Source: Glutamicibacter soli (GTDB taxonomy: Bacteria; Actinomycetota; Actinomycetes; Actinomycetales; Micrococcaceae). From it: a stretch of 64,000 nt of DNA. The stretch is taken from positions 496,001 to 560,000 of the forward strand of contig NZ_POAF01000003.1 in the NCBI RefSeq assembly GCF_003309065.1. The letters run 5' to 3'. Numbering within the stretch: the stretch's first letter is position 1; every line of letters begins with the position of its first letter. The notes beneath the pieces are model-generated. The model did not search any database, was not told where the DNA came from, and saw only the letters and a list, made by a program, of their open reading frames with translations. A program made the translations under genes and the position numbers. Positions 1 through 64,000 of the stretch are shown here, piece by piece.

Positions 1-345
1 ATGGGCAAATTGACAGCTAAACGTCGAAGAACTTCGTGTAATGCACACCACAGTAGCAACGGGGCTGCGCCGGTCACACTGGCGGATTACGCCCGCCGGT
101 ATTCGAATAACGACCGCTCACCCCGACCTCTTGACACCTCTTGTGAGGAATGAGACAGTCCGACTCCAAGGCCCCTCAGGCACCCCCAATACGGTATCCA
201 ACTTGGGTCTAAGCGATTTCCGCTGGGTCCTCGACTACCGCGGGGCACCGGTTCCCCGCCGTCCGTGACGCGAGTCACTGGCAATTTCCGCTGGCGGGCC
301 CGCTAATCACAGTGATAACCGGGTATGCCGCTGCGGCGCCGGGCT
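1..345. other. No supportable gene
   Basis: A 50-codon ATG reading frame runs from base 1 to 153 on the plus strand, but it has no visible ribosome binding site and no recognisable motif. A small GC hairpin (GCGGGG/CCCCGC, about 240-259) lies downstream. I see nothing else that can be supported here. Confidence 0.4.
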
Positions 346-1131
346 TCAGCCGGCGCGTGGCTTCAGCACCCGCGCGATGCCTTCGCCGGCTTCCGGGTCG
401 CCGAGCGACTGGACCATCAGTTCCGCTTCACAGCCCAGCTGCGTATCAAGGTCTGCGGTGACGGCCGAATCGCACAACTGCAGAATTCTTGCGGTGGCCC
501 GCGGGGGCCCCGCGGCCAATCGACGGCCCAGCTCCATCGCCCGGTCCACCGCTTCTCCGGGATTGCTCAATTCGTTGACGACCCCCAGTTCATGGAGTCG
601 CTCGGCGGTGATCCGCGCCCCGGTCAGGCAGAGGTGGGTTACCAGTTGCCGCGGCAGCGACTCCGACAGCAACGCGGTCAGGCCTCCATCCGGGGTCAGC
701 CCTGCCTTGACGTAGGCGGCGGTGAAGAATGCGCCCTGAGAGGCGATCAGCAGGTCGCCGGACAATGCCAGGGACATTCCCGCTCCGGCCGCCCCGCCTT
801 CCACCGCCATGATCACCGGCTTGCCGCTCCTGCGGATCTGCCGAATGAGCCCGTGGAAAATTTCCAGGCGCGCCAGGCGCTCGGGTTCGGTCTTCCCCGC
901 CATGGCCGCCAGCTGATGCAGGTTGCCTCCCGAAGAGAAGAAATCTCCGTGTCCCGCGATCACGATCGCCCCGATCTGAGGATCGCCCTGGGCCTCGCGG
1001 AGCGCTTGGCCGGCGGCCTCGAAAAACGCCGGGCCGATGGAATTGCGGGTTGCCGGTGAATGGATCCTCAGCTGGAGCACCCTGTCATTCCGGCTGCTCA
1101 GCATCACCTGGTCACGGATTGCTGCGTTCAT
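346..1131 (-). CDS. Enoyl-CoA hydratase/isomerase family protein
   Basis: A 261-aa crotonase-fold protein, expected to hydrate or isomerise an enoyl-CoA in the cytoplasm. The oxyanion-hole segments are visible as FFSSGGNL (about residue 66) and EGGAAGAGMSLALSGD (about residue 111). The segment GLTPDGGLT places an Asp where PaaG-type ring isomerases have their acidic residue, so an isomerase role is as likely as a hydratase role. The ATG is preceded by AAGGAG at good spacing. It is a single gene transcribed away from the macAB-like operon, with a TGTAGGGG palindrome about 80 bases upstream. The exact substrate cannot be read from sequence. Confidence 0.88.
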   Translation of the reverse strand: MNAAIRDQVMLSSRNDRVLQLRIHSPATRNSIGPAFFEAAGQALREAQGDPQIGAIVIAGHGDFFSSGGNLHQLAAMAGKTEPERLARLEIFHGLIRQIRRSGKPVIMAVEGGAAGAGMSLALSGDLLIASQGAFFTAAYVKAGLTPDGGLTALLSESLPRQLVTHLCLTGARITAERLHELGVVNELSNPGEAVDRAMELGRRLAAGPPRATARILQLCDSAVTADLDTQLGCEAELMVQSLGDPEAGEGIARVLKPRAG

Positions 1132-1209
1132 GGGCGACTCCTTAGGAGGGTACTGAATACAAGTCAGTCCAATCTAACGGCCGCCGGGGCGCGCGGGGCG
1201 TCGAGAACA

Positions 1210-1227
1210 TGTAGGGGTTCCCCTGCA
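1210..1227. promoter_or_regulatory. Palindrome TGTAGGGGTTCCCCTGCA, candidate operator
   Basis: This palindrome recurs almost identically at 4595-4612, and in both places it is followed by CTTC. Here it lies 79 bases upstream of the enoyl-CoA hydratase start and 278 bases before the MacA-like gene. The 373-base gap 1132-1504 holds no other feature I can support. Position and symmetry suggest a regulator site. The nearby LAL regulator is a candidate binder, which is inference. Confidence 0.5.
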
Positions 1228-1504
1228 CTTCGGGCCGTTCGCCGCCTAGGGATCCACGCAACGGAATTCCGCCGCCAGGCGGCTCCGGCCCCTGCGGAAA
1301 CACGGCGCGCCAAGCCCTCCGTCGCCCTGCAGGCTTCCAGGGCAGACCCGCCGCTACGTCGAGTGGTCTCAAGTCGCTACTTTTCGATTTTGACTACTGC
1401 GGTAATAATCCAGAATCTACGATTAAAGTTGAGCAATTCACGCGCAAACTCCCGGGAATCATGGCACGCTGAACTATTCACTGCAGAATTGAAAGAAGTT
1501 CCCT

Positions 1505-2590
1505 ATGAGCCAACGCCGCGTCTTCCGGCGCTTTGTCCTGCCAATCGCCTGGCTGCTGATTGGCGCCGTGATCGCCGTCAGCCTCGTCAGCATCGCCTTC
1601 ACCGGCAGCAGCTCGGCAAACGATGACCAGCTGTATCCCACCGGCGAGGTGCCGGCGGAAACCGTCACGGTGGAAAAGTCCACGGTGGAGAACACCCTGG
1701 CTATTACCGGAACCATCAAGCTCGATGATGCCCAAACCCTTAACGCCCCGGTGGACGGTGTGGTGAACTGGGCCTTCGTCAAACCCGGCGACAATGTGAG
1801 CAAGGGCGACCGGATCTTCCAGATCCGCGCCGAAACCCAGCCCGAGGCCACGAACACCACCAGCTCTGCGGACAACGAGTCGGACGCCGCGGAACAAGTC
1901 CAGCAGCCGGCCAAAGCCGTGGTGGCCTACCATGACGTCCGCGCCACGGCCACCGGCAAGGTCGGCAAATTCGCCATCGAGCTCAATGACGAGGTCACCA
2001 AGGGCGCCGCCCTGGGCAAGGTACAGCCACAGAATTTCAAGGCCGTCGGAACCATCAACCCGCTGGACCGCTACCGGCTCATGGAAGGCGCCCGCGAAGC
2101 CGAGATCACCATCGACGGAGGCCCCGAACCCTTCGTCTGCAAGAACCTTTCCGTGGCGGATTCGGCGTCGGAAAGCATCGACCAGGAGCAGGGTTCCGAG
2201 GCGGCGAACGAGGAGACCATCACCGGTTTGGGTTCCGAACCAGGGCAGGAACAGCCCGGCGGCGCGTCAGGCAGCGAAATCTCCTGCGTCGTCCCCGAGG
2301 ATGTGGTGGTCTTCGACGGCCTGTCCATGCGCATGGACATCGATGCCGGGTCGGCCGAGAACGTGCTGACCGTACCGGTCACCGCTGTGCGCGGACTGGT
2401 AGGCCAGGGCGCCATCTGGGTGCTCAATGACAAGGGCAAGGAAATCCGCACCGAGGTCGAACTCGGAGTCACCGACGGCAAGGTCGTCGAGGTGGTCTCC
2501 GGCGTGAAGTCCGGCGCTGAGGTGCTGCGCTACGTGCCGGGTTCCAACCCCGTGCCGGAAACGGAGCCGGGCATGGAGTTCTACCCCTGA
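1505..2590 (+). CDS. MacA/HlyD-like periplasmic-adaptor-type protein of an ABC exporter
   Basis: A 361-aa membrane-anchored adaptor. Residues about 9-31 form one hydrophobic segment (IAWLLIGAVIAVSLVSIAF). The rest is extracellular, with a biotinyl-lipoyl-like beta hairpin around VDGVVNWAFVKPGDNVSKGD and a matching half near ATATGKVGKFAIELNDEV, as in MacA/HlyD proteins. An acidic, Glu/Ser-rich insert sits near residues 220-255. The start ATG follows AGAAGTTCC. Its stop overlaps the ATPase start by one base (TGATG), so it heads a three-gene operon. In Gram-positives such adaptors assist MacB-type pumps that export peptides or antibiotics. The cargo here is unknown. Confidence 0.82.
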   Translation: MSQRRVFRRFVLPIAWLLIGAVIAVSLVSIAFTGSSSANDDQLYPTGEVPAETVTVEKSTVENTLAITGTIKLDDAQTLNAPVDGVVNWAFVKPGDNVSKGDRIFQIRAETQPEATNTTSSADNESDAAEQVQQPAKAVVAYHDVRATATGKVGKFAIELNDEVTKGAALGKVQPQNFKAVGTINPLDRYRLMEGAREAEITIDGGPEPFVCKNLSVADSASESIDQEQGSEAANEETITGLGSEPGQEQPGGASGSEISCVVPEDVVVFDGLSMRMDIDAGSAENVLTVPVTAVRGLVGQGAIWVLNDKGKEIRTEVELGVTDGKVVEVVSGVKSGAEVLRYVPGSNPVPETEPGMEFYP

Positions 2591-3297
2591 TGAGCGGCGC
2601 ACAGCTCCTGGAGCTTGAAAACGTCACCCGCAGCGTGCTGCTGCCCGATGACAGTGAACTGCAGATCCTCACCGGCATCGATTTGAGTGTTTCCGAGGGC
2701 GACCACATCGCGATCGTGGGCCGTTCGGGTACCGGAAAGTCGACGCTGCTCAATATCCTCGGACTGCTGGACCGTCCGACCTCCGGCACCTTGGCCTGGC
2801 GCGGCACGGACGCGGCCAGGCTCAGCTCCCGCCGCGCGGCCGCCGCCCGCGGCAGGGACCTGGGCTTCGTCTTCCAGCAGTTCAACCTGTTGCCCGGCCG
2901 CACCGCCTTGGAGAACGTGATGGCACCGCTGATGTACTCCAGCGGCCGCGACTTCTGGCAGCGGCGCCGGCTGGCCAGCGAAGCCCTGGAGCGCGTTGGC
3001 CTGGGTTCCCGGCTGGATTCGCTGCCGCAGACCCTTTCCGGCGGCGAGCAGCAGCGCGTGGCCATTGCCCGCGCCCTGGTCCGCCGCCCGCGGGTGGTGC
3101 TGGCCGATGAACCCACCGGCGCGCTGGACGTCGCCACGGGGCTTGCGGTGATGCAGCTGCTGGATGAGGCCACGGTGGAATCCGGGGCCGCGCTGATCAC
3201 CATCACCCACGACTCGAATGTCGCGGCGCTGGCCCGCGAGCGCTTCCGCCTGGAGGGCGGGCGCCTGCACCCGCTGGTCCAGGAGGTGGCGAGATGA
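2590..3297 (+). CDS. ABC transporter ATP-binding protein (MacB/LolD type)
   Basis: A 235-aa nucleotide-binding subunit. Walker A is GRSGTGKST, the signature is LSGGEQQRVAIARAL and Walker B is VVLADEPTGALD, all in the usual order for the MacB/LolD/FtsE group. It starts one base inside the stop of the adaptor gene and its end overlaps the permease start by four bases (ATGA), so the three products are translationally coupled. It should energise the FtsX-like permease encoded next. Confidence 0.93.
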   Translation: MSGAQLLELENVTRSVLLPDDSELQILTGIDLSVSEGDHIAIVGRSGTGKSTLLNILGLLDRPTSGTLAWRGTDAARLSSRRAAAARGRDLGFVFQQFNLLPGRTALENVMAPLMYSSGRDFWQRRRLASEALERVGLGSRLDSLPQTLSGGEQQRVAIARALVRRPRVVLADEPTGALDVATGLAVMQLLDEATVESGAALITITHDSNVAALARERFRLEGGRLHPLVQEVAR

Positions 3298-4529
3298 ACA
3301 ACCTGTCGCGTCTGGGGACCGGATTTGTCGCCGCGCTGGTCGAAGCCTGGCAGGAACTGCGCATCCACCGGCTGCGGGTGCTGCTTTCGCTCATCGGCGT
3401 CACCATTGCGGTGGCCTCGCTGACCACCGCGGTGGCCGGCGCCGCGATGGCGCAGCAGCTGATGACCGAGCAGCTTGAACGCTACGGGCGCCCGGCCATG
3501 ATCAGCACCTATGTCTCGAGCCCGGAGAACCTGGGGCCCTCGCAGAACTCCGCCCAGATCTCCGCGGCCTTCGAAAAAACCGCCGAGCGTTTCAAGATCA
3601 ACTACACCTCGGTGGTCGGCAGCAGCTACGGTGCGCGTGCCACCCATCAAGGGCTCTCCGTCGGCACCCAGATCCAGGTGGTTGACCCGGAGTACGGCCC
3701 GATGCACCGGATCTTCGCCCAGCACGGGCGCTGGCTGGAGGCCGAGGACGCCGCGAACCTCTCCCCCGCGGTGGTGGTGGACAAAACCACGATGACCCAG
3801 CTAGGGCTTGCCGATACCCGGCTTCCGGCGACCATCGAGCTGAAAAACGGGGCCGACAGCGTCTCGGTGACAGTCATCGGCGCCACCTCGACCAAGGACT
3901 TCGGGATGGAGGGACAGCTGTGGATGCTGCCTGAAACCTACGAGCGGTGGTTCTCCGCAGGGACCCCGCTGAACGAAGTCACCTACGCCATGTGGGTGCC
4001 CGTCGAAGGCGCCGAGGAATTGGCAAGCCAGTTCGCCCGCCAGCTGCAGGCGGAGCTTCCCGGATACTATGTCGATGCCAGCCGCCAGGACTATCTTGCG
4101 TGGGGTCAGGATGAAGGCCTGAAGCAGGTCGCTCTGGTGGTCGCCGGCATCGCGGGCATCATCCTGCTGCTCGGTTCGCTGAGCCTGTTGAACGTGGCGA
4201 TGGTGACCATGAAGCAGCGCATCCGAGAGGTGGGCATCCGGCGCAGCTTCGGCGCCACCACCGGACGCGTGTTCTTCTCCGTGATGATGGAAAGCGTGGT
4301 CGCCACGGCGGTGGCCGGCGGGCTCGGGGTGCTGATCTCGGTGGCCATCGTCAGCAACCCGAAGCTGATCAACGCGGTGCTGGCCACCGGCCTTGACGAA
4401 ATGCCTGGCTTCCCGGTCAACGCCGCCCTGCTGGGCCTGGGGGTTTCAGTTGCGGTGGGCGCGCTGACAGGTGTGCTTCCAGCCCTCGTAGCGGCACGCG
4501 TGCGGATCGTAGACGCGATCCGCGTCTGA
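3294..4529 (+). CDS. ABC transporter permease (FtsX/MacB type)
   Basis: A 411-aa permease with the MacB layout. There is one N-terminal membrane helix (about residues 25-45, RLRVLLSLIGVTIAVASL), a large extracellular MacB_PCD-like domain up to about residue 275, then three C-terminal helices. The loop VAMVTMKQRIREVGIRRSFGA is the usual cytoplasmic coupling region. It is the last gene of the operon and is followed within 20 bases by a strong hairpin. Together with the two upstream genes it forms an export pump of unknown substrate. Confidence 0.9.
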   Translation: MNNLSRLGTGFVAALVEAWQELRIHRLRVLLSLIGVTIAVASLTTAVAGAAMAQQLMTEQLERYGRPAMISTYVSSPENLGPSQNSAQISAAFEKTAERFKINYTSVVGSSYGARATHQGLSVGTQIQVVDPEYGPMHRIFAQHGRWLEAEDAANLSPAVVVDKTTMTQLGLADTRLPATIELKNGADSVSVTVIGATSTKDFGMEGQLWMLPETYERWFSAGTPLNEVTYAMWVPVEGAEELASQFARQLQAELPGYYVDASRQDYLAWGQDEGLKQVALVVAGIAGIILLLGSLSLLNVAMVTMKQRIREVGIRRSFGATTGRVFFSVMMESVVATAVAGGLGVLISVAIVSNPKLINAVLATGLDEMPGFPVNAALLGLGVSVAVGALTGVLPALVAARVRIVDAIRV

Positions 4530-4547
4530 TCTTCGTGCGTCAACTGC

Positions 4548-4589
4548 CCAGCAGGCGGCCCGGGAGTAAGCTTCCGGGCCGCCTGCTGG
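4548..4589 (+). terminator. Terminator hairpin after the macAB-like operon
   Basis: A perfect 16-bp stem (4548-4563 pairs with 4574-4589) with a 10-base loop. There is no T tract, which is common in high-GC actinobacteria. Confidence 0.75.
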
Positions 4590-4594
4590 ACACT

Positions 4595-4612
4595 TGTAGG
4601 GGATCCCCTGCA
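4595..4612. promoter_or_regulatory. Palindrome TGTAGGGGATCCCCTGCA, candidate operator
   Basis: This is the second copy of the palindrome seen at 1210-1227, differing at one central base. It sits 62 bases before the phosphatase start and just after the preceding terminator, so it lies in the promoter of the phosphatase/FabG-like/MaoC-like operon. That placement argues for an operator rather than a random dispersed repeat. Confidence 0.55.
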
Positions 4613-4673
4613 CTTCAAGCGATCTTCGGCTTAAGGGTTTCAGGCATCCTGCTTTGCCCATAGCGTCGCTACC

Positions 4674-5327
4674 GTGAGTGTTATTTATCTGGTTCGCCAT
4701 GCGCAGGCATCCTTCGGAACCGACGACTACGACCGCTTGTCCCCCAAGGGGCTGGCGCAGGCCGACATCCTCGGCGAGCATTTCGCCGCGCGGGGCATCG
4801 CCCCGAACCGGCTGATCGCCGGGCAGATGCTCCGCCAGCGCCAGACCCTCTCCGGCCTGGCCGCCAAGGGCGGGCTGGAGCAAGAACCCGTGACCCACAC
4901 CGGATGGGACGAGTTCAGCGCCAGCAACATCACCGCCGCCTATCCCGAGCAGGATCCGCTGGCCAAAACCGATACCCGCGCCTTCCAGCGGCTGCTGGAG
5001 AAGTCATCGGCCCGTTGGGCCTCGGGAGACCACGACTCCGACTATGTGGAGACCTTCAACGAGTTCACCTCGCGGGTGGAAAATGCATTGAAAGATGCCA
5101 TGGCTTCGCTGGGCAAGGGTGAAAGCGCGGCAGTGGTTTCAAGCTCCGGAGCCATCGCTTGGACCGCGGCCCACTTGCTGGGCGGCGGTTTCGACCTGTG
5201 GCTGCGGCTGAACAGGGTCACCGTCAACACCGGGGTCACCAAGATCGTTGGCGGACCGCAAGGCATCACCCTGGTCAGCTTCAACGACCACTCGCACCTG
5301 GCCAACGACATGGTGACCTACCGCTAG
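4674..5327 (+). CDS. Histidine phosphatase family protein
   Basis: A 217-aa protein of the phosphoglycerate-mutase-like phosphatase superfamily. The catalytic motif VRHAQAS is at residues 7-13, with the phospho-accepting His at 9. A second catalytic His is expected in the C-terminal half, but I cannot assign it confidently. GTG is the start codon. The gene leads a short operon with the FabG-like and MaoC-like genes (73-base gap), which hints at acyl-CoA or phospho-metabolite turnover. The substrate is not predictable from sequence. Confidence 0.82.
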   Translation: MSVIYLVRHAQASFGTDDYDRLSPKGLAQADILGEHFAARGIAPNRLIAGQMLRQRQTLSGLAAKGGLEQEPVTHTGWDEFSASNITAAYPEQDPLAKTDTRAFQRLLEKSSARWASGDHDSDYVETFNEFTSRVENALKDAMASLGKGESAAVVSSSGAIAWTAAHLLGGGFDLWLRLNRVTVNTGVTKIVGGPQGITLVSFNDHSHLANDMVTYR

Positions 5328-5400
5328 ATTTCCGACACGAAGAATTCAAGGATTGGGCTGCCCCGAGGCTTCGCGGCAGCCCCGACGAAAGGATCCCGTC

Positions 5401-6159
5401 ATGGGTGAAACACAACGTACCGCAATCATCACCGGCGGCGGCCGCGGCATCGGCGCCGAGGTGGCACGCAAGCTGGCCGAGGACGGCATGAACATCGCCA
5501 TCTTCGACCTGGACCAGGCCGGCCTGGATTCCATCGGCGCAGAGCTGAAGGCCAAGGGGCACAACGTGCTGACCATCAGCGCGGACGTCTCCAACGAGGA
5601 ATCTGTCGCCGCCGCCGTGCAGCGCGTGGCCGACGAGCTCGGCGCTCCCACCGTGGTGGTCAACAACGCCGGCATCATCCGCGACAACCTGCTGTTCAAG
5701 ATGTCCGTCTCGGACTGGGACCTGGTCATGGGAGTGCACCTGCGCGGCGCGTTCCTGGTCTCCCGGGAAGCCCAGAAGCACATGGTCCAGGCCAAGTGGG
5801 GTCGCATCATCAACCTGTCCAGCACCTCCGCGCTGGGCAACCGCGGCCAGGCCAACTACGCCGCGGCGAAGGCCGGCATGCAGGGCTTCACCAAGACCCT
5901 GGCCCTGGAGCTGGGACGCTACGGCGTCACTGCCAACGCGATTGCCCCGGGATTCATCGAGACCGAGATGACCGCGGCCACCGCCGAGCGCTTGGGTCTA
6001 AGCTTCGAGGACTTCGTGGCCGCCAGCGCCGCCAAGATCCCGGTGCAGCGCACCGGCAAGCCGGCTGATATCGCCAATGCGGTCTCCTTCTTCGCCAGCG
6101 AGAACTCCGGGTTCGTTTCGGGCCAGGTGCTGTATGTCGCCGGGGGTCCGAAGGCGTGA
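5401..6159 (+). CDS. SDR oxidoreductase, 3-oxoacyl-ACP/CoA reductase (FabG-like)
   Basis: A 252-aa classical short-chain dehydrogenase. The cofactor motif is TGGGRGIG (residues 11-18), NNAG is near residue 91 and the catalytic triad is visible in NLSSTSA and YAAAK. I chose ATG 5401 because AAAGGA precedes it at good spacing; a start at 5353 would add residues that match nothing. The stop overlaps the MaoC-like gene start (GTGA), so the two should act together as reductase and dehydratase or hydratase in a 3-hydroxyacyl pathway. Confidence 0.9.
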   Translation: MGETQRTAIITGGGRGIGAEVARKLAEDGMNIAIFDLDQAGLDSIGAELKAKGHNVLTISADVSNEESVAAAVQRVADELGAPTVVVNNAGIIRDNLLFKMSVSDWDLVMGVHLRGAFLVSREAQKHMVQAKWGRIINLSSTSALGNRGQANYAAAKAGMQGFTKTLALELGRYGVTANAIAPGFIETEMTAATAERLGLSFEDFVAASAAKIPVQRTGKPADIANAVSFFASENSGFVSGQVLYVAGGPKA

Positions 6160-6647
6160 GGATCTTCGACAGCATCTCCGATTTCGAGCAGGTCGCCGGC
6201 CAAGAACTGGGTGTCACCGAATGGCGGACCATCACCCAGGAAGACATCAACGACTTCGCCAGGGTCACTAACGACCACCAATGGATCCATGTCGACGAAC
6301 AGCGGGCCGCGAAGGGCCCGTTCGGCACCACCCTGGTGCACGGTTATATGACCCTCTCGCTGGTCTCCGGCTTCATGTTCTCCACCTACCGGGTGGACGG
6401 CGTGGCAATGGGCGTGAACTACGGATCAAACAAGGTCCGCTACCCCGCCCCGGTGCTGGTGAATTCGCGGGTCCGCGGGCGCGTAAAGCTGCTGTCGCTG
6501 GAGCGCTCGGAGTTGTGGGCGCAGTCCACCGTGCAGGTCACCGTGGAGCAGGAACGCGACGGCAAGCTGCTCAAGCCCGGTTGCGTGGCCGAGGTGGTTT
6601 CCCGCCTGTACTACCCGAAGGTAGCCAGCGAGGAAACCACTGCTTAA
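6156..6647 (+). CDS. MaoC-like (R)-specific enoyl hydratase
   Basis: A 163-aa hot-dog-fold protein. The hydratase-2 motif is clear: DFARVTNDHQWIHVD carries the catalytic Asp and His, followed by GPFGTTLVHGYMTLSL. GTG is the start and overlaps the SDR stop. The likely reaction is reversible hydration of an enoyl-CoA to a (R)-3-hydroxyacyl-CoA, the substrate type of the preceding SDR. It is the last gene before an abrupt drop in GC content. Confidence 0.9.
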   Translation: MRIFDSISDFEQVAGQELGVTEWRTITQEDINDFARVTNDHQWIHVDEQRAAKGPFGTTLVHGYMTLSLVSGFMFSTYRVDGVAMGVNYGSNKVRYPAPVLVNSRVRGRVKLLSLERSELWAQSTVQVTVEQERDGKLLKPGCVAEVVSRLYYPKVASEETTA

Positions 6648-7055
6648 CAGATTGGCTTGTACTCAGGATGTTTCAATTCACAGGTGCACAATTTTGCTCA
6701 TCAGCACATCTGCATGAGATCCCTGCGTTGACTGACAGAAACAAACCGAGTGACAGGTTTTTTCAGAAGAGAAAGATGCATAATTCACCCGTAACCGGAA
6801 CGGGCGCCTTAGCTGGTGTCGGCGTCCGACATGGCATGCTGTCGCACAGAAAATGCATCAGGATCCAACATATACATTGGTACGTCGGCTAGCCGGAGAT
6901 TTTGAGATGGCGCATCTGGAGTCCGAATCAGTATCGCGGAAGTTCCGTCTGATGCTAATTCATCAATAAGCTTTTCAGGAAAATCAGAAATCGTTGCATT
7001 TTCCCCAAAAATCAGTATTTTTGTAGGTATCTATTTATGCACATTGGAGGGAACA
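6648..7055. other. AT-rich intergenic boundary of a foreign cassette
   Basis: Base composition changes sharply to AT-rich at the end of the MaoC-like gene and stays so until about 8560. No coding frame can be supported here. It probably holds the promoter of the following cassette. I found no direct repeats or tRNA that would mark an integration site. Confidence 0.5.
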
Positions 7056-8021
7056 ATGAATGACGATGGCCAAGTATTGCGCTCACTCTTCATGTCTTCA
7101 GACAAATGGGTACATAGAAGAATCCAAACAATTGATGACACTGTTCCCGGTAGGACGAAGATTACGACCTCACTTGACCTTACGGTACCGAAAAACAAAA
7201 CAATCCAAGGGTCACTTGGACATGTCATCATTCCGATCGCGCTCCTACCCAAGAGAGTCATGCTTTCTTGGTGGGTTGCAGACAGTTCAGGAAAACCGCT
7301 TACAGTTCTCAACCACACCACGAGCAACAAACTTGTGCGAGTCATGCTCGAGAGTTCGCTCAAGATTGCCGGAGTAGACGTTCCCACTTCATCCACTGAC
7401 CAGGATCGCATTTTAGGCTTCATTGAAAATCGGGATAACAATGGCGTGACCACAAACAAACGCACTTCGAAAGAAGTCCTTGAGCTACTCAAAACATCGA
7501 GCATGATAGGCGAGAAAAAGAAGATCGGTCTGGTCGAAGATTTGATTGACATTCTGGAGCGATCCTGGATCGTCCTAATCGAAGTTCCAGACTCAATGGC
7601 TGGCAGGCGCTGCATCATTAAATATGGCTACGACTTGCAGATAACGATGGAGCCAGTAGGAATTAGACGAGACAACGATAGCTACAATCTCCCCGTGGAA
7701 GATCCAGGATTTTCTCGCAGCCTACATTTCGAAGTCATCTCAGCGCCAGAACTAGAAATTTACGACTTTAGCTTAAGGCATCTGAATGCAAAACAGTCGA
7801 GGGATCGAGTTCTGGCCGACGTCAAGAACGTGCGTTGCGTAGCTCATCTTCAAAATGAAATTTACATACCTCGATTTGGTGGTGCTGAACTTCAATTTCG
7901 ACTAAGACCCATCGCCTACGGTATCCGAAAATTCACGGACGTGGCCCTCTTCTCTGTGATAATACTGATAATAATTGCAACGATTATACGACTAACTAGC
8001 GCCGACTGGTTTCTCCTCTAA
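7056..8021 (+). CDS. Membrane-anchored protein of unknown function, 5' part of a split gene
   Basis: 321 aa; I do not recognise a named family. The N-terminal 290 residues look soluble and beta-rich (segments TTSLDLTVP, VIIPIALLPKRVMLSWWVADSSG, SWIVLIEVP). One membrane helix lies near residues 296-314 (VALFSVIILIIIATIIRL). ATG 7056 follows GGAGG at 5 bases; a TTG at 7044 is less likely. The stop TAA at 8019-8021 is in the same frame as the next ORF, and the sequence between reads on without further stops, so this and the next entry look like one 426-residue protein broken by one stop codon. AT-rich and probably transferred. Confidence 0.7.
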   Translation: MNDDGQVLRSLFMSSDKWVHRRIQTIDDTVPGRTKITTSLDLTVPKNKTIQGSLGHVIIPIALLPKRVMLSWWVADSSGKPLTVLNHTTSNKLVRVMLESSLKIAGVDVPTSSTDQDRILGFIENRDNNGVTTNKRTSKEVLELLKTSSMIGEKKKIGLVEDLIDILERSWIVLIEVPDSMAGRRCIIKYGYDLQITMEPVGIRRDNDSYNLPVEDPGFSRSLHFEVISAPELEIYDFSLRHLNAKQSRDRVLADVKNVRCVAHLQNEIYIPRFGGAELQFRLRPIAYGIRKFTDVALFSVIILIIIATIIRLTSADWFLL

Positions 8022-8069
8022 GACTGGCGAAAACACACAACCGCCGCAGTCATACTGGCATTACCAGCG

Positions 8070-8336
8070 TTGCTTTTTTCTTGGCTGGCCCGAACGCCGG
8101 AAACAATGGGTGTTGCGCGATCGTATTATCGGCTACGTTTGATCAACATTCTCTTGGCGGTCACGATGCTACTCATGGCAGCCGCCCTCTCTACACTCTG
8201 GCAGCCTTGGGTGTGGAATCTGATTTGGCTATTTGTTGCAACTTGCTGTATCATCGCGGCCTGGTTGCGATATAATGAGGCGAAGCACAGGAGACCCACG
8301 CAGTATCAATACGATGATTCAGGGAAAGGGGATTGA
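8070..8336 (+). CDS. Membrane protein fragment, 3' part of the split gene
   Basis: Up to 88 aa from TTG 8070, or 76 aa from ATG 8106; neither has a clear ribosome binding site. It contains two strong membrane helices (INILLAVTMLLMAAALSTLW and WNLIWLFVATCCIIAAWL) and a charged tail. The frame is continuous with the upstream gene through the TAA at 8019-8021, and the bridging residues AVILALPALLFSWLART add a further hydrophobic stretch. It is most simply the C-terminal half of the same protein. Whether it is translated alone cannot be told from sequence. Confidence 0.55.
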   Translation: MLFSWLARTPETMGVARSYYRLRLINILLAVTMLLMAAALSTLWQPWVWNLIWLFVATCCIIAAWLRYNEAKHRRPTQYQYDDSGKGD

Positions 8337-8338
8337 AG

Positions 8339-8554
8339 ATGGCAATTGTCATTTTCGACCCTACGCATACGGAGGGTGATCAGCAGGTAATCTACGATGA
8401 CCAGACGCAGTTAACTGAAACTGCGGCTTACACCGTACTTGTTCCTGAACACCGCCAAACTGGGATTTATGCTGGAGTTTGCACTGTTCAGGACCATAAG
8501 AGTCTCATCGAGGAATTTACTGACGACAGCGTGTTCGAAGGAATCGCTCAGTAG
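8339..8554 (+). CDS. Small hypothetical protein
   Basis: A 71-aa acidic protein starting MAIVIFDPTH. I do not recognise it. There is no membrane segment, cysteine pair or DNA-binding motif beyond ordinary short-helix character. ATG 8339 is preceded by AAAGGGGA at suitable distance, and it begins two bases after the stop of the membrane gene, so the two form an operon. A strong terminator follows 30 bases downstream. An accessory role to the membrane protein is inferred only from position. Confidence 0.55.
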   Translation: MAIVIFDPTHTEGDQQVIYDDQTQLTETAAYTVLVPEHRQTGIYAGVCTVQDHKSLIEEFTDDSVFEGIAQ

Positions 8555-8584
8555 TATCTTCCGGTTTCTCTAGTTTCTCTTCGT

Positions 8585-8615
8585 GCGAGGAGCCGTCCAA
8601 GTTGCGGCTCCTCGC
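8585..8615 (+). terminator. Terminator of the AT-rich cassette
   Basis: An 11-bp perfect stem (8585-8595 with 8605-8615) with a 9-base loop, followed by TCTTTT. This looks like a true intrinsic terminator closing the cassette. Confidence 0.85.
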
Positions 8616-8735
8616 TCTTTTGGGTGATCAATAGATTTCGTTTTACTCGCCCCGCTCAAGTTCTCAACTGCAAGCTTTCCAGACGGGGCAGACACAACGG
8701 CCGGCCCCGCCCGGGGGGTGCCCCTATGTATTTTG

Positions 8736-9932
8736 TCAAGCAACTTCCAGCACCGGAGCATCGTAAAGCGACCCGTCCCGGATCATGGCGAACAGGACCG
8801 TCAGCCGTCGATGAGCCAACGCGATGAGCGCCTGGTTGTGGCGTTTTCCCTGGGCCCGTTTCCGGTCATATTAGGCGCGGCTAACCGGATCGAAACGGAT
8901 AGAGGCGAACGCCGAAAGGAACAACGCTCGTTTCAGTCGCTTGTTGCCTGAGTGGCTGACGCGTTCGGACTTGATCGAGGTGCCCGACTGCCGGGTGACG
9001 GGAGCCAGCCCGGCATAAGACGCTAACGCGGCAGGGCTAGTGAAGGTCTTGCCGGAGGTCTCGGCGATGAAGATCGAGGCAGTCCTGACGGCGACCCCGG
9101 GCATGGAAGTCAGGACCGGGCAAAGAGGGTGGGCCTCCACCATGGCTTCAAGATGCTTGGCTACGTCCGCCCGCTGGGCGTGCAGGTCGATCAGCTGCCG
9201 GGCTAGGTGCGGGATGACCAGCCCGGCGGCTTCGGTGCCGACCACGACCACCGTTTGCTCATCCACGGCATCCAGGATCGAACCAGCCCAGGCGGTGTGC
9301 CGGCGGGCTCCATGCTTTGTGAGTTTCGCGTCGATCCTGGCCTTGCCGGCATGCTTCAGCTGGGCCGGGGTGGGCCAGGCGGCGAGGACTTCGAGCACCG
9401 CATCATGCTCCAGCCAGGGGCCAATCACGCGCTCCAGGCGGGGGTGGATCTGGGTGAATGGCCCGCGGATCCGGTTGCTGGTCTGGGTGATCTGGCGGGA
9501 GAGGTCCAGGTCGAAGCCGGTGAGCATGCCTAGGGCGGCTTCTTCCTCGTCCGAGACCTGGATGCTGCGCAGTGTGTGCGGCATGGTGCGGGCCGCGTCA
9601 GCGATAATATACGCGTCTTTTTCGTCGGTTTTCGCCGTGCCCGGATACATGTCCGCGATGCGCCGCATGGTCAGCCCGGGCAGGTAGGCCACCATGATGC
9701 CCAGGTGCTGGGCCACGGCAACGGCGAGGGCGCCGATGGTGGCTGGCTGGTCCACGACTACCAGGACGGTGCCTTTGGCGCTGAGATCCTGATAGACCTT
9801 GGTGAGTTTGGTTTCGTCGTTGGGCAGGGTTTTGTTCCAGATGGTGGTGCCGTCGGTGGTGACGGCACAGGCCCAGTGGTCGGTTTTCCCTACGTCGAGC
9901 CCGAGGAAGATCTGGATGTCATCGGTTTTCAT
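8736..9932 (-). pseudogene. IS110-family transposase interrupted by one stop codon
   Basis: The DEDD-type transposase starts at ATG 9932 (AAGGAG upstream) with GLDVGKTDHWA, then DEKDAYIIADAAR, and a C-terminal Transposase_20 region with TSMPGVAVRTASIF and YAGLAPVTRQSGTS. Translation stops at TAA 8871-8873, after DPVSRA. Reading past that codon gives 44 more residues in the same frame (YDRKRAQGKRHNQALI and onward), the usual tail of this family, ending at TGA 8736-8738. The full protein would be 398 aa, a normal length; the TAA is one base from TAC (Tyr). The element is probably inactive or makes a shortened enzyme. Its exact ends could not be placed. Confidence 0.85.
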
Positions 9933-9953
9933 GAGGATTGCTCCTTTGCGCAT

Positions 9954-10180
9954 GGTTCGCCATTTGGTCGGCCGACCGTCGGTAGCAAAGCCTTACATCC
10001 ACGTTACGACTGGCGTCCAGTGGTCCTGGCGCCGTGCCCCTGATTAGCAATCACCTCGCTGCCCTCCAATCCCGGTGGCAACACCCCCCGGACTATTGGA
10101 TAAGCAGGGGCAAGACACCATGCCGGGATTGGCCGGCCGACAGCTCCCATCATCCTCGGGTGAGGGAGCTATCAACAAGG
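9954..10180 (-). ncRNA. Possible bridge RNA region of the IS110 element
   Basis: IS110-group elements are known to encode a structured bridge RNA in the noncoding end upstream of the transposase. This stretch lies in that position and contains self-complementary parts, for example GGTCGGCCGACC near 9970 and CCAGTGGTCCTGG near 10017. No boundary or target/donor loops could be assigned by eye, so this is a positional inference. Confidence 0.25.
10142..10170 (-). terminator. Weak terminator-like hairpin after the LAL regulator
   Basis: A 7-bp stem AGCTCCC/GGGAGCT with a 15-base loop, 22 bases beyond the stop of the minus-strand regulator gene. There is no T tract, so support is modest. Confidence 0.35.
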
Positions 10181-10191
10181 TAACGGGCAGA

Positions 10192-13011
10192 CTACGCCAG
10201 CACGAGGTCCCCGCGTTCGAAAGCCACGATCAGCTCCACCCGCGAAGCGCATCCGCTCTTGCGGTAGAGCTTGGTCAGGTAGGACTCGATGGTCTTGGCG
10301 CTGTAACTGAGCACCTCGGCAATCTGGCGATTGCTCATTCCCTCGCACAACAGCTGGACCAGCTTCAACTCGGTGTCGTTCAGCGTCTGCGCCGCGGATG
10401 ACCGAGCAGTGGCCGGCCGTTCAAGCACCACCGACTGCCGGCGTGCGGCGTTTTCAACCCGCTTGGTCCACACGGTGGCGCGCATCCGTTCGAAAGCCTT
10501 CCTGGCGGCCGCGAGGTTTTCCTGCGGATCGATTCCCCATAGTCCCAGTGCGCAGCGCGCCTGGGCGATGAAGTACTCCCCCTCCCACAGCTCGGTGTCG
10601 GCCAGTGCGTACAACGAATCGGAGGCCACGCCGGCCAGGGCCAGGTAGAGCGCTGAAAGCTGGATATCGCGGGGCAGCCCGGTGCGTCGCGCATGCTCGG
10701 CCAATTGCTGTGCCAGAAGTTCTGTCTGGCCGCGGTCCTCGGCGGCCAGCGCGGCCTCAAGCAACCCAACCAGCGCAAGGGTGGCCACCTCATGCCACCC
10801 GGTGTGCCGCGCTTTCGCCAACAGGTCGTGCAGCTCTGCGACGGCTTGGATCGGGTTGGCCATGGCCACCTCAAGCTGTGCACCGACCGCCTGCCAGATG
10901 GCGTACTCGACATGCCCGGCAGATTCCGGACGGATCTGCTGCAGGACCTCGGATGCCCGCCTGAAGTCGGTGCGTGCCATCAGGATCTGCACCTCGATCA
11001 ACCGCAGCCGGAACAGGTTGCTGTGCAGGTCCGAGAATTCAAGCTGCACTGCCTCGCGGGCAATCAGCCGTTCGGCTTCATCCCAACGTCCCTGCCCGAA
11101 GTCGGCGAGCACCTGGGCGACCACCGCCTGTCCCCCCAGGTCCGCGAATCCCGCCCTGCAGGAATGGTTCTGGGAACGGCACCAGTATGCGTGCGCGGCC
11201 TGCGTGTCCCCGGCGAGCGCAGCCAAATGCGCGGCAGATTCCAGGGCGCTGGCGCGGCTTCCTTCCTGCAGCGATTCGCTGTTTGCCAGTTCTTCTAGTT
11301 GTTTCCGCGCTTCGAGCATCCGGGCATAATCGCCCAGGCAGTACTCCACCTGCCACAAGAAGGTATAGGCGATGACTTGGCTCGCCGGTTCCGATTCCGC
11401 AACCAGTTCCCAGGCCTGGGCTAGCAGGCGGCGGGCGGCCTTCGTATTCCCCAGGCGCGATGCCACCGCGGCCCGCTGGGCGATGAAGGGCGCACGGTCC
11501 CGCAGCTCCGGCATTTTTTCGGCCAGCAGGGTTTCGGCTTCCTCCAACCGGCTCATGGAGTTGTAGCAGTTGACCAAGGTGGCCACCGTGCGGTCAAGCA
11601 TCCTGCCGGGTCCCAGCAGCTGCAGCGAACGCAAGCCTGGCTCCAGCGCTTGCGCAGGACGGGCGCCCTTCCAGCAGGCCGAAGCCTGCCGGCTGAACAC
11701 CTCAGCCCGCGCCTCGTGGCCAATGGGCATGATCTGCAGGGCGCGCTCGTACCAGCGGGCCGCGGTCAGCGGGGAGGTCCCCAGCGTCTGCTCCGCGGTG
11801 CGCAGCGCGGCCGCGATTGCCTGCTCGTCCCCGCGGCTGGCTCCCTCGATCTGGTGCCGCACCCTTTCGGGCTGGGGCATGCGCAGGCTGGTCGAAGCCC
11901 CGTTGAAGTAGCCGGCGATTTTTGCGTGGATGCTGCGCCGCTCGGCCGGGCCGATGTCCTCGTAGAGCAATTCCCCAATGAGCGGGTGGTTGAACTCGTA
12001 CCATCCAGCCTGTCCGGGAACCAGCACCCCGCCGGAGACCAGCGAATCGAATGCCTGCCGTACTTGTTCCTCCGGTGCATCATGCAGCCGCGCAAGCAAC
12101 GGCAGGTAATCCAGGTCGACTCGGCCGAACACGGAGATCAGCTGCGCGAGTTCGCGTCCGTCCACGTCTTCGGCGAACACCTGGTGCAGCAGCGCCTCAC
12201 GCCGGGTGAACATGGGCGGTACGTCGTCAACCAGGTAGGCGTGGCCCTGTTCCAGGCGCACCGCTCCGGCGGCCTTGAGCGCATTGAGCGTTTCGCGCAC
12301 CAGCAGGGCATTGCCCCGGGTGCGTTCGGACAAGTAGCCGCACAGCCGGGCTTCCGGGGTCGCACCCAGCAGGGAGACCACCAGCTCGACCAGCCGGGTT
12401 CCGCGCTGCGGTTCCAATTCGCAAATCGTGCCATCCTGCGCGCTGACCAGGTTGCCCACGGTGGAGGCCAGCTCCGTCGACTGCTGCCAGGGCTGGGTGC
12501 GGGAGGCACAGATCAGCAGCAAGCGGCTGCCGGCCAGATGGCGGGCGGCCATGCTCAGCGCGATGAGGCTTTCCACGTCCGCCAGGTGGGCGTCGTCCAC
12601 GGTGAGCAGCAGGGGCGCGCACCGGGTGAGCGTGCGCAGCAATCCGGTGAACACGTGCACCGGCAGATAATTGACCGCAGGCGCCGATTCGCCCGAACCG
12701 GCGAACACCAGTTCGTCCAGCAAGCTGTGCAGCTGGTCCGTCGCGGCGCGGACCATGGGCTGGGAGTCCGTGCCGTCCAGCACCCCGAGCAGGGTGCGCA
12801 GCAAGGCATAGGGCATGTCCCGGTCATGCTCGTAGGCGCACACCCTCAGGCTGATCCATCCCTGCCCGGCGGCGTGCTCGTGCAGGCGTCCGAGCAGGTG
12901 CGTTTTGCCGATGCCCGGATCCCCGAGCAGCGCATAGGTGGCAGCCGGGGAGTCTTCGGCCCTGCCCATGGCGGAGCGCAGCGTGGTCCAGGGGTCGCAC
13001 TCGATGTCCAT
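10192..13011 (-). CDS. LAL-type LuxR family transcriptional regulator with AAA/ATPase domain
   Basis: A 939-aa regulator of the large ATP-binding LuxR group. Walker A is GDPGIGKT at residues 30-37 and a Walker B-like stretch LLLTVDDAHLADVESL follows near residue 135. A long middle region reads as helical repeats (TPR-like). The last 65 residues are a LuxR helix-turn-helix (LNDTELKLVQLLCEGMSNRQIAEVLSYS and following). The family binds ATP and an inducer and usually activates catabolic operons. It is divergent from the thiolase gene; a TTGTAGGG...CCCC site lies between them. I infer that it controls the thiolase and perhaps the other genes carrying TGTAGGGG palindromes. Confidence 0.9.
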   Translation of the reverse strand: MDIECDPWTTLRSAMGRAEDSPAATYALLGDPGIGKTHLLGRLHEHAAGQGWISLRVCAYEHDRDMPYALLRTLLGVLDGTDSQPMVRAATDQLHSLLDELVFAGSGESAPAVNYLPVHVFTGLLRTLTRCAPLLLTVDDAHLADVESLIALSMAARHLAGSRLLLICASRTQPWQQSTELASTVGNLVSAQDGTICELEPQRGTRLVELVVSLLGATPEARLCGYLSERTRGNALLVRETLNALKAAGAVRLEQGHAYLVDDVPPMFTRREALLHQVFAEDVDGRELAQLISVFGRVDLDYLPLLARLHDAPEEQVRQAFDSLVSGGVLVPGQAGWYEFNHPLIGELLYEDIGPAERRSIHAKIAGYFNGASTSLRMPQPERVRHQIEGASRGDEQAIAAALRTAEQTLGTSPLTAARWYERALQIMPIGHEARAEVFSRQASACWKGARPAQALEPGLRSLQLLGPGRMLDRTVATLVNCYNSMSRLEEAETLLAEKMPELRDRAPFIAQRAAVASRLGNTKAARRLLAQAWELVAESEPASQVIAYTFLWQVEYCLGDYARMLEARKQLEELANSESLQEGSRASALESAAHLAALAGDTQAAHAYWCRSQNHSCRAGFADLGGQAVVAQVLADFGQGRWDEAERLIAREAVQLEFSDLHSNLFRLRLIEVQILMARTDFRRASEVLQQIRPESAGHVEYAIWQAVGAQLEVAMANPIQAVAELHDLLAKARHTGWHEVATLALVGLLEAALAAEDRGQTELLAQQLAEHARRTGLPRDIQLSALYLALAGVASDSLYALADTELWEGEYFIAQARCALGLWGIDPQENLAAARKAFERMRATVWTKRVENAARRQSVVLERPATARSSAAQTLNDTELKLVQLLCEGMSNRQIAEVLSYSAKTIESYLTKLYRKSGCASRVELIVAFERGDLVLA

Positions 13012-13112
13012 GAATGGAGTCTAGCGAGCCTCCCCTCTGGCCGCTGTTGCCTCATCTTTGCACCAGTCAGTAGGCAATCGGACCTCTTGACAGCCGCCGC
13101 TGCACGGCATTG

Positions 13113-13132
13113 TTGTAGGGAGGTGCCCCACC
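13113..13132. promoter_or_regulatory. TTGTAGGGAGGTGCCCCACC, candidate regulator site
   Basis: This site lies in the 247-base divergent region between the LAL regulator and the thiolase. It keeps the TGTAGGG and CCCC arms of the palindromes at 1210 and 4595 but with a wider centre and an imperfect right arm. It may be a weaker binding site for the same regulator. The match is by eye only. Confidence 0.3.
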
Positions 13133-13258
13133 AAGTCGAGGGCCACCCCCATAGCCCCAGATCAACAGGGAATGGAAAGCTGGAGGGGACGCCCTTTCCA
13201 CGCGCTGATTTTGTGCTGGCAAGGATAAATCCCACTGTCCGCTCGTGAAGGAGCCAGC

Positions 13259-14461
13259 ATGACCCAGGCAGTTATAGTCTCAACCGCTCGCACTCCGATA
13301 GGCAAGGCTTATCGCGGAGCATTCAACAACACGTCGGCCCAGCAGCTTGGCGGGCATGCGATTGCCGCAGCCCTGGCCAAGGCCGGGGTGGACCCTGCCA
13401 CCGTGGAAGACGTGGTGATGGGCTGCGCCGTGCAGCAGGGAACAACCGGCTCGAATATCGGGCGGCAGGCCGCTCTCCGGGCCGGGTTGCCGGTCACCGT
13501 AGCAGGGCAGAGCATCGACCGGCAGTGCGCTTCCGGGCTGATGGCTGTGGCTACCGCCGCCAAGCAGATCCTGCACGACGGCATGCGGGTCGCCGTGGGC
13601 GGGGGCGTGGAGTCCATCTCGTTGGTGCAGAACAAGCAGCTTAACACCTACCGCCGCGAGGACCAGTGGCTGTCCGAGAACGTTCCGGGGCTCTACATGC
13701 CGATGCTGCGCACCGCCGAAGTTGTCGCCGAGCGCTACGACGTCAGCCGGGAGCGCCAGGATGCCATGGGAGTGGAGTCGCAGGCCCGGGCGCTGCGTGC
13801 TTCCACCGACGGCACCTTCGCACAAGAAATCGCACCGATCCAGGTGACCACGCTGCGCACCGACAAGGAGACCGGTGAAGTCAGCGAATTCGAGCAGCTC
13901 GTCGACACGGATGAAGGCATCCGCGCCGGCACCACCGCGGAGGGCCTGGCCGGCCTGCGCACCGTGCTGCAGCCTGGCGAGTTCACCGAGAACCCCACCG
14001 TCACCGCCGGCAATGCTTCGCAGCTATCCGACGGCGCCAGCGCGAACGTGCTGATGGATGAACAGTACGCCAAGTCCTTAGGGCTGGCCCCGCTGGGCTA
14101 CTACCGCGGCATGACAGTCACCGGCTGCGCACCGGAAGAGATGGGCATTGGCCCGGTGACCGCGATCCCGAAGCTGCTGCGCCTGCATGGACTGCGCATC
14201 GAGGACATCGGTGTCTGGGAACTGAATGAGGCTTTCGGCGCGCAGGCAGTCTACTGCCGTGACTTCCTGGGCATCGACCCCGAGAAGATGAACCCCAACG
14301 GCGGGGCCATCGCCCTGGGCCACCCGTACGGCATGACCGGCGCCCGCGCCGTGGGTTCAGCACTGCTGGAAGGCAAGCGCCGCGACTCCCAGTTCGTTGT
14401 CGTGTCCATGTGCGTGGGCGGCGGCATGGGCGCCGCGGGCCTGTTCGAGGTTGCACGCTAA
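13259..14461 (+). CDS. Acetyl-CoA C-acyltransferase (thiolase)
   Basis: A 400-aa thiolase that should cleave 3-oxoacyl-CoA to acetyl-CoA and a shortened acyl-CoA. The nucleophile Cys is at residue 90 in DRQCASG. The His is in [11 protein letters not shown] near residue 355, and the C-terminal catalytic Cys is in [15 protein letters not shown] near 385. The length is normal. ATG 13259 follows GAAGGAGCCAGC. It is monocistronic, ending in a strong terminator, and divergent from the LAL regulator. A diverged copy of its last 35 codons occurs at about 16.8 kb. Confidence 0.93.
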
Positions 14462-14478
14462 CCCGAAGAGTCGTTAGG

Positions 14479-14522
14479 GAAAACGCTGGGAACCGCGGAA
14501 TCACAAGGTTTCCAGCGTTTTC
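14479..14522 (+). terminator. Terminator after the thiolase gene
   Basis: A 16-bp stem with one mismatch (14479-14494 with 14507-14522), 12-base loop, followed by a T-rich run TCTCCTTTCT. Confidence 0.85.
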
Positions 14523-15053
14523 TCCTTTCTCGTGTCGGGCTACGCTGACGTGCTTTTCAGCTGCTCCAGGTGCTCGGCGATCAGTTCCATGGCCCGGTGC
14601 TGGGTGATGGTGGGGCAGGGCGGTGAGCAGGTGCCAAGTCAGGTACGCAGAGCGCATACGGAAAAATGTGGGCGCGGGTACGGACCTCAGTGAAATGGCG
14701 GATCGGTTGGATGCCCAGATTCAGGGTGTTCAGGGGCTAATCGATTCCGTCAAGAAATATGGCGATGAACCTGGGCGAGCGCTGCTTCAACATGGCAGCT
14801 TTCTGGCGAACCGGGTAGAGCAATACAAAGTGGACCCTCGCACTGAGGGCCCACTTTGTTCTACACCGCAAAACGAACGAGCTGAGTCTCGTTACCTCAA
14901 CTCGATCATGCGCTTGATCATGTCTCCACGTGTCAGCATGTATTTATCTACCATTCCTTGGCATACGACAACAAGCCACGCTTGGTCACGCATCCAAGAC
15001 AGGTCGTGGTAACTTCGTCCACGCTGGCTGACGCTACTGATTGGCTTGAGGGG
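14523..15053. other. Gene-poor stretch with degenerate coding remnants
   Basis: On the minus strand, 14540-14590 reads MELIAEHLEQLKSTSA before a stop, and the adjoining upstream sequence AYLTWHLLTALP is in another frame. This looks like the frameshifted C-terminus of a lost gene. On the plus strand, 14623-15012 is open for 130 codons with a plausible helical stretch, but it runs through a strong hairpin and has no ribosome binding site, so I do not call it a gene. Confidence 0.4.
14826..14858. terminator. Bidirectional-looking terminator hairpin
   Basis: CAAAGTGG and CCCTC pair with GAGGG and CCACTTTG around one mismatch, with a 5-base loop and TTGTTCT on the plus side. It could end transcription from the lipoprotein gene on the minus strand or from the lost plus-strand gene. 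Confidence 0.55.
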
Positions 15054-15920
15054 TTAGAATTCAGCCTTCGTCGGAGCGTCACTGAAGTCAGTTCCCATAA
15101 TGTTGACCCCGGTGATGCTGACGTCTTTACCGTCCTTGACGAAGCTAATGTCGTAGTTGATGTACACCGGCTGGGCATAGGTTTCACCGTCCTTGACCAG
15201 CTTTTTCTTCACCAGCGCAGCCACGTCTACGGAGGCAATGTCTGCGGTGGCGGTGCCCAGTGGCCCCTTGTACCCCTTGTCATAGGACTCGGCATGGTTC
15301 ACGATAACCTTCGCGTCGAGGTACCGGCTGGAGGTTGCCTCCTGGAAAACCTGATAACCCATCGATTTGGACTCCTTGGGATCCGTAACGATCAGGAACG
15401 GGTTATTGGCATCCGGCCCCTTGAATACGTCGCGGACGACCTTCTCTCCGCCATCGGCCAAGGAAGCCTTGTCCATCTTCTTGAGGGTTTCGTCAGCCTG
15501 CTTGCTACGGTCGGCATCGTTACCGCCGACGCCTGGCCCCGAAAGCATGGTGGCGGCAAGGAAATCAATGGCAGCCACCTGCATCTTGGCCATCTCAGCT
15601 TCTGTCCAGTTGTCGCCCGTCTGATTCCACAATTTGGGGTCAAACTTTGCGAACTTGGAATTCGGGTTCGCGCCCAGAACCACGTACTTGCCGTTCGAGT
15701 TCTCGCCGATCGACTTGTAGATCAATGTGGGGTCGATGTTGTCCGGGTTGGCCTCGCGCACCTTCTCGATGGCGCTCAGCTCCTTGACGGCTGGCGACGC
15801 GCTGGCGTTCTTCTCCGAAGAAGTTCCACCAGCTTCATTTGCTGCAGCGGAGCAACCAGTGAGGAGCAGCGCGCAAGCCATTCCCAATGCTAGAGCTGGT
15901 TTAGTAAATTCCTTCTTCAC
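15054..15920 (-). CDS. Putative lipoprotein of unknown function
   Basis: 288 aa from GTG 15920, which follows AGAGGCACC; an upstream start would place extra residues before the signal peptide. The N-terminus has a lysine-rich start, a hydrophobic core and a lipobox LTGC with the lipidated Cys at residue 23, followed by a Ser/Ala/Glu-rich linker. The mature part is hydrophilic, with no family I recognise. It is expected on the outer face of the membrane. It is transcribed alone, with a TAATAAT-like sequence about 35-40 bases upstream. Flanking debris suggests a recombination-prone locus. Confidence 0.75.
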   Translation of the reverse strand: MKKEFTKPALALGMACALLLTGCSAAANEAGGTSSEKNASASPAVKELSAIEKVREANPDNIDPTLIYKSIGENSNGKYVVLGANPNSKFAKFDPKLWNQTGDNWTEAEMAKMQVAAIDFLAATMLSGPGVGGNDADRSKQADETLKKMDKASLADGGEKVVRDVFKGPDANNPFLIVTDPKESKSMGYQVFQEATSSRYLDAKVIVNHAESYDKGYKGPLGTATADIASVDVAALVKKKLVKDGETYAQPVYINYDISFVKDGKDVSITGVNIMGTDFSDAPTKAEF

Positions 15921-16689
15921 GGTGCCTCTTTCTGTGCGAGTGTTGATGAGATTAATTATTACTTGGCAGGCCAAGAAACGTATCATCCCAACGTTCTATT
16001 TCGCCCCACCGTGTAACCAATGCCCGCCACTCCACGTCAGTGGAAACTCAGGAGCTGTTCCGGCGTTCCCCAGGGCAGGCCAGCCGGCTTCTCGACCCGC
16101 TGGCGCGCGGCATAGGCCAAGAACCTCGAATTTTCCCATGAGTATCAGTGGATGTCGGCAGCTTCCGGGGACACCGAAGTGCAGCGGCTTCAACGACGGC
16201 TGGTTGATCAGCAGCGTGCATACCACCGGGCATAACTAGCATCTCCAAAATCAGTCTTTTCAGTCAGCTTCATGGGCCGGCGGAGGACCGACAGAATGCA
16301 GCCTTCGATGCAGCGTGGCATGCACGGGTGGGGAGCTTGTCGACAACTGCGCGGGGACAGACGAACTGTCTCGCTACGCGAGACCTTCCTCCAGGAACGC
16401 GCGGCAGCTCGGGTTATGGCTGCGCAACCAGCACCGTTGACGGATGGAGGGCCTACTACTCTTTTGGCGCTACGCTGCCCCGGCTACTTCACGGTCCGGC
16501 TTCGCAGCCAAGCGAGCGAGTTCGACGGGCAGACGAACTGCCACAACTGCGCCGCAGAGTACGCCAAGCACAGAGCATGGTAGGGGTTCGCGAACTTCCG
16601 GACGAACACCGGAAGCACGAGGTTCAGCTCGATCGCCATGTCGTCGTCGCGCCCCGCAACGCTGTCGGTTTCTTATCGTCAATGACCCG
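15921..16689. other. Non-coding or degenerate stretch
   Basis: Several short frames are open but none has good start signals. One minus-strand frame (16484-16639) would give a 51-residue hydrophobic peptide that I cannot match. A short word CAGACGAACTG occurs twice (near 16358 and 16531). I treat the region as scrambled remnant DNA. Confidence 0.4.
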
Positions 16690-16785
16690 TTGCGGAAGCC
16701 AAGACGCTGAAAGAAATCCGCAGGTGGATCAAGCGGTATCTGGCCCGCAAAATTTACAGGATTCTGGAATCAGCGGAAGTGCTTC
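16690..16785 (+). pseudogene. C-terminal remnant of an IS110-family transposase
   Basis: The plus-strand frame reads AKTLKEIRRWIKRYLARKIY, which resembles the extreme C-terminus of IS110-family transposases (EIRRCLKRYLAR type). No start, no stop and no upstream catalytic domain remain; it runs directly into thiolase-like sequence. It is a different subgroup from the element at 8.7-9.9 kb. Confidence 0.5.
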
Positions 16786-16900
16786 CGTGCTGGAGGGCAA
16801 GCGCCACGACACCCAGTTCGTTGTCGTGTCCATGTGCGTGGGCGGCGGCGTGGGCGCCGCGGGCCTGTTCGAGGTTGCAGGCCAACCGAGCCACGGCTGA
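16776..16900 (+). pseudogene. 3' remnant of a second thiolase gene
   Basis: The frame [20 protein letters not shown] continues with [16 protein letters not shown] and a stop. It is close to, but not identical with, the end of the thiolase at 13259-14461 ([15 protein letters not shown] and [14 protein letters not shown]). It keeps the C-terminal catalytic Cys motif but lacks about 360 upstream residues. The differences point to a diverged paralogue truncated by an IS110-type insertion or deletion, not a recent tandem copy. Confidence 0.75.
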
Positions 16901-16908
16901 ATGCAGAC

Positions 16909-16944
16909 GACCAGGGGGCCGGACTATTGTCCGGCCCCCTGGTC
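16909..16944 (+). terminator. Terminator of the lost thiolase gene
   Basis: A perfect 16-bp GC-rich stem (16909-16924 with 16929-16944) with a TATT loop, directly after the remnant stop. It may also stop minus-strand transcription from the P450 operon that ends at 17047. Confidence 0.75.
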
Positions 16945-17046
16945 GCTCCCGTCCCCATCACGGCAAGAAGAACCGGCGCCGTTCCCCACCCATTGGCTGG
17001 CAGGGATACGACGCCGGAATTCTCTGTATCTACTTAAGTCTTCCGC

Positions 17047-18264
17047 CTAGACCAGCGTGAAACGCATCGGGACCTTGCCCCAGCCGCGCAGCACGTTGTT
17101 GTGGTAGTACTCCACCGGTGCAGCCATTTCCACCTTGGCCACGCGCTGGAGCATGACTTCCAGCAGGCAGGCGGACTGCAGGCGGGCCGCGTGTTGTCCC
17201 ACACACTGGTGCATGCCCATGCCGAAGGCCAGGTGGCCCGACGGGTCACGGGTCAGATCAAACTTTTTTGGGTTCTCCCAACGGCGCGGATCGTGGTTCG
17301 CGGACTGGAAGGAGAGCAACACACGGCTTCCCTTCGGGATCACGAAGCCATCGATTTCCACTTCGGTAGATGCCACACGGAAGATCTGCTGCACCGGGGA
17401 AACCACACGCAGCGACTCGTCGAATGCAACGCGGGCCAGACCCGGGTTCTGCTTCAGCGCTTCGTACTGGTCCGGGTTGGTGGCCAGCGCGTGCATCAGA
17501 CCGGAGATGCTGTACACCGTGGTGTCCACGCCCGCTGAAAGCAGCGAACGGGTCAGCAGCGGGGCATGCTCGTGCAGGATGTCGCCGCGGTCGGCGGCGG
17601 CCCAGATGTCCGCGCCGAAGCCTTCGGGGGCCAGCGCGTCGCGCTGGCACTTCCCGGTAGCCCATTCGTTCAGTTCCTTGGCCTGGCCGGCGCCCTTCTC
17701 GAACAGCTCGTTGCGCGGCCCCAGGCTGTTGAAGATGTGGTCCGCGTACGGCACCAGCTTTTCGCGCCCGTCAGGGTCGATGCCGGAGGCGTCCGGGAAG
17801 AAGTTCACCGGGAACACCGCGGCGATCTGCTGCGCACCGTCCACCAGCACCTCGCCGCCGGCGGGGACCTCGTCCAGCAGCTCGTCGAAGAGCGCTTCGG
17901 CGCGCGACATGCAGTTGTCCTTCATGGAGCGCAGCACGCGGGCGGAGAGGATTTCCTGCAGCACCTCGCGCGGAGCATCGTGCTCCGGCGGATCCATCTG
18001 CAGCAGGCCGCGGGCGCGGTTCGGCGGCAGCAGCCCGACGCCTTCGCCACTGGTCAGTTCCTGCCAGTTGGAGACGGCTTGGGACATGTGTTCGTAGCGG
18101 CCGATGGCGTAGGCGCCGTACTTGCTCAGGTAGGCCACCGGGCCTGCCTCGCGCAGGGCTTCCTGGAACGGCAGCGGGTTTTCCAGCGATTCCGGGGAAA
18201 ACGGGTCGCCGTCCAGCACCGGGATCTTGCCGCCGGCCACCGGGCACTTGGTCATTGCAGTCAT
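17047..18264 (-). CDS. Cytochrome P450, CYP199-like (copy 1)
   Basis: A 405-aa soluble class P450. The oxygen-activating I helix reads SLLSAGVDTTV, the ExxR motif is ESLRVVSP and the heme-binding loop is FGMGMHQCVGQ with the axial Cys at 354. Phrases such as LREAGPVAYL, FFPDASGID and GFGADIW recall CYP199-type enzymes that hydroxylate or demethylate para-substituted aromatic acids; this is from memory, not a search. It lies 12 bases after the reductase gene, its probable electron donor. A paralogue of the same length is at 40466-41683. ATG 18264 is preceded by AGGAG. Confidence 0.93.
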   Translation of the reverse strand: MTAMTKCPVAGGKIPVLDGDPFSPESLENPLPFQEALREAGPVAYLSKYGAYAIGRYEHMSQAVSNWQELTSGEGVGLLPPNRARGLLQMDPPEHDAPREVLQEILSARVLRSMKDNCMSRAEALFDELLDEVPAGGEVLVDGAQQIAAVFPVNFFPDASGIDPDGREKLVPYADHIFNSLGPRNELFEKGAGQAKELNEWATGKCQRDALAPEGFGADIWAAADRGDILHEHAPLLTRSLLSAGVDTTVYSISGLMHALATNPDQYEALKQNPGLARVAFDESLRVVSPVQQIFRVASTEVEIDGFVIPKGSRVLLSFQSANHDPRRWENPKKFDLTRDPSGHLAFGMGMHQCVGQHAARLQSACLLEVMLQRVAKVEMAAPVEYYHNNVLRGWGKVPMRFTLV

Positions 18265-18276
18265 GAGAGTGTTCTC

Positions 18277-19299
18277 CTAGAGGTCGAGGACCAGGCGGTC
18301 TGAAATTGCACGGGATACGCAAACGAACATCCGGTCGTTCTTGGCGCGTTCGGCATCGTTGAGCAGGGAGTCGCGATGCTCCGGGGTGCCGCGCAGCACG
18401 CCGACCTCGCAGGTGCCGCAGACGCCCTCGTTGCAGGAGGAAAGCACCGGCACGCCGGCGTCGTTCAGGGCGCCGAGCACTGTCTGCTGCGTGCCGACGG
18501 TGACGACCTTCTTGGAGATCGCCAGCTCCAGCTCGAAGGGTTCGGTGCGCACCGGCTCCGGCAGCTGCGCCGGGACGAAGCGCTCGAAGCGCACGGTGCC
18601 CGCAGGCCAGGCCTCAGCCGCGCCGGCCACCGCGTTCAGCAGCGGCTCCGGGCCGCAGCAGTACACGCGCCCGTGCTCCACTGTCTCGGCCAGGAAGGTG
18701 AGGTTCAGGTGCCCCATTTCGTCCTGCGGCCAGATGGTCACCTTGTCGCCGTAGGCTTCCAGCTCGGGCAGGAAGGCCATGGAGGCGCGGGAGCGTCCGC
18801 CGTAGTGCAGGTGCCAGTCGATGCCCAGCTGCTCCGCCGCGGCGATCATGGTCATGATCGGGGTGATGCCGATGCCGCCGGCAATGAATTCGTAGCGCTT
18901 GGCCTGGGACAGGGAGAAGTTGTTGCGCGGGGTGCCCACGTTGAGCATCTGGCCTTCGACCAGCTCGTCGTGGATGTAGTGCGAGCCGCCCTTGGAATTG
19001 GGTTCGCGCAGCACCGCCACCTCGTAGGAAGAAGCCTCCCAGCGGTCGCCGCACAGCGAGTAGTGCCGCGAGAGGGCGCCCTGGGTGGCGGTGGGCAGTA
19101 CCAGTTCGATATGCGCGCCGGGGGTCCAGTCAGGGACCCGGAAGCCGTTGGGCTCCTCCAGCCGCAGGCGGACGACGCCCTCGGCCAGTTCTTCCTTCCG
19201 GGCGACCCTCAGGGACTGGATCCCCGGGTGGCCCGCAACGCTGTGGGGCGCGGCCTGTGCCGCGTCTTTCTCACCTGTGGTCATGGCATTTGTTGACAT
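18277..19299 (-). CDS. Phthalate-dioxygenase-reductase-type oxidoreductase (VanB-like), P450 partner
   Basis: A 340-aa flavin and 2Fe-2S reductase. The flavin-binding part has RHYSLCGD (about residue 79), the NAD part has GGIGITPIM, and the C-terminal plant-type ferredoxin domain has CNEGVCGTCEVG with a fourth Cys in FVCVSRA. It passes electrons from NAD(P)H through flavin and 2Fe-2S to an acceptor. Such reductases usually serve Rieske oxygenases; here the only neighbour is a P450, which makes this an unusual P450/PDR pair. A TATCGAGGTGATA site lies about 50 bases upstream of its ATG. Confidence 0.88.
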   Translation of the reverse strand: MSTNAMTTGEKDAAQAAPHSVAGHPGIQSLRVARKEELAEGVVRLRLEEPNGFRVPDWTPGAHIELVLPTATQGALSRHYSLCGDRWEASSYEVAVLREPNSKGGSHYIHDELVEGQMLNVGTPRNNFSLSQAKRYEFIAGGIGITPIMTMIAAAEQLGIDWHLHYGGRSRASMAFLPELEAYGDKVTIWPQDEMGHLNLTFLAETVEHGRVYCCGPEPLLNAVAGAAEAWPAGTVRFERFVPAQLPEPVRTEPFELELAISKKVVTVGTQQTVLGALNDAGVPVLSSCNEGVCGTCEVGVLRGTPEHRDSLLNDAERAKNDRMFVCVSRAISDRLVLDL

Positions 19300-19347
19300 G
19301 TTTCGATCATCCTAGGGTCGCGGGCGTGTAAGCAATCTCACATGCCG

Positions 19348-19360
19348 TATCGAGGTGATA
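19348..19360. promoter_or_regulatory. TATCGAGGTGATA, candidate LysR-type site
   Basis: This sequence has TATC-N5-GATA symmetry, that is T-N11-A as LysR regulators favour, followed by GC. It lies between the upstream terminator and the reductase/P450 operon. Related sites occur at 29550, 33493, 39110 and 43221. Confidence 0.5.
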
Positions 19361-19428
19361 GCCCAGTGCTTGCAGACTGCGAAAAGATTCGTTGATCGCT
19401 GATGATGCGATCCTCCGGGTTAACGGCG

Positions 19429-19473
19429 CGCGGCGCCCCGAAAGGAGAGATTCTCTCTTTTCGGGGCGCCGCG
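19429..19473 (-). terminator. Terminator after the acyl-CoA dehydrogenase operon
   Basis: A 15-bp perfect stem CGCGGCGCCCCGAAA (19429-19443) pairs with 19459-19473, and inner GAGAG/CTCTC pairing extends it. It starts five bases beyond the dehydrogenase stop. Confidence 0.85.
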
Positions 19474-19477
19474 AGGC

Positions 19478-20725
19478 CTAGGCGTTGGCCGGGACCTTCT
19501 CCTCGCGCAGCGCACGCTGGCGCTTGAGCTCATTGCGGGCCAGGGCGTTCTTGTGCACCTCGTCCGGGCCGTCGGCGAAGCGCAGGGTGCGGATGTAGGC
19601 GAAGCCCTCCGCCAGGTTGAAGTCCTGGGACAGGCCTCCGGCGCCGTGCACCTGGATGGCCTTGTCGAAGATCCACTCGATGGCCTGCGGGGTGGCGATC
19701 TTGATCGTCTGGATTTCGGTGTGGGCACCCTTGTTGCCCACGGTGTCCATCAGCCAAGCGGTCTTCAGCACCATCAGCCGCAGCTGCTCGACCCGCACGC
19801 GGGATTCGGCGATCCAGTCGCGGATCACGCCCTGCTCGCTGAGGGTCTTGCCGAAGGCGGTGCGGGAGTCGGCGCGGGCGCACATCATCTCGATGGCGCG
19901 CTCGGCCATGCCGATGGCGCGCATGCAGTGGTGGATGCGGCCAGGACCCAGTCGGGCCTGGGCGATGCCGAAGCCGCCGCCTTCCTCGCCGATAAGGTTG
20001 GAGACCGGGACACGCACGTTGTCGAACTCGATCTCGCCGTGGCCGCCGTTGTAGTGGTCCTTGAAGCCCATCACGTCCATTGAACGCAGGACCTTCAGGC
20101 CCGGGGTGTCGCGCGGGACGATGATCTGCGACTGCTGGCGGTGGCGTGCCTCGGTCGGATCGGTCTTGCCCATCACGATGAAGAACGCGGCATCCGGGTT
20201 CAGCGCGCCGGTGATGAACCACTTGCGGCCGTTGATGACATACTCGTCGCCCTCGCGGCGGATGCTGGTCTCCACGTTGGTGGCGTCCGAGGAAGCCACC
20301 GCCGGTTCGGTCATGGCGAAGGCGGAGCGGATCTCGCCGTTCAGCAGCGGCGTCAGCCACTTCTCCTTCTGCTCTTCGGTGCCGAATTCGTTCAGCAGCT
20401 CCATGTTGCCGGTGTCCGGGGCGGCGCAGTTCAGCGCCGCCGGAGCCAGCGTGCGGGCACGGCCGGTGATCTCGCACAAGGTCGCGTACTGCACATTGGT
20501 CAGGCCAGCGCCCCGCTCGCCGGGCAGGAACAGGTTCCACAGGCCGCGGCGGCGGGCCTCGTCGCGCAGCTCGTTCAGGATCTTCGAGCGGGTGAAGGCA
20601 TACGGCTCAGGCATGGCTTCCAGCTCTGCCTCGTACGCTTCCTCGTTCGGGTAAACGAACTTCTCCATGAAGTCCTCAAGTTCTGCCTTGAGGGCTTCGG
20701 TGCGTGCATCCATTGCGAATTCCAT
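19478..20725 (-). CDS. Acyl-CoA dehydrogenase family protein
   Basis: A 415-aa FAD flavoprotein that should form the enoyl-CoA in a beta-oxidation-like step and pass electrons to ETF. FAD and substrate motifs FAMTEPAVASSDATN and GRKWFITGA are visible, and the C-terminal domain ends with the usual helical bundle (VHGAGGLSQDFNLAEGFAY). ATG 20725 follows GGAG with eight bases and begins right after the phosphotransferase stop. The pairing with a phosphotransferase mirrors the ACAD10/ACAD11 domain pair, where a kinase domain works with the dehydrogenase on 4-hydroxyacyl-CoAs. Last gene of its operon. Confidence 0.93.
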   Translation of the reverse strand: MEFAMDARTEALKAELEDFMEKFVYPNEEAYEAELEAMPEPYAFTRSKILNELRDEARRRGLWNLFLPGERGAGLTNVQYATLCEITGRARTLAPAALNCAAPDTGNMELLNEFGTEEQKEKWLTPLLNGEIRSAFAMTEPAVASSDATNVETSIRREGDEYVINGRKWFITGALNPDAAFFIVMGKTDPTEARHRQQSQIIVPRDTPGLKVLRSMDVMGFKDHYNGGHGEIEFDNVRVPVSNLIGEEGGGFGIAQARLGPGRIHHCMRAIGMAERAIEMMCARADSRTAFGKTLSEQGVIRDWIAESRVRVEQLRLMVLKTAWLMDTVGNKGAHTEIQTIKIATPQAIEWIFDKAIQVHGAGGLSQDFNLAEGFAYIRTLRFADGPDEVHKNALARNELKRQRALREEKVPANA

Positions 20726-21808
20726 TTACTTGTACTCCTTCATTGCGTCCAGTCCAAGTTCCAATAGCAGCGGGACTGCATAGCCCGCGTTTTCAAATCC
20801 CTCGCCCAGCGTCTGGCGGTTCAGGTGCCTGAAGCGCACGCCTTCGGAGATGCCGGCCAGCTTGAAGCAGGCCAGCCCCAGGTAGAAGCCGAAGCCGGTG
20901 AGCTTGCGGCCGCTTTCCTGTTCATAGAGCGAGATGATCTCTTCTTCGTCCAGGTAGCCCTCGGCCAGGGTGACATCGAGTTCGTCCTTGTTGGTGCTGT
21001 CCCAGTCCGCGACGATCTTCGCGCGGCGCTGGTAGACCAGCATCAGGGCCAAGTCCAGCAGCGGGTCGCCCAGCGTGGCCATTTCCCAGTCGATGACGGC
21101 GGCCGGCTTATCGTCCGGGCCCATCAGCACGTTGTCCAGGCGGAAGTCGCCGTGCACGATGCCGGGCACGGAGTCCTGCGGCACATTGGCCGCCAGCAGC
21201 TCGTAGAGCTCGTCCGCGCCGGGCAGTTCCCGGGTCTTGGAATTTTCCATCTGGGTTTTCCAGCGCTTGACCTGGCGTTCCAGGTAGCCCTGCGGGCGGC
21301 CGAAGCCGCCCAGGCCCACCGCTTCGAAATCCACCTGGTGCAGCTTGACCAGGGTGCGCACCAACTCGATGGAGATCTCGCGGGCACGCCGGGCGCCCAG
21401 CGGCTCCAGTTCCTGCTTGTAGCGGTACGGGACGCCGTTGACCTTTTCCATCAGGTAGAACTCGGCGCCCAGCACCTCCTTGTCCGCGCAGTAGGCGATC
21501 ATCTGCGGGACCGGGACCTCGGTTCCGGCCAGCGCATGCGCCATGTCGTATTCGCGGCGCATGTCATGGGCCGTGGCCATGACGTTGCCCAGCGGCGGGC
21601 GGCGGATGATCCACTCACTGCTCCCGTCGCCCAGCAGATAGGTCAGGTTGGACTTGCCGCCGGTGATCAGCGTGGCGGACAGGTCGCCGGCGACCAGGCC
21701 GGGGTGGTTCGTGTCCAGCCAGCTTTTCAAGGCCGGCAGGTCCAGGCCCGCCGGCGAGGACACCTGCGCCGTCTGGGTCTTCTCAGCTGAAGTCATGGGT
21801 TGGTTCAC
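20726..21808 (-). CDS. APH-like phosphotransferase (ACAD10/11-type kinase)
   Basis: A 360-aa protein-kinase-like fold enzyme. The catalytic loop is HGDFRLDNVLMGP and the metal-binding segment is VIDWEMATLGDPLLDL, as in aminoglycoside-phosphotransferase-like proteins. In ACAD10/11-type systems such a domain phosphorylates a 4-hydroxyacyl-CoA before the dehydrogenase acts. That role is inferred from direct adjacency to the acyl-CoA dehydrogenase. GTG 21808 overlaps the stop of the binding-protein gene (GTGA); ATG 21796 is an alternative. Antibiotic resistance is unlikely in this context. Confidence 0.85.
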   Translation of the reverse strand: MNQPMTSAEKTQTAQVSSPAGLDLPALKSWLDTNHPGLVAGDLSATLITGGKSNLTYLLGDGSSEWIIRRPPLGNVMATAHDMRREYDMAHALAGTEVPVPQMIAYCADKEVLGAEFYLMEKVNGVPYRYKQELEPLGARRAREISIELVRTLVKLHQVDFEAVGLGGFGRPQGYLERQVKRWKTQMENSKTRELPGADELYELLAANVPQDSVPGIVHGDFRLDNVLMGPDDKPAAVIDWEMATLGDPLLDLALMLVYQRRAKIVADWDSTNKDELDVTLAEGYLDEEEIISLYEQESGRKLTGFGFYLGLACFKLAGISEGVRFRHLNRQTLGEGFENAGYAVPLLLELGLDAMKEYK

Positions 21809-22914
21809 GCCCTTGCGAATTCGGGTACGAGGGATTCATAGGTGATGTCGCCCTTCTTGACGCTGCCGAAGCGCAAGGCCAGGTCGGCCATGTGCTCGAC
21901 GGTCTTGCGGTCCGCCTTGAACATCGGCTGCAGTTTCGGGGCGATGTCGTTGGAGTAGTGCTCCACGTATTCGGTAGCGATGTTCATGCCCTTGCCGCCC
22001 AGCGCGGTGTCGTTCATGATCTTGGCGGCGGCTTCCTTGTTCTGCAGGATCCAGTTCTTCGCATCGTCCTGCGCGGCCAGCCACTTCTGGGCGATGCCCG
22101 GATCCTTCTCGACCATTTCCTCGCGCATGCCGATGGCCACCACGGCCTGGTTGCGCATCATGTCCGGGACGTTCGGCTCCGCGAAGTCGATCAGCACGGT
22201 GCCGCCGGATTCCTGGGACACGTAGCGGGTCGCGGTCCACTGCACCGTCACGTAGGCGTCGATGCGGTCGGCCTTCAGGTTCGGAATCGCCTGCGCGGTA
22301 GGCCCGACGGCCAGCGCGGTGACGTCCGAGTACTTCATGCCGGCAAGTTCCAGGGCCAGCTTCAGCTGCAGGTCGCCGCCGGCGCCCACGCTGGTCACAC
22401 CCACGCGCTTGCCCTTCAGCGAGGCCATCTTCTCCTCGAAGCTCGCGTCCTTCGACGGCCACTGGTGCTTGGATGCGCCCACGATGCCGTAGGTGGTCTC
22501 GACCATGCGGAAGCCCAGCAGCAGCGGACGCTTGCCCTTGGTGGAGTTCGCGTGGGTCGCCAGCAGCAGCAGGGTGTCGGCGGCGTAGCCGTCAATCGCC
22601 CCGGCGGTCAGCAGCTGGAAGGCCTGGACGCCGCTCTGCGGGTTCAGGTGCTTGTCCACCTTCAGCCCGTGGTTCGCATAGTCCTTGTTTTCCAGGTTGA
22701 GCGTGTCCAGGAAGTAGGCGTCGCCCGGGAAAGAAGCCACGTTGAACGGCTGCAGGTCTCCGGCGGAGGCATTGCCCCCGGCACCGCACGCGGACAGCAG
22801 CGAAGCTGCACCCAGCGCGGCCGACCCGGCGCCCAAGTACTTGAGCAGGGACCGGCGGGACAGTCCGCCGGCAGGTGCTGCCGCCAGCTGGTTCTGGTGG
22901 TACGTCATTGTCAC
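21805..22914 (-). CDS. ABC transporter substrate-binding protein, SsuA/NMT1-like, Tat-exported lipoprotein (copy 1)
   Basis: A 369-aa binding protein. The N-terminus has a twin-arginine motif SRRSLLKYLG followed by a hydrophobic stretch and a lipobox LSAC, so it is probably folded before export and then lipid-anchored. The mature part resembles SsuA/TauA/NMT1 proteins, which bind sulfonates, aromatic acids or pyrimidines. GTG 22914 or ATG 22908 can serve as start after AAGGAG. There is no permease or ATPase adjacent. A paralogue is at 41628-42839. It should feed the permease (31642-32493) and ATPase (33748-34596). Confidence 0.88.
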   Translation of the reverse strand: MTMTYHQNQLAAAPAGGLSRRSLLKYLGAGSAALGAASLLSACGAGGNASAGDLQPFNVASFPGDAYFLDTLNLENKDYANHGLKVDKHLNPQSGVQAFQLLTAGAIDGYAADTLLLLATHANSTKGKRPLLLGFRMVETTYGIVGASKHQWPSKDASFEEKMASLKGKRVGVTSVGAGGDLQLKLALELAGMKYSDVTALAVGPTAQAIPNLKADRIDAYVTVQWTATRYVSQESGGTVLIDFAEPNVPDMMRNQAVVAIGMREEMVEKDPGIAQKWLAAQDDAKNWILQNKEAAAKIMNDTALGGKGMNIATEYVEHYSNDIAPKLQPMFKADRKTVEHMADLALRFGSVKKGDITYESLVPEFARA

Positions 22915-23004
22915 TCCTTGAAGGTGGCCGCAAAGTCCACGGCGAGTCGGTGCATTGAAGGTACTGCTGATGGTTCTTTCCCGGGCGCCATTGCCCAGAT
23001 GGTG

Positions 23005-24036
23005 CTATGCGGTGTGCTCCATGACCACACGCCCCACGGTTTTGCCGTCGGCCAGGCGCTGCAGCCCGGCCGGTACGCCGTCGATGCCGAAGCGCTCCGA
23101 GACGAACGGGTTGATCTTCCCGGCGTCGGCCAGCTTGGTCAGCTCTGCATGGCAGTCGTCCACGACCTGCGGGTTCTTCTTGTTGTACAGGCCCCAGTGG
23201 ATGCCGAGGATCGCGTAGTTCTTCACCAGCGCGTGGTTCAGCTTGGCGCTCTGGATCTCGCCGCCGGCGAAGCCGACCACGATGATGCGTCCTTCGAAGG
23301 CGATGCACTTGGTGGACTTCTGGTAGACCTCGCCGCCCACCGGGTCGTAGACCACGTCGGCGCCGCGGCCGTCGGTGAACTCGTTGACCACGGCCACGAA
23401 GTCCTCCTTGCGGCGGTCGATGACCAGGTCCGCGCCGAGCTTGCGGGCGTAGTCGGCCTTGGCCTCGCCGCCCACCACGCCGATGACCGTGGCCCCGGCG
23501 GCCTTGCCCAACTGGATGGCTGCCGAGCCCACGCCGCCGGCGGCGGCATGCACCAGCAGCACCTCGCCGGGCTGGATGCGGGCCAGCCGGTGCAGGCCCA
23601 CCCAGCCGGTCTGGTAGCCGATGAACAGGCTGGCGGCCTGCGCATTGTCCAGGGAATCCGGCGCCTGGTGCACCACGTTCTGGTCCATCACCGCGTAGTC
23701 GGCGAACCCGCCGTAGGGCAGGGTGGTCAGGCCCAGCACGCGGTCCCCCACCTTGGCACGGGTGACGTTCTTGCCGGCGGCGATCACCGTGGCGCAGACC
23801 TCGCGGCCCGGGGTGAAGGGCAGGTCGGGCTTGACCTGGTATTCACCGCGGCACATCAGCACGTCGGGGAAGTTCGCGGCCGAGGCCAGGACCTTGACGA
23901 GCACCTGCTCGTCGCCGATGGACGGCACCACGTATTCAGCGAATTTCAGCGCATCGGCTGGGTCGCCCAGTTCCATGACCGACCAGGCCTTGAGCATGGT
24001 CGGCAGCTGCAGTTCTTCACTGGTTGCCACTGGCAT
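23005..24036 (-). CDS. NADPH:quinone oxidoreductase family protein (zinc-free MDR)
   Basis: A 343-aa medium-chain dehydrogenase/reductase without the catalytic zinc ligands of alcohol dehydrogenases. The cofactor loop is AAAGGVGSAAIQLGKAAGA (about residue 150), and LPYGGFADYAVM is typical of the quinone oxidoreductase/enoyl reductase branch. It may reduce a quinone or an enone or enoyl-CoA intermediate. It follows the biotin carrier gene by three bases, with its ribosome binding site inside that gene's end, so it belongs to the carboxylase operon. Confidence 0.88.
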   Translation of the reverse strand: MPVATSEELQLPTMLKAWSVMELGDPADALKFAEYVVPSIGDEQVLVKVLASAANFPDVLMCRGEYQVKPDLPFTPGREVCATVIAAGKNVTRAKVGDRVLGLTTLPYGGFADYAVMDQNVVHQAPDSLDNAQAASLFIGYQTGWVGLHRLARIQPGEVLLVHAAAGGVGSAAIQLGKAAGATVIGVVGGEAKADYARKLGADLVIDRRKEDFVAVVNEFTDGRGADVVYDPVGGEVYQKSTKCIAFEGRIIVVGFAGGEIQSAKLNHALVKNYAILGIHWGLYNKKNPQVVDDCHAELTKLADAGKINPFVSERFGIDGVPAGLQRLADGKTVGRVVMEHTA

Positions 24037-24039
24037 GTC

Positions 24040-24263
24040 TTACTCCGATTCGAAGGTGAACAGGTTCTGGCCCGGACCCACCGAGTCGCCCTCGGCGACC
24101 AGGACTTCCAGGACGGTTCCGGCGTCGTCCGCGGTCACCGGGATCTCCATCTTCATGGCTTCCAGGATCAGCAGGGTGTCGTCTTCCTCGACCACGTCGC
24201 CCGGGGAGACCAGGATCTTCCAGACGTTCGCGGCCATGTCCGATGCGATGTTCTCGGCCATTG

Positions 24264-24267
<4 letters not shown>
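24040..24267 (-). CDS. Biotin carboxyl carrier protein of an acyl-CoA carboxylase
   Basis: A 75-aa free-standing biotinyl domain. The biotinylation site is EAMKMEI with Lys in the centre, flanked by the usual VSPGDVVEEDDTL and LVAEGDSVGPGQ turns. ATG 24267 overlaps the carboxylase stop (ATGA); ATG 24261 has better spacing to GGAG. It carries CO2 between the biotin carboxylase and the carboxyltransferase encoded just upstream. A separate carrier, rather than one fused to the carboxylase subunit, is notable for actinobacteria. Confidence 0.93.
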
Positions 24268-25649
<1,382 letters not shown>

Positions 25650-25659
25650 GCGTTTCTCC

Positions 25660-27225
25660 TTAGAAGCTGGTTGGCCACATGCTGAGGTTGTGTTCGCTGA
25701 TGCCGCCGGTGCGGGCGTTGAACTGGTCGGACAGGGATCCGAGGATGAACTCGCGGGTCTCGGCCGGGTCGATGACCTGCTCGAAACCGAACACGCGTCC
25801 CACGTCGTAGGCGGAGGTGCCCTTGCTCATCTCGGCCAGGCGCTGCGCGTACTCCTCCGGGTTCTCCTGCGGGTCCACGCCGTGCACCACGGAGACGGCG
25901 CTGGTCGGATCCATGAAGGAAACCTCGGTGCTCCACCAGCCGGCGGTCGCGTCGGCGGTGCCGCCGCCGCCCATGTTGATGAATGCCTGGCCGTAGTTCT
26001 TGCGCATGGTGACCGCGATCTTCGGGACGGTGACCAGGGACAGCGCGTTCATCCAGTTAATGATCTTGCCGGCGACCTTGCTACGCTCGGCCTCCAGGCC
26101 GATCAGGAAGCCGGGCTGGTCGACCAGGTGCACCACCGGGATGTTGTACGAGTCGCACAGCACCAGGAAGCTGGTGGCCTTGTCGCAGGCCTGGCCGTCC
26201 AGGGCGCCGCCCTTGAACTTCGGGTTGTTGGCGATGATGCCCACGCTCTGACCGCCGATGCGGGCCAGGGCCGTGACCAGGGACTTGCCGTAGCGGGCCT
26301 TGAGCGGGAAGACCGAGCCGGTGTCCGCGATGACCTCGATGACCTGGCGCACGTCGTAGGTCTGGGTGCGTGATTCCGGGACGATATCCTTGATGCGGTC
26401 CTGGTTCTCCCCCGAGCCGGAAGGGATCGGCGCGGTCGGCGGCAGTTCGCCGTTGTGGCTTGGCAGGTAGGACAGGAAGCGGCGGATCAGCTCGATGGCT
26501 TCCTCGTCGGTGTCGGCCACTGCATCGGCGTAGCCGGTGATGTCCGAGTGGACCTTCCAGCCGCCCAGCTCCTGGGCGTCGACCTTCTGGCCGGTGGCGC
26601 GGGAGACCAGGTTCGGGCTGGAGACCGCCAGCACGCTGCCTTTGCGGAAGACCGCGAAGTCCGAGGAGACGGTGTGCCATGCGGCCGAGCCGAAGCAGTA
26701 GCCGAAGGCCGCAGCGGCCCACGGGGCTTCGCGCTTGCGCAGGAAGCGGGTCTTGGAGTTCGAGTTGCCCATGCCGGTGCCGCCCATGGCGTCGGGCATG
26801 CGGATGCCGGTGGATTCGTTCAGGTAGACCAGCGGCACGCCTTTCTTCGCGGACAGCGCCTTGAAGTGGCTCATCTTCTTGTTGGAGACCGGCGAGGAGG
26901 AGGATCCCTTGACGGTGAAGTCGTAGGCGCAGACCGCGGCGCGGCGTCCCTCGATGTCGCCGGTGCCGGTGATCTTGCCGTCGGCCGGGGTCTTGTCGCG
27001 GTCCGCCTCCACGGCGGAGGTGGTGAACAGGCCGGATTCGCGGAACGTTCCCGGGTCCAGCAGCAGGGCCAGGCGTTCGCGGGCGTTGAGCTTGCCCTCG
27101 GCGCGGCGCGCCTCCAGCTTGCGGGTTCCGCCCATGGCCAGAGCCGCGTTGCGGCGTGCTTCGTGCTCCTGCTCGCGGGTCAGTTCCACGGCGGCTTCTG
27201 CTTCCTTGACTGCTTCCTGTGTCAT
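25660..27225 (-). CDS. Acyl-CoA carboxylase beta (carboxyltransferase) subunit
   Basis: A 521-aa carboxyltransferase with the paired crotonase-like halves of propionyl-/methylcrotonyl-/geranyl-CoA carboxylases. Recognisable segments are MGGTRKLEARRAEGKLNARE at the start, ADTGSVFPLKARYGKSLVTA, and NMGGGGTADATAGWW near residue 430. It transfers CO2 from carrier biotin to an acyl-CoA. The substrate could be a branched or cyclic enoyl-CoA, but cannot be fixed from sequence. It begins four bases after the CoA ligase stop, so the two are co-transcribed. Confidence 0.93.
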   Translation of the reverse strand: MTQEAVKEAEAAVELTREQEHEARRNAALAMGGTRKLEARRAEGKLNARERLALLLDPGTFRESGLFTTSAVEADRDKTPADGKITGTGDIEGRRAAVCAYDFTVKGSSSSPVSNKKMSHFKALSAKKGVPLVYLNESTGIRMPDAMGGTGMGNSNSKTRFLRKREAPWAAAAFGYCFGSAAWHTVSSDFAVFRKGSVLAVSSPNLVSRATGQKVDAQELGGWKVHSDITGYADAVADTDEEAIELIRRFLSYLPSHNGELPPTAPIPSGSGENQDRIKDIVPESRTQTYDVRQVIEVIADTGSVFPLKARYGKSLVTALARIGGQSVGIIANNPKFKGGALDGQACDKATSFLVLCDSYNIPVVHLVDQPGFLIGLEAERSKVAGKIINWMNALSLVTVPKIAVTMRKNYGQAFINMGGGGTADATAGWWSTEVSFMDPTSAVSVVHGVDPQENPEEYAQRLAEMSKGTSAYDVGRVFGFEQVIDPAETREFILGSLSDQFNARTGGISEHNLSMWPTSF

Positions 27226-27229
27226 GTTC

Positions 27230-29440
27230 TTACTTTCCTTCTGAGGCGTCAGCCAGCTGGTGGATGTGTTCGCTTTGTTCCAGGACCGCGCGGGTGGCCA
27301 GCGCGGCGTCTTCGAAGGCGTCGAAGACGGGGATGCCGATGGCGCGGGCGCGCTGGGCGTAGCCGGAGATCATGTCCTCGGTCTCCACGCTGCCGTCGGT
27401 CTTGAGCACCAGGATCTGGTGGGTGTTGGTCTGCGCGGCGTCGCGGGCCGCGGCGATGGAGTCGATGATGTTGCCGGTGACGTCCCCGAGGGTGGCGCCG
27501 AGGTTGCGCTGGATGATGCCCACATTCAGGTGGGTGATCAGTACTGCGGGTTCGGCTCCGGCGAGCACGGTGCCCAGGATGTCCTGCGCGATGTGCCCCT
27601 TCTTTACGGCCAGGGTGCCGGCCGGGACGTCGATCGGGTTGTGGAAGCCGTTGCCCGGCGGCACGTCCAGGGATTCGAGCTTCTCGATGACCGCCTGGGG
27701 CAGCGGTGCGGTGCCCACTTTCTGGCGGGAGAGCGCGTCAGCGCCGAGCACCGAGGCGCCGCCGCCGTTGCCGAAGAGCACGGCTTCGGTGTTCTGCGGC
27801 TTGACCGACAGGTCAAGGGTGGACAGGGCGTGCAGCGCGCTGGTGAAGTCGGCCAGCGAGTCGACCAAGGTGATGCCGGCTTGGCGGGCGATGGCAGGCC
27901 ACAGGCGGTGGTTGCCGGCCAGGGCGCCGGTGTGGCTGGTGGCCGCGCGGGAACCGCCGGAGGTGCGGCCGCCGGCCAGCAGGACCACCGGCTTGCGGAC
28001 CGGGGCCTGGGCCAGCACGTCCAGCACCTCGCGGGCGATGCCCAGCGACTCCAGGTACAGGCCGATGACCGAGACCTCGTCGTCGGCCAGGTGGGAGCGC
28101 AGCAGCTCGCCGGCGGTGATGTCCGCGCTGTTGCCCACCGAAACCACCGAGTGGAAGGCGATGCCGTTGGCGGCGCCCATGCGCAGGATGTCCACGCTCA
28201 GCCCGCCGGACTGCGAGACCACGGCGGTCCCGCCCTGGCGCAGCGGAGCCTGCGGGAGGAACGAGTAGCGTCCGGGCGAGGAGTGGGTGCCCAGGCAGTT
28301 CGGGCCGATCAGGCGGATGCCGGCGTCCTTCACGGTGCGGATCAGCTCGGCTTCCAGTTCGCGGCCTTCGGCGACCTCGGAGAAGCCGCTGGAGATGACC
28401 TGAGCGAAGCGCAGCTTGCCGGCGCCTTCGGCCAGCGAGCTGGCCACGCGGGAGGCGGGCAGCGCCACGAAGGCGTAGTCGGCCGGTTCGGTGAGCTCGG
28501 CCAGGGAGTTGATGGCCGGCAGGCCTTCGATGGTGTCGGCGGTCGGGTTGACCGGGATGATCTCTCCGTCGAAGCCGCCGTCGGTGATGTTGCGGATGAA
28601 GCGGTTGGCCATGTTCGGCTTCTTGCCGCTGGCGCCGAGCACCGCGATGCGCTTCGGGCGGATCAGCGCGGAGAAGTCGGTAGGCTGCTGGGTTTCCAGG
28701 CTGCGCGGGGCTTCCTGGGGGGCGCCGACCACGAATCGGGCGTCCACGGCGACCGCGCGGTCCGCGGAGACGATGACCGGGTTCAGGTCGATTTCCAGCA
28801 CCTCGTCGGGCAGCTGCGCGAGCAGTCCCTCGGGGCCGGCCAGGCGGCCGATGAGGCCGATAAGCGCCGGGATGTCGGCCTTCAGGCCGCCGCGGGCGCC
28901 GTTGAGCACCTTCAGGCCCTTGAGCTCGCCGAGCATGGCGGAGATCTGGGCCTCGGTCAGCGGGGCCAGACCGAAGCTGACATCCTCGAAGACCTCTACC
29001 AGCACGCCGCCCAGGCCGACCATGACGGTCCAGCCCAGGCCGGGGGTGCGCACGGCGCCGACGATGACCTCGTGGCCCGCCGGGATCATTTCCTCGACCA
29101 GCACGCCCTCGAGCTCGTGGCCGGCGGCGGCCAGCGAAGCGCGCATGGCCTCGGTGACCTCGGGAAGCTGCGCGGCGGTGACGTTGACCTTCACGCCGCC
29201 GGCATCGGATTTGTGCACCAGCGTCGCGGAGACTGCCTTGACGACCAGCGGCTCGCGCAGTTCGGTCGGAACCGGCGCACCGAGCTCAAGCGCGACGCCC
29301 CGCGGGGTGTCGATGCCGAAGTTGGAAAGCAAGGCCTTGCCTTCTGTCTCGGTGAACATGGCCGACTCCCGGGCCGCGGCCTGGGCGACCAGCTTGGCGA
29401 GGAACTCGGAGCTGTTGTGTTGGGCGGTTGCGATGGACAA
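27230..29440 (-). CDS. Acyl-CoA synthetase, NDP-forming (acetate--CoA ligase family)
   Basis: A 736-aa single-chain NDP-forming ligase that activates an acid with CoA and ATP. An ATP-grasp domain comes first (residues about 20-235, LLSNFGIDTPRG and onward), then a Rossmann CoA-binding domain (IAVLGASGKKPNMANRFI, about 260) and the ligase domain with the phosphorylated His in SHTGALAGN near residue 505. Many relatives have the ATP-grasp part last. TTG 29440 is the start after GTGAGG. It heads the operon ligase-carboxylase-quinone oxidoreductase, with TATC/GATA sites about 110-140 bases upstream. Confidence 0.9.
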   Translation of the reverse strand: MSIATAQHNSSEFLAKLVAQAAARESAMFTETEGKALLSNFGIDTPRGVALELGAPVPTELREPLVVKAVSATLVHKSDAGGVKVNVTAAQLPEVTEAMRASLAAAGHELEGVLVEEMIPAGHEVIVGAVRTPGLGWTVMVGLGGVLVEVFEDVSFGLAPLTEAQISAMLGELKGLKVLNGARGGLKADIPALIGLIGRLAGPEGLLAQLPDEVLEIDLNPVIVSADRAVAVDARFVVGAPQEAPRSLETQQPTDFSALIRPKRIAVLGASGKKPNMANRFIRNITDGGFDGEIIPVNPTADTIEGLPAINSLAELTEPADYAFVALPASRVASSLAEGAGKLRFAQVISSGFSEVAEGRELEAELIRTVKDAGIRLIGPNCLGTHSSPGRYSFLPQAPLRQGGTAVVSQSGGLSVDILRMGAANGIAFHSVVSVGNSADITAGELLRSHLADDEVSVIGLYLESLGIAREVLDVLAQAPVRKPVVLLAGGRTSGGSRAATSHTGALAGNHRLWPAIARQAGITLVDSLADFTSALHALSTLDLSVKPQNTEAVLFGNGGGASVLGADALSRQKVGTAPLPQAVIEKLESLDVPPGNGFHNPIDVPAGTLAVKKGHIAQDILGTVLAGAEPAVLITHLNVGIIQRNLGATLGDVTGNIIDSIAAARDAAQTNTHQILVLKTDGSVETEDMISGYAQRARAIGIPVFDAFEDAALATRAVLEQSEHIHQLADASEGK

Positions 29441-29549
29441 CGTTGCACCTCACTGGAGAAAAAGGGGTGGCGCTGATGTCGCGCCCTGCATGTGAGATAA
29501 GTCTCTAGAAACGCAAGGGGGTTTGGAAGCTTATTTGCTCTGGCACGGT

Positions 29550-29579
29550 GATACCCCTGCGCTATCGGAGGGCGCTATC
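29550..29579. promoter_or_regulatory. GATA-N9-TATC plus repeated GCGCTATC, candidate LysR-type site
   Basis: GATA (29550-29553) and TATC (29563-29566) form an inverted pair. GCGCTATC occurs at 29559-29566 and again at 29572-29579, a 13-base repeat. The block lies in the promoter region between the CoA ligase operon and the LysR gene's terminator. The spacing GATA-N9-TATC is the same as at 43221-43237. Confidence 0.5.
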
Positions 29580-29639
29580 ACGGTGAAGTAGCGACTGGTC
29601 AAACGCGCTTTTTCTGGCAACTGGGCAGAGTGCGCAACA

Positions 29640-29683
29640 CGGACCCCGGGCCCCGGCCCTCCTGGGCCGGACACCGGGGTCCG
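29640..29683 (-). terminator. Terminator after the LysR gene
   Basis: CGGACCCCGG (29640-29649) pairs perfectly with 29674-29683, with additional inner GGCC pairing. It sits 12 bases beyond the LysR stop on the minus strand. Confidence 0.7.
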
Positions 29684-29695
29684 CGACGTGGAAAA

Positions 29696-30613
29696 CTAGT
29701 TCTTGCCGGTGCCGTAGTTCTTCGAGGACTCGCGCAGCAGCCGGATCAGCGCCTGAACCGCCGAGGAGCGCGCCTCGTCCTTGCGCACCACGGCGGAGAC
29801 CTTGGCATGCGCCCAGCTGTAGGGCAGCGGCACGAGCGAAACCCCGTTGCCGCTGACGGTGCTGTCCAGCAGGGTGTTGGCCATGCAGATGCCGACTCCG
29901 GCACGCACCAGCGACTGCGAGGCTTCGGCGTTCGGGGTCTTGTAGACAATCCGCGCCTCGATGCCTTCCAGCAATTTTTCCCAGGCCGAGCCGAGGATGC
30001 TGGATTCCGCGGGGAAGATCAGCGACTCGCCCTCCAAGTCTGCCGGATCGAATTCATCCTTGTCAGCCATCGGATGGCCTTCTGGCACCGAAAGCACCAG
30101 CCGCCCAGCCAGCAGGTCGATGTGGTGCAACAGGGTGTTGTCCGCCTGGGTGGCATCGATGCCAGGCAAACGGGTCACCAAGCCCACGTCGAACTGGCCG
30201 CTGACCACCCCGCGCGCCACCATGCGGGAGGGGCCTTCCTCCACGTCGAAGCGGACGTTGGGAAATTCGGAAAGCAGTCGCTGCACCACGCGCGGCAGCA
30301 CCGTCTGCGATGCGGCGGGGACCGTGCCCAGTCGCACGGTGCCCAGCTTCAGTCCGCTGATCGCGCTGGCTTCTTCGCGCAGCATGCGTTCAGCCTGCAC
30401 CGCCGCGATGACGTGCGGCAGGATGCGCTCGGCGGCATAGGTGGGCTTGACGCCCTTAGCTCCGCGGGTCACCAGAATGACCCCCAGGTCCTCCTCGAGG
30501 CGCTGCACCTGATTCGTGATGGTTGGCTGAGAGATATCCAGCTCCTTGGCCGCCTGCCTGAAGGATCCTGTCCGCAACGCTGCCTCCAGATAGCGCAGTT
30601 GTGCAAATCTCAT
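29696..30613 (-). CDS. LysR family transcriptional regulator
   Basis: A 305-aa regulator. The N-terminal winged helix reads MRFAQLRYLEAALRTGSFRQ and continues with AAKELDISQPTITNQVQRLE, the classical LysR pattern. The effector domain follows from about residue 90. ATG 30613 follows GGAG. It sits in the middle of the catabolic island and is the obvious candidate regulator for the operons preceded by TATC/GATA sites, since LysR proteins bind T-N11-A palindromes. The inducer is presumably the pathway substrate or an intermediate (inference). Confidence 0.93.
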   Translation of the reverse strand: MRFAQLRYLEAALRTGSFRQAAKELDISQPTITNQVQRLEEDLGVILVTRGAKGVKPTYAAERILPHVIAAVQAERMLREEASAISGLKLGTVRLGTVPAASQTVLPRVVQRLLSEFPNVRFDVEEGPSRMVARGVVSGQFDVGLVTRLPGIDATQADNTLLHHIDLLAGRLVLSVPEGHPMADKDEFDPADLEGESLIFPAESSILGSAWEKLLEGIEARIVYKTPNAEASQSLVRAGVGICMANTLLDSTVSGNGVSLVPLPYSWAHAKVSAVVRKDEARSSAVQALIRLLRESSKNYGTGKN

Positions 30614-30717
30614 ATTTTCCGAACTCCTCTAACCAAATTAAATGCAGAATGCATGATTCCACTGGCAACATACGTTACCTTGATCACATTTTTTACGGGA
30701 GTTTCCGCCGCAATATT

Positions 30718-31560
30718 TCAGTCATCCTCAGGACGCTTGGCCTGCGCGATCCGCAGCTGGTCGATGCCGGTCGAATCCCGGCTCAGTGCGCCGCCTTCCA
30801 CGGGAATCGTGCTCCCGGTAATGTACCCGGCGGCATTTGTCAGCAGGAACGCCACCGCGGAGGCGATCTCCGCAGGTTGGCCCAGACGGCCCAGCGCCGG
30901 CCGGGAGTCGAGGACTTCCCACTCCGAGTCCGGATAGCCCTTCGCTTCCACCCGTGGCGATAGGAACAGCCCCGGGGCCACCGCGTTCACCCGGGTGCCG
31001 GAGGTCCCCAGCGCATTGGCCCACTGCTTCACCCACACTTCCAGTGCCGCCTTCGCAGGCCCGTAGCCCGGCGCCATCAATCCCCCGCGCGCGGCGACCG
31101 TCGAGGAAATGAAGACGATGGATCCCTGGACCACCAGCGGGTTCAGGTACTTGGCGGCCAGCACCGCATGCCCCAGATTCACCGCGAAATCCTGTTGCCA
31201 GTGCTCCAACCCGTAGTCCGCAATCCGTTGCGGATGCATCTGGCCGGCCACGTCCACATAGCCGGCAAGTTCGCCGAAGTGCAGCGACGCCGCACCCGCC
31301 ACGCGCGCCATGCCCGCCTCGGTCGAAAAGTCCACAGCCAGCGCAGGCTGGCCCAGCTCGTCGGCCAGCAGATCGACGGCTTCGGCGCTGCGGTCCACGC
31401 ACAACACCGCACCGCCCAGGGCCACGATGGTGCGCACGATATGCTCCCCGACGCCGGCCGCTGCGCCGAGCACGATGAAGCTCCGCCCCTCCAGCCGGAA
31501 CAACTGCCCATGGGGCACCTCGTTGGCCGGCACCGCACGGTGTACTGGCAAGTTGCGCAT
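30718..31560 (-). CDS. SDR family oxidoreductase
   Basis: A 280-aa short-chain dehydrogenase with an N-terminal extension of about 25 residues. The cofactor motif is the atypical GAAAGVGE rather than TGxxxGIG; the catalytic part FISSTVAARG and YGPAKAALEVW is intact. ATG 31560 follows GAAGGAG. It lies downstream of the permease gene but a strong hairpin separates them, so it may be transcribed at a lower level or from its own promoter. It probably oxidises a pathway alcohol to the ketone used by a Baeyer-Villiger enzyme. Confidence 0.87.
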   Translation of the reverse strand: MRNLPVHRAVPANEVPHGQLFRLEGRSFIVLGAAAGVGEHIVRTIVALGGAVLCVDRSAEAVDLLADELGQPALAVDFSTEAGMARVAGAASLHFGELAGYVDVAGQMHPQRIADYGLEHWQQDFAVNLGHAVLAAKYLNPLVVQGSIVFISSTVAARGGLMAPGYGPAKAALEVWVKQWANALGTSGTRVNAVAPGLFLSPRVEAKGYPDSEWEVLDSRPALGRLGQPAEIASAVAFLLTNAAGYITGSTIPVEGGALSRDSTGIDQLRIAQAKRPEDD

Positions 31561-31584
31561 GATTCTCCTTCAAATTCGGCAAAG

Positions 31585-31621
31585 GGCTCGGCCCCGACGC
31601 ACGAGGTGTCGGGGCCGAGCC
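31585..31621 (-). terminator. Terminator between permease and SDR genes
   Basis: A perfect 14-bp stem GGCTCGGCCCCGAC (31585-31598) with 31608-31621 and a 9-base loop. On the minus strand CCTTTG follows. It may attenuate read-through into the SDR gene. Confidence 0.75.
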
Positions 31622-31641
31622 TTCAGGCATTCAGCGGGCGG

Positions 31642-32493
31642 TTAGCGGGTCCACTTGGTGACAAGCTTCTGGACTCCGGAGATCGAGGCATCCAGCGCCA
31701 TGGACAGCAGGCCCATGGCCAGCAGGATGGCGAAGGTCTCGGAGACCTGGAAGTTGTTGGTTACGATCACCAGTCGCTGGCCCAGGCCGGTGTAGGCTCC
31801 GACCATTTCGGAGACCACCGCGCCAAGCACCGAGTAGACCGCGCCCAGGCGCAGGCCGCCGATGATGGAGGGCAGCGCGGCGGGAAGTTCGATCTTGAAG
31901 AAGCGCTGCGCCTTGGTCATGCCCAGGGACGTGGTCAGCTGCTTAATATCGTGATCCAGCGCCTGCAGTGCACCCATGGTGCTGGTCATCAGCACGAAGA
32001 AGACCACGGAGAAGGCCACCAGCGCCTTCGGTCCAAAGCCCAGCCCGAACCACAGGATGAAGATCGGAGCCAGCGCCGGGCGAGGCAACGAGTTCATCAG
32101 GGTCAGGAACGGCTTCGCCGCGACGTGCAGGACATCCACGCGGACGAACACCACGCCCGCCAGGATGCCGAGCACGGCACCGGCGATCAGGCCGACCATG
32201 GCTCCCGAGAAGGTCGCCATGACATCCACCCAGAACGTGCTATCCGCCAGCTGGGTCACGAAGGACGTCGCCACATCCAGCGGAGTGGAGATCAGGGTTT
32301 CGTCCATCAGCCCCTGGCTGACGACGAGCGACCACAGCACCACGAACGCGGCCAGCACGCCAATGCGCAGGGCCCAGACGGTAAGGTTCCGGTTGATGCG
32401 GTTCTTGCGGCGCTCAATGAGGATCGTGCTGTCATCGTAGGCATTCGCGGACTGGCCTACAGCCGGCCCGTTTGCTTGCGTTGCGGTTGTCAT
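31642..32493 (-). CDS. ABC transporter permease, SsuC/TauC-like
   Basis: A 283-aa inner-membrane permease with about six hydrophobic helices. The ATPase-contact EAA loop is visible as LGMTKAQRFFKIELPAALPS near residue 195. It belongs to the sulfonate/nitrate/taurine-type importer family, matching the SsuA-like binding proteins at 21.8 and 41.6 kb and the ATPase at 33.7 kb. It is transcribed with the SDR gene upstream of it (38-base gap). It is the only importer permease in the window. Confidence 0.92.
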   Translation of the reverse strand: MTTATQANGPAVGQSANAYDDSTILIERRKNRINRNLTVWALRIGVLAAFVVLWSLVVSQGLMDETLISTPLDVATSFVTQLADSTFWVDVMATFSGAMVGLIAGAVLGILAGVVFVRVDVLHVAAKPFLTLMNSLPRPALAPIFILWFGLGFGPKALVAFSVVFFVLMTSTMGALQALDHDIKQLTTSLGMTKAQRFFKIELPAALPSIIGGLRLGAVYSVLGAVVSEMVGAYTGLGQRLVIVTNNFQVSETFAILLAMGLLSMALDASISGVQKLVTKWTR

Positions 32494-32531
32494 GGGTACA
32501 CCTTTTCTGGACTCGTCTGAGTTAAGGATTT

Positions 32532-33368
32532 CTAGGCTTCGACCGGCTTGCGGATCAAGCGCACGTCCAACGGCGAGGACGTGTGGGGGCCGCCGGTGAC
32601 GGACAGGACAGTTCCGGTGATGAAGCTGGCCGCATCGGTGGACAGGTAGATGCAGGCATCGGCGACTTCCTCCGGCAGACCCACACGGCCCAGGGCCAGG
32701 AATTCACCATAGGTGGCTTCGGTCTTCTTGTCCGCGAAGCGCGAGTTCGGGGTCAACGTCGCTCCTGGCTCCACGCAGTTCACGCGCACGCCGCGGTCTG
32801 CCCATTCCCAACCCATCGTCTTGGTCAGCGAGGCCAGGCCGGCCTTGGCTGCCGCGTAGGCACCGCGCATCGGGTGGGCGTAGTTCGCCGAGCCCGAACC
32901 GACGTTGATGATGACGCCGCCGCCCTGCTTTTCGAAGACCGGCAGCACCGCGCAGGCGGCGTGGAAGGCGCCTGACAGGTTGGTGCCGATGGTGGCATTC
33001 CAGGCGTTGACCGACATGTCCTCCAGACGCGCGGCGAAATTGCCTCCGGCGTTGTTGATCAGGACATCGATGCGGCCGTAGTTCTCCAAGGCAGCGCGAA
33101 CCAGCGTCTGCGCGGTGTCCGGCTCCTTGATGTTGCCGGTCACCATGACGGCTTCGCCGCCCAGCTCTTGAATGTGCTTGACGCGCTCCTGCAACGTTTC
33201 TTCCTTGCGGCCGTGCAGCACCAGCTTTGCTCCGGCTTCAGAGTACTTCTCGGCCAGCGCGGTGCCGATGCCGCCTGTGGCGCCGGTGATGATGACGACC
33301 TGGCCCTCGAAATCGAAAGTGGCCTTGCCGTGTTTCTGGGTGCCCACGGCAGTCGCAGATGTGGTCAT
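32532..33368 (-). CDS. SDR family oxidoreductase
   Basis: A 278-aa classical short-chain dehydrogenase. Cofactor motif TGATGGIGTAL (about residue 29), NNAGGNF (about 107) and the catalytic SGSANYAHPMRGAYAAAK are intact. The N-terminus has about 20 extra residues before the Rossmann strand. ATG 33368 follows GGAGG. It is the first gene of the SDR-permease operon and is divergent from the ATPase gene. The gap between them carries a perfect TATC/GATA palindrome. Substrate unknown; interconversion of a pathway alcohol and ketone is likely. Confidence 0.9.
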   Translation of the reverse strand: MTTSATAVGTQKHGKATFDFEGQVVIITGATGGIGTALAEKYSEAGAKLVLHGRKEETLQERVKHIQELGGEAVMVTGNIKEPDTAQTLVRAALENYGRIDVLINNAGGNFAARLEDMSVNAWNATIGTNLSGAFHAACAVLPVFEKQGGGVIINVGSGSANYAHPMRGAYAAAKAGLASLTKTMGWEWADRGVRVNCVEPGATLTPNSRFADKKTEATYGEFLALGRVGLPEEVADACIYLSTDAASFITGTVLSVTGGPHTSSPLDVRLIRKPVEA

Positions 33369-33492
33369 GTTGATCCTCCAGGTGATGGGTCTTGGGATGG
33401 CATTGCGGGCTCCAGTCGGAGTGATCGAAACCGCAAGCGATGCGTTTGTGAAAGCTTCTAATCGTTTTCAATCGCGGGCAACAAGAATCCAG

Positions 33493-33507
33493 CTATCGTC
33501 GCGATAG
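33493..33507. promoter_or_regulatory. CTATCGTCGCGATAG palindrome, candidate LysR-type operator
   Basis: Six-base arms CTATCG/CGATAG around a 3-base centre; the inner TATC-N5-GATA equals T-N11-A. It is the most symmetrical of the TATC/GATA sites. It lies in the 379-base divergent region between the SDR/permease operon (minus) and the ATPase/hydrolase/BVMO operon (plus), well placed to control both. I see no other feature in that gap. Confidence 0.6.
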
Positions 33508-33747
33508 GGCTTGAACGCCCCGGTTTTCCTTGACTCGTTTGACGGGTGTTGAAACGATTCCTACACCGGCAAGTGATGCAGACCACAGCATTTCCGTTCT
33601 CGTGAACAGGGTCGTCATTGCACCGCTAAAACTCGCTGACAAGCGCAAAGAGCATGTCGGCAGGTCCCGACAACTACCCAGCCCTTGGAGCGAATGCGAC
33701 CCGATGACAGCGCATCGCTCAAGACCGAGAGTAAGAGTGAGGTTCCC

Positions 33748-34596
33748 GTGAGCCAGATTGCTGAAACCACAACCGAAACCAAGAAGGTGCAGGGTGTTTC
33801 CGTTGAATTCAAGAACGTGAATCACAGCTTCCTGCATGGCGACACCCCAGTTCGTGTGCTGGACAACTTCAACCTGCGCATCGAGCCATCGGAGTTCGTC
33901 AGCATCGTCGGCCCTTCGGGCTGCGGCAAGACCACTGCGCTGGGTATGGTGGGCAACCTGCTGAAGCCGCGCGCCGGCGAAGTGCTGATCGACGGCAAGG
34001 AAATCCGCCCCGGCGGCAACGACGCCGCATTCCTCTTCGCCCGCGACGCCCTGCTGCCTTGGCGCCGCGTCCGCTCGAATGTCGAGCTGGGCATGGAGGT
34101 GCGCGGAGTTCCCAAGGAGGAGCGCAAGGTCCGCGCCGAAGCATGGCTGCGCAAGGTGCGCCTGCAGCAGTTCGCCGAATCAGATGTCCTCCACCTCTCC
34201 CAGGGCATGCGCCAGCGCGTGGCCATCGCCCGCACCTTGGTGCAGAACCCCAAGGTCCTGCTCATGGACGAGCCCTTCGCCGCCTTGGATGCGCAGACCC
34301 GCGCCATCCAGCAGGAAGAATTCACCGGATTGTGGGAGGCCGAGCGTCCCACCGTCATCTTTGTGACCCACGACCTGGAGGAAGCTATCCTGCTCAGTGA
34401 CCGTGTCATCCTGATGGCAAGCCGGCCCGGCCGCATGGTTGTCGACATGAAGATCGACCTGGAGCGCCCGCGCCGCCAGGACATGCGCCGCGACTCCGAC
34501 GAATTCAAGGCCTACTTCCACGAAATGTCCGACCGTCTGCGCCACGAAGTTGATCTGGCTGAGCAGCGCATGCGCGAAGAGAACAAGAATTCCTAG
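33748..34596 (+). CDS. ABC transporter ATP-binding protein, SsuB/TauB-like
   Basis: A 282-aa importer ATPase. Walker A is GPSGCGKTT, the signature LSQGMRQRVAIARTL and Walker B VLLMDEPFAALD. I prefer GTG 33748 (AGTGAGG upstream); an in-frame ATG at 33685 would add 21 poorly structured residues. It should pair with the SsuC-like permease encoded divergently across the shared promoter region. The gene leads a plus-strand operon with a hydrolase and a Baeyer-Villiger monooxygenase. Confidence 0.92.
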   Translation: MSQIAETTTETKKVQGVSVEFKNVNHSFLHGDTPVRVLDNFNLRIEPSEFVSIVGPSGCGKTTALGMVGNLLKPRAGEVLIDGKEIRPGGNDAAFLFARDALLPWRRVRSNVELGMEVRGVPKEERKVRAEAWLRKVRLQQFAESDVLHLSQGMRQRVAIARTLVQNPKVLLMDEPFAALDAQTRAIQQEEFTGLWEAERPTVIFVTHDLEEAILLSDRVILMASRPGRMVVDMKIDLERPRRQDMRRDSDEFKAYFHEMSDRLRHEVDLAEQRMREENKNS

Positions 34597-34632
34597 GGAC
34601 CTGCGGTCCTGCACTAACGAACGGCACAAATT

Positions 34633-35445
34633 TTGCTTCAGACGAAAAACATCCTCCGAGATGCCGATGGCGGCACCGTGGTCTATCACCGCTACGGCAA
34701 CGGACCCCGTGTCCTCACCGCATTGCACTCGCTGGCTTTGGACGGCACCTGGTACCAGCCCTTGGCCGCCGCGCTGGGCGAGCAGTACACGGTGCTGGCT
34801 CCTGATTTCCGCGGCCACGGCGAAAGCCTGGTTGGCGGCGCCGAGATCTCCCTGGCCCAGGTCGCCCGGGACGTCAACGCCATGTGGGAAGCCGAAAACG
34901 TGGAACACAGCGTGATCATGGGCATCTCGCTGGGCGGCATGGTCGCCCAGGCAGTGACCGGATCCTACCCGGACAAGGTCCGCGCCCAGATCCTCATGGC
35001 GACCCGCGGCGCCTATGACCAGGCCGCCGCCACTGCCACGACGGCGCGCAGCGCGGAGGTCCGCGCCGAGGGAGGCATGGAGGCTGTCCAAGACGCCACC
35101 ATGTTCCGCTGGTTCGGCGAGAAGTCCAACAACCCGGCCGACGAGCTGGTCAAGCGCGCCCGCGCCCAGTTCCTGAACGCCGGCGGAGAAGTCATCGGCT
35201 CCTACTTCGAGGCGATGACCCGGGTCGGCGACTTTGCCGTGGACACCCCGCCTCCGACCCTGGTGCTCGGCGGGGACGATGACCGCAGCACCTCGCGCGC
35301 CGTCCTTGAAGCGCTCGCGGCCTCGATCCCGGGCGCCGAGCTGGACTTCGCCACCGGCGGCCACCTGGTGGCCTTCGAAAACCCGGAGATCGTCGCCGAA
35401 CGCCTGAGCCCCTTTCTTGACCGCCTTTCCTGGGACCGCGGCTGA
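34633..35445 (+). CDS. Alpha/beta hydrolase
   Basis: A 270-aa alpha/beta-hydrolase-fold protein. The nucleophile elbow is GISLGGM with Ser near residue 98, and DFRGHGES precedes it as usual. The acid Asp and the His (GGHLVAFENP) are in the C-terminal part. TTG is the apparent start; no ATG fits and the ribosome binding site is weak. It lies between the importer ATPase and the BVMO, so hydrolysis of the ester or lactone produced by that BVMO is the likely role (inference). Confidence 0.85.
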   Translation: MLQTKNILRDADGGTVVYHRYGNGPRVLTALHSLALDGTWYQPLAAALGEQYTVLAPDFRGHGESLVGGAEISLAQVARDVNAMWEAENVEHSVIMGISLGGMVAQAVTGSYPDKVRAQILMATRGAYDQAAATATTARSAEVRAEGGMEAVQDATMFRWFGEKSNNPADELVKRARAQFLNAGGEVIGSYFEAMTRVGDFAVDTPPPTLVLGGDDDRSTSRAVLEALAASIPGAELDFATGGHLVAFENPEIVAERLSPFLDRLSWDRG

Positions 35446-35495
35446 CGCGCGCCCGTCCCCACTTGACACGACACAACTGTTTCAACGGAGAAATC

Positions 35496-37409
35496 ATGCA
35501 AATCACCACCGGCACCCTGGCCGAAACGCTCAACATCGAGGATCTTCGCGCGAATATCGATTCGGCCCAGACCCCGGCCCTGATCATGCTCACCGCCCAC
35601 GTCACCTCCGACACCTCGGTGCTCAAGGATGAATGGCGCCCGAACCTGCGCACCCTGCCTTCCAGCGGGCTGAGCCCGGAAGCCGATGCCGCGGCGCGCG
35701 AGCTGTGCCTGAGCCTGCTGGAGCCGTTCCTGCCGCAGCAGCACACTTGGGCCGAAACCCTGGACGATTCGGTGCGCATCGCCATCAGCAACTGGCTGAT
35801 GGGCGCGGTCAACGAGGATGCGCTGACCCTGTCGAAGGTCGCCTTCACCTCCAACACCGGCGATCCGCGCGCACCGCAGTGGACCCTGGACGACATCGCT
35901 CCGGGCAGCGAGCTGACCGCGACCGTGATCGGCACAGGCTTCTCCGGTCTGATGGCCGCGCTGCGCCTGAAGCAGGCCGGCGTCCCGTTCACCATCATCG
36001 AGAAGAACACCGGCGTGGGCGGCACCTGGTGGGAGAACACCTACCCGAGCTGCCGCACCGACGTGCGCAGCCACATCTACACCTACTCCTTCCGCCAGCT
36101 CAACTGGGAAACCCACTTCGGCCGCCAGGACAGGATCCACGACTACCTGCACGACTTCGCAGCCGACAACGGCCTGCTGGAGCACGTCGCATTCGGCGTC
36201 GAGGTCACCAAGGCCGTCTTCAACGAAGACACCCAGACCTGGAGCCTGGAGACCAAGGACCTGAACGGCAACGTCGCCACCCACGAGACCAGCATCGTGA
36301 TCAGCGCCGTCGGCCAGTTGAACCGTCCGTCCATCCCGAACCTCCCGGGACTGGACAGCTTCACCGGACCCAAGGTTCACTCGGCGCTGTGGGACCACGA
36401 GCTGGACTTCACCGGCAAGAAGGTGGCCGTCATCGGCACCGGCGCCTCCGCGCTGCAGTTCGCCCCGGAGGTCGCCAAGGTCGCTTCCAAGGTCACGATC
36501 TTCCAGCGTTCGGCCCCATGGCTGCGCAAGACTCCGGTGCTGCGCCAGGAAGTCCCCGCCGGCGAGCGCTGGATGATGGACCACCTGAACCAGTACCGCG
36601 CGTTCTACCGCTTCTCCATCTTCCTGCCCCGCCTGATCGGCAACCTGCCGGCAGCCACCGTGGATCCGGACTACCCGCCCACCGAGCGAGCGGTCTCGGC
36701 AGCCAACGACGCGCTGCGTCAGGAACTGACCGAGTACCTGGTCGAGCAGGCCGGGGACCGCGAGGACCTGCGCGAGCAGATCATCCCGAACTACCCGCCG
36801 GCAGCCAAGCGCATCATCTGCGACGACGGCACCTGGGTCTCCACCCTGAAGCGCGAGAACGTCCAGCTGGTCTCCCACGCGGTGCAGAAGATCGACGAGA
36901 CCGGCGTCTGGGCCGGCGACGAGCACTTCGACGCGGACATCATCCTGTTCGGCACCGGCTTCAAGGCAGCAGACTTCCTGCTGCCGATGAAGGTCGAGGG
37001 CCTGAACGGCCAAGACCTGCATGAGAAGTGGGGCATCGACGCGAGCGCCTACCTGGGCACCGCGCTGCCGGGCTTCCCGAACTTCTTCTGCATGTACGGC
37101 CCGAACACCAACACTGTGATCCACGGCAACCTGGTCTTCTTCCTCGAATGCCAGGCGAACTACATCCTCAGCGCTATCAAGACCCTGGCCGAAACCGGCA
37201 GCAAGTCGATGAACCTGCGCGACGACGTGTTCGACGCCTACGACAAGCTGATCGTCTCCGAAAGCGCCAAGCGCACCTGGGGCTGGTCCAAGACCCACTC
37301 CTGGTACATGAACGCCGAGGGACGCTCCACCATCATGTGGCCGCTGCCGGCCATCGAGTACTACCGGCGCACCGCGCAGGTCGACCCCGCAGAATACGAA
37401 CTGAGCTAG
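35496..37409 (+). CDS. Baeyer-Villiger monooxygenase, HAPMO-like with N-terminal extension
   Basis: A 637-aa FAD/NADPH enzyme inserting oxygen next to a ketone. The first Rossmann motif GTGFSG is at 146-151, the BVMO fingerprint FTGPKVHSALWD at 289-300 and the second Rossmann motif GTGASA at 314-319. The extra 140 N-terminal residues and total length are characteristic of 4-hydroxyacetophenone-monooxygenase-type enzymes. ATG 35496 follows GGAG; an upstream TTG is unlikely. An alpha/beta hydrolase gene lies on each side, as expected when the ester product is split next. A terminator hairpin follows immediately. Confidence 0.92.
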   Translation: MQITTGTLAETLNIEDLRANIDSAQTPALIMLTAHVTSDTSVLKDEWRPNLRTLPSSGLSPEADAAARELCLSLLEPFLPQQHTWAETLDDSVRIAISNWLMGAVNEDALTLSKVAFTSNTGDPRAPQWTLDDIAPGSELTATVIGTGFSGLMAALRLKQAGVPFTIIEKNTGVGGTWWENTYPSCRTDVRSHIYTYSFRQLNWETHFGRQDRIHDYLHDFAADNGLLEHVAFGVEVTKAVFNEDTQTWSLETKDLNGNVATHETSIVISAVGQLNRPSIPNLPGLDSFTGPKVHSALWDHELDFTGKKVAVIGTGASALQFAPEVAKVASKVTIFQRSAPWLRKTPVLRQEVPAGERWMMDHLNQYRAFYRFSIFLPRLIGNLPAATVDPDYPPTERAVSAANDALRQELTEYLVEQAGDREDLREQIIPNYPPAAKRIICDDGTWVSTLKRENVQLVSHAVQKIDETGVWAGDEHFDADIILFGTGFKAADFLLPMKVEGLNGQDLHEKWGIDASAYLGTALPGFPNFFCMYGPNTNTVIHGNLVFFLECQANYILSAIKTLAETGSKSMNLRDDVFDAYDKLIVSESAKRTWGWSKTHSWYMNAEGRSTIMWPLPAIEYYRRTAQVDPAEYELS

Positions 37410-37411
37410 CT

Positions 37412-37439
37412 GGAAGGCGGCGCGCCGGCGCCGCCTTCC
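37412..37439 (+). terminator. Hairpin after the HAPMO-like gene
   Basis: A perfect 12-bp stem (37412-37423 with 37428-37439), 4-base loop, three bases after the stop codon. There is no strong T tract. Confidence 0.65.
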
Positions 37440-37473
37440 CCCGTCACCTACGTGAACAACACTGGAGGAACCA

Positions 37474-38337
37474 ATGCCTACGAACACGGCAACTATCACC
37501 GAGACCACTGCGGTGGTCGCCAACTTGGAAACCCGCTACTTCACCGGCGGGCCTGAAATCGGGACCCCCGTGGTCTTCATGCACGACGGCGCCTGGGGCG
37601 GCGCCACCGATATCACCTGGGGCAAGGTGCTGCCGCTGGCGGCCGAGACCTACCGCGTGATCGCCCCGGACTTCCTGGGCTACGGCGGCACCGCCAAGTC
37701 GGTGCGCGTGGACGTCTCCCCGTTCGCCTTCCGCATCCGCCACGTCTTTTCGCTGCTGGACCAGCTGGGCATCACCGAACCGGTGCACCTGGTGGGCAAC
37801 TCCTTCGGCGGCTCCATGGGCCTGCGCGCCCTGAGCGACCCGGCCTACCGCGACCGCATTGCGTCCGTGACCACCATCAACGGCACCGGCGGCCCTTGGA
37901 AGACCGAGGACATGGCCAAGATCGGCGCCTTCGACGGAGAGCGCGAATCCATGGAAGCCATCGTTGAGATCCTGTGTGACGAGTCCGAGGACCGCCAGGA
38001 GCTCGTCGACGCCCGCTTCGCCTGGGCCCGCACCCCCGGCCACTTCACCTGCATGCGCGCCCCGCACTTCCCGATCCCTGACGCGCTGAAGGCCGAGCGC
38101 CCTGCAGATCCGTTCCCGGAAAACCTGCGCGGCATCACCACCCCGGCGCTGCTGCTCGAGGGCGCCAACGACACCCTGCTGGAATCCGGCTGGAACCAGA
38201 AGCTGGCCGAGCTGCTGCCTGGCGGCGTGGCCAAGACCATCGAGGCCAAGCACTGCCCGAACATCACCCATCCCGAGCAGACCTGGGAGATCATCAACGA
38301 GTTCCTGTCCGCACAGGTTGCAGGAGGCAAGGCATGA
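37474..38337 (+). CDS. Alpha/beta hydrolase, meta-cleavage-product-hydrolase-like
   Basis: A 287-aa hydrolase. The segment MHDGAWGGATDITWGKVLP is the oxyanion region; the nucleophile elbow is GNSFGGS with Ser near 110, and the catalytic His is near the end in HCPNITHPEQ. The pattern is close to C-C hydrolases acting on ring-fission products, but ester or lactone hydrolysis is equally possible. ATG 37474 follows GGAGGAACC. Its stop overlaps the next SDR start (ATGA), so the two are coupled. Confidence 0.87.
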   Translation: MPTNTATITETTAVVANLETRYFTGGPEIGTPVVFMHDGAWGGATDITWGKVLPLAAETYRVIAPDFLGYGGTAKSVRVDVSPFAFRIRHVFSLLDQLGITEPVHLVGNSFGGSMGLRALSDPAYRDRIASVTTINGTGGPWKTEDMAKIGAFDGERESMEAIVEILCDESEDRQELVDARFAWARTPGHFTCMRAPHFPIPDALKAERPADPFPENLRGITTPALLLEGANDTLLESGWNQKLAELLPGGVAKTIEAKHCPNITHPEQTWEIINEFLSAQVAGGKA

Positions 38338-39032
38338 GCAAGCCGGCACTGGTGATTTCCGGCGGTTCCTCCGGCATCGGCGAAGCGCTGGTCGAGGACC
38401 TGCGCAAGGACTGGGACGTCTTCTCGGTCTCCCGTTCGCTGCCCAAGAACCCGCTGGAGGGTGTGCACTACGTCGCCGGGGATGTCGCCGGCGACGCGGC
38501 CTCAAATGTCCGCGAGGCCCTGGCGGCCGCAGGCCACACGAGCATCCACTCGCTGATCCACTGCGCCGGCGTGGGCCTGTTCGGCCCGTTCCTTGAAACC
38601 ACCAAGGCGGATTGGGAACGCACGCTGATGCTGAACCTGCACGGCACCCTGAACTTCGTGCAGGGCTTGGCAGATCTGGTGCAGGATTCGGGCCGCGTGC
38701 TGCTGTATTCCTCGGGCACCGTGTTCAAGGCTCCGGGCGGCTCGGCCGCCTACGCCGCGTCCAAGGCAGGCATCATCGGTTTTGCGCGCAGCTTCGCCGT
38801 GGAGATGGGCGCACGGGACATCACCGTCAACGTAATCGCCCCAGGGCTTGTCATCACGCCGCTGGCGGCCGACCTGGCCAAGGGCGAGGAGGCGAATATC
38901 GCCACCCGCGCCATCAAGCGCCCGTCCGTGGTCCAGGACTACGTGGGCCCGACCCGTTTCTTCCTCTCCGAGGGAGCCGGGTTCGTTTCCGGGCAGACCC
39001 TGGTGGTTGACGGCGGATCCATCCGCCGCTGA
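38334..39032 (+). CDS. SDR family oxidoreductase
   Basis: A 232-aa short-chain dehydrogenase, on the short side for the family. The cofactor motif is SGGSSGIGEAL at residues 9-19; HCAGVG replaces the usual NNAG, and the catalytic part YSSGTVFKAPGGSAAYAASK is intact. The start overlaps the hydrolase stop. The protein should reduce or oxidise a hydroxyl/keto group in the same branch as the hydrolase. This is the third SDR within 9 kb. Confidence 0.88.
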   Translation: MSKPALVISGGSSGIGEALVEDLRKDWDVFSVSRSLPKNPLEGVHYVAGDVAGDAASNVREALAAAGHTSIHSLIHCAGVGLFGPFLETTKADWERTLMLNLHGTLNFVQGLADLVQDSGRVLLYSSGTVFKAPGGSAAYAASKAGIIGFARSFAVEMGARDITVNVIAPGLVITPLAADLAKGEEANIATRAIKRPSVVQDYVGPTRFFLSEGAGFVSGQTLVVDGGSIRR

Positions 39033-39109
39033 TTTCCCCTGCCCAGACGGCGGGTGTCGAGAGTTCCTCGGCGCCCGCCACCGGCTTTTAAGCACCCATA
39101 TGAGTGCGA

Positions 39110-39124
39110 TATGACCGTGATAGC
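39110..39124. promoter_or_regulatory. TATGACCGTGATAGC, candidate LysR-type site
   Basis: It resembles the sites at 19348 and 33493 (TATN-N5-GATAGC), and another GATA follows at 39125. It lies 48 bases upstream of the exporter gene, in its promoter region. Confidence 0.4.
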
Positions 39125-39171
39125 GATATAGGCATCACAGGCAGGAGCCGAATCATGGCAAAGTCAATGAC

Positions 39172-40248
39172 ATGGCACTTGATGAACCGAAGCGAACAAA
39201 TATGTCGGCGGACCCCGCTCCCGCCCCGGCACGCGATGATGCGCAGCCGAAACCTTCCGTCATGACACGGGTCAGCGGATTCCTTCCCGGTATCATTCTG
39301 TGCCTGGCAATGGGCGGCGTGTCGCTGGCCGCGGCCCGGCTGGTGCCGGGCATGAGCGCGCTGCTGATCGCGATCCTCCTCGGCGCACTGTGGCGCAACC
39401 TGGCGCCCGTGCCGGCTGTCTTCGCCCCCGGCGTCACCTTCTCCGGGAAAAAGCTGCTGCGCACCGGCATCGTGCTGCTGGGCTTCCAGCTCTCGCTGGG
39501 CGCCATCCTGGCCCTCGGCCCGGGCGTGCTGGTCATCGTGGTCCTCTGCGTGGGCGTCACCTTCCTGGCTACCGTATGGATCGGCGGACGCATGGGCATT
39601 GAGCTGCCCCAGCGCCTGCTGATTGCCGCCGGATTCTCCATCTGCGGCGCGGCCGCCGTGGCCGGCGCCGAGGGCGCCACCCGGGCCAAGCAGGACCAGG
39701 TGGCCACCGCCATCGGCCTGGTGGTGCTCTTCGGCACCCTGATGATCCCGCTGACCCCCGCGCTGGGTGCGCTGCTGGGCCTGAGCGAGACGAACATCGG
39801 TGTGCTCATCGGTGCCTCCACCCACGAGGTGGCCCAGGTGGTCGCCGCCGGCGGCGCCGTGGGCGCCACCGCACTGAGCGTGGCAGTCACGGTGAAGCTG
39901 GCCCGTGTGGTGATGCTCGCCCCGATCATGGCCGGGCTGTCCCTCTACATGAGCCGCAAGCACAACATTGAAGGCGGCAAGAAGCCGCCGCTGGTCCCGC
40001 TGTTCGTGGCGCTGTTCCTGGTCGCCATGCTGATCCGCACCACCGGCATCCTGCCCGAGTCGTTCCTGTCGCTGGCTTCCACCGCGCAGACCATCCTGCT
40101 GGCCGCCGCCATGTTCGCACTGGGCCTGGGAGTGCACCTGAAGTCGATCGTGAAGTCCGGCGGGCGCTCGCTGGTGCTGGCACTGCTGTCCACACTGGTC
40201 ATCCTGGTCATCGCCGTGGTCGGCGCGCTGCTCTACAGCCCGATGTAA
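39172..40248 (+). CDS. YeiH family putative sulfate exporter
   Basis: A 358-aa polytopic membrane protein with about ten hydrophobic helices after a 35-residue hydrophilic N-terminus. The YeiH/UPF0324 core is recognisable: VTFSGKKLLRTGIVLLGFQL, AAGFSICGAAAVAGAEGATR and GASTHEVAQVVAAGGAVG. The family is annotated as sulfate or sulfite exporters because of its link with sulfonate breakdown, but biochemistry is thin. Here it lies among SsuABC-like importer parts, without a recognisable desulfonating oxygenase. A perfect terminator follows. Confidence 0.88.
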   Translation: MALDEPKRTNMSADPAPAPARDDAQPKPSVMTRVSGFLPGIILCLAMGGVSLAAARLVPGMSALLIAILLGALWRNLAPVPAVFAPGVTFSGKKLLRTGIVLLGFQLSLGAILALGPGVLVIVVLCVGVTFLATVWIGGRMGIELPQRLLIAAGFSICGAAAVAGAEGATRAKQDQVATAIGLVVLFGTLMIPLTPALGALLGLSETNIGVLIGASTHEVAQVVAAGGAVGATALSVAVTVKLARVVMLAPIMAGLSLYMSRKHNIEGGKKPPLVPLFVALFLVAMLIRTTGILPESFLSLASTAQTILLAAAMFALGLGVHLKSIVKSGGRSLVLALLSTLVILVIAVVGALLYSPM

Positions 40249-40262
40249 ATCTGCACGCCAGG

Positions 40263-40300
40263 CGGATCCACAGCGGCCGGAAAAGGCCGCTGTGGATCCG
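40263..40300 (+). terminator. Intrinsic terminator after the YeiH gene
   Basis: A perfect 16-bp stem (40263-40278 with 40285-40300), 6-base loop, followed by TTTGCTTTTG. Confidence 0.9.
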
Positions 40301-40397
40301 TTTGCTTTTGGCTGCAGACCGGCCGGTTTCACCGCGAAGCAGTCCCGGAATCCGGATCAGGCTGGGGCATTGCGCCACACGCGATTCACAGTGGCAC

Positions 40398-40444
40398 CAC
40401 ACAGCCGCGGCCGGGAGAATTTTCCTCCCGGCCGCGGCTGTGTG
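40398..40444 (-). terminator. Terminator after P450 copy 2
   Basis: A perfect 20-bp stem (40398-40417 with 40425-40444) and a 7-base loop, 22 bases beyond the minus-strand P450 stop. With the hairpin at 40263 it insulates two converging operons. Confidence 0.85.
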
Positions 40445-40465
40445 ATGCCTGTTTCCTGAGTTCCC

Positions 40466-41683
40466 CTACTTCAGGGTGAAGCGCAGCGGCACCGAGGACC
40501 AGCCGCGCAGCACGTTGTTGTGGTGGTAGCCGACCTCGCCGGCCAGCTCGATGGAATCCACGGTATCCAGCAGCTTCTCCAGCAGGCAGGCCGCCTGCAG
40601 CCGGGCCGCGTGCTGGCCCACGCACTGGTGCACCCCCATGCCGAAGGCCAGGTGGCCCGAGGGGTCCCGGGACAGGTCGAACTTGTCCGGGTCCTCCCAG
40701 CGGCGCGGGTCCCGGTTGGCCGCCGGATAGCACATGAGCACCTTGCTGCCCTCGGGGATGGTGATCCCGCCGACCTCGAAGTCCCTGGCCGCGGTGCGGA
40801 ACATGGCCTGCACCGGGGACACCCAGCGCAGCGCCTCGTCGAAGGCAACCCGGGCCAGGGACGGGTTGGCCTTCAGCTTCTCCCACTGCTCGGGGTTGGT
40901 GGCCAGCGCGTAGAGCAACCCGGAGATTCCGTAGATGGTGGTGTCCACCCCGGCGGTGATCAGCGAGCTGCCCAGCAGCGCCGCGTTCTCATGCAGAATG
41001 TCCCCGCGATCCGCGGCGGCCCAGATGTCCGCGCCGAAGCCCTCGGACTTCAGTTCCTCGCGCTGGCACTTCTGGTACAGCCACGCCGCCAGCTCCGGGG
41101 CCCTGCGCTCCCCCGCCTTGACCAGGTCGTTGTAGGGGCCGGCGGTATTGAAGTTGTGGTCCGCGAACTCGACGAACTTGTCCCTCGCGCATTCATCGAC
41201 CCCGGACGCGTCGGGGAAGAAATCCACCGGTAGCATCGCGGCGATCTGCGCATGCCCGTCGACGGCCAGGCTGTCCCCGGAGCTGCTATCGGCCAGCAGG
41301 CCGTCCACCAGGGTGTCCACGCGGGCCATGCAGGTTTCGCGCAGGCCGCGCAGGGCCCGGGCGGAGAGGATCTCCTGCAGCACTTCGCGCGGAGCGTCAT
41401 GCAACGGCGGATCGGTCTGCAGCAGCCCCTTGGGCGAGTCGAGCTCGCGGATACTCACCCCGTCCCCCGACTTCAGGTCCTGCCACGCGCACAACGCATC
41501 GGACAGCTCGGCGAAGCGGCCGATCGCGTAGACGCCGTAGCGCGAGAGGAACGCCACCGGCCCTGCCTCGCGCAGCCGCTCTTGGAACGGCAGCGGATCT
41601 TCCAGGACTTCGGCGCTGAACGGATCGTCATCGATGATCGGGACCGTTCCTTCGGCCATGGGACAACGTGAGGTGACGCTCAT
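40466..41683 (-). CDS. Cytochrome P450, CYP199-like (copy 2)
   Basis: A 405-aa P450 paralogous to the one at 17047-18264 and of the same length. The I helix reads SLITAGVDTTIYGI, ExxR is EALRWVSP and the heme loop FGMGVHQCVGQ has Cys at 354. I chose ATG 41683 (GAAGGAG six bases before); upstream in-frame starts lie inside the binding-protein gene and add unrelated residues. No reductase is adjacent, so it probably shares the reductase at 18277-19299. It overlaps the preceding binding-protein gene by 56 bases. It likely hydroxylates a related or downstream substrate. Confidence 0.92.
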   Translation of the reverse strand: MSVTSRCPMAEGTVPIIDDDPFSAEVLEDPLPFQERLREAGPVAFLSRYGVYAIGRFAELSDALCAWQDLKSGDGVSIRELDSPKGLLQTDPPLHDAPREVLQEILSARALRGLRETCMARVDTLVDGLLADSSSGDSLAVDGHAQIAAMLPVDFFPDASGVDECARDKFVEFADHNFNTAGPYNDLVKAGERRAPELAAWLYQKCQREELKSEGFGADIWAAADRGDILHENAALLGSSLITAGVDTTIYGISGLLYALATNPEQWEKLKANPSLARVAFDEALRWVSPVQAMFRTAARDFEVGGITIPEGSKVLMCYPAANRDPRRWEDPDKFDLSRDPSGHLAFGMGVHQCVGQHAARLQAACLLEKLLDTVDSIELAGEVGYHHNNVLRGWSSVPLRFTLK

Positions 41684-42839
41684 GCAACTGCTCCTTCGTG
41701 ATCGATCCTGCTGCGGGAAAATGGCGGCGGGCGAACTCGGGCACCAGCGACTCGTAGGTGATGTCGCCCTTCTTGATGCTGCCGAAACGCAGCCCGACTT
41801 CGGCCATGCGCTCCACAACGTCCTTGGGCACCTTGAACATCGGCTGCAGCTTCGGTGCCACGTCGGCGGCGTAGTGGTCCATGTAGGCGCTGGCGATTTC
41901 CAATCCGCTGCCGCCCAGGGCGGTGTCGTTCAGGATCTTCGCGGCTCCGGCCTTGTCGTTGAGCATGAACTCGTGGGCGTCGTTCTGGGCCAGCAGCCAG
42001 TTGTTCACTGCCTGCGGCTTCTCGGCGATGGTCTTCTCGTTGGCGATGATGGAGACTACCGCCTGGTTGCGGATCACGTCAGGCGAGCTGGCCTCCGCGA
42101 AGTCCACCAGCACCTCGCCGCCGGTTTCCTGCGCCACGTAGCGGGCGGTGGTCCACTGCACACCCACGTAGGCGTCGATGCGGTTGGCCTTCATGTTCGG
42201 GATCGCCTGGGCGCCCAGGCCCACTGCCAGCACGGTGACGTCGCTGTACTTCAGTCCGGCTTCTTCCAGCGCGAGCTTCAGCTGCAGGTCGCCGCCCGAA
42301 CCGATGGCCGGCACGCCGACCTTCTTGCCCTTCAGGGACTTGATCTTCTCCACGAAGCTCGCATCCGCCGACGGCCAGCTGCCGCTCTTGGACCGGGCGA
42401 TGCCGTAGGTGGTTTCCATGGTGCGGAAGCCGATCAGCTGCGGCTTCTGCCCCTTCTGGCTGTTCGCGTGCGTCACCATGAGGTTCAGCGTGTCCGCGGC
42501 CATGCCCTCGACCGCTCCGGCGGCCAGCAGCTGGAACCCCTGGACGCCGCTGGAGGGCACGATGTGCTTGGGAACATCCAGGTGGCGCTTGGCGTAGTCC
42601 TTGTTCTGCGCGTTGATCGCGTCGATCACGAACCCGTCGCCGGGAACTGTCGAGATGTTGAACTTGATAGTCTCCTCGCCCGGCGCGGCGGTGGTGGATC
42701 CGCCGCAGGCTGCCAGCAGCGGCGCGGTGCCCAGTACGGCGGCGCCGAGGCCGGCGAACCTCAGGATTGACCGGCGTGAAATGTCGTTCTGCGGAAGTAG
42801 GAGTTTGCCTTGCGAGCCAAGCTGTCCTGAGCGGTTCAT
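41628..42839 (-). CDS. ABC transporter substrate-binding protein, SsuA/NMT1-like, Tat-exported lipoprotein (copy 2)
   Basis: A 403-aa paralogue of the protein at 21805-22914. It has a twin-arginine motif SRRSILRFAG, hydrophobic stretch and lipobox LAAC near residue 45. Similarity runs to the shared end YESLVPEFAR, after which copy 1 stops almost at once while copy 2 continues 33 residues through the P450 ribosome binding site and start. That tail looks like an accidental extension after loss of the original stop. It is co-transcribed with P450 copy 2. It should use the single permease and ATPase of the island. Confidence 0.88.
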   Translation of the reverse strand: MNRSGQLGSQGKLLLPQNDISRRSILRFAGLGAAVLGTAPLLAACGGSTTAAPGEETIKFNISTVPGDGFVIDAINAQNKDYAKRHLDVPKHIVPSSGVQGFQLLAAGAVEGMAADTLNLMVTHANSQKGQKPQLIGFRTMETTYGIARSKSGSWPSADASFVEKIKSLKGKKVGVPAIGSGGDLQLKLALEEAGLKYSDVTVLAVGLGAQAIPNMKANRIDAYVGVQWTTARYVAQETGGEVLVDFAEASSPDVIRNQAVVSIIANEKTIAEKPQAVNNWLLAQNDAHEFMLNDKAGAAKILNDTALGGSGLEIASAYMDHYAADVAPKLQPMFKVPKDVVERMAEVGLRFGSIKKGDITYESLVPEFARRHFPAAGSITKEQLHERHLTLSHGRRNGPDHR

Positions 42840-43400
42840 GTCCCCATGCCTTTACGTCGTCAAAAGTTCGGTGGTGCGATGTTTTGCCGTGCCGCGATTC
42901 CTTGGACCGCGGGACGGCGCTTGCAGGCCGAGCAGCTTCCGCGGCTTCGGTGGAGCGTGCGCCGGGTCCGACTGCGCTGTCGGCACCGGAAGCCCGGACC
43001 GCATGGTGCGGTCCGCTCCCGAGAAGTCCTCGAAGCTCCGATCGACCCCGCAGCGGCGGGCCCGATCTGGCGTCAGCATCGCATCAACGCCTTCGCCTGG
43101 GTCTCCGGCATGCGTCCGCCCGAGGCGGAGGGCCTTGCCGAAAGATGCGCGTGATTTGCGCGTGGAATCAATACTGTTAGGTAGCTCACGTTTTCGGTAG
43201 GCAAATTCCCTGCTCATACCGATAGCCATCGGCTATCACTCAGGACCCACTGCCGCACTGCCATCCATGGGGGAAGATCGGCGCAACTCCGCGGTTTCCG
43301 CGCCGGGCGGCGCGGCCGTGCAGGGCGCCGAAACCGCCTTAATACGTGATGCATTTTCTCGACAGGCCCGCTGCCCCAACCTATGATGGCGGCGCAAAAA
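42840..43400. other. Long leader region upstream of SBP2/P450 copy 2
   Basis: A minus-strand frame (42852-43229) is open for 125 codons but has no recognisable motif and atypical composition, so I do not call it a gene. The stretch probably holds the promoter and an untranslated leader of the binding-protein gene, with the GATA-N9-TATC site at 43221-43237 near its far end. Confidence 0.4.
43221..43237. promoter_or_regulatory. GATAGCCATCGGCTATC palindrome, candidate LysR-type site
   Basis: GATA-N9-TATC with inner GCC/GGC symmetry gives 7-base arms around a 3-base centre, and the block is flanked by CC and AC. It has the same GATA-N9-TATC layout as 29550-29566. It lies about 380 bases upstream of the binding-protein start. 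Confidence 0.5.
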
Positions 43401-43435
43401 CCGGGACCCGGGCCAGAGCATGGCCCGGGTCCCGG
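43401..43435 (-). terminator. Terminator after the alcohol dehydrogenase gene
   Basis: A perfect 15-bp stem (43401-43415 with 43421-43435), 5-base loop, with TTTTT following on the minus strand. Confidence 0.9.
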
Positions 43436-43465
43436 AATATGTGCGCTGGGAGGATTCGTCGCGGA

Positions 43466-44542
43466 TCAGGGGACGATGACCGCCCGGCCGCGGACGGCGC
43501 CCGCGTGCAGGTCCTCGTAGGCCTGCGGCGCCTGGCCCAGGGAGTATTCCTGCACCTGGACCCCGACCCTGCCGGCCCGGGCCAGTTCGAAGACCTCGAT
43601 CATTTCCCCGCGGGTGCCCCAATAGGGGATGCGCACCGCGGCGTCGAAGGCGATCAGGCCGAAGCCTACGGTCATGGTTCCCCCGGCCAGCCCGACGATG
43701 GTCACGTCAGCGCCGGTGGCGGCCACCGACTGGGACAGCGCCATGGTGGGCTGCGCGCCGACGAAGTCGAATACCGCATTGGCGCCCAGTCCCCGGGTCA
43801 GCTCGCGGATCTTGCCCGCCGCGTCAGCGTCGCTGGGCAGCACGTAGTCCGCGCCGGCGTGCCGCGCCACCTCCAGCTTTTCCTCGGTGACATCCAGCGC
43901 GATCACGGTGGCGCCGGACAGCTCCTTGAGTAGCTGGATGCCCACATGCCCCAGCCCGCCGGCGCCGATCACCACGGCCCAGCTGCCGGCCACGAGCTTG
44001 GGCAGCGACTGCTTGACCGCGTGGTACGGGGTGAGCCCCGCGTCGGTGAGCGACACGTTTTGCACCGGGTCCAGGTCCCCCAGCGGGAGCAGGTGGCGCA
44101 CGTCATCCACGATCATGTATTCGGCCATGGCCCCCTGCGCGCCCAGGCCCGGCGGGCGGATGCCCTCTGCGGCGGCGTTGGTGCAGTAGTTCTCCGCCCC
44201 GGTGCTGCAGCTGTGGCAGCGCCCGCAGCCCCACGGCCCGTAGACTGCCACCGCGTCGCCGAGGCTGAACGAGGTATTCACCCCGGGGCCGAAGGCCTCG
44301 ATGATGCCGGCGCCCTCATGGCCCAGGGTCAGCGGGTAGCTGTAGCCGCGGGCCAGGAACTGCTCCTCGGGCATCGCCATGACCACCTCGTCCGAGTGGC
44401 AGACGCCGGCGGCGGTGACCTTCAGCAGCACCTGGCCGGGTCCCGGCGTCGGGACCTCGATGTCCACCAGTTCGGGCCGGCGCCCGTGTTCCAGATACCT
44501 CAGCGCCTTCATGGTGCGCGGTGCGGTGCCGTCGTTGGCCAT
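43466..44542 (-). CDS. Zinc-dependent alcohol dehydrogenase
   Basis: A 358-aa medium-chain dehydrogenase with both zincs. The catalytic Cys is in AGVCHSDEV and the His-Glu pair in LGHEGAGI; the structural zinc lobe is CGRCHSCSTGAENYC. The NAD loop is GAGGLGHVGIQ. ATG 44542 follows AAAGGAAAACA; the frame stays open upstream through the intergenic region but without a start signal. It oxidises a primary or secondary alcohol with NAD. It is the last gene of the MFS-SDR-ADH operon. Confidence 0.92.
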   Translation of the reverse strand: MANDGTAPRTMKALRYLEHGRRPELVDIEVPTPGPGQVLLKVTAAGVCHSDEVVMAMPEEQFLARGYSYPLTLGHEGAGIIEAFGPGVNTSFSLGDAVAVYGPWGCGRCHSCSTGAENYCTNAAAEGIRPPGLGAQGAMAEYMIVDDVRHLLPLGDLDPVQNVSLTDAGLTPYHAVKQSLPKLVAGSWAVVIGAGGLGHVGIQLLKELSGATVIALDVTEEKLEVARHAGADYVLPSDADAAGKIRELTRGLGANAVFDFVGAQPTMALSQSVAATGADVTIVGLAGGTMTVGFGLIAFDAAVRIPYWGTRGEMIEVFELARAGRVGVQVQEYSLGQAPQAYEDLHAGAVRGRAVIVP

Positions 44543-44640
44543 TGTTTTCCTTTCGACTAGCGATGCGGCGCAGCCTGTCGTTGCCGCGCCGCGCAGACAT
44601 ATTAATAGGGGGATGCGAAATGCCACTGCCGCGGCATGGC

Positions 44641-45390
44641 TCAGAGCGCGGTGTAGCCGCCGTCCACCAGGTGGCAGCTGCCGGTGATGAACGAGGCCCC
44701 GCCGGAGAGCAGGAACAGCACCAGGGCGACCACCTCGTCGCTGGTTCCCAGCCGGCCCATCGGATGGCGGCCGATCAGCTCCGCGCGCACCGGCTCGTCC
44801 ATGGAGGCCAGCAGCGGGGTGTCGATGTAGCCCGGGGCGACCGCGTTGACCCGCACGCCCTGCGTGGCGTAGTCCAGCGCGGCGACCTTGGTCAAGCCCA
44901 CCACCGCATGCTTTGCCGCCACGTAGGCGGCGTTGTTGGGCCGGGCCACGGAGCCGAGCACCGAGGCCATGTTCACCACCGCGCCTCCGCCGGAGGCCGC
45001 GATGGCCGGCAGCTGGGTGCGCAGCCCGTAGAAGACGCCGTTCAGGTTGGTGTCGATGGCGCGGGTCCACTCGTCCACCGGGTAACCGCCCAGTGGGGCG
45101 ATCGCGGAGGTGACCCCGGCGTTGTTCACCGCCAGGTGCAGCCCGCCGAAGCAGGCGATCGCCGCGTCCACCACCCGCTGGGCGTCGTCCGCGTTGCGGG
45201 CGTCCTGGGTGAGCGCCAGCGCCTGCCCGCCGGCGGAGGAGATCAGCTCCACGCTTTGCGCGGCGGCCTTTTCATTGATGTCGGTGACGACCACGTTGGC
45301 GCCCTGCTGCGCCAGGGCCAGCGCCAGGCTGCGCCCGATGCCGCTGCCGGCGCCCGTGACCAGTGCGGTCTGTCCCTCGAATTTCGGCAT
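44641..45390 (-). CDS. SDR family oxidoreductase
   Basis: A 249-aa classical SDR. The cofactor motif TGAGSGIG is at residues 12-19, NNAGV near 90, and the catalytic NMASVLGSVARPNNAAYVAAK is intact. ATG 45390 follows AGGGGCGCAC; longer upstream reading frames run into the transporter gene and match nothing. It probably converts a secondary alcohol to the ketone oxidised by the downstream BVMO branch, judged from its place in the operon. Confidence 0.9.
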   Translation of the reverse strand: MPKFEGQTALVTGAGSGIGRSLALALAQQGANVVVTDINEKAAAQSVELISSAGGQALALTQDARNADDAQRVVDAAIACFGGLHLAVNNAGVTSAIAPLGGYPVDEWTRAIDTNLNGVFYGLRTQLPAIAASGGGAVVNMASVLGSVARPNNAAYVAAKHAVVGLTKVAALDYATQGVRVNAVAPGYIDTPLLASMDEPVRAELIGRHPMGRLGTSDEVVALVLFLLSGGASFITGSCHLVDGGYTAL

Positions 45391-45445
45391 GTGCGCCCCT
45401 TCGGTCTGCTGCGCGGTGTTGGTTTTCGTTCCGGACGCCTGCTCT

Positions 45446-46771
45446 TCAGCGGCCGGCGGCGGCCTCGGTGGCGTCGGGTGCGGTTGACTCGGAGGCCATG
45501 GCGGCCTGGGCCTGCCGCGTGGTGCGCAGCGCGACCGCGCGGCCGCGAGTGCGGCCCAGGTGCAGCAGCACCAGACCCAGCACGCCCAGCACGGCGGCGG
45601 CGTAGAGCGCCGGGGTGAAGCTGCCGGTGATATCGAAGGCAAGCCCCCACAGCGGGGTGGCGATCGCCAAGCCCAGCGAGCCGACGGTCATGACCTTGCC
45701 GTAGGCGTCCGGGAAGCGCGCCTGGCCCACCGCGTCGGCCACAATCAGCGGCACCAGCACAGTGAAGGTGGCCAGCGCCAGCGCCATCAGCGGGATGAAC
45801 AGGTAGTAGCTGGCCACGCTCTGCGTCAGCGCGATCCCCGGGAACGCCACGACATAGGCCAGCGAGGCCACCCATACCGAGCGCAGCGGGCCGATCTTGT
45901 CGTAGAGGTAGCCGAACAGCGGCTTGGCGAAGATGCCGCCGATGGCGTACATGGAGACCAGCGCGCCGGCCTTGGCGGTGTCGATGCCGCGGTGCTCCAG
46001 CAGCGTGGGCAGGATCTGGATCGCGCCGCCCTCCAGGCAGATGCAGAAGGTGCCAAGGGTCAGCAGCGCCATGACCCCGACCAGCTCGGCCTTGCGCAGC
46101 GTCGGGAGCTTCACCGGCGCGTCCGGGTTGCCGGTGTTGATGGCACGCGGCGGGTTCTTGATCAGGAAGATGCCAGGCAGCACCATCATCACCGCGGCGA
46201 TGATCGCCAGCAGTTGCATGCCGCCGCTCCAGCCGAAGGAGCGGATCACCGGCGGCAGAACGAAGCCCCACACCATGCCGCCCACGGCGTTGCCGGCCAG
46301 CACCAGGCCCAGCACGGTGCCCTTGCGCCGGTGCACATGCCAGCCGTTGACCACCACGGTGGCGGCGACCAGGGTGCAGGCGGACCAGCCCACGCCGTGC
46401 ACGGCGGCGAAGACGTAGAAGAGGTACAGGTTGGTGGTCAGCGACATCGCGAAGATGCTCAGCGTGGTGATGGTTCCGCCGATGATGATCAGCCGGCGGA
46501 TGCCGAACCGCGGCACCAGCTTGCCGACCAGGGCGAAGCACAGGCCGCTGACCCCGGCCAGCAGCGTGTACTGGATCAGGTAGGCGCTGACGTTGACGTT
46601 GAAGTGCGCGGTGCCCGAGGGCACCAGCAGCCCGAAGGCGATGACGAACGAAACGCAGAAGGTCAGGCAGGTGGCCCCGATGGTGGAGGTCAGCCGGTCG
46701 CGGCGCAGCTTGCGCGGCAGCGGAACGGTGGCCAGCGAATGCTCCGCGTAGTTGATGTTGTGCTGATTCAT
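45446..46771 (-). CDS. MFS transporter
   Basis: A 441-aa major facilitator protein with about twelve hydrophobic helices. Helix 1 reads TCLTFCVSFVIAFGLLVPSG, and the loop between helices 2 and 3 carries LVPRFGIRRL, close to the MFS motif A. ATG 46771 follows GGGGAG; upstream in-frame codons do not resemble a transporter N-terminus. It belongs to the monocarboxylate/oxalate-like branch by general look, which is a weak assignment. It likely imports the substrate or exports an intermediate of the BVMO branch. Confidence 0.88.
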   Translation of the reverse strand: MNQHNINYAEHSLATVPLPRKLRRDRLTSTIGATCLTFCVSFVIAFGLLVPSGTAHFNVNVSAYLIQYTLLAGVSGLCFALVGKLVPRFGIRRLIIIGGTITTLSIFAMSLTTNLYLFYVFAAVHGVGWSACTLVAATVVVNGWHVHRRKGTVLGLVLAGNAVGGMVWGFVLPPVIRSFGWSGGMQLLAIIAAVMMVLPGIFLIKNPPRAINTGNPDAPVKLPTLRKAELVGVMALLTLGTFCICLEGGAIQILPTLLEHRGIDTAKAGALVSMYAIGGIFAKPLFGYLYDKIGPLRSVWVASLAYVVAFPGIALTQSVASYYLFIPLMALALATFTVLVPLIVADAVGQARFPDAYGKVMTVGSLGLAIATPLWGLAFDITGSFTPALYAAAVLGVLGLVLLHLGRTRGRAVALRTTRQAQAAMASESTAPDATEAAAGR

Positions 46772-46872
46772 GAAAACGGCTCCCCGATGAGTCTCGCGGC
46801 GGGGCAGGGGCTTGGCCCCTGCCATGGGTCCCGCGGCATGAATCGTCACGGGAAGGCGGTCGGCCCCCGGCT

Positions 46873-46911
46873 GGGCGCCCGCATCCCCTCCCCCAAGGAG
46901 CGCGGGCGCCC
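46873..46911 (-). terminator. GC hairpin after the second BVMO gene
   Basis: GGGCGCCCGC (46873-46882) pairs with GCGGGCGCCC (46902-46911) over a 19-base loop, 19 bases past the BVMO stop. It may partly separate BVMO/hydrolase from MFS/SDR/ADH transcription. Confidence 0.5.
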
Positions 46912-46929
46912 GCCGGGCGGCCAACCGGT

Positions 46930-48537
<1,608 letters not shown>

Positions 48538-48541
48538 TGTC

Positions 48542-49486
48542 TTACTCGCTTTCAATCGTGCTGAGGTTGCTGATGTAGTTGGCGATGTATCCTGTCGCCT
48601 CCAGGCTGGCCGGCAGCACGCCGGTCATTTGGATGAAACCGTGCATCTGGCCCGGCCAGCACACCTGCTGGACCGGAACCCCTGCACGGGAGAGTTCGCT
48701 GGCGTAGTGCTCGCCCTCGTCGCGCAGCACGTCGTGCTCGGCGGTGATGACCAGCGCCGGCGCCAATCCGGAGAAATCCCCGCAGCGGATGGGCGAGGCG
48801 TCCGGGTGGGAGCGTTCGCCCGGGTCGGGCACGTAGTAGCCCCAGAAGTACTCCATGGCCTCCACCGGCAGCAGGGTCTGGTTCTCGGGTTCGAGGTAGC
48901 TCCCGCGGCCTAAGTCGTGGTCCGTCACCGGGTAGATGAGGATCTGCCCGTCGGGCTTGGCCCCGCCGCTGTCGCGGGCCTTGCGGGCGGTGACCGCTGC
49001 GAGGTTGCCGCCGGCGCTGTCCCCGGCGAGATACAGCTTGGCGTCCGGGGCTGCCAGCTGCTGCGCGTTCTCCAGCACCCACTGCCAGGCTTCCCAGCAG
49101 TCGTCGACGGGAATCGGGAACGGGTGCTCGGGGGCCTTGCGGTATTCGGCAAGCACTACCGTTGCGCCCGAGTCCACGGCGAGGTGGCGGGCCATGGCAT
49201 CGTAGGCGTCGATGCTGCCCAGGACCCATCCCCCGCCGTGGAGGTACAGGACCACCGAGTGCGCCCGCGCCTTCGGGACGTGGATGCGCATCTGGATGCC
49301 GTCGCCGCCGGCTACCGGAAGCCTGAAGTCCCGGCTTTCAGGCAGTTCCGGCCCCGGCGCAAACAGCTGGGCTCGAGTAGCGCTGACCGCCCGGGCCTGC
49401 TGCGGTTCCAGCTCGGTCAGCGGGACCGCATTCGGGTCGGATGACATGACGCGCAGCAGTTGCAGCGTCGCTTCGTCGAGAGCCAC
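48542..49486 (-). CDS. Alpha/beta hydrolase, hormone-sensitive-lipase type
   Basis: 314 aa. The HSL oxyanion motif HGGGW is at 83-87 and the nucleophile motif GDSAGG at 155-160; Asp and His follow in the C-terminal part (PGQMHGF). I prefer GTG 49486 (AGAGGAC upstream) because family members begin with an M-x-LD-type segment; an ATG at 49600 would include the operator palindrome. It should open the lactone or ester made by the BVMO next to it. It is divergent from the gntR gene. Confidence 0.88.
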   Translation of the reverse strand: MALDEATLQLLRVMSSDPNAVPLTELEPQQARAVSATRAQLFAPGPELPESRDFRLPVAGGDGIQMRIHVPKARAHSVVLYLHGGGWVLGSIDAYDAMARHLAVDSGATVVLAEYRKAPEHPFPIPVDDCWEAWQWVLENAQQLAAPDAKLYLAGDSAGGNLAAVTARKARDSGGAKPDGQILIYPVTDHDLGRGSYLEPENQTLLPVEAMEYFWGYYVPDPGERSHPDASPIRCGDFSGLAPALVITAEHDVLRDEGEHYASELSRAGVPVQQVCWPGQMHGFIQMTGVLPASLEATGYIANYISNLSTIESE

Positions 49487-49564
49487 TTCGCCGTCCTCTG
49501 GTCGAAAAGTTGGTGGGTTGGCGCCCCCAAAAACACGTGAAGTGAGAGGCGTCACACCAGCATA

Positions 49565-49581
49565 GAATGCATAATGCATTC
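49565..49581. promoter_or_regulatory. GAATGCATAATGCATTC palindrome, candidate GntR operator
   Basis: A perfect 17-base palindrome (8-base arms, 1-base centre) in the divergent region between the hydrolase/BVMO operon and gntR. FCD-type GntR regulators typically bind short palindromes of this size next to their own gene. A close copy is at 51550-51564, before the aldehyde dehydrogenase gene. Confidence 0.7.
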
Positions 49582-49685
49582 TTTCCACCCCTCCGGGCAA
49601 AAAATTTTCCTGAGCTTCCCTGCGGAGCGCGTCGCATAAGCTTTAAGTAACATCTGTCGGCGAATTTCCCAGAAAGGAGGCCCCG

Positions 49686-50363
49686 ATGACCACCGGACCC
49701 AACAATTTCACGGCGCCCACCACACGGGCCGAGGCGGTGGCGACCCAGCTGCGCAAGGAAATTGCCAGCGGCGTACTGGCCCCCGGTGCCCCGATCCGGG
49801 ATGCCGAGATCGCCGCCCGCCTGGGCGTGAGCATCACCCCGGTGCGCGAATCCATCGCCGTGCTCATCTCCGAGGGGCTTGTTGACCTGCTGCCGAACAA
49901 GCGCCGCCGGGTCATGAGCATGACCCAGCACCAGGCCGAGGAGCTCATGGATGCACTCGGCGCGCTGATGAGCCTCGGCATGGCCCGCATCGACGGCGCC
50001 ACGCAGGACACCAGTCGGCTGCGCGCGATCATGCTGACCGTAGGCCAGGGCATCGAGCACCCCGAGCGCCGCCCGGTCGAAGGCGGCCCGGTGGCCCAGA
50101 TGGTCGACGAGATCTTCACCTTGGCAGGCAACAGCGAACTCAAGTTCCTGGTGCAGCAATTGTCCACGCGCATCAGCGGACGCCTTTCGCTCTACCCGTA
50201 CCGGCACCATGCGCGGCTGTGGGACGAGGCTTTCACCCGGATCGCGGCCACCCTGCCCGACACCCAGGCCGCCGCGGAGCTGATCACTGAATTCTTCGAC
50301 CGCCTGGTCGAGGCCATGTCCCACGACCGCCACCGCGACCAAGTGGTCTCGCCCCAGCGATAG
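49686..50363 (+). CDS. GntR family transcriptional regulator (FCD domain)
   Basis: A 225-aa regulator. The N-terminal winged helix reads LRKEIASGVLAPGAPIRDAE and continues with IAARLGVSITPVRESIAVL, typical of the FadR subfamily; the C-terminal FCD domain is all-helical, with conserved Asp and His residues that often bind metal or ligand. ATG 49686 follows GAAAGGAGG. It is divergent from the hydrolase/BVMO operon and precedes the alcohol and aldehyde dehydrogenase genes. It probably represses these until a pathway acid appears (inference from position). Confidence 0.93.
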   Translation: MTTGPNNFTAPTTRAEAVATQLRKEIASGVLAPGAPIRDAEIAARLGVSITPVRESIAVLISEGLVDLLPNKRRRVMSMTQHQAEELMDALGALMSLGMARIDGATQDTSRLRAIMLTVGQGIEHPERRPVEGGPVAQMVDEIFTLAGNSELKFLVQQLSTRISGRLSLYPYRHHARLWDEAFTRIAATLPDTQAAAELITEFFDRLVEAMSHDRHRDQVVSPQR

Positions 50364-50454
50364 GCCGGGCGATAGCTTGCGGCTTTCACTGTGACTGTGG
50401 ACAGGATTGCGGGCTTCATGGCATGGTCGGTTGCGTGGCACAAGTCACGCTATC
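50359..50454. promoter_or_regulatory. GATAG and CTATC half-sites before the alcohol dehydrogenase gene
   Basis: GCGATAG occurs at the gntR stop and again 12 bases later (GATA at 50359 and 50371), and CGCTATCG lies at 50448-50455, just upstream of the TTG start. They resemble the half-sites of the TATC/GATA operators elsewhere in the island but are not arranged as a clean palindrome. Confidence 0.3.
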
Positions 50455-50470
50455 GCCCCGAGGAGCTCCA

Positions 50471-51532
50471 TTGAGGTCATTTACCGCGTTCATTTCCGAC
50501 CGTTCGATCCGCGAAGTCGAGTCCGAGACCCCTGTGCCGACGGGGAAGGAAGTCCTGCTGCGCACCACCCACAGCGGTGTCTGCCATTCCGACATCCATG
50601 CGCGGGACGGGCACTTCGACCTCGGAAGCCGCGGAAAGCTCTCTCTGGCCTCCCGCGGCATGGGAGACAGCCTCGTTATGGGCCACGAGGTCGTGGGAGA
50701 GGTCATCGCGGTGGGCTCGGAGGTCACCGACCGCGCCGTGGGCGAGCGCGTGCTGGTCTACCCATGGCTCGGCTGCGGCGAATGCGTCCAGTGCCTCAGG
50801 GACGCGGAGAACTCCTGCGCCACCCCGCGCTCCATCGGCGTCCAGCTGCCCGGCGGCTACGCGGACCACGTGCTGGTGCCGCACGAGAAGTACACCTTGG
50901 ACATCGACGGGCTGGACCCTGCTTGGGCGGCCACGCTGGCCTGTTCCGGAGTCACCTCCTACTCCGCCATCAACAAGATCCTCCCGCTGCCGGCCGACGC
51001 CCCCGTGGCGGTCATCGGCGCCGGCGGCGTGGGCCTGAGCGCCATCGCGATCCTCGCCGCGCTGGGCCACAAGAACACGATCGCGCTGGACCTGAACCCG
51101 GCCAACCTCACCCTCGCCGCGGAAAACGGAGCCACCCGCACGCTGCAGATCACCACGGACAGCACCGCGGAATCCGTGCGCAAGGAACTGGGTGTGAAGC
51201 CGGAAGCGATCATCGACTTCGTGAACAACTCGCAGACCGCGACCATCGGCTTCGACTGGCTGACCAAGGGCGGCACCATGATCCAGGTCGGCCTGTTCGG
51301 CGGCGAATTGGTTGTCCCGACCACCTTGCTGGCCATGAAGATGGCGACCATCCGCGGCAGCTTCGTGGGCAACCTTGTCGAGCTGCGCGCCCTGGTCGAG
51401 CTGGCGAAGTCCGGACAGCTGCCACGCACCGCGGTGGGTTCCGGAGTGTTGGATGCCGACGGCGTGCGCGACACCCTGGATGCCCTGGAAAACCGGCAGA
51501 TCTCCGGACGCGTTGTCCTTGAGGCCCGCTGA
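50471..51532 (+). CDS. Zinc-dependent alcohol dehydrogenase
   Basis: A 353-aa medium-chain dehydrogenase. Catalytic zinc ligands are in SGVCHSDIHARDG and MGHEVVGEV; the structural zinc lobe is CGECVQCLRDAENSC; the NAD loop is GAGGVGLSAIAI. I place the start at TTG 50471, five bases after GAGGAG; an upstream in-frame ATG at 50423 lacks such a site. It probably oxidises the alcohol released by the esterase to the aldehyde used by the dehydrogenase encoded next (69-base gap). Confidence 0.9.
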   Translation: MRSFTAFISDRSIREVESETPVPTGKEVLLRTTHSGVCHSDIHARDGHFDLGSRGKLSLASRGMGDSLVMGHEVVGEVIAVGSEVTDRAVGERVLVYPWLGCGECVQCLRDAENSCATPRSIGVQLPGGYADHVLVPHEKYTLDIDGLDPAWAATLACSGVTSYSAINKILPLPADAPVAVIGAGGVGLSAIAILAALGHKNTIALDLNPANLTLAAENGATRTLQITTDSTAESVRKELGVKPEAIIDFVNNSQTATIGFDWLTKGGTMIQVGLFGGELVVPTTLLAMKMATIRGSFVGNLVELRALVELAKSGQLPRTAVGSGVLDADGVRDTLDALENRQISGRVVLEAR

Positions 51533-51549
51533 TTTTTTAGCTTAGAAAC

Positions 51550-51564
51550 AATGCATTGTGCATT
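51550..51564. promoter_or_regulatory. AATGCATTGTGCATT, second candidate GntR site
   Basis: It matches the palindrome at 49565 with one arm difference (AATGCAT-T-GTGCATT). It lies 38 bases before the aldehyde dehydrogenase start, in the gap after the alcohol dehydrogenase gene, suggesting separate GntR control of the last oxidation step. Confidence 0.6.
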
Positions 51565-51601
51565 TATCTGACCGCCTTCCCACGACAGGAATCACCACGT
51601 C

Positions 51602-52969
51602 ATGTACCGCTCCACCAACCCGATGACAGGACTCGTCGAGGCCGAGTTCCCTCTGCTCACCGCCGATGAGATCGCACAGGCAGCGCAGCGCTCCGCGCAG
51701 GCCTACGTCCAGTGGCAGGCCGTGCCCCGTGCCGAACGCGCGGACGCGGTGCTGCGCATCGCTGCGATCTTCGAGTCCCGCCGCGACGAGTTCGCGAAGC
51801 TGATCACCGCGGAAATGGGCAAACCCATCTCCCAGGCCCGCGGGGAGATCGCGCTGGTTGCCTCGATCTGCCGCTACTACGGCGGGAACGCCGAGACGCT
51901 GCTGGCCGACGAGGTCCTGGACCCGGCCAGCGGGGACAGCGCCGTGGTGCGCACCAGCGCCATCGGCCCGGTGCTCGGGGTCATGCCGTGGAACTTCCCG
52001 TTCTACCAGGTGGCCCGCTTCGCCATCCCGAACCTGCTGCTGGGCAACACCATCCTGCTCAAGCACGCCAGCAATTGCCCGCAGTCGGCGCTCGCCTTCG
52101 AGCGCGTGGTCCACGGGGCAGGCGTCCCGGCCGATGCCTACATCAACCTGCTGGCCTCCTCGAAGGATATCGACGCGCTGGTTGCCTCGCCGCACGTTCA
52201 GGGTGTTTCGCTGACTGGTTCGGAAAAGGCAGGGGCCTCGGTGGCCTCCCAGGCAGGAAAGCATCTGAAGAAGGTGGTCCTTGAACTCGGCGGCTCCGAT
52301 CCCCTACTGGTGCTGGATTCGGGCATCCTGGAGCACAGCGTCAAAGCGGCCGTGCTCGGCCGCTTCGCCAACGCGGGCCAGGCCTGCATCTCCGCCAAGC
52401 GCCTGATCGTGCTGGACGAAGCCTACGAGGACTTTTCCACCTCGTTCGCCCAGGCGGTCTCCAACATCAGTTTCGGAGATCCCACGGATCCGGCCACCTT
52501 CATGGGTCCGCTGTACTCGGCCTCCGCCAAGGACGAGATCCTGGAGGTTGTCGACGACGCCCTGGCCCAGGGCGCCGAACTGCTCGTGGGCACAGCGTCC
52601 GCACGCACGGATGATGCATTCCTGGAGCCAATGGTGCTGGTGGGAGTCACCGAGCAGATGCGCGCATTCCATGAGGAGATCTTCGGCCCCGTGGCCGTGC
52701 TGCTGCGGGCCCGGGACGCCGACCACGCCGTGGAACTGGCAAACAGCAGCGTCTACGGCCTCGGCGCCACCGTCTTCAGCTCCGACACCGCCCAGGCCAA
52801 CGCCGTCGCGGACCGGCTGGAGGCTGGCATGGTGGTCATCAACGGCATGGCCGGCAGCCAGGCCGATCTGCCCTTCGGCGGCACCAAGCGCTCGGGCTTT
52901 GGGCGCGAACTGGGCAGCGCCGGCATCGCGGAATTCTCCAACAAGAAGCTGATCCGTACTCCTGCCTAG
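51602..52969 (+). CDS. NAD(P)-dependent aldehyde dehydrogenase, GabD1-like
   Basis: 455 aa, the length of the short succinate-semialdehyde-dehydrogenase (GabD1-type) group. Motifs are MPWNFPFYQVARFA for cofactor binding, ELGGSDP with the general base Glu, and FANAGQACISAKR with the nucleophile Cys; the end carries FGGTKRSGFGREL. It oxidises an aldehyde or semialdehyde to the acid. In this setting the substrate is more likely an omega-oxo acid from ring opening than succinate semialdehyde (inference). A terminator overlaps its stop. Confidence 0.93.
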   Translation: MYRSTNPMTGLVEAEFPLLTADEIAQAAQRSAQAYVQWQAVPRAERADAVLRIAAIFESRRDEFAKLITAEMGKPISQARGEIALVASICRYYGGNAETLLADEVLDPASGDSAVVRTSAIGPVLGVMPWNFPFYQVARFAIPNLLLGNTILLKHASNCPQSALAFERVVHGAGVPADAYINLLASSKDIDALVASPHVQGVSLTGSEKAGASVASQAGKHLKKVVLELGGSDPLLVLDSGILEHSVKAAVLGRFANAGQACISAKRLIVLDEAYEDFSTSFAQAVSNISFGDPTDPATFMGPLYSASAKDEILEVVDDALAQGAELLVGTASARTDDAFLEPMVLVGVTEQMRAFHEEIFGPVAVLLRARDADHAVELANSSVYGLGATVFSSDTAQANAVADRLEAGMVVINGMAGSQADLPFGGTKRSGFGRELGSAGIAEFSNKKLIRTPA

Positions 52970-52995
52970 CCGGACCCGGCGAGCCCGGTCCGGCT
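52968..52995 (+). terminator. Terminator overlapping the aldehyde dehydrogenase stop
   Basis: AGCCGGACC (52968-52976) pairs with GGTCCGGCT (52987-52995). The stem starts within the TAG stop codon. There is no T tract. Confidence 0.5.
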
Positions 52996-53047
52996 GCGTG
53001 TACCTCCTTGCACGCGCCCGGGCCGGGCTTGCCGTGTTAACTGGTTG

Positions 53048-53575
53048 TCATACGCCCGGCGCATCCGCGAATTCCGGCGGCCAGCAGATTTCATCGCGCT
53101 CCAGCAGCAGCTCCTCGCCCGGCTGCGTGGTCTGCTCCGGCGTCCAGTCGCAGCCGATCTCCGCCTGGGTGCGCGTCCAGTACCCCCGGTGCACCCGGCG
53201 CCAATATTCCAGCGAGAGGTTCCCTTCGCCTTCGGCGGCGGCGAACTCGGCGGGTACGTCGAAGAAGCTGGATCGCTGCACAGAAACCACACGCTGGATG
53301 ATCCTAGGTTCTCCCGAGCCGTCGCATACCACCCAGTGGTCTCCCGCCTTGGGTTCGGCTTCGCCGTGCTGCCTGTATTCCTTGGCCAGCGATGAGGTGG
53401 CACGCTTGGTTCCGTACATGACCTCATGCAGCAGCTCTTCGGCCAGCTCGGCGCTGTCCCCGTAGCATTCGACCACATAGCCCGGAGCGTCCTCGGGCGC
53501 GATGGAGCGGGCGGACAGGTACGCGCGCCACATCTTCTCGGCGGCTTCCAGGTTCAGCTCGGGCAGTTCGCTCAT
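53048..53575 (-). CDS. ASCH domain-containing protein
   Basis: A 175-aa protein with an ASCH (PUA-like) fold, a family linked to RNA binding or nucleoside/amide hydrolysis. Recognisable parts are the N-terminal helix MWRAYLSARS, YGTKRATSSLAKEYRQHGE, AGDHWVVCDGSGEPRIIQ and LSLEYWRRVHRGYW. It marks the end of the catabolic island and return to housekeeping-type genes. The start ATG is at 53575. Function cannot be stated beyond the fold. Confidence 0.85.
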   Translation of the reverse strand: MSELPELNLEAAEKMWRAYLSARSIAPEDAPGYVVECYGDSAELAEELLHEVMYGTKRATSSLAKEYRQHGEAEPKAGDHWVVCDGSGEPRIIQRVVSVQRSSFFDVPAEFAAAEGEGNLSLEYWRRVHRGYWTRTQAEIGCDWTPEQTTQPGEELLLERDEICWPPEFADAPGV

Positions 53576-53587
53576 TGGACAATCGTA

Positions 53588-53706
53588 CTAGTCTTCCAGC
53601 TCAAATTCCCTGTAGAAATTGGGGTTGGACGGCGTCAGGAACCGGATCCTCTGGCCGTAGTGCACATGGATCAGGTTCAGCCGCAGGACGGCGGGTCTGC
53701 TGAAGG
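53588..53706 (-). pseudogene. Truncated C-terminal remnant of an unidentified gene
   Basis: The minus-strand frame reads LRLNLIHVHYGQRIRFL and ends FYREFELED before TAG. It looks protein-like but begins abruptly at the edge of the IS3 element (a stop lies just upstream inside element sequence). I do not recognise the family. It was probably cut by the insertion or by the deletion that shaped this scar. Confidence 0.4.
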
Positions 53707-53769
53707 TTTAGTTGACACTTCGACCGCATAACCCAGCGATGGTTATGCTCAAACGAAGGAACAAAAACC

Positions 53770-54060
53770 ATGCCAAGAATCTTCACCGAAGATTTCAAGA
53801 AGGACGCAGTTGCTCTCGTCGAATCGGGAATGTCCCAGAAGCAAGTCGCTGCGGATCTGGGCGTCTCAAAGACAGCCCTGCAAATGTGGGTCCGTGATGC
53901 CCGTTACCAATCCCACGGAATGACACCGTCCTCCGATGCTGACGAACGCAAAGAAATGTCCCAAGCGCTCAAACGCATCCGGGAACTGGAAATGGAGAAC
54001 GAGGTGCTGCGCAAGACCGCAGCCTACCTCTCCCAGCCGCATATTCGTTCCCCAAAATAA
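53770..54060 (+). mobile_element. IS3-family OrfA (orphan, OrfB lost)
   Basis: 96 aa with a helix-turn-helix (FTEDFKKDAVALVESGMSQK, then QVAADLGVSKTALQMWV) and a leucine-zipper-like end (IRELEMENEVLRKTAAYL), the standard IS3 OrfA. The element seems to start near 53705, where TGACACTTCGACC precedes a promoter-like stretch. The OrfB frame that should follow after a -1 shift is missing: within 30 bases the sequence changes to the leader of an IS481 element. The copy cannot transpose by itself. Confidence 0.88.
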
Positions 54061-54197
54061 TGGGCCCGCATCAATCAAGAACTAGCTGTAATACCCACAT
54101 AGGTTAAGAACACACGGCGCGGCAAAGTGACAAAGAGAAGACCCCTGAGTGAAGTGGTGTTTGCGACAACATTCACGACAACCCAGAGGTCTTCTCC

Positions 54198-54785
54198 ATG
54201 TCCCATCCTAACGCCACCCTCACGCCCAAAGGCCGCACCCTACTCGCCCGCTGCATCGTCGAGGACGGCTGGTCCCTGCGCCGCGCCGCCGAACGCTTCC
54301 AAGTCTCCACCGGCACCGCCAACCGCTGGGCCACCCGCTACCGCGAGCACGGCGCAGCAGGCATGCACGACCGCTCCAGCCAGCCACACACCAGCCCGCA
54401 CCGCACCTGCACCCGCACCGAACGACGGATCATCGCCCTGCGCGTGAACCGCCGCTGGGGACCGGCCCGCATCAGCTACCACCTGGGCATCCACCCTTCC
54501 ACCGTGCACAAGGTCCTCTCCCGGTACGGGTGCTCCCGCCTGTCCTTCCAGGACCGGGCTACCGGCCGGTGCATCCGCCGCTACGAGCACAAGGCGCCCG
54601 GGGACATGATCCACGTGGACATCAAGAAACTCGGGCGGATCCCCGACGGCGGCGGCCACCAAGCACTGGGCCGGGCGGCCGGGAAGCGGAACAAAACCCG
54701 GACCGAGGCCAACCGGAGGCCTGGCTACGCCTACCTGCACAACGCGGTGGATGACCACTCGCGCCTAACCTATACCGAGCTGTAA
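54198..54785 (+). mobile_element. IS481-family transposase, 3' truncated
   Basis: 195 aa of a normally longer (about 320 aa) DDE transposase. The N-terminal helix-turn-helix region (WSLRRAAERFQVSTGTANRW) and the start of the catalytic core (GDMIHVDIKKLGRIPDGGGH, first Asp) are present, and YLHNAVDDHSRL holds the second Asp. It stops at TAA 54783 after YTEL, where sequence of another gene begins. A 13-bp hairpin with one mismatch (54135-54147 with 54184-54196) lies directly before the ATG. The 5' end of the element may be near 54087 (TGTAATACCCACAT). The copy is inactive. Confidence 0.88.
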
Positions 54786-55070
54786 GAATCCCGCTCCGGT
54801 GAGCATGCAGGCGGCAAATGTCAGCTTGGCGAACGTGGCATCTCGGATCAGCCCCACCACCATCAGCAAGCCCGCGACGGTAGCAAACTAACTGAACGCA
54901 TGGAATAGCCCGTCGGATACCAGACCCATGGAACTGTTGGACTTGTCGTAGAAGTGGTGCCAGTGCAACAGCTGGTGGAACACCACTTCGTCCAGGAACG
55001 CTATGCTTCCGAGCCCCAGGAACACTCCGGTGGACAGGTTTCGGCCACGCGCTGTGATGGGAAGATCCAT
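54778..55070 (-). pseudogene. DUF2243 membrane protein gene, truncated and with an internal stop
   Basis: Starting at ATG 55070 the frame reads GVFLGLGSIAFLDEVVFHQL and LHWHHFYDKSNSSMGLVSDG, the hallmark of DUF2243 membrane proteins. A TAG at 54888-54890 follows LFHAFS where relatives have Trp; beyond it the frame continues with FATVAGLLMVVGLIRDATFA and FAACMLTGAGFLQL until it meets the IS481 fragment. So it carries one nonsense codon and lacks its 3' end. It is six bases downstream of the YihY gene and was its operon partner. The function of DUF2243 proteins is unknown to me. Confidence 0.8.
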
Positions 55071-55076
55071 CGGCGC

Positions 55077-56252
55077 TCACTCCCGGGGGGTGCCGGTATC
55101 CGGCTTCGAGCCACCGGAGGTCTCGTCCAGGTCTTCCTCGCGTTCCAGCTCTGCAGCGATCCGCAGCTGCTTGCCCTCGCGGATGTCCTTCTCCTCCTTG
55201 GACAGCTGCTTCTCGCTGGCCTTGATGTCCCGCGGAGGAAGCTGGATTGAGCTCTCTGCGGCAATCCCGGACTGAAGCTGCCGGGCGCGCTCCACTTCCG
55301 AATCGAACACGACGCCGAAGAGCAACGACAGATTGCCGATCCAGATCCACAACAGGAGCACGATTACGCCGCCAATGGCGCCGTAGGTTTTGTTGTAGTT
55401 CGAGAAGTTGGCGACGTAGAAGAAGAATCCAAGGGTGGCAATGGCCAGGATCAGCAGTGCAATAGCCGATCCGAGGCTGATCCAGCGGAATTTTGGTTGC
55501 CGCACGTTCGGCGTGCCGTAGTAGAGCAAGGCGATCATGAGCACCGCCGCCAGCACAATCACCGGCCATTTGGCGATATTCCAGACCATGATCGTGGTTT
55601 CCCCGAGCCCGACGACATCTCCGATGGTCTGGGCCACTGGTCCCGAGACGACGAGCAAGATGATCAGCAACGCCGCGCACAGGAGCAAGACCAAGGTCAC
55701 CAGCAGCATGATCGGCTTCAGCTTGTACGCCGGGCGGCCCTCTTGCACGTCGTAGATCTGGTTGATGGAACGGCCAAATGCCCCCACATAGCCCGAGGCG
55801 CTCCACAGCGCACCGATCAAACCGACGGCAAAAGCCAGTCCTGCCGACGGCGCCGCGGACAGTTGCTCAATCGGTTGCCGGAGCGTCTCAACCACTTGGT
55901 CGCTGGCAAACCGATCGAGAATATCGATCATGGTCTTGGTGGTGGTTTCGGCTTGACCCACCAATCCCAGCAGCGAGACCAAAGCCAGCAGGCCGGGGAA
56001 GATGGAGAGCATCGCGAAGTAGGTCAGTGAGGCGGCCAGGTCCGTGCACTTGTTGCGGGAGAACTCGCTCAGCGAACGCTTGAAAATGTACTTCCACGAA
56101 TTGCCGTGAAGCTGGACCGGCGAATCCGGTTTCGAGTCGTCCTCCGGTTCAGGGGCATTCTTGTACTTGCGCCGCGTATCCGTGGCCGTTCCTTCATCCA
56201 CGTCCGGGCGACCTTCAAACGGGTGACCAGATGCCCCGGTTGACTTGACCAT
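55077..56252 (-). CDS. YihY/virulence factor BrkB family membrane protein
   Basis: 391 aa. A hydrophilic 50-residue N-terminus is followed by the YihY core of about six helices: CTDLAASLTYFAMLSIFPGL, GLIGALWSASGYVGAFGRSI, and PGKY-region equivalents near YGAIGGVIVLLLWIWIGNLS. A charged 70-residue C-terminal tail follows. ATG 56252 has GGAGG seven bases before it; TTG 56258 is less likely. These proteins are widespread in actinobacteria but their transport activity is not established; the old RNase BN link is not supported. Confidence 0.9.
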   Translation of the reverse strand: MVKSTGASGHPFEGRPDVDEGTATDTRRKYKNAPEPEDDSKPDSPVQLHGNSWKYIFKRSLSEFSRNKCTDLAASLTYFAMLSIFPGLLALVSLLGLVGQAETTTKTMIDILDRFASDQVVETLRQPIEQLSAAPSAGLAFAVGLIGALWSASGYVGAFGRSINQIYDVQEGRPAYKLKPIMLLVTLVLLLCAALLIILLVVSGPVAQTIGDVVGLGETTIMVWNIAKWPVIVLAAVLMIALLYYGTPNVRQPKFRWISLGSAIALLILAIATLGFFFYVANFSNYNKTYGAIGGVIVLLLWIWIGNLSLLFGVVFDSEVERARQLQSGIAAESSIQLPPRDIKASEKQLSKEEKDIREGKQLRIAAELEREEDLDETSGGSKPDTGTPRE

Positions 56253-56366
56253 TTCCAAACCTCCGCGAGATCTTCGACTGCTCGTGTCCTTTTGCCGACA
56301 TTGAAGCAGGATCCGGTGAAGCGCATCAATGGCATTGCCGAAATACTCAGGAAGAGTGGCGCGCGG

Positions 56367-57308
56367 CTAGGGTTGCGGCGTGGCTGCCAGTTCCGCTCCG
56401 TAACCGGATCTGGACATGTCCACTTCCAGTGAGCCGAAGTCATCAGCATCTGCCGTGTCGCTGTCGGCAGTGCGGTACGCGCGGTAGCGCAGCACCGCAG
56501 GCGACTGGAAGGCCAGTTTCTCGGCAATGATCTCGGGCTTGGACTTGTCCCCCGGGGCGTCGAAGACCTTGCGCGCAAACTGGTAGGGAACCCAGCGGGC
56601 GCCCAAGTCATCCTCGCCGTGCAGCGAGGCCTCGTAGGCTTCCTCCCAGCGCTGGGTGATGCGTTGCTGCGAGACCTCGAACGGCACGCGCACCTCCACG
56701 ATCTCGACACGGTAGCCTGCCTCGTCCAGCTCGGCCATCAGCTGCTTCGCTCCATCCGCCGAGTGCAGCACCTTGTCCACCACGATATTCACTCCCTCGG
56801 CAATGCACTGGCTGCGCAACTGGGTGGAGAGCTGGGAGGATTCCTCATGCACCAAGGTCGCCAGCTCCAACGGGAAGAACTCTTCCCCGGCGGCTTCGCG
56901 CAGCTGGACTTCTTCGGGCTTGATCGCGCTCTCGTAGCTGCCGTCGGCTACGGCTTGGCGCAGCAGAAGCTCCTTGAATTCATCGGCGTCCAGCACCAGG
57001 TAATCCTCCAGATGCTCGCCGAGCAACTCCTTGAGCAAGGTGCTCTTCCCGGCCCCCGGAGCGCCAGCCAGGATGACAGCACGCCGCTCCTGCTTGGCTT
57101 CCGACCACTTCCGGCGATATTCGGATTTCAGCCGTTCGTGCAGCTTGCGGCGCTCGGGCTTGGGCTTCATGGATTCGCCCCCGTCCTGGTAGAACCAGTC
57201 GGGATTGCACACCGTGATGTTCTCGGAGTCCTGCGCCAGCGCCTCGCCCGGCCGCGACATGCGATCCACGGTGCGTCGGTGGTGTTCAATGTCCTCTTTT
57301 GCAGCCAC
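56367..57308 (-). CDS. Zeta toxin family protein (P-loop kinase)
   Basis: A 313-aa nucleotide kinase-like protein. Walker A GAPGAGKST is at residues 82-90, followed by VLDADEFKELLL with the Asp expected to act on the UDP-sugar in zeta toxins, and a downstream helical region with VDKVLHSADGAKQLM. GTG 57308 is preceded by AAGGAAGG. No epsilon-like antitoxin ORF is adjacent. It could be a chromosomal zeta-like kinase with a role other than toxin, possibly autoregulated by its own N-terminal 80 residues. Its target is unproven. Confidence 0.8.
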   Translation of the reverse strand: MAAKEDIEHHRRTVDRMSRPGEALAQDSENITVCNPDWFYQDGGESMKPKPERRKLHERLKSEYRRKWSEAKQERRAVILAGAPGAGKSTLLKELLGEHLEDYLVLDADEFKELLLRQAVADGSYESAIKPEEVQLREAAGEEFFPLELATLVHEESSQLSTQLRSQCIAEGVNIVVDKVLHSADGAKQLMAELDEAGYRVEIVEVRVPFEVSQQRITQRWEEAYEASLHGEDDLGARWVPYQFARKVFDAPGDKSKPEIIAEKLAFQSPAVLRYRAYRTADSDTADADDFGSLEVDMSRSGYGAELAATPQP

Positions 57309-57398
57309 TGTATGATCCTTCCTTTCCCCAACACAGTAGCGGTGCGGCCAGCCCGGGCGCGATAACGCGGCCCGGAATTCCAGCCGGTTTCCAGCAAA

Positions 57399-57443
57399 AA
57401 CACCCCAGGATGCCGCCGGCCACCGGCGGCATCCTGGGGTGTT
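57399..57443 (-). terminator. Intrinsic terminator after the allantoinase gene
   Basis: A perfect 21-bp stem (57399-57419 with 57423-57443) and CCA loop. On the minus strand it is followed by TTTTTG. Confidence 0.92.
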
Positions 57444-57459
57444 GCGACTCTCTGCGGTT

Positions 57460-58842
57460 CTAGGCTTCGCCGCGGCGGATCAGCTTCCCGTTGGGGGTCG
57501 CGAAGTCCACGTCGTTGCCGGCGATGATCGAGCGGCGCACCACGCCGGCCAGGGTCTTACCGTGGTACGGCGAGATCGGGTTCTTGTGGTGCAGCTTCTT
57601 CACGTCGACCACGAAGGCGTCCTCCGGGGCGAACAGCGCGAAGTCCGCGTCATTGCCCAGGGCGATGGAGCCCTTGTGCTTCAGGCCCGCCAGCTCGGCA
57701 GGCTTCACCGCCATCCACTGCACAACCTGTTCCAGGGCGATGCCACGCTTCTGCGCTTCGGTCCAGATGAGCGGCAGGCCCAGCTGCAGCGAGGCGACGC
57801 CGCCCCAGGCCACGCCGAAGTCGCCGTTCTCCACGTCCTTCAGGTCGATGGTCGAGGGCGAATGGTCCGAGACGATGCAGTCGATGATGCCTTCTTCCAG
57901 GCCCTTCCACAGCAGCTCACGATTGGAGGCCTCGCGGATCGGCGGGCAGCACTTGTAGGCGGTGGCGCCGTTCGGGATCTCCTCGGCCAGCAGCGTCAGG
58001 TAGTGCGGGCAGGTTTCCACGGTGATCTTCACGCCGTCCGACTTCGCGGTCTTGATCATCGCCAGCGCATCCGAGCTGGACAGGTGCAGCACGTGGGCGC
58101 GCACCCCGGTCCAGCGGGCACGCTCGATCACCTGGGCGATCGCCACGTTCTCCGCACCGCGCGGGCGCGACTTCAGGAACCGGTCGTACTGGTCGCCCTG
58201 GGCTTCCGGGGCGTGGTCGATGGCGCTGGAGTCCTCGGCGTGCACGATCATCAGCGAGTCGAAGGACTTCAGGACCTCCATGTCCTCTTCCATCTCGTCG
58301 ACGGTCAGCGACGGGAACTCGTCGACGCCCGAGTGCAGCAGGAAGCACTTGAAGCCGAAGACGCCGGCGTCGTGCAGCTCGCGGAGGTTCTCCTTGTTGC
58401 CAGGGATCGCCCCGCCCCAGAAGCCGATGTTCACGTAGGCCTTCGGCTGCGCCGCGGCCTTCTTGATCTCCAGCGCTTCCAGATTCACCGTCGGCGGGAT
58501 GGTGTTCAGCGGCATGTCGATGATGGTGGTGACACCGCCCGCGGCGGCGGCCTTGGTGGCGGACTCGAAGCCCTCCCACTCGGTGCGGCCCGGCTCGTTC
58601 ACGTGCACGTGGGTATCGACCAGGCCCGGGAGCAGCACCTCATCGGCTCCAACATCGATCACGCGTTCGCCCTGCAGGTTGTTGCCCAGGGGTTCGATCG
58701 CGACGATCTTGCCGTCGCGCACGCCGATTTCCCGCGCGGAAATCCCCGCGGTGGTCAAGATGCGTTCTCCGCGCAGCACCAGATCGTACTGGGCCTGTGC
58801 GGATGAACGTGCGTCGTGTTCAACAGCTTCGTTGATGCTCAT
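57460..58842 (-). CDS. allB: Allantoinase
   Basis: A 460-aa amidohydrolase that opens allantoin to allantoate. Metal ligands are visible in VDTHVHVNEPGRTEWEGF (His 78 and His 80), the carbamylated Lys in FGFKCFLLHSG, and later His residues in HLSSSDALAM and SDHSPSTIDLKD. The length and these motifs match AllB rather than dihydropyrimidinase. ATG 58842 follows TAGGAAC. It sits with glyoxylate-disposal genes and an NCS1 permease, giving a coherent allantoin-use cluster. Confidence 0.93.
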   Translation of the reverse strand: MSINEAVEHDARSSAQAQYDLVLRGERILTTAGISAREIGVRDGKIVAIEPLGNNLQGERVIDVGADEVLLPGLVDTHVHVNEPGRTEWEGFESATKAAAAGGVTTIIDMPLNTIPPTVNLEALEIKKAAAQPKAYVNIGFWGGAIPGNKENLRELHDAGVFGFKCFLLHSGVDEFPSLTVDEMEEDMEVLKSFDSLMIVHAEDSSAIDHAPEAQGDQYDRFLKSRPRGAENVAIAQVIERARWTGVRAHVLHLSSSDALAMIKTAKSDGVKITVETCPHYLTLLAEEIPNGATAYKCCPPIREASNRELLWKGLEEGIIDCIVSDHSPSTIDLKDVENGDFGVAWGGVASLQLGLPLIWTEAQKRGIALEQVVQWMAVKPAELAGLKHKGSIALGNDADFALFAPEDAFVVDVKKLHHKNPISPYHGKTLAGVVRRSIIAGNDVDFATPNGKLIRRGEA

Positions 58843-58908
58843 GAGGCGTTCCTACTCGTTTGAAATCTGTACTTCGTGATTCAGGCTCTAAATGAGTCTA
58901 ATTGGTTG

Positions 58909-58951
58909 TGGCGCGGGACACACCCTTTTAGTGAACCGGTGTCCCGCGCCA
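58909..58951 (-). terminator. Hairpin between gcl and allB
   Basis: TGGCGCGGGACAC (58909-58921) pairs perfectly with 58939-58951 over a 17-base loop. It lies after gcl on the minus strand, so allB may have its own promoter or depend on read-through. Confidence 0.65.
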
Positions 58952-58985
58952 AACTTCGTGGTGACTAGGCAGTGACGACTGGCCT

Positions 58986-60779
<1,794 letters not shown>

Positions 60780-61101
60780 GGGTTTCACGTCCTAAGAATT
60801 TTCGGGTGCCCGGTGCCGGCGGAACTGAGCGGGAACGCCGGCGGCGGGTCTTGGAGAGAGGGAGAGGTAGTGTCCTGCGGCGGACACCCGGGCGCATGAG
60901 TCACCATGACTTCGCGCCCTTGAGCATCGGAATCCGGCACTGAACTGGAACAGAGCTCAGTGCGCGCCGCTGATGTTTTCTCGTGCGGTGCCGTGTCATC
61001 ACCGGCAGCAAGTCAGCAGCATCTGTGGGATCGGCGCGCGGCCGGATATCCGAGGGATTGAAGGTGCCCGGCGAGTCCGCCGCAGGAAGTTTTTCGGTCG
61101 G
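60780..61101. other. Gap between glxR and gcl
   Basis: About 320 bases without a coding frame I can support. It contains a small hairpin GTGTCC/GGACAC (60871-60888) and GC-rich repeats. It may hold a promoter for gcl. Confidence 0.4.
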
Positions 61102-62001
61102 CTAGGCGCCGACGGTTTCCTCGACCTTGCCCGACAGGCGCTGTACGCCGCGGAAGAGGCCCGAGTGGTCCAGCGCACCGTCGCCGCTGGCCACGGTGGA
61201 GGTCACCAGCTGGGCGACGAGTGCGCCGAGCGGAAGCACCACGCCGGCCTCGCGGGCGGCGGAGGTGACGATGCCCATGTCCTTGTTGTGCAGGGCCAGG
61301 CGGAAACCCGGGGCGAATTCGCGGTCCAGGATCTTCTGGGCCTTCTGGTCGAGCACGGCCGAGCCGGCCAGGCCGCCGCCGAGGACCTTGATGGCCGCGT
61401 CGGCGTCCACGCCGTAGGCCTCGAGGAAGACCACTGCCTCGCTCAGCGCCTGGATGTTAGCGGCGACGATCAGCTGGTTGGCGGCCTTCACGGTCTGGCC
61501 GGAGCCCGACGGGCCGACCAGCACGATGGTCTTGCCCACCGCGTCCAGCACCGCCGCGGCGGCATCGAAGTCAGCCTGCTCGCCGCCGACCATGATGGAC
61601 AGCACGCCGCCGATCGCGCCGGCTTCGCCACCGGAGACCGGGGCATCCAGCGGACGCAGACCCGCGGCGCGGGCGTCTGCGGCCAGGCTGGCCGAGACGT
61701 CAGGGCGGATCGAGGAGGTGTCGATCCACAGTGCGCCGGCCTTCGCGTTGGCGAAGACGCCGTCCTTGCCGGAGACAACGGCTTCCACGTCCGGGGAGTC
61801 CGGCACCATGGTGATCACCACGTCAGCGTCCTCCACGGCCTCGGCGACGGATCCGGCGCCCTTGCCGCCGGCGGCGACCAGGGCGTCGATGGCCCCCTGG
61901 CTGCGGTTGAAGCCGGTGACGGTGAAGCCGGCGTTGACCAGGTTCTTCGCCATTGGCAGGCCCATGATTCCCAGGCCGATGAATGCTACGTTCTGCGACA
62001 T
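61102..62001 (-). CDS. glxR: 2-hydroxy-3-oxopropionate (tartronate semialdehyde) reductase
   Basis: A 299-aa beta-hydroxyacid dehydrogenase reducing tartronate semialdehyde to D-glycerate with NAD(P)H. The cofactor motif is FIGLGIMGLPMAKN (residues 7-20), the substrate loop is DAPVSGGEAGAIGG (about 120) and the catalytic Lys is in GQTVKAANQLI (about 170). ATG 62001 follows a GGAGTAGAAAC sequence. It is 39 bases after hyi and precedes gcl, so it consumes the Gcl product. Confidence 0.93.
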   Translation of the reverse strand: MSQNVAFIGLGIMGLPMAKNLVNAGFTVTGFNRSQGAIDALVAAGGKGAGSVAEAVEDADVVITMVPDSPDVEAVVSGKDGVFANAKAGALWIDTSSIRPDVSASLAADARAAGLRPLDAPVSGGEAGAIGGVLSIMVGGEQADFDAAAAVLDAVGKTIVLVGPSGSGQTVKAANQLIVAANIQALSEAVVFLEAYGVDADAAIKVLGGGLAGSAVLDQKAQKILDREFAPGFRLALHNKDMGIVTSAAREAGVVLPLGALVAQLVTSTVASGDGALDHSGLFRGVQRLSGKVEETVGA

Positions 62002-62040
62002 GTTTCTACTCCAAAAAATTTGCGGTGGTGCGATGGGTGC

Positions 62041-62838
62041 TTAGGCGCTGGCGGAAGCGGTCTTCAGCCAGTCGAAGGCGGTGGCGGCGTCCTGCTTGTA
62101 TTCCAGGGAGACCTTGCCCGCGTAGCCCAGCTCGCGGGAGCGGCTGATCCAGTCCAGCAGAGGCAGATTGCCGGTGCCCGGAGCTCCGCGGCCCGGGGCG
62201 TCGGCGATCTGGATGTGGCCGAAGTCCTTGGCGTGCGCCTCGATGACGGCTGCCACGTCGTCGCCGTTAACCGCCAGGTGGTAGAAGTCGGCCAGCAGGG
62301 CGATGTTCTGGCTGCCTGCCACCTTGACCGCGTCCACCACAGCGAGTGCGTCCGCGGCGGTCTTCAGCGGGTAGGCCTCGGTGCCGGAGACCGGCTCGAT
62401 CAGCACGGTGCCGCCGATCTTGGCGACTCCCGAGGTGGCGGCGAGCAGGTTCTTCACTGCCAGCTCGTCCTGCTCCGCCGCGGTGAAGCCGTCCAGGCGG
62501 TTGCCGTACAGGGCGTTGAAGGAGGTGCAGCCGGTGGCTTCGCCGATGGCGGCGACCACTTCCACATTGTCCTTGAACTCGCCGCAACGTCCCTTCCAGG
62601 AGACCAGGCCGCGGTCGCCGGCAGGCATGTCGCCGGCGAAGAAGTTCAGTCCGTCCAGCTGCACGCCGGCGTTCTTGATGGAAGCAACGAATTCGTCGAC
62701 CTGCTTATCGGTCGGCACGGCCTCTGCGAAGGGCCACCAGAACTCGACGCTGTCGAAGCCGGCAGCCTTGGCTGCGTCGGCGCGCTCCAGGACTGGGAGT
62801 TCGGTGAGCAGGATCGAGCAGTTCAGAGTGTACGACAC
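62041..62838 (-). CDS. hyi: Hydroxypyruvate isomerase
   Basis: A 265-aa TIM-barrel isomerase interconverting hydroxypyruvate and tartronate semialdehyde. It begins MSYTLNCSILLTELPVLERA, and metal-binding acids appear in GTVLIEPVSG, LLADFYHLAVNGDD and KVSLEYKQD near the end, as in the Hyi family. It is the first gene of the minus-strand glyoxylate operon, and two tandem palindromic boxes lie 31-70 bases upstream. Confidence 0.9.
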   Translation of the reverse strand: MSYTLNCSILLTELPVLERADAAKAAGFDSVEFWWPFAEAVPTDKQVDEFVASIKNAGVQLDGLNFFAGDMPAGDRGLVSWKGRCGEFKDNVEVVAAIGEATGCTSFNALYGNRLDGFTAAEQDELAVKNLLAATSGVAKIGGTVLIEPVSGTEAYPLKTAADALAVVDAVKVAGSQNIALLADFYHLAVNGDDVAAVIEAHAKDFGHIQIADAPGRGAPGTGNLPLLDWISRSRELGYAGKVSLEYKQDAATAFDWLKTASASA

Positions 62839-62868
62839 TGGTTTTTCCCTTCGAGACCGTGCCCCAAG

Positions 62869-62907
62869 ATTCCGCTTTATGGAATTTGGGTTTTGCTTTA
62901 TGAAAAC
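62869..62907. promoter_or_regulatory. Tandem boxes TTCCGCTTTATGGAA and TTTTGCTTTATGAAA, candidate operator
   Basis: Two copies of TTYY-GCTTTAT-GRAA are spaced 21 bases apart, two helix turns, so they face the same side of DNA. The first is embedded in ATTCCGCTTTATGGAAT with 5-base arms. TTCC-N-GGAA symmetry is the style of IclR-type regulators such as AllR/GclR (family knowledge; no such regulator gene is in the window). The rest of the gap to 63238 is AT-rich, with ATTGCGG repeated 21 bases apart at 63208 and 63229. Confidence 0.55.
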
Positions 62908-63238
62908 TGTAGGGCGAGATCCGCGTCACTGTCAAGCGCTACCCGGAACCCCGCGAAACATCGCGGGCAGCCGGCGCTAAATAAGTCTCCGTGCACCTCC
63001 GAACCGCCCGGGCCGACGCGCGAAAAAACTGATTTTTTTCCACGAGGCGAACAAATTTCTCCGAGATTTTTCCAAATTTGGCCCGCAGCACGAGGGGGCC
63101 GATGGCACCCCTCAGCCCGACCTGATGAATTTCTTGCATCAGGGCGCCGCGCCCCCGCGCCCCACTAGTGCGAAACGAAATATTTCACCCGCGTCCAGTT
63201 ATCTCGCATTGCGGAATCTGTATTTTTTATTGCGGTAA

Positions 63239-63252
63239 TGTGACCCATCACA
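63239..63252. promoter_or_regulatory. TGTGACCCATCACA palindrome
   Basis: 5-base arms TGTGA/TCACA around 4 bases, about 67 bases before the small ORF that precedes the permease gene. It is shorter in the centre than a CRP site. It could be an operator for the permease unit. Confidence 0.35.
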
Positions 63253-63318
63253 TACAGTTAATTCACCAAGCACGATTGGCACATATCTCGGAGTCAGATT
63301 CAATACTCAGGAGCAGCC

Positions 63319-63444
63319 ATGCAGAATCACTTCAGCACGGAGCACAGCATGAACCCGGTCGGCGAAACTTCGCTTCCGGTCCTGCCGTTCTCCGGCACGC
63401 CGGCAGAGTTCTATTCGAACTTCGGCATGCCGATCTACCCGTAG
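63319..63444 (+). CDS. 41-aa small protein upstream of the NCS1 permease
   Basis: The ORF starts at ATG 63319 with AGGAG six bases before it and ends at TAG 63442. The peptide begins MQNHFSTEHSMNPVGETSLP and ends FYSNFGMPIYP, rich in Pro, Phe and Tyr, with no Arg or Lys at all and no membrane helix. Codon use and third-position GC fit a real gene. It lies 131 bases before the permease start, so it may be a conserved small partner or a leader peptide. I know no family for it. Confidence 0.55.
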   Translation: MQNHFSTEHSMNPVGETSLPVLPFSGTPAEFYSNFGMPIYP

Positions 63445-63575
63445 CGCCCCTCCCGCCGCCGTCGAACCCACGCGTTCAGACCCGCCGCGCACGCCTACCA
63501 GTAGATCCCGCCGCCCCGCCATCATCCAGGCACTTCCCGCCTTCCGGCCGCGGCCCCTGTTAAAGGATGTCCATC

Positions 63576-64000
63576 ATGGCGCAGAATACGCCTCAAGCTT
63601 CGCCTGCCCTTGCGGCAGAAACCGGGCACAACCGGTCGGGAATCGATCCCGCCAACCCCTATGAGCTCAGCCCCTCGCTCTACAACCAGGATCTCGCCCC
63701 GACCACCCGGTCCGGACGCACCTGGAGCGCCTACAGCATCTTCACCCTGTGGGCCAACGACGTTCACTCGCTGGGCAACTACGCCTTCGCCATCGGGCTC
63801 TTCGCCCTGGGCATGAGCGGCTGGCAGATCCTGGGCGCGCTGGGCATCGGCGCGGTCCTGCTCTTCGCGCTGCTGACCCTCTCGGGGTTCATGGGCGAGA
63901 AGACCGGCGTCCCGTTCCCGGTCATGAGCCGCATCGCCTTCGGCATCAACGGCGCCCAGATCCCTGCGCTGCTGCGCGGGGCTGTTGCCATCGCCTGGTT
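63576..64000 (+). CDS. NCS1 family nucleobase/allantoin permease, cut by the window end
   Basis: The first 141 residues are present. The hydrophilic N-terminus ends with NPYELSPSLYNQDLAPTTRS, followed by RTWSAYSIFTLWANDVHSLG and YAFAIGLFALGMSGWQILGA, typical of the first helices of NCS1 (HyuP/allantoin/uracil) symporters; PFPVMSRIAFG belongs to helix 3. ATG 63576 follows AAAGGATG. Its place next to allB and the glyoxylate genes makes allantoin import the best guess, though hydantoin or purine bases remain possible. Confidence 0.9.
   Translation, partial: MAQNTPQASPALAAETGHNRSGIDPANPYELSPSLYNQDLAPTTRSGRTWSAYSIFTLWANDVHSLGNYAFAIGLFALGMSGWQILGALGIGAVLLFALLTLSGFMGEKTGVPFPVMSRIAFGINGAQIPALLRGAVAIAW

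What the first reader, a model, noticed from the sequence alone, without database searches (positions are those of the whole stretch)
19348..43237. Recurring TATC/GATA promoter sites suggest one LysR regulon across the catabolic island
Seen: TATCGAGGTGATA (19348), GATA-N9-TATC with doubled GCGCTATC (29550-29579), CTATCGTCGCGATAG (33493), TATGACCGTGATAGC (39110) and GATAGCCATCGGCTATC (43221), each in an intergenic region upstream of a different operon: P450/reductase, CoA ligase/carboxylase, importer permease and ATPase, YeiH exporter, binding protein/P450. Half-sites also precede the alcohol dehydrogenase at 50471. Known: LysR proteins bind T-N11-A palindromes. Inference: the LysR at 29696-30613 ties these operons into a single, apparently undescribed pathway.
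Basis: partly seen in the sequence, partly recalled or inferred. Interest (0 to 1): 0.75.

Follow-up and report, generated by a model that had tools for sequence, protein, structure and literature searches.

The report
One LysR switch, one catabolic cluster
Four of the five flagged DNA sites look like real docking sites of one LysR-type regulator of a conserved degradation gene cluster in Arthrobacter-like bacteria; the fifth belongs to a different regulator linked to a yeiH-like exporter gene.

Summary
The five strings are present, and the two exact patterns exceed chance in the window. Comparative footprinting supports four as one operator family. Ten other genomes carry the same cluster, with LysR orthologues 76-87% identical. 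TATC-N5-GATA occurs 20 times in about 513 kb; all 20 lie at two promoters (ABC ATPase/SDR and reductase-P450). GATA-N9-TATC is centred 117-120 nt before the CoA ligase in 10 of 11 genomes. Boxes keep near-fixed spacing to candidate -35 hexamers: 23 nt (centre -65, the textbook LysR position) or 12 nt (centre -55), one helical turn apart. A divergent, reshuffled cluster (LysR 55%) has three strict boxes in 40 kb, all before expected operons; a more divergent one (LysR 49%) has none. LysR is the only transcription factor seen in the conserved cluster. Corrections: 39110 is the conserved operator of a YeiE-like LysR linked to yeiH; the 50471 half-sites are absent in the one relative compared; 43221 is weaker; no box precedes LysR itself (0 of 11); the short motif alone is not specific genome-wide. 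Binding is inferred, not shown. This is a new regulon of a known kind; the catabolic substrate is unknown.

The parts
29696..30613 (-). LysR-type regulator, proposed activator
   Evidence: HTH_1 and LysR_substrate; orthologues 76-87% identical in 10 cluster-bearing genomes
33494..33506 (.). Box 1, T-N11-A, shared by the divergent ABC ATPase and SDR1 promoters
   Evidence: TATC-N5-GATA at this place in 11 of 11 genomes; 23 nt before TTGACT towards ABC, 12 nt before TTGCCC towards SDR1
29552..29564 (-). Box 2, T-N11-A (core of 29550-29566), CoA ligase promoter; extra GATA half-site at 29572-29579
   Evidence: Strict in 10 of 11 genomes, centre 117-120 nt from the predicted start; PWM 38.0 against best background 8.7
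19348..19360 (-). Box 3, T-N11-A, reductase/P450 promoter
   Evidence: Strict in 9 of 10 genomes where the promoter is held; PWM 20.8 (symmetric) or 28.2 (oriented) against best background 19.1 or 16.8
43221..43237 (-). Box 4, GATA-N9-TATC palindrome, SBP2/P450b promoter
   Evidence: Similar box before the extra SBP copy in C2, G211 and G166; core PWM 16.1 against best background 15.1, but 3.4 on the 27-mer matrix, with 24 background places at or above it
33530..33558 (+). Candidate ABC promoter TTGACT-N17-AACGAT
33452..33481 (-). Candidate SDR1 promoter TTGCCC-N18-AAGCTT
29500..29528 (-). Candidate CoA ligase promoter TTCCAA-N17-GAGACT (weak)
19306..19335 (-). Candidate FdR promoter TTGCTT-N18-GATGAT, 6 nt before ATG (possibly leaderless)
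43171..43199 (-). Candidate SBP2 promoter TACCGA-N17-CAGTAT (weak)
32532..33368 (-). SDR1
   Evidence: Pfam
31642..32493 (-). ABC permease
   Evidence: Pfam
30718..31560 (-). SDR3
   Evidence: Pfam
27230..29440 (-). ADP-forming-type acyl-CoA ligase
   Evidence: Pfam and below-cutoff NCBIfam matches
25660..27225 (-). Carboxyltransferase
   Evidence: Pfam
24264..25649 (-). Biotin carboxylase
   Evidence: Pfam
23005..24036 (-). Zinc alcohol dehydrogenase (ADH0)
   Evidence: Pfam
21805..22914 (-). NMT1-like solute-binding protein (SBP1)
   Evidence: Pfam
20726..21808 (-). APH-type kinase
   Evidence: Pfam
19478..20725 (-). ACAD11-like acyl-CoA dehydrogenase
   Evidence: Pfam, PDB
18277..19299 (-). 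2Fe-2S reductase (FdR)
   Evidence: Pfam
17047..18264 (-). CYP199-like P450
   Evidence: Pfam, PDB
33685..34596 (+). ABC ATPase
   Evidence: Pfam
34633..35445 (+). Alpha/beta hydrolase 1
   Evidence: Pfam
35463..37409 (+). Baeyer-Villiger-type monooxygenase
   Evidence: Pfam, PDB
37474..38337 (+). Alpha/beta hydrolase 2
   Evidence: Pfam
38334..39032 (+). SDR2
   Evidence: Pfam
40466..42839 (-). Second SBP/P450 pair (SBP2, P450b; inner boundary approximate)
   Evidence: Pfam
39097..39124 (+). Excluded: yeiH-linked operator of a YeiE-like LysR
   Evidence: Related element before yeiH in 18 of 18 other loci aligned; YeiE-like gene adjacent to yeiH

Best explanation
The four sites 19348, 29550, 33493 and 43221 are primary operators of the LysR-type protein at 29696-30613. 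It most likely works as a classical LysR activator: it sits on a T-N11-A box centred at -65 (ABC ATPase, CoA ligase, SBP2) or -55 (SDR1, FdR-P450) and, on binding a pathway metabolite, reaches weaker contacts near -35 and recruits RNA polymerase to weak promoters. One box serves two divergent promoters (ABC and SDR1). About 18 core genes plus SBP2/P450b would be induced together. Shown: conservation, position, spacing to candidate promoters, co-occurrence with this LysR. Inferred: that LysR binds, that it activates, the inducer and the start sites.
For: All 20 strict TATC-N5-GATA matches in 12 tracks (513,254 bases, window included) lie at ABC/SDR1 (11 of 11 genomes) or FdR (9 of 10); 20 first-order simulations of the relatives average 0.8 (largest 3) against 18 seen. 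CoA ligase box in 10 of 11 genomes within diverged intergenic DNA. Spacing to -35: ABC 23 nt in 10 of 11 (22 in one); FdR 12 nt in 9 of 10 (11 in one); SDR1 12 nt in 10 of 11 by script and in the window after correction; CoA ligase read at a fixed 23 nt gives TTC- hexamers in 11 of 11, with GAGACT (9) or CACACT (2) 17 nt on. MYb227's displaced FdR gene keeps its box. Divergent G758 cluster: 3 strict boxes in 40 kb, before ABC/SDR1, FdR and SBP. Seven further gene families shared by three or more flanks are not transcription factors. Helix residues QPTITNQ are identical in 12 of 12 LysR proteins whose clusters have boxes; G802, whose cluster has none, reads QPTISTQ.
Against: No binding data. 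The pattern alone is as common in same-genus genomes lacking this LysR. Two arrangements (CTAT-N7-ATAG and ATAG-N7-NTAT) must be read by one protein. No box within 200 nt upstream of LysR (0 of 11), unusual for this family. Box 4 is only marginally above background and not above it on the longer matrix. Candidate -35 and -10 hexamers were picked from the alignments by eye before the script, with no null for spacing. The ten relatives are not independent events. G802 (LysR 49%, 26.8 kb held) has no strict box, and the helix correlation rests on that one case.
Confidence: 0.77

Rival explanations
1. Two regulators: LysR binds the CoA ligase/SBP class (ATAG-N7-NTAT) and an unlinked factor binds the TATC-N5-GATA class.
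For: The two classes have opposite half-site arrangements, and LysR dimers usually fix orientation (recalled).
Against: Both are T-N11-A, and the 23-nt spacing occurs in both; in G758 the SBP operon carries the TATC class, while the extra SBP copies of C2, G211 and G166 carry the ATAG class; no second conserved transcription factor among the families examined.
Confidence: 0.14
2. The sites are operators, perhaps for repression, of another regulator encoded elsewhere in the genome.
For: Palindromic boxes fit many regulator families; the LysR promoter lacks the box.
Against: Inferred centres at -65 and -55 upstream of weak -35 elements fit LysR activation; this LysR accompanies the boxes in 12 of 12 clusters that have them.
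Confidence: 0.06
3. Chance palindromes.
For: The short pattern occurs elsewhere in the genome.
Against: 20 of 20 strict class-A matches lie at two promoters, with near-fixed spacing.
Confidence: 0.02

Closest known systems
ThnR (LysR-type, tetralin genes, strain TFA; PMC4834489, passages seen)
   Same: LysR activator of several catabolic promoters including a close divergent pair; sites one helical turn apart
   Different: There each divergent promoter has its own site, one shifted a turn upstream (-75), and ThnR needs ThnY; here one box would serve both promoters and the shifted class is a turn closer (-55, inferred)
BenM/CatM (LysR, benzoate catabolism)
   Same: Among the best-scoring solved relatives of this LysR; ATAC-N7-GTAT-type boxes (recalled)
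   Different: Distant in sequence, different pathway; TATC-N5-GATA boxes also used here
YeiE-YeiH (PMC12880088, passages seen)
   Same: Explains the 39110 site: LysR divergent from yeiH
   Different: Different LysR, different box, not part of this regulon
LvaA/LvaC and ACAD10/11 (PMC12440821, PMC11342911; start of abstracts seen in the listing)
   Same: APH-type kinase with ACAD11-like dehydrogenase, a pairing used for 4-hydroxyacyl-CoA
   Different: Here in a P450/Baeyer-Villiger/carboxylase cluster; the reaction is not tested

Membership tests
LysR-type regulatory system | HTH_1 plus LysR substrate-binding domain | tested here: met
LysR-type regulatory system | T-N11-A box upstream of target promoters | tested here: met
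LysR-type regulatory system | Box centred near -65 | tested here: inconclusive
   Fits at ABC and CoA ligase, and -55 at SDR1 and FdR, but only from predicted promoters
LysR-type regulatory system | Regulator gene divergent from its target and autoregulated at the shared box (usual, not obligatory) | tested here: not met
   LysR is co-directional with its neighbours; no box within 200 nt upstream in 11 of 11
LysR-type regulatory system | DNA binding and inducer response | not testable with these tools
   Needs protein work
YeiE-YeiH regulation (site 39110) | Conserved operator between yeiH and a divergent YeiE-like LysR in relatives | tested here: met
   CATATCA-N4-CATATG in 18 of 18 other yeiH loci aligned; YeiE-like best hit adjacent to yeiH in 7 of 7 genomes with a match, of 9 searched
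YeiE-YeiH regulation (site 39110) | LysR adjacent in the window copy, operator unchanged | tested here: not met
   The window yeiH is a second copy with a variant element (CATATGAGTGCGATATG) and no adjacent LysR; the intact pair is at G000:C19:168261-170266

The most novel reading that the evidence does not exclude
An undescribed catabolic pathway for a cyclic carboxylic acid (ABC import, CYP199-like hydroxylation, oxidation to a ketone, Baeyer-Villiger ring expansion, lactone opening, CoA activation, kinase/dehydrogenase removal of the hydroxyl, carboxylation), run by one LysR that reads two box arrangements at two helical phases, with a single box firing two divergent promoters.
Probability: 0.35. 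Interest if true: 0.6.

Novelty: new member of a known kind. Interest (0 to 1): 0.45.

Why it matters
It gives a compact, testable regulon for a conserved cluster whose substrate is unknown: the boxes say which genes act together, and promoter fusions could be used to screen for the inducer and so the pathway's substrate. The two spacing classes offer a natural test of how LysR activators tolerate a one-turn shift.

Tried and rejected
Rejected: 39110 and 50471 as members. Considered: a second conserved regulator near the cluster. Seven unnamed gene families (ORFs of at least 90 aa, at least 50% identity) are shared by three or more of the held flanks; all seven were scanned and none is a transcription factor (thiolase, MaoC, histidine phosphatase, enoyl-CoA hydratase, NIPSNAP, amidase, HbpS-like). 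Mixed families containing SDR3, ACAD or ADH0 homologues were not scanned separately. A LAL/LuxR-type gene (10192-13011) is not in a family shared by three or more genomes. Boxes before LysR: none in 11 of 11. Genome-wide counts of the short motif do not separate genomes with and without the LysR. Divergent G802 cluster: no strict box. The pattern search was mis-spaced and found nothing; the alignment was read by eye and recounted. Literature: listings (5 of 5 papers shown; 10 of 1,838; 1 of 1) showed no paper recognisable as describing this cluster; this covers only the held open-licence library.

Dropped before counts: the SaccB track (overlaps Sacc; no strict match) from totals; in the FdR spacing count Sacc and SaccB are one genome; cavernae's contig ends before FdR. 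The window's SDR1 row picked an earlier TTG at 9 nt; TTGCCC lies at 12 nt.

Full report
Setting. The window is part of a 3.84-Mb genome (G000, contig C19: 496001-560000). Named relatives with the LysR are mostly Arthrobacter-type actinobacteria.

Observation. All strings are present. In the window TATC-N5-GATA occurs twice and GATA-N9-TATC three times, against 0.05 and 0.08 expected from shuffles. Genome-wide the short motifs are not specific: 2 of 4 TATCRNNNYGATA places and 3 of 6 GATAG-N8-TATC places of G000 lie in the window, but 10 same-genus genomes without a close LysR orthologue also have 3-8 of the former, and the reversed-pattern control gives 3 in G000.

The cluster. The LysR has close orthologues (E at most 1e-45) in 9 of 395 family genomes including its own, and in Rhodococcus koreensis and Saccharopolyspora shandongensis. 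Ten other genomes carry the same cluster: SDR1, permease, SDR3, LysR, CoA ligase, carboxyltransferase, biotin carboxylase, alcohol dehydrogenase, SBP, kinase, acyl-CoA dehydrogenase, reductase, P450 on one strand, and ABC ATPase, hydrolase, Baeyer-Villiger-type monooxygenase, hydrolase, SDR2 divergently. Exceptions: the Saccharopolyspora locus has no SDR3 hit there and only partial ABH1 and ADH0 hits; the cavernae contig ends before ACAD; MYb227 has FdR-P450 displaced; C2, G211 and G166 have an extra SBP. Further samples gave few more: 2 of 394 class genomes (own and G758), 2 of 49 genomes of G758's genus, 1 of 396 phylum genomes (own) at E at most 1e-60.

Footprints. In 12 tracks totalling 513,254 bases, 20 of 20 strict TATC-N5-GATA matches lie between ABC and SDR1 (11 of 11 genomes) or upstream of FdR (9 of 10; Saccharopolyspora has a one-base variant). 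Of 20 strict GATA-N9-TATC matches, 14 lie at CoA ligase (10 of 11; 4J27 has a one-base variant) or before an extra SBP copy (window, C2, G211, G166), and 6 elsewhere. First-order simulations of the relatives averaged 0.8 and 0.7 against 18 and 17 seen. The relatives share ancestry, so these are not independent events; the argument is that the boxes persist while surrounding intergenic DNA has diverged. The extra SBP copy's promoter resembles the CoA ligase promoter; in G166 the likeness continues into the leader (read by eye).

Specificity. Weight matrices trained without the window score boxes 1 and 3 at 23.7 and 20.8 against a best background of 19.1 in 400 kb of the same genome; on the oriented matrix box 3 scores 28.2 and box 1 18.7 (12.8 on the other strand) against 16.8; box 2 scores 38.0 against 8.7. 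Box 4 scores 16.1 against 15.1 on the core matrix and only 3.4 on the 27-mer matrix; it is the weakest of the four.

Geometry. From the 13-bp T-N11-A box to the candidate -35 hexamer: ABC 23 nt (10 of 11, 22 in one), CoA ligase 23 nt (fixed offset; TTC- hexamers in 11 of 11), extra SBP 23 nt (fixed offset, weaker hexamers, 4 loci), FdR 12 nt (9 of 10, 11 in one), SDR1 12 nt. With 17- and 18-nt spacers these place box centres at -65 and -55. The hexamers were chosen by eye from the alignments, and no start site is mapped. A T-N11-A site centred near -65 is the textbook primary site, and ThnR shows that a one-turn shift, upstream in that case, can be tolerated (PMC4834489, passages).

Divergent test. 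G758 (LysR 55%, cluster order changed) has exactly three TATC-N5-GATA boxes in 40 kb: ABC/SDR1, FdR and before SBP; its CoA ligase has only a one-mismatch box, read by eye. The SBP operon thus carries one box class in G758 and the other at the extra SBP copies of C2, G211 and G166, which argues for one reader of both. G802 (LysR 49%, smaller cluster, 26.8 kb held) has no strict box; its LysR reads QPTISTQ where all 12 box-bearing clusters read QPTITNQ.

The 39110 site. Before yeiH, 18 of 18 other loci aligned (17 from other genomes, one the second copy in G000) have CATATCA-N4-CATATG running on into an ATAG/ATGG stretch, GATAGC in 8 of 18. The YeiE-like best hit is next to yeiH in 7 of 7 genomes with a match, of 9 searched, including an intact pair elsewhere in G000. 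In Salmonella, YeiE binds a fragment with the yeiE-yeiH intergenic region (PMC12880088, passages). The window's yeiH is a second copy carrying a variant of this operator (39097-39124) without its regulator.

Pathway (inferred). CYP199-like P450, Baeyer-Villiger-type monooxygenase, ACAD11-like dehydrogenase with APH-type kinase (compare the ACAD10/11 and Lva listing), acyl-CoA carboxylase with an apparent biotin carrier, and an NMT1/SsuA-like importer suggest degradation of a cyclic carboxylic acid via a lactone. The substrate is not established.

Limits. No binding, expression or start-site data. No box precedes LysR itself (0 of 11).

Noticed in passing
24037-24263 (-): The gap between biotin carboxylase and ADH0 encodes a small open frame with EAMKMEIPV, an apparent biotin carrier, conserved in relatives.
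   Followed up: partly
30640-30700 (-): LysR's own upstream region has a different conserved element, about TGTGATCGNGGTAACGT, in several relatives; unexplained.
   Followed up: no
39172-40248: Second yeiH copy with a variant YeiE-type operator but no adjacent regulator.
   Followed up: yes
L041, L046, L049 (C2, G211, G166): Extra SBP copies sit behind what looks like a duplicated CoA ligase promoter.
   Followed up: partly
13297-13313: Strict GATA-N9-TATC match inside the predicted thiolase gene, also in MYb213; probably coding.
   Followed up: partly
L029 around 10180: The LysR match in Arthrobacter cavernae is split into two overlapping pieces; frameshift or sequencing error.
   Followed up: no
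8871-9953 and 54198-54785: IS110-type transposase and an IS481-like fragment lie on either side of the region.
   Followed up: no
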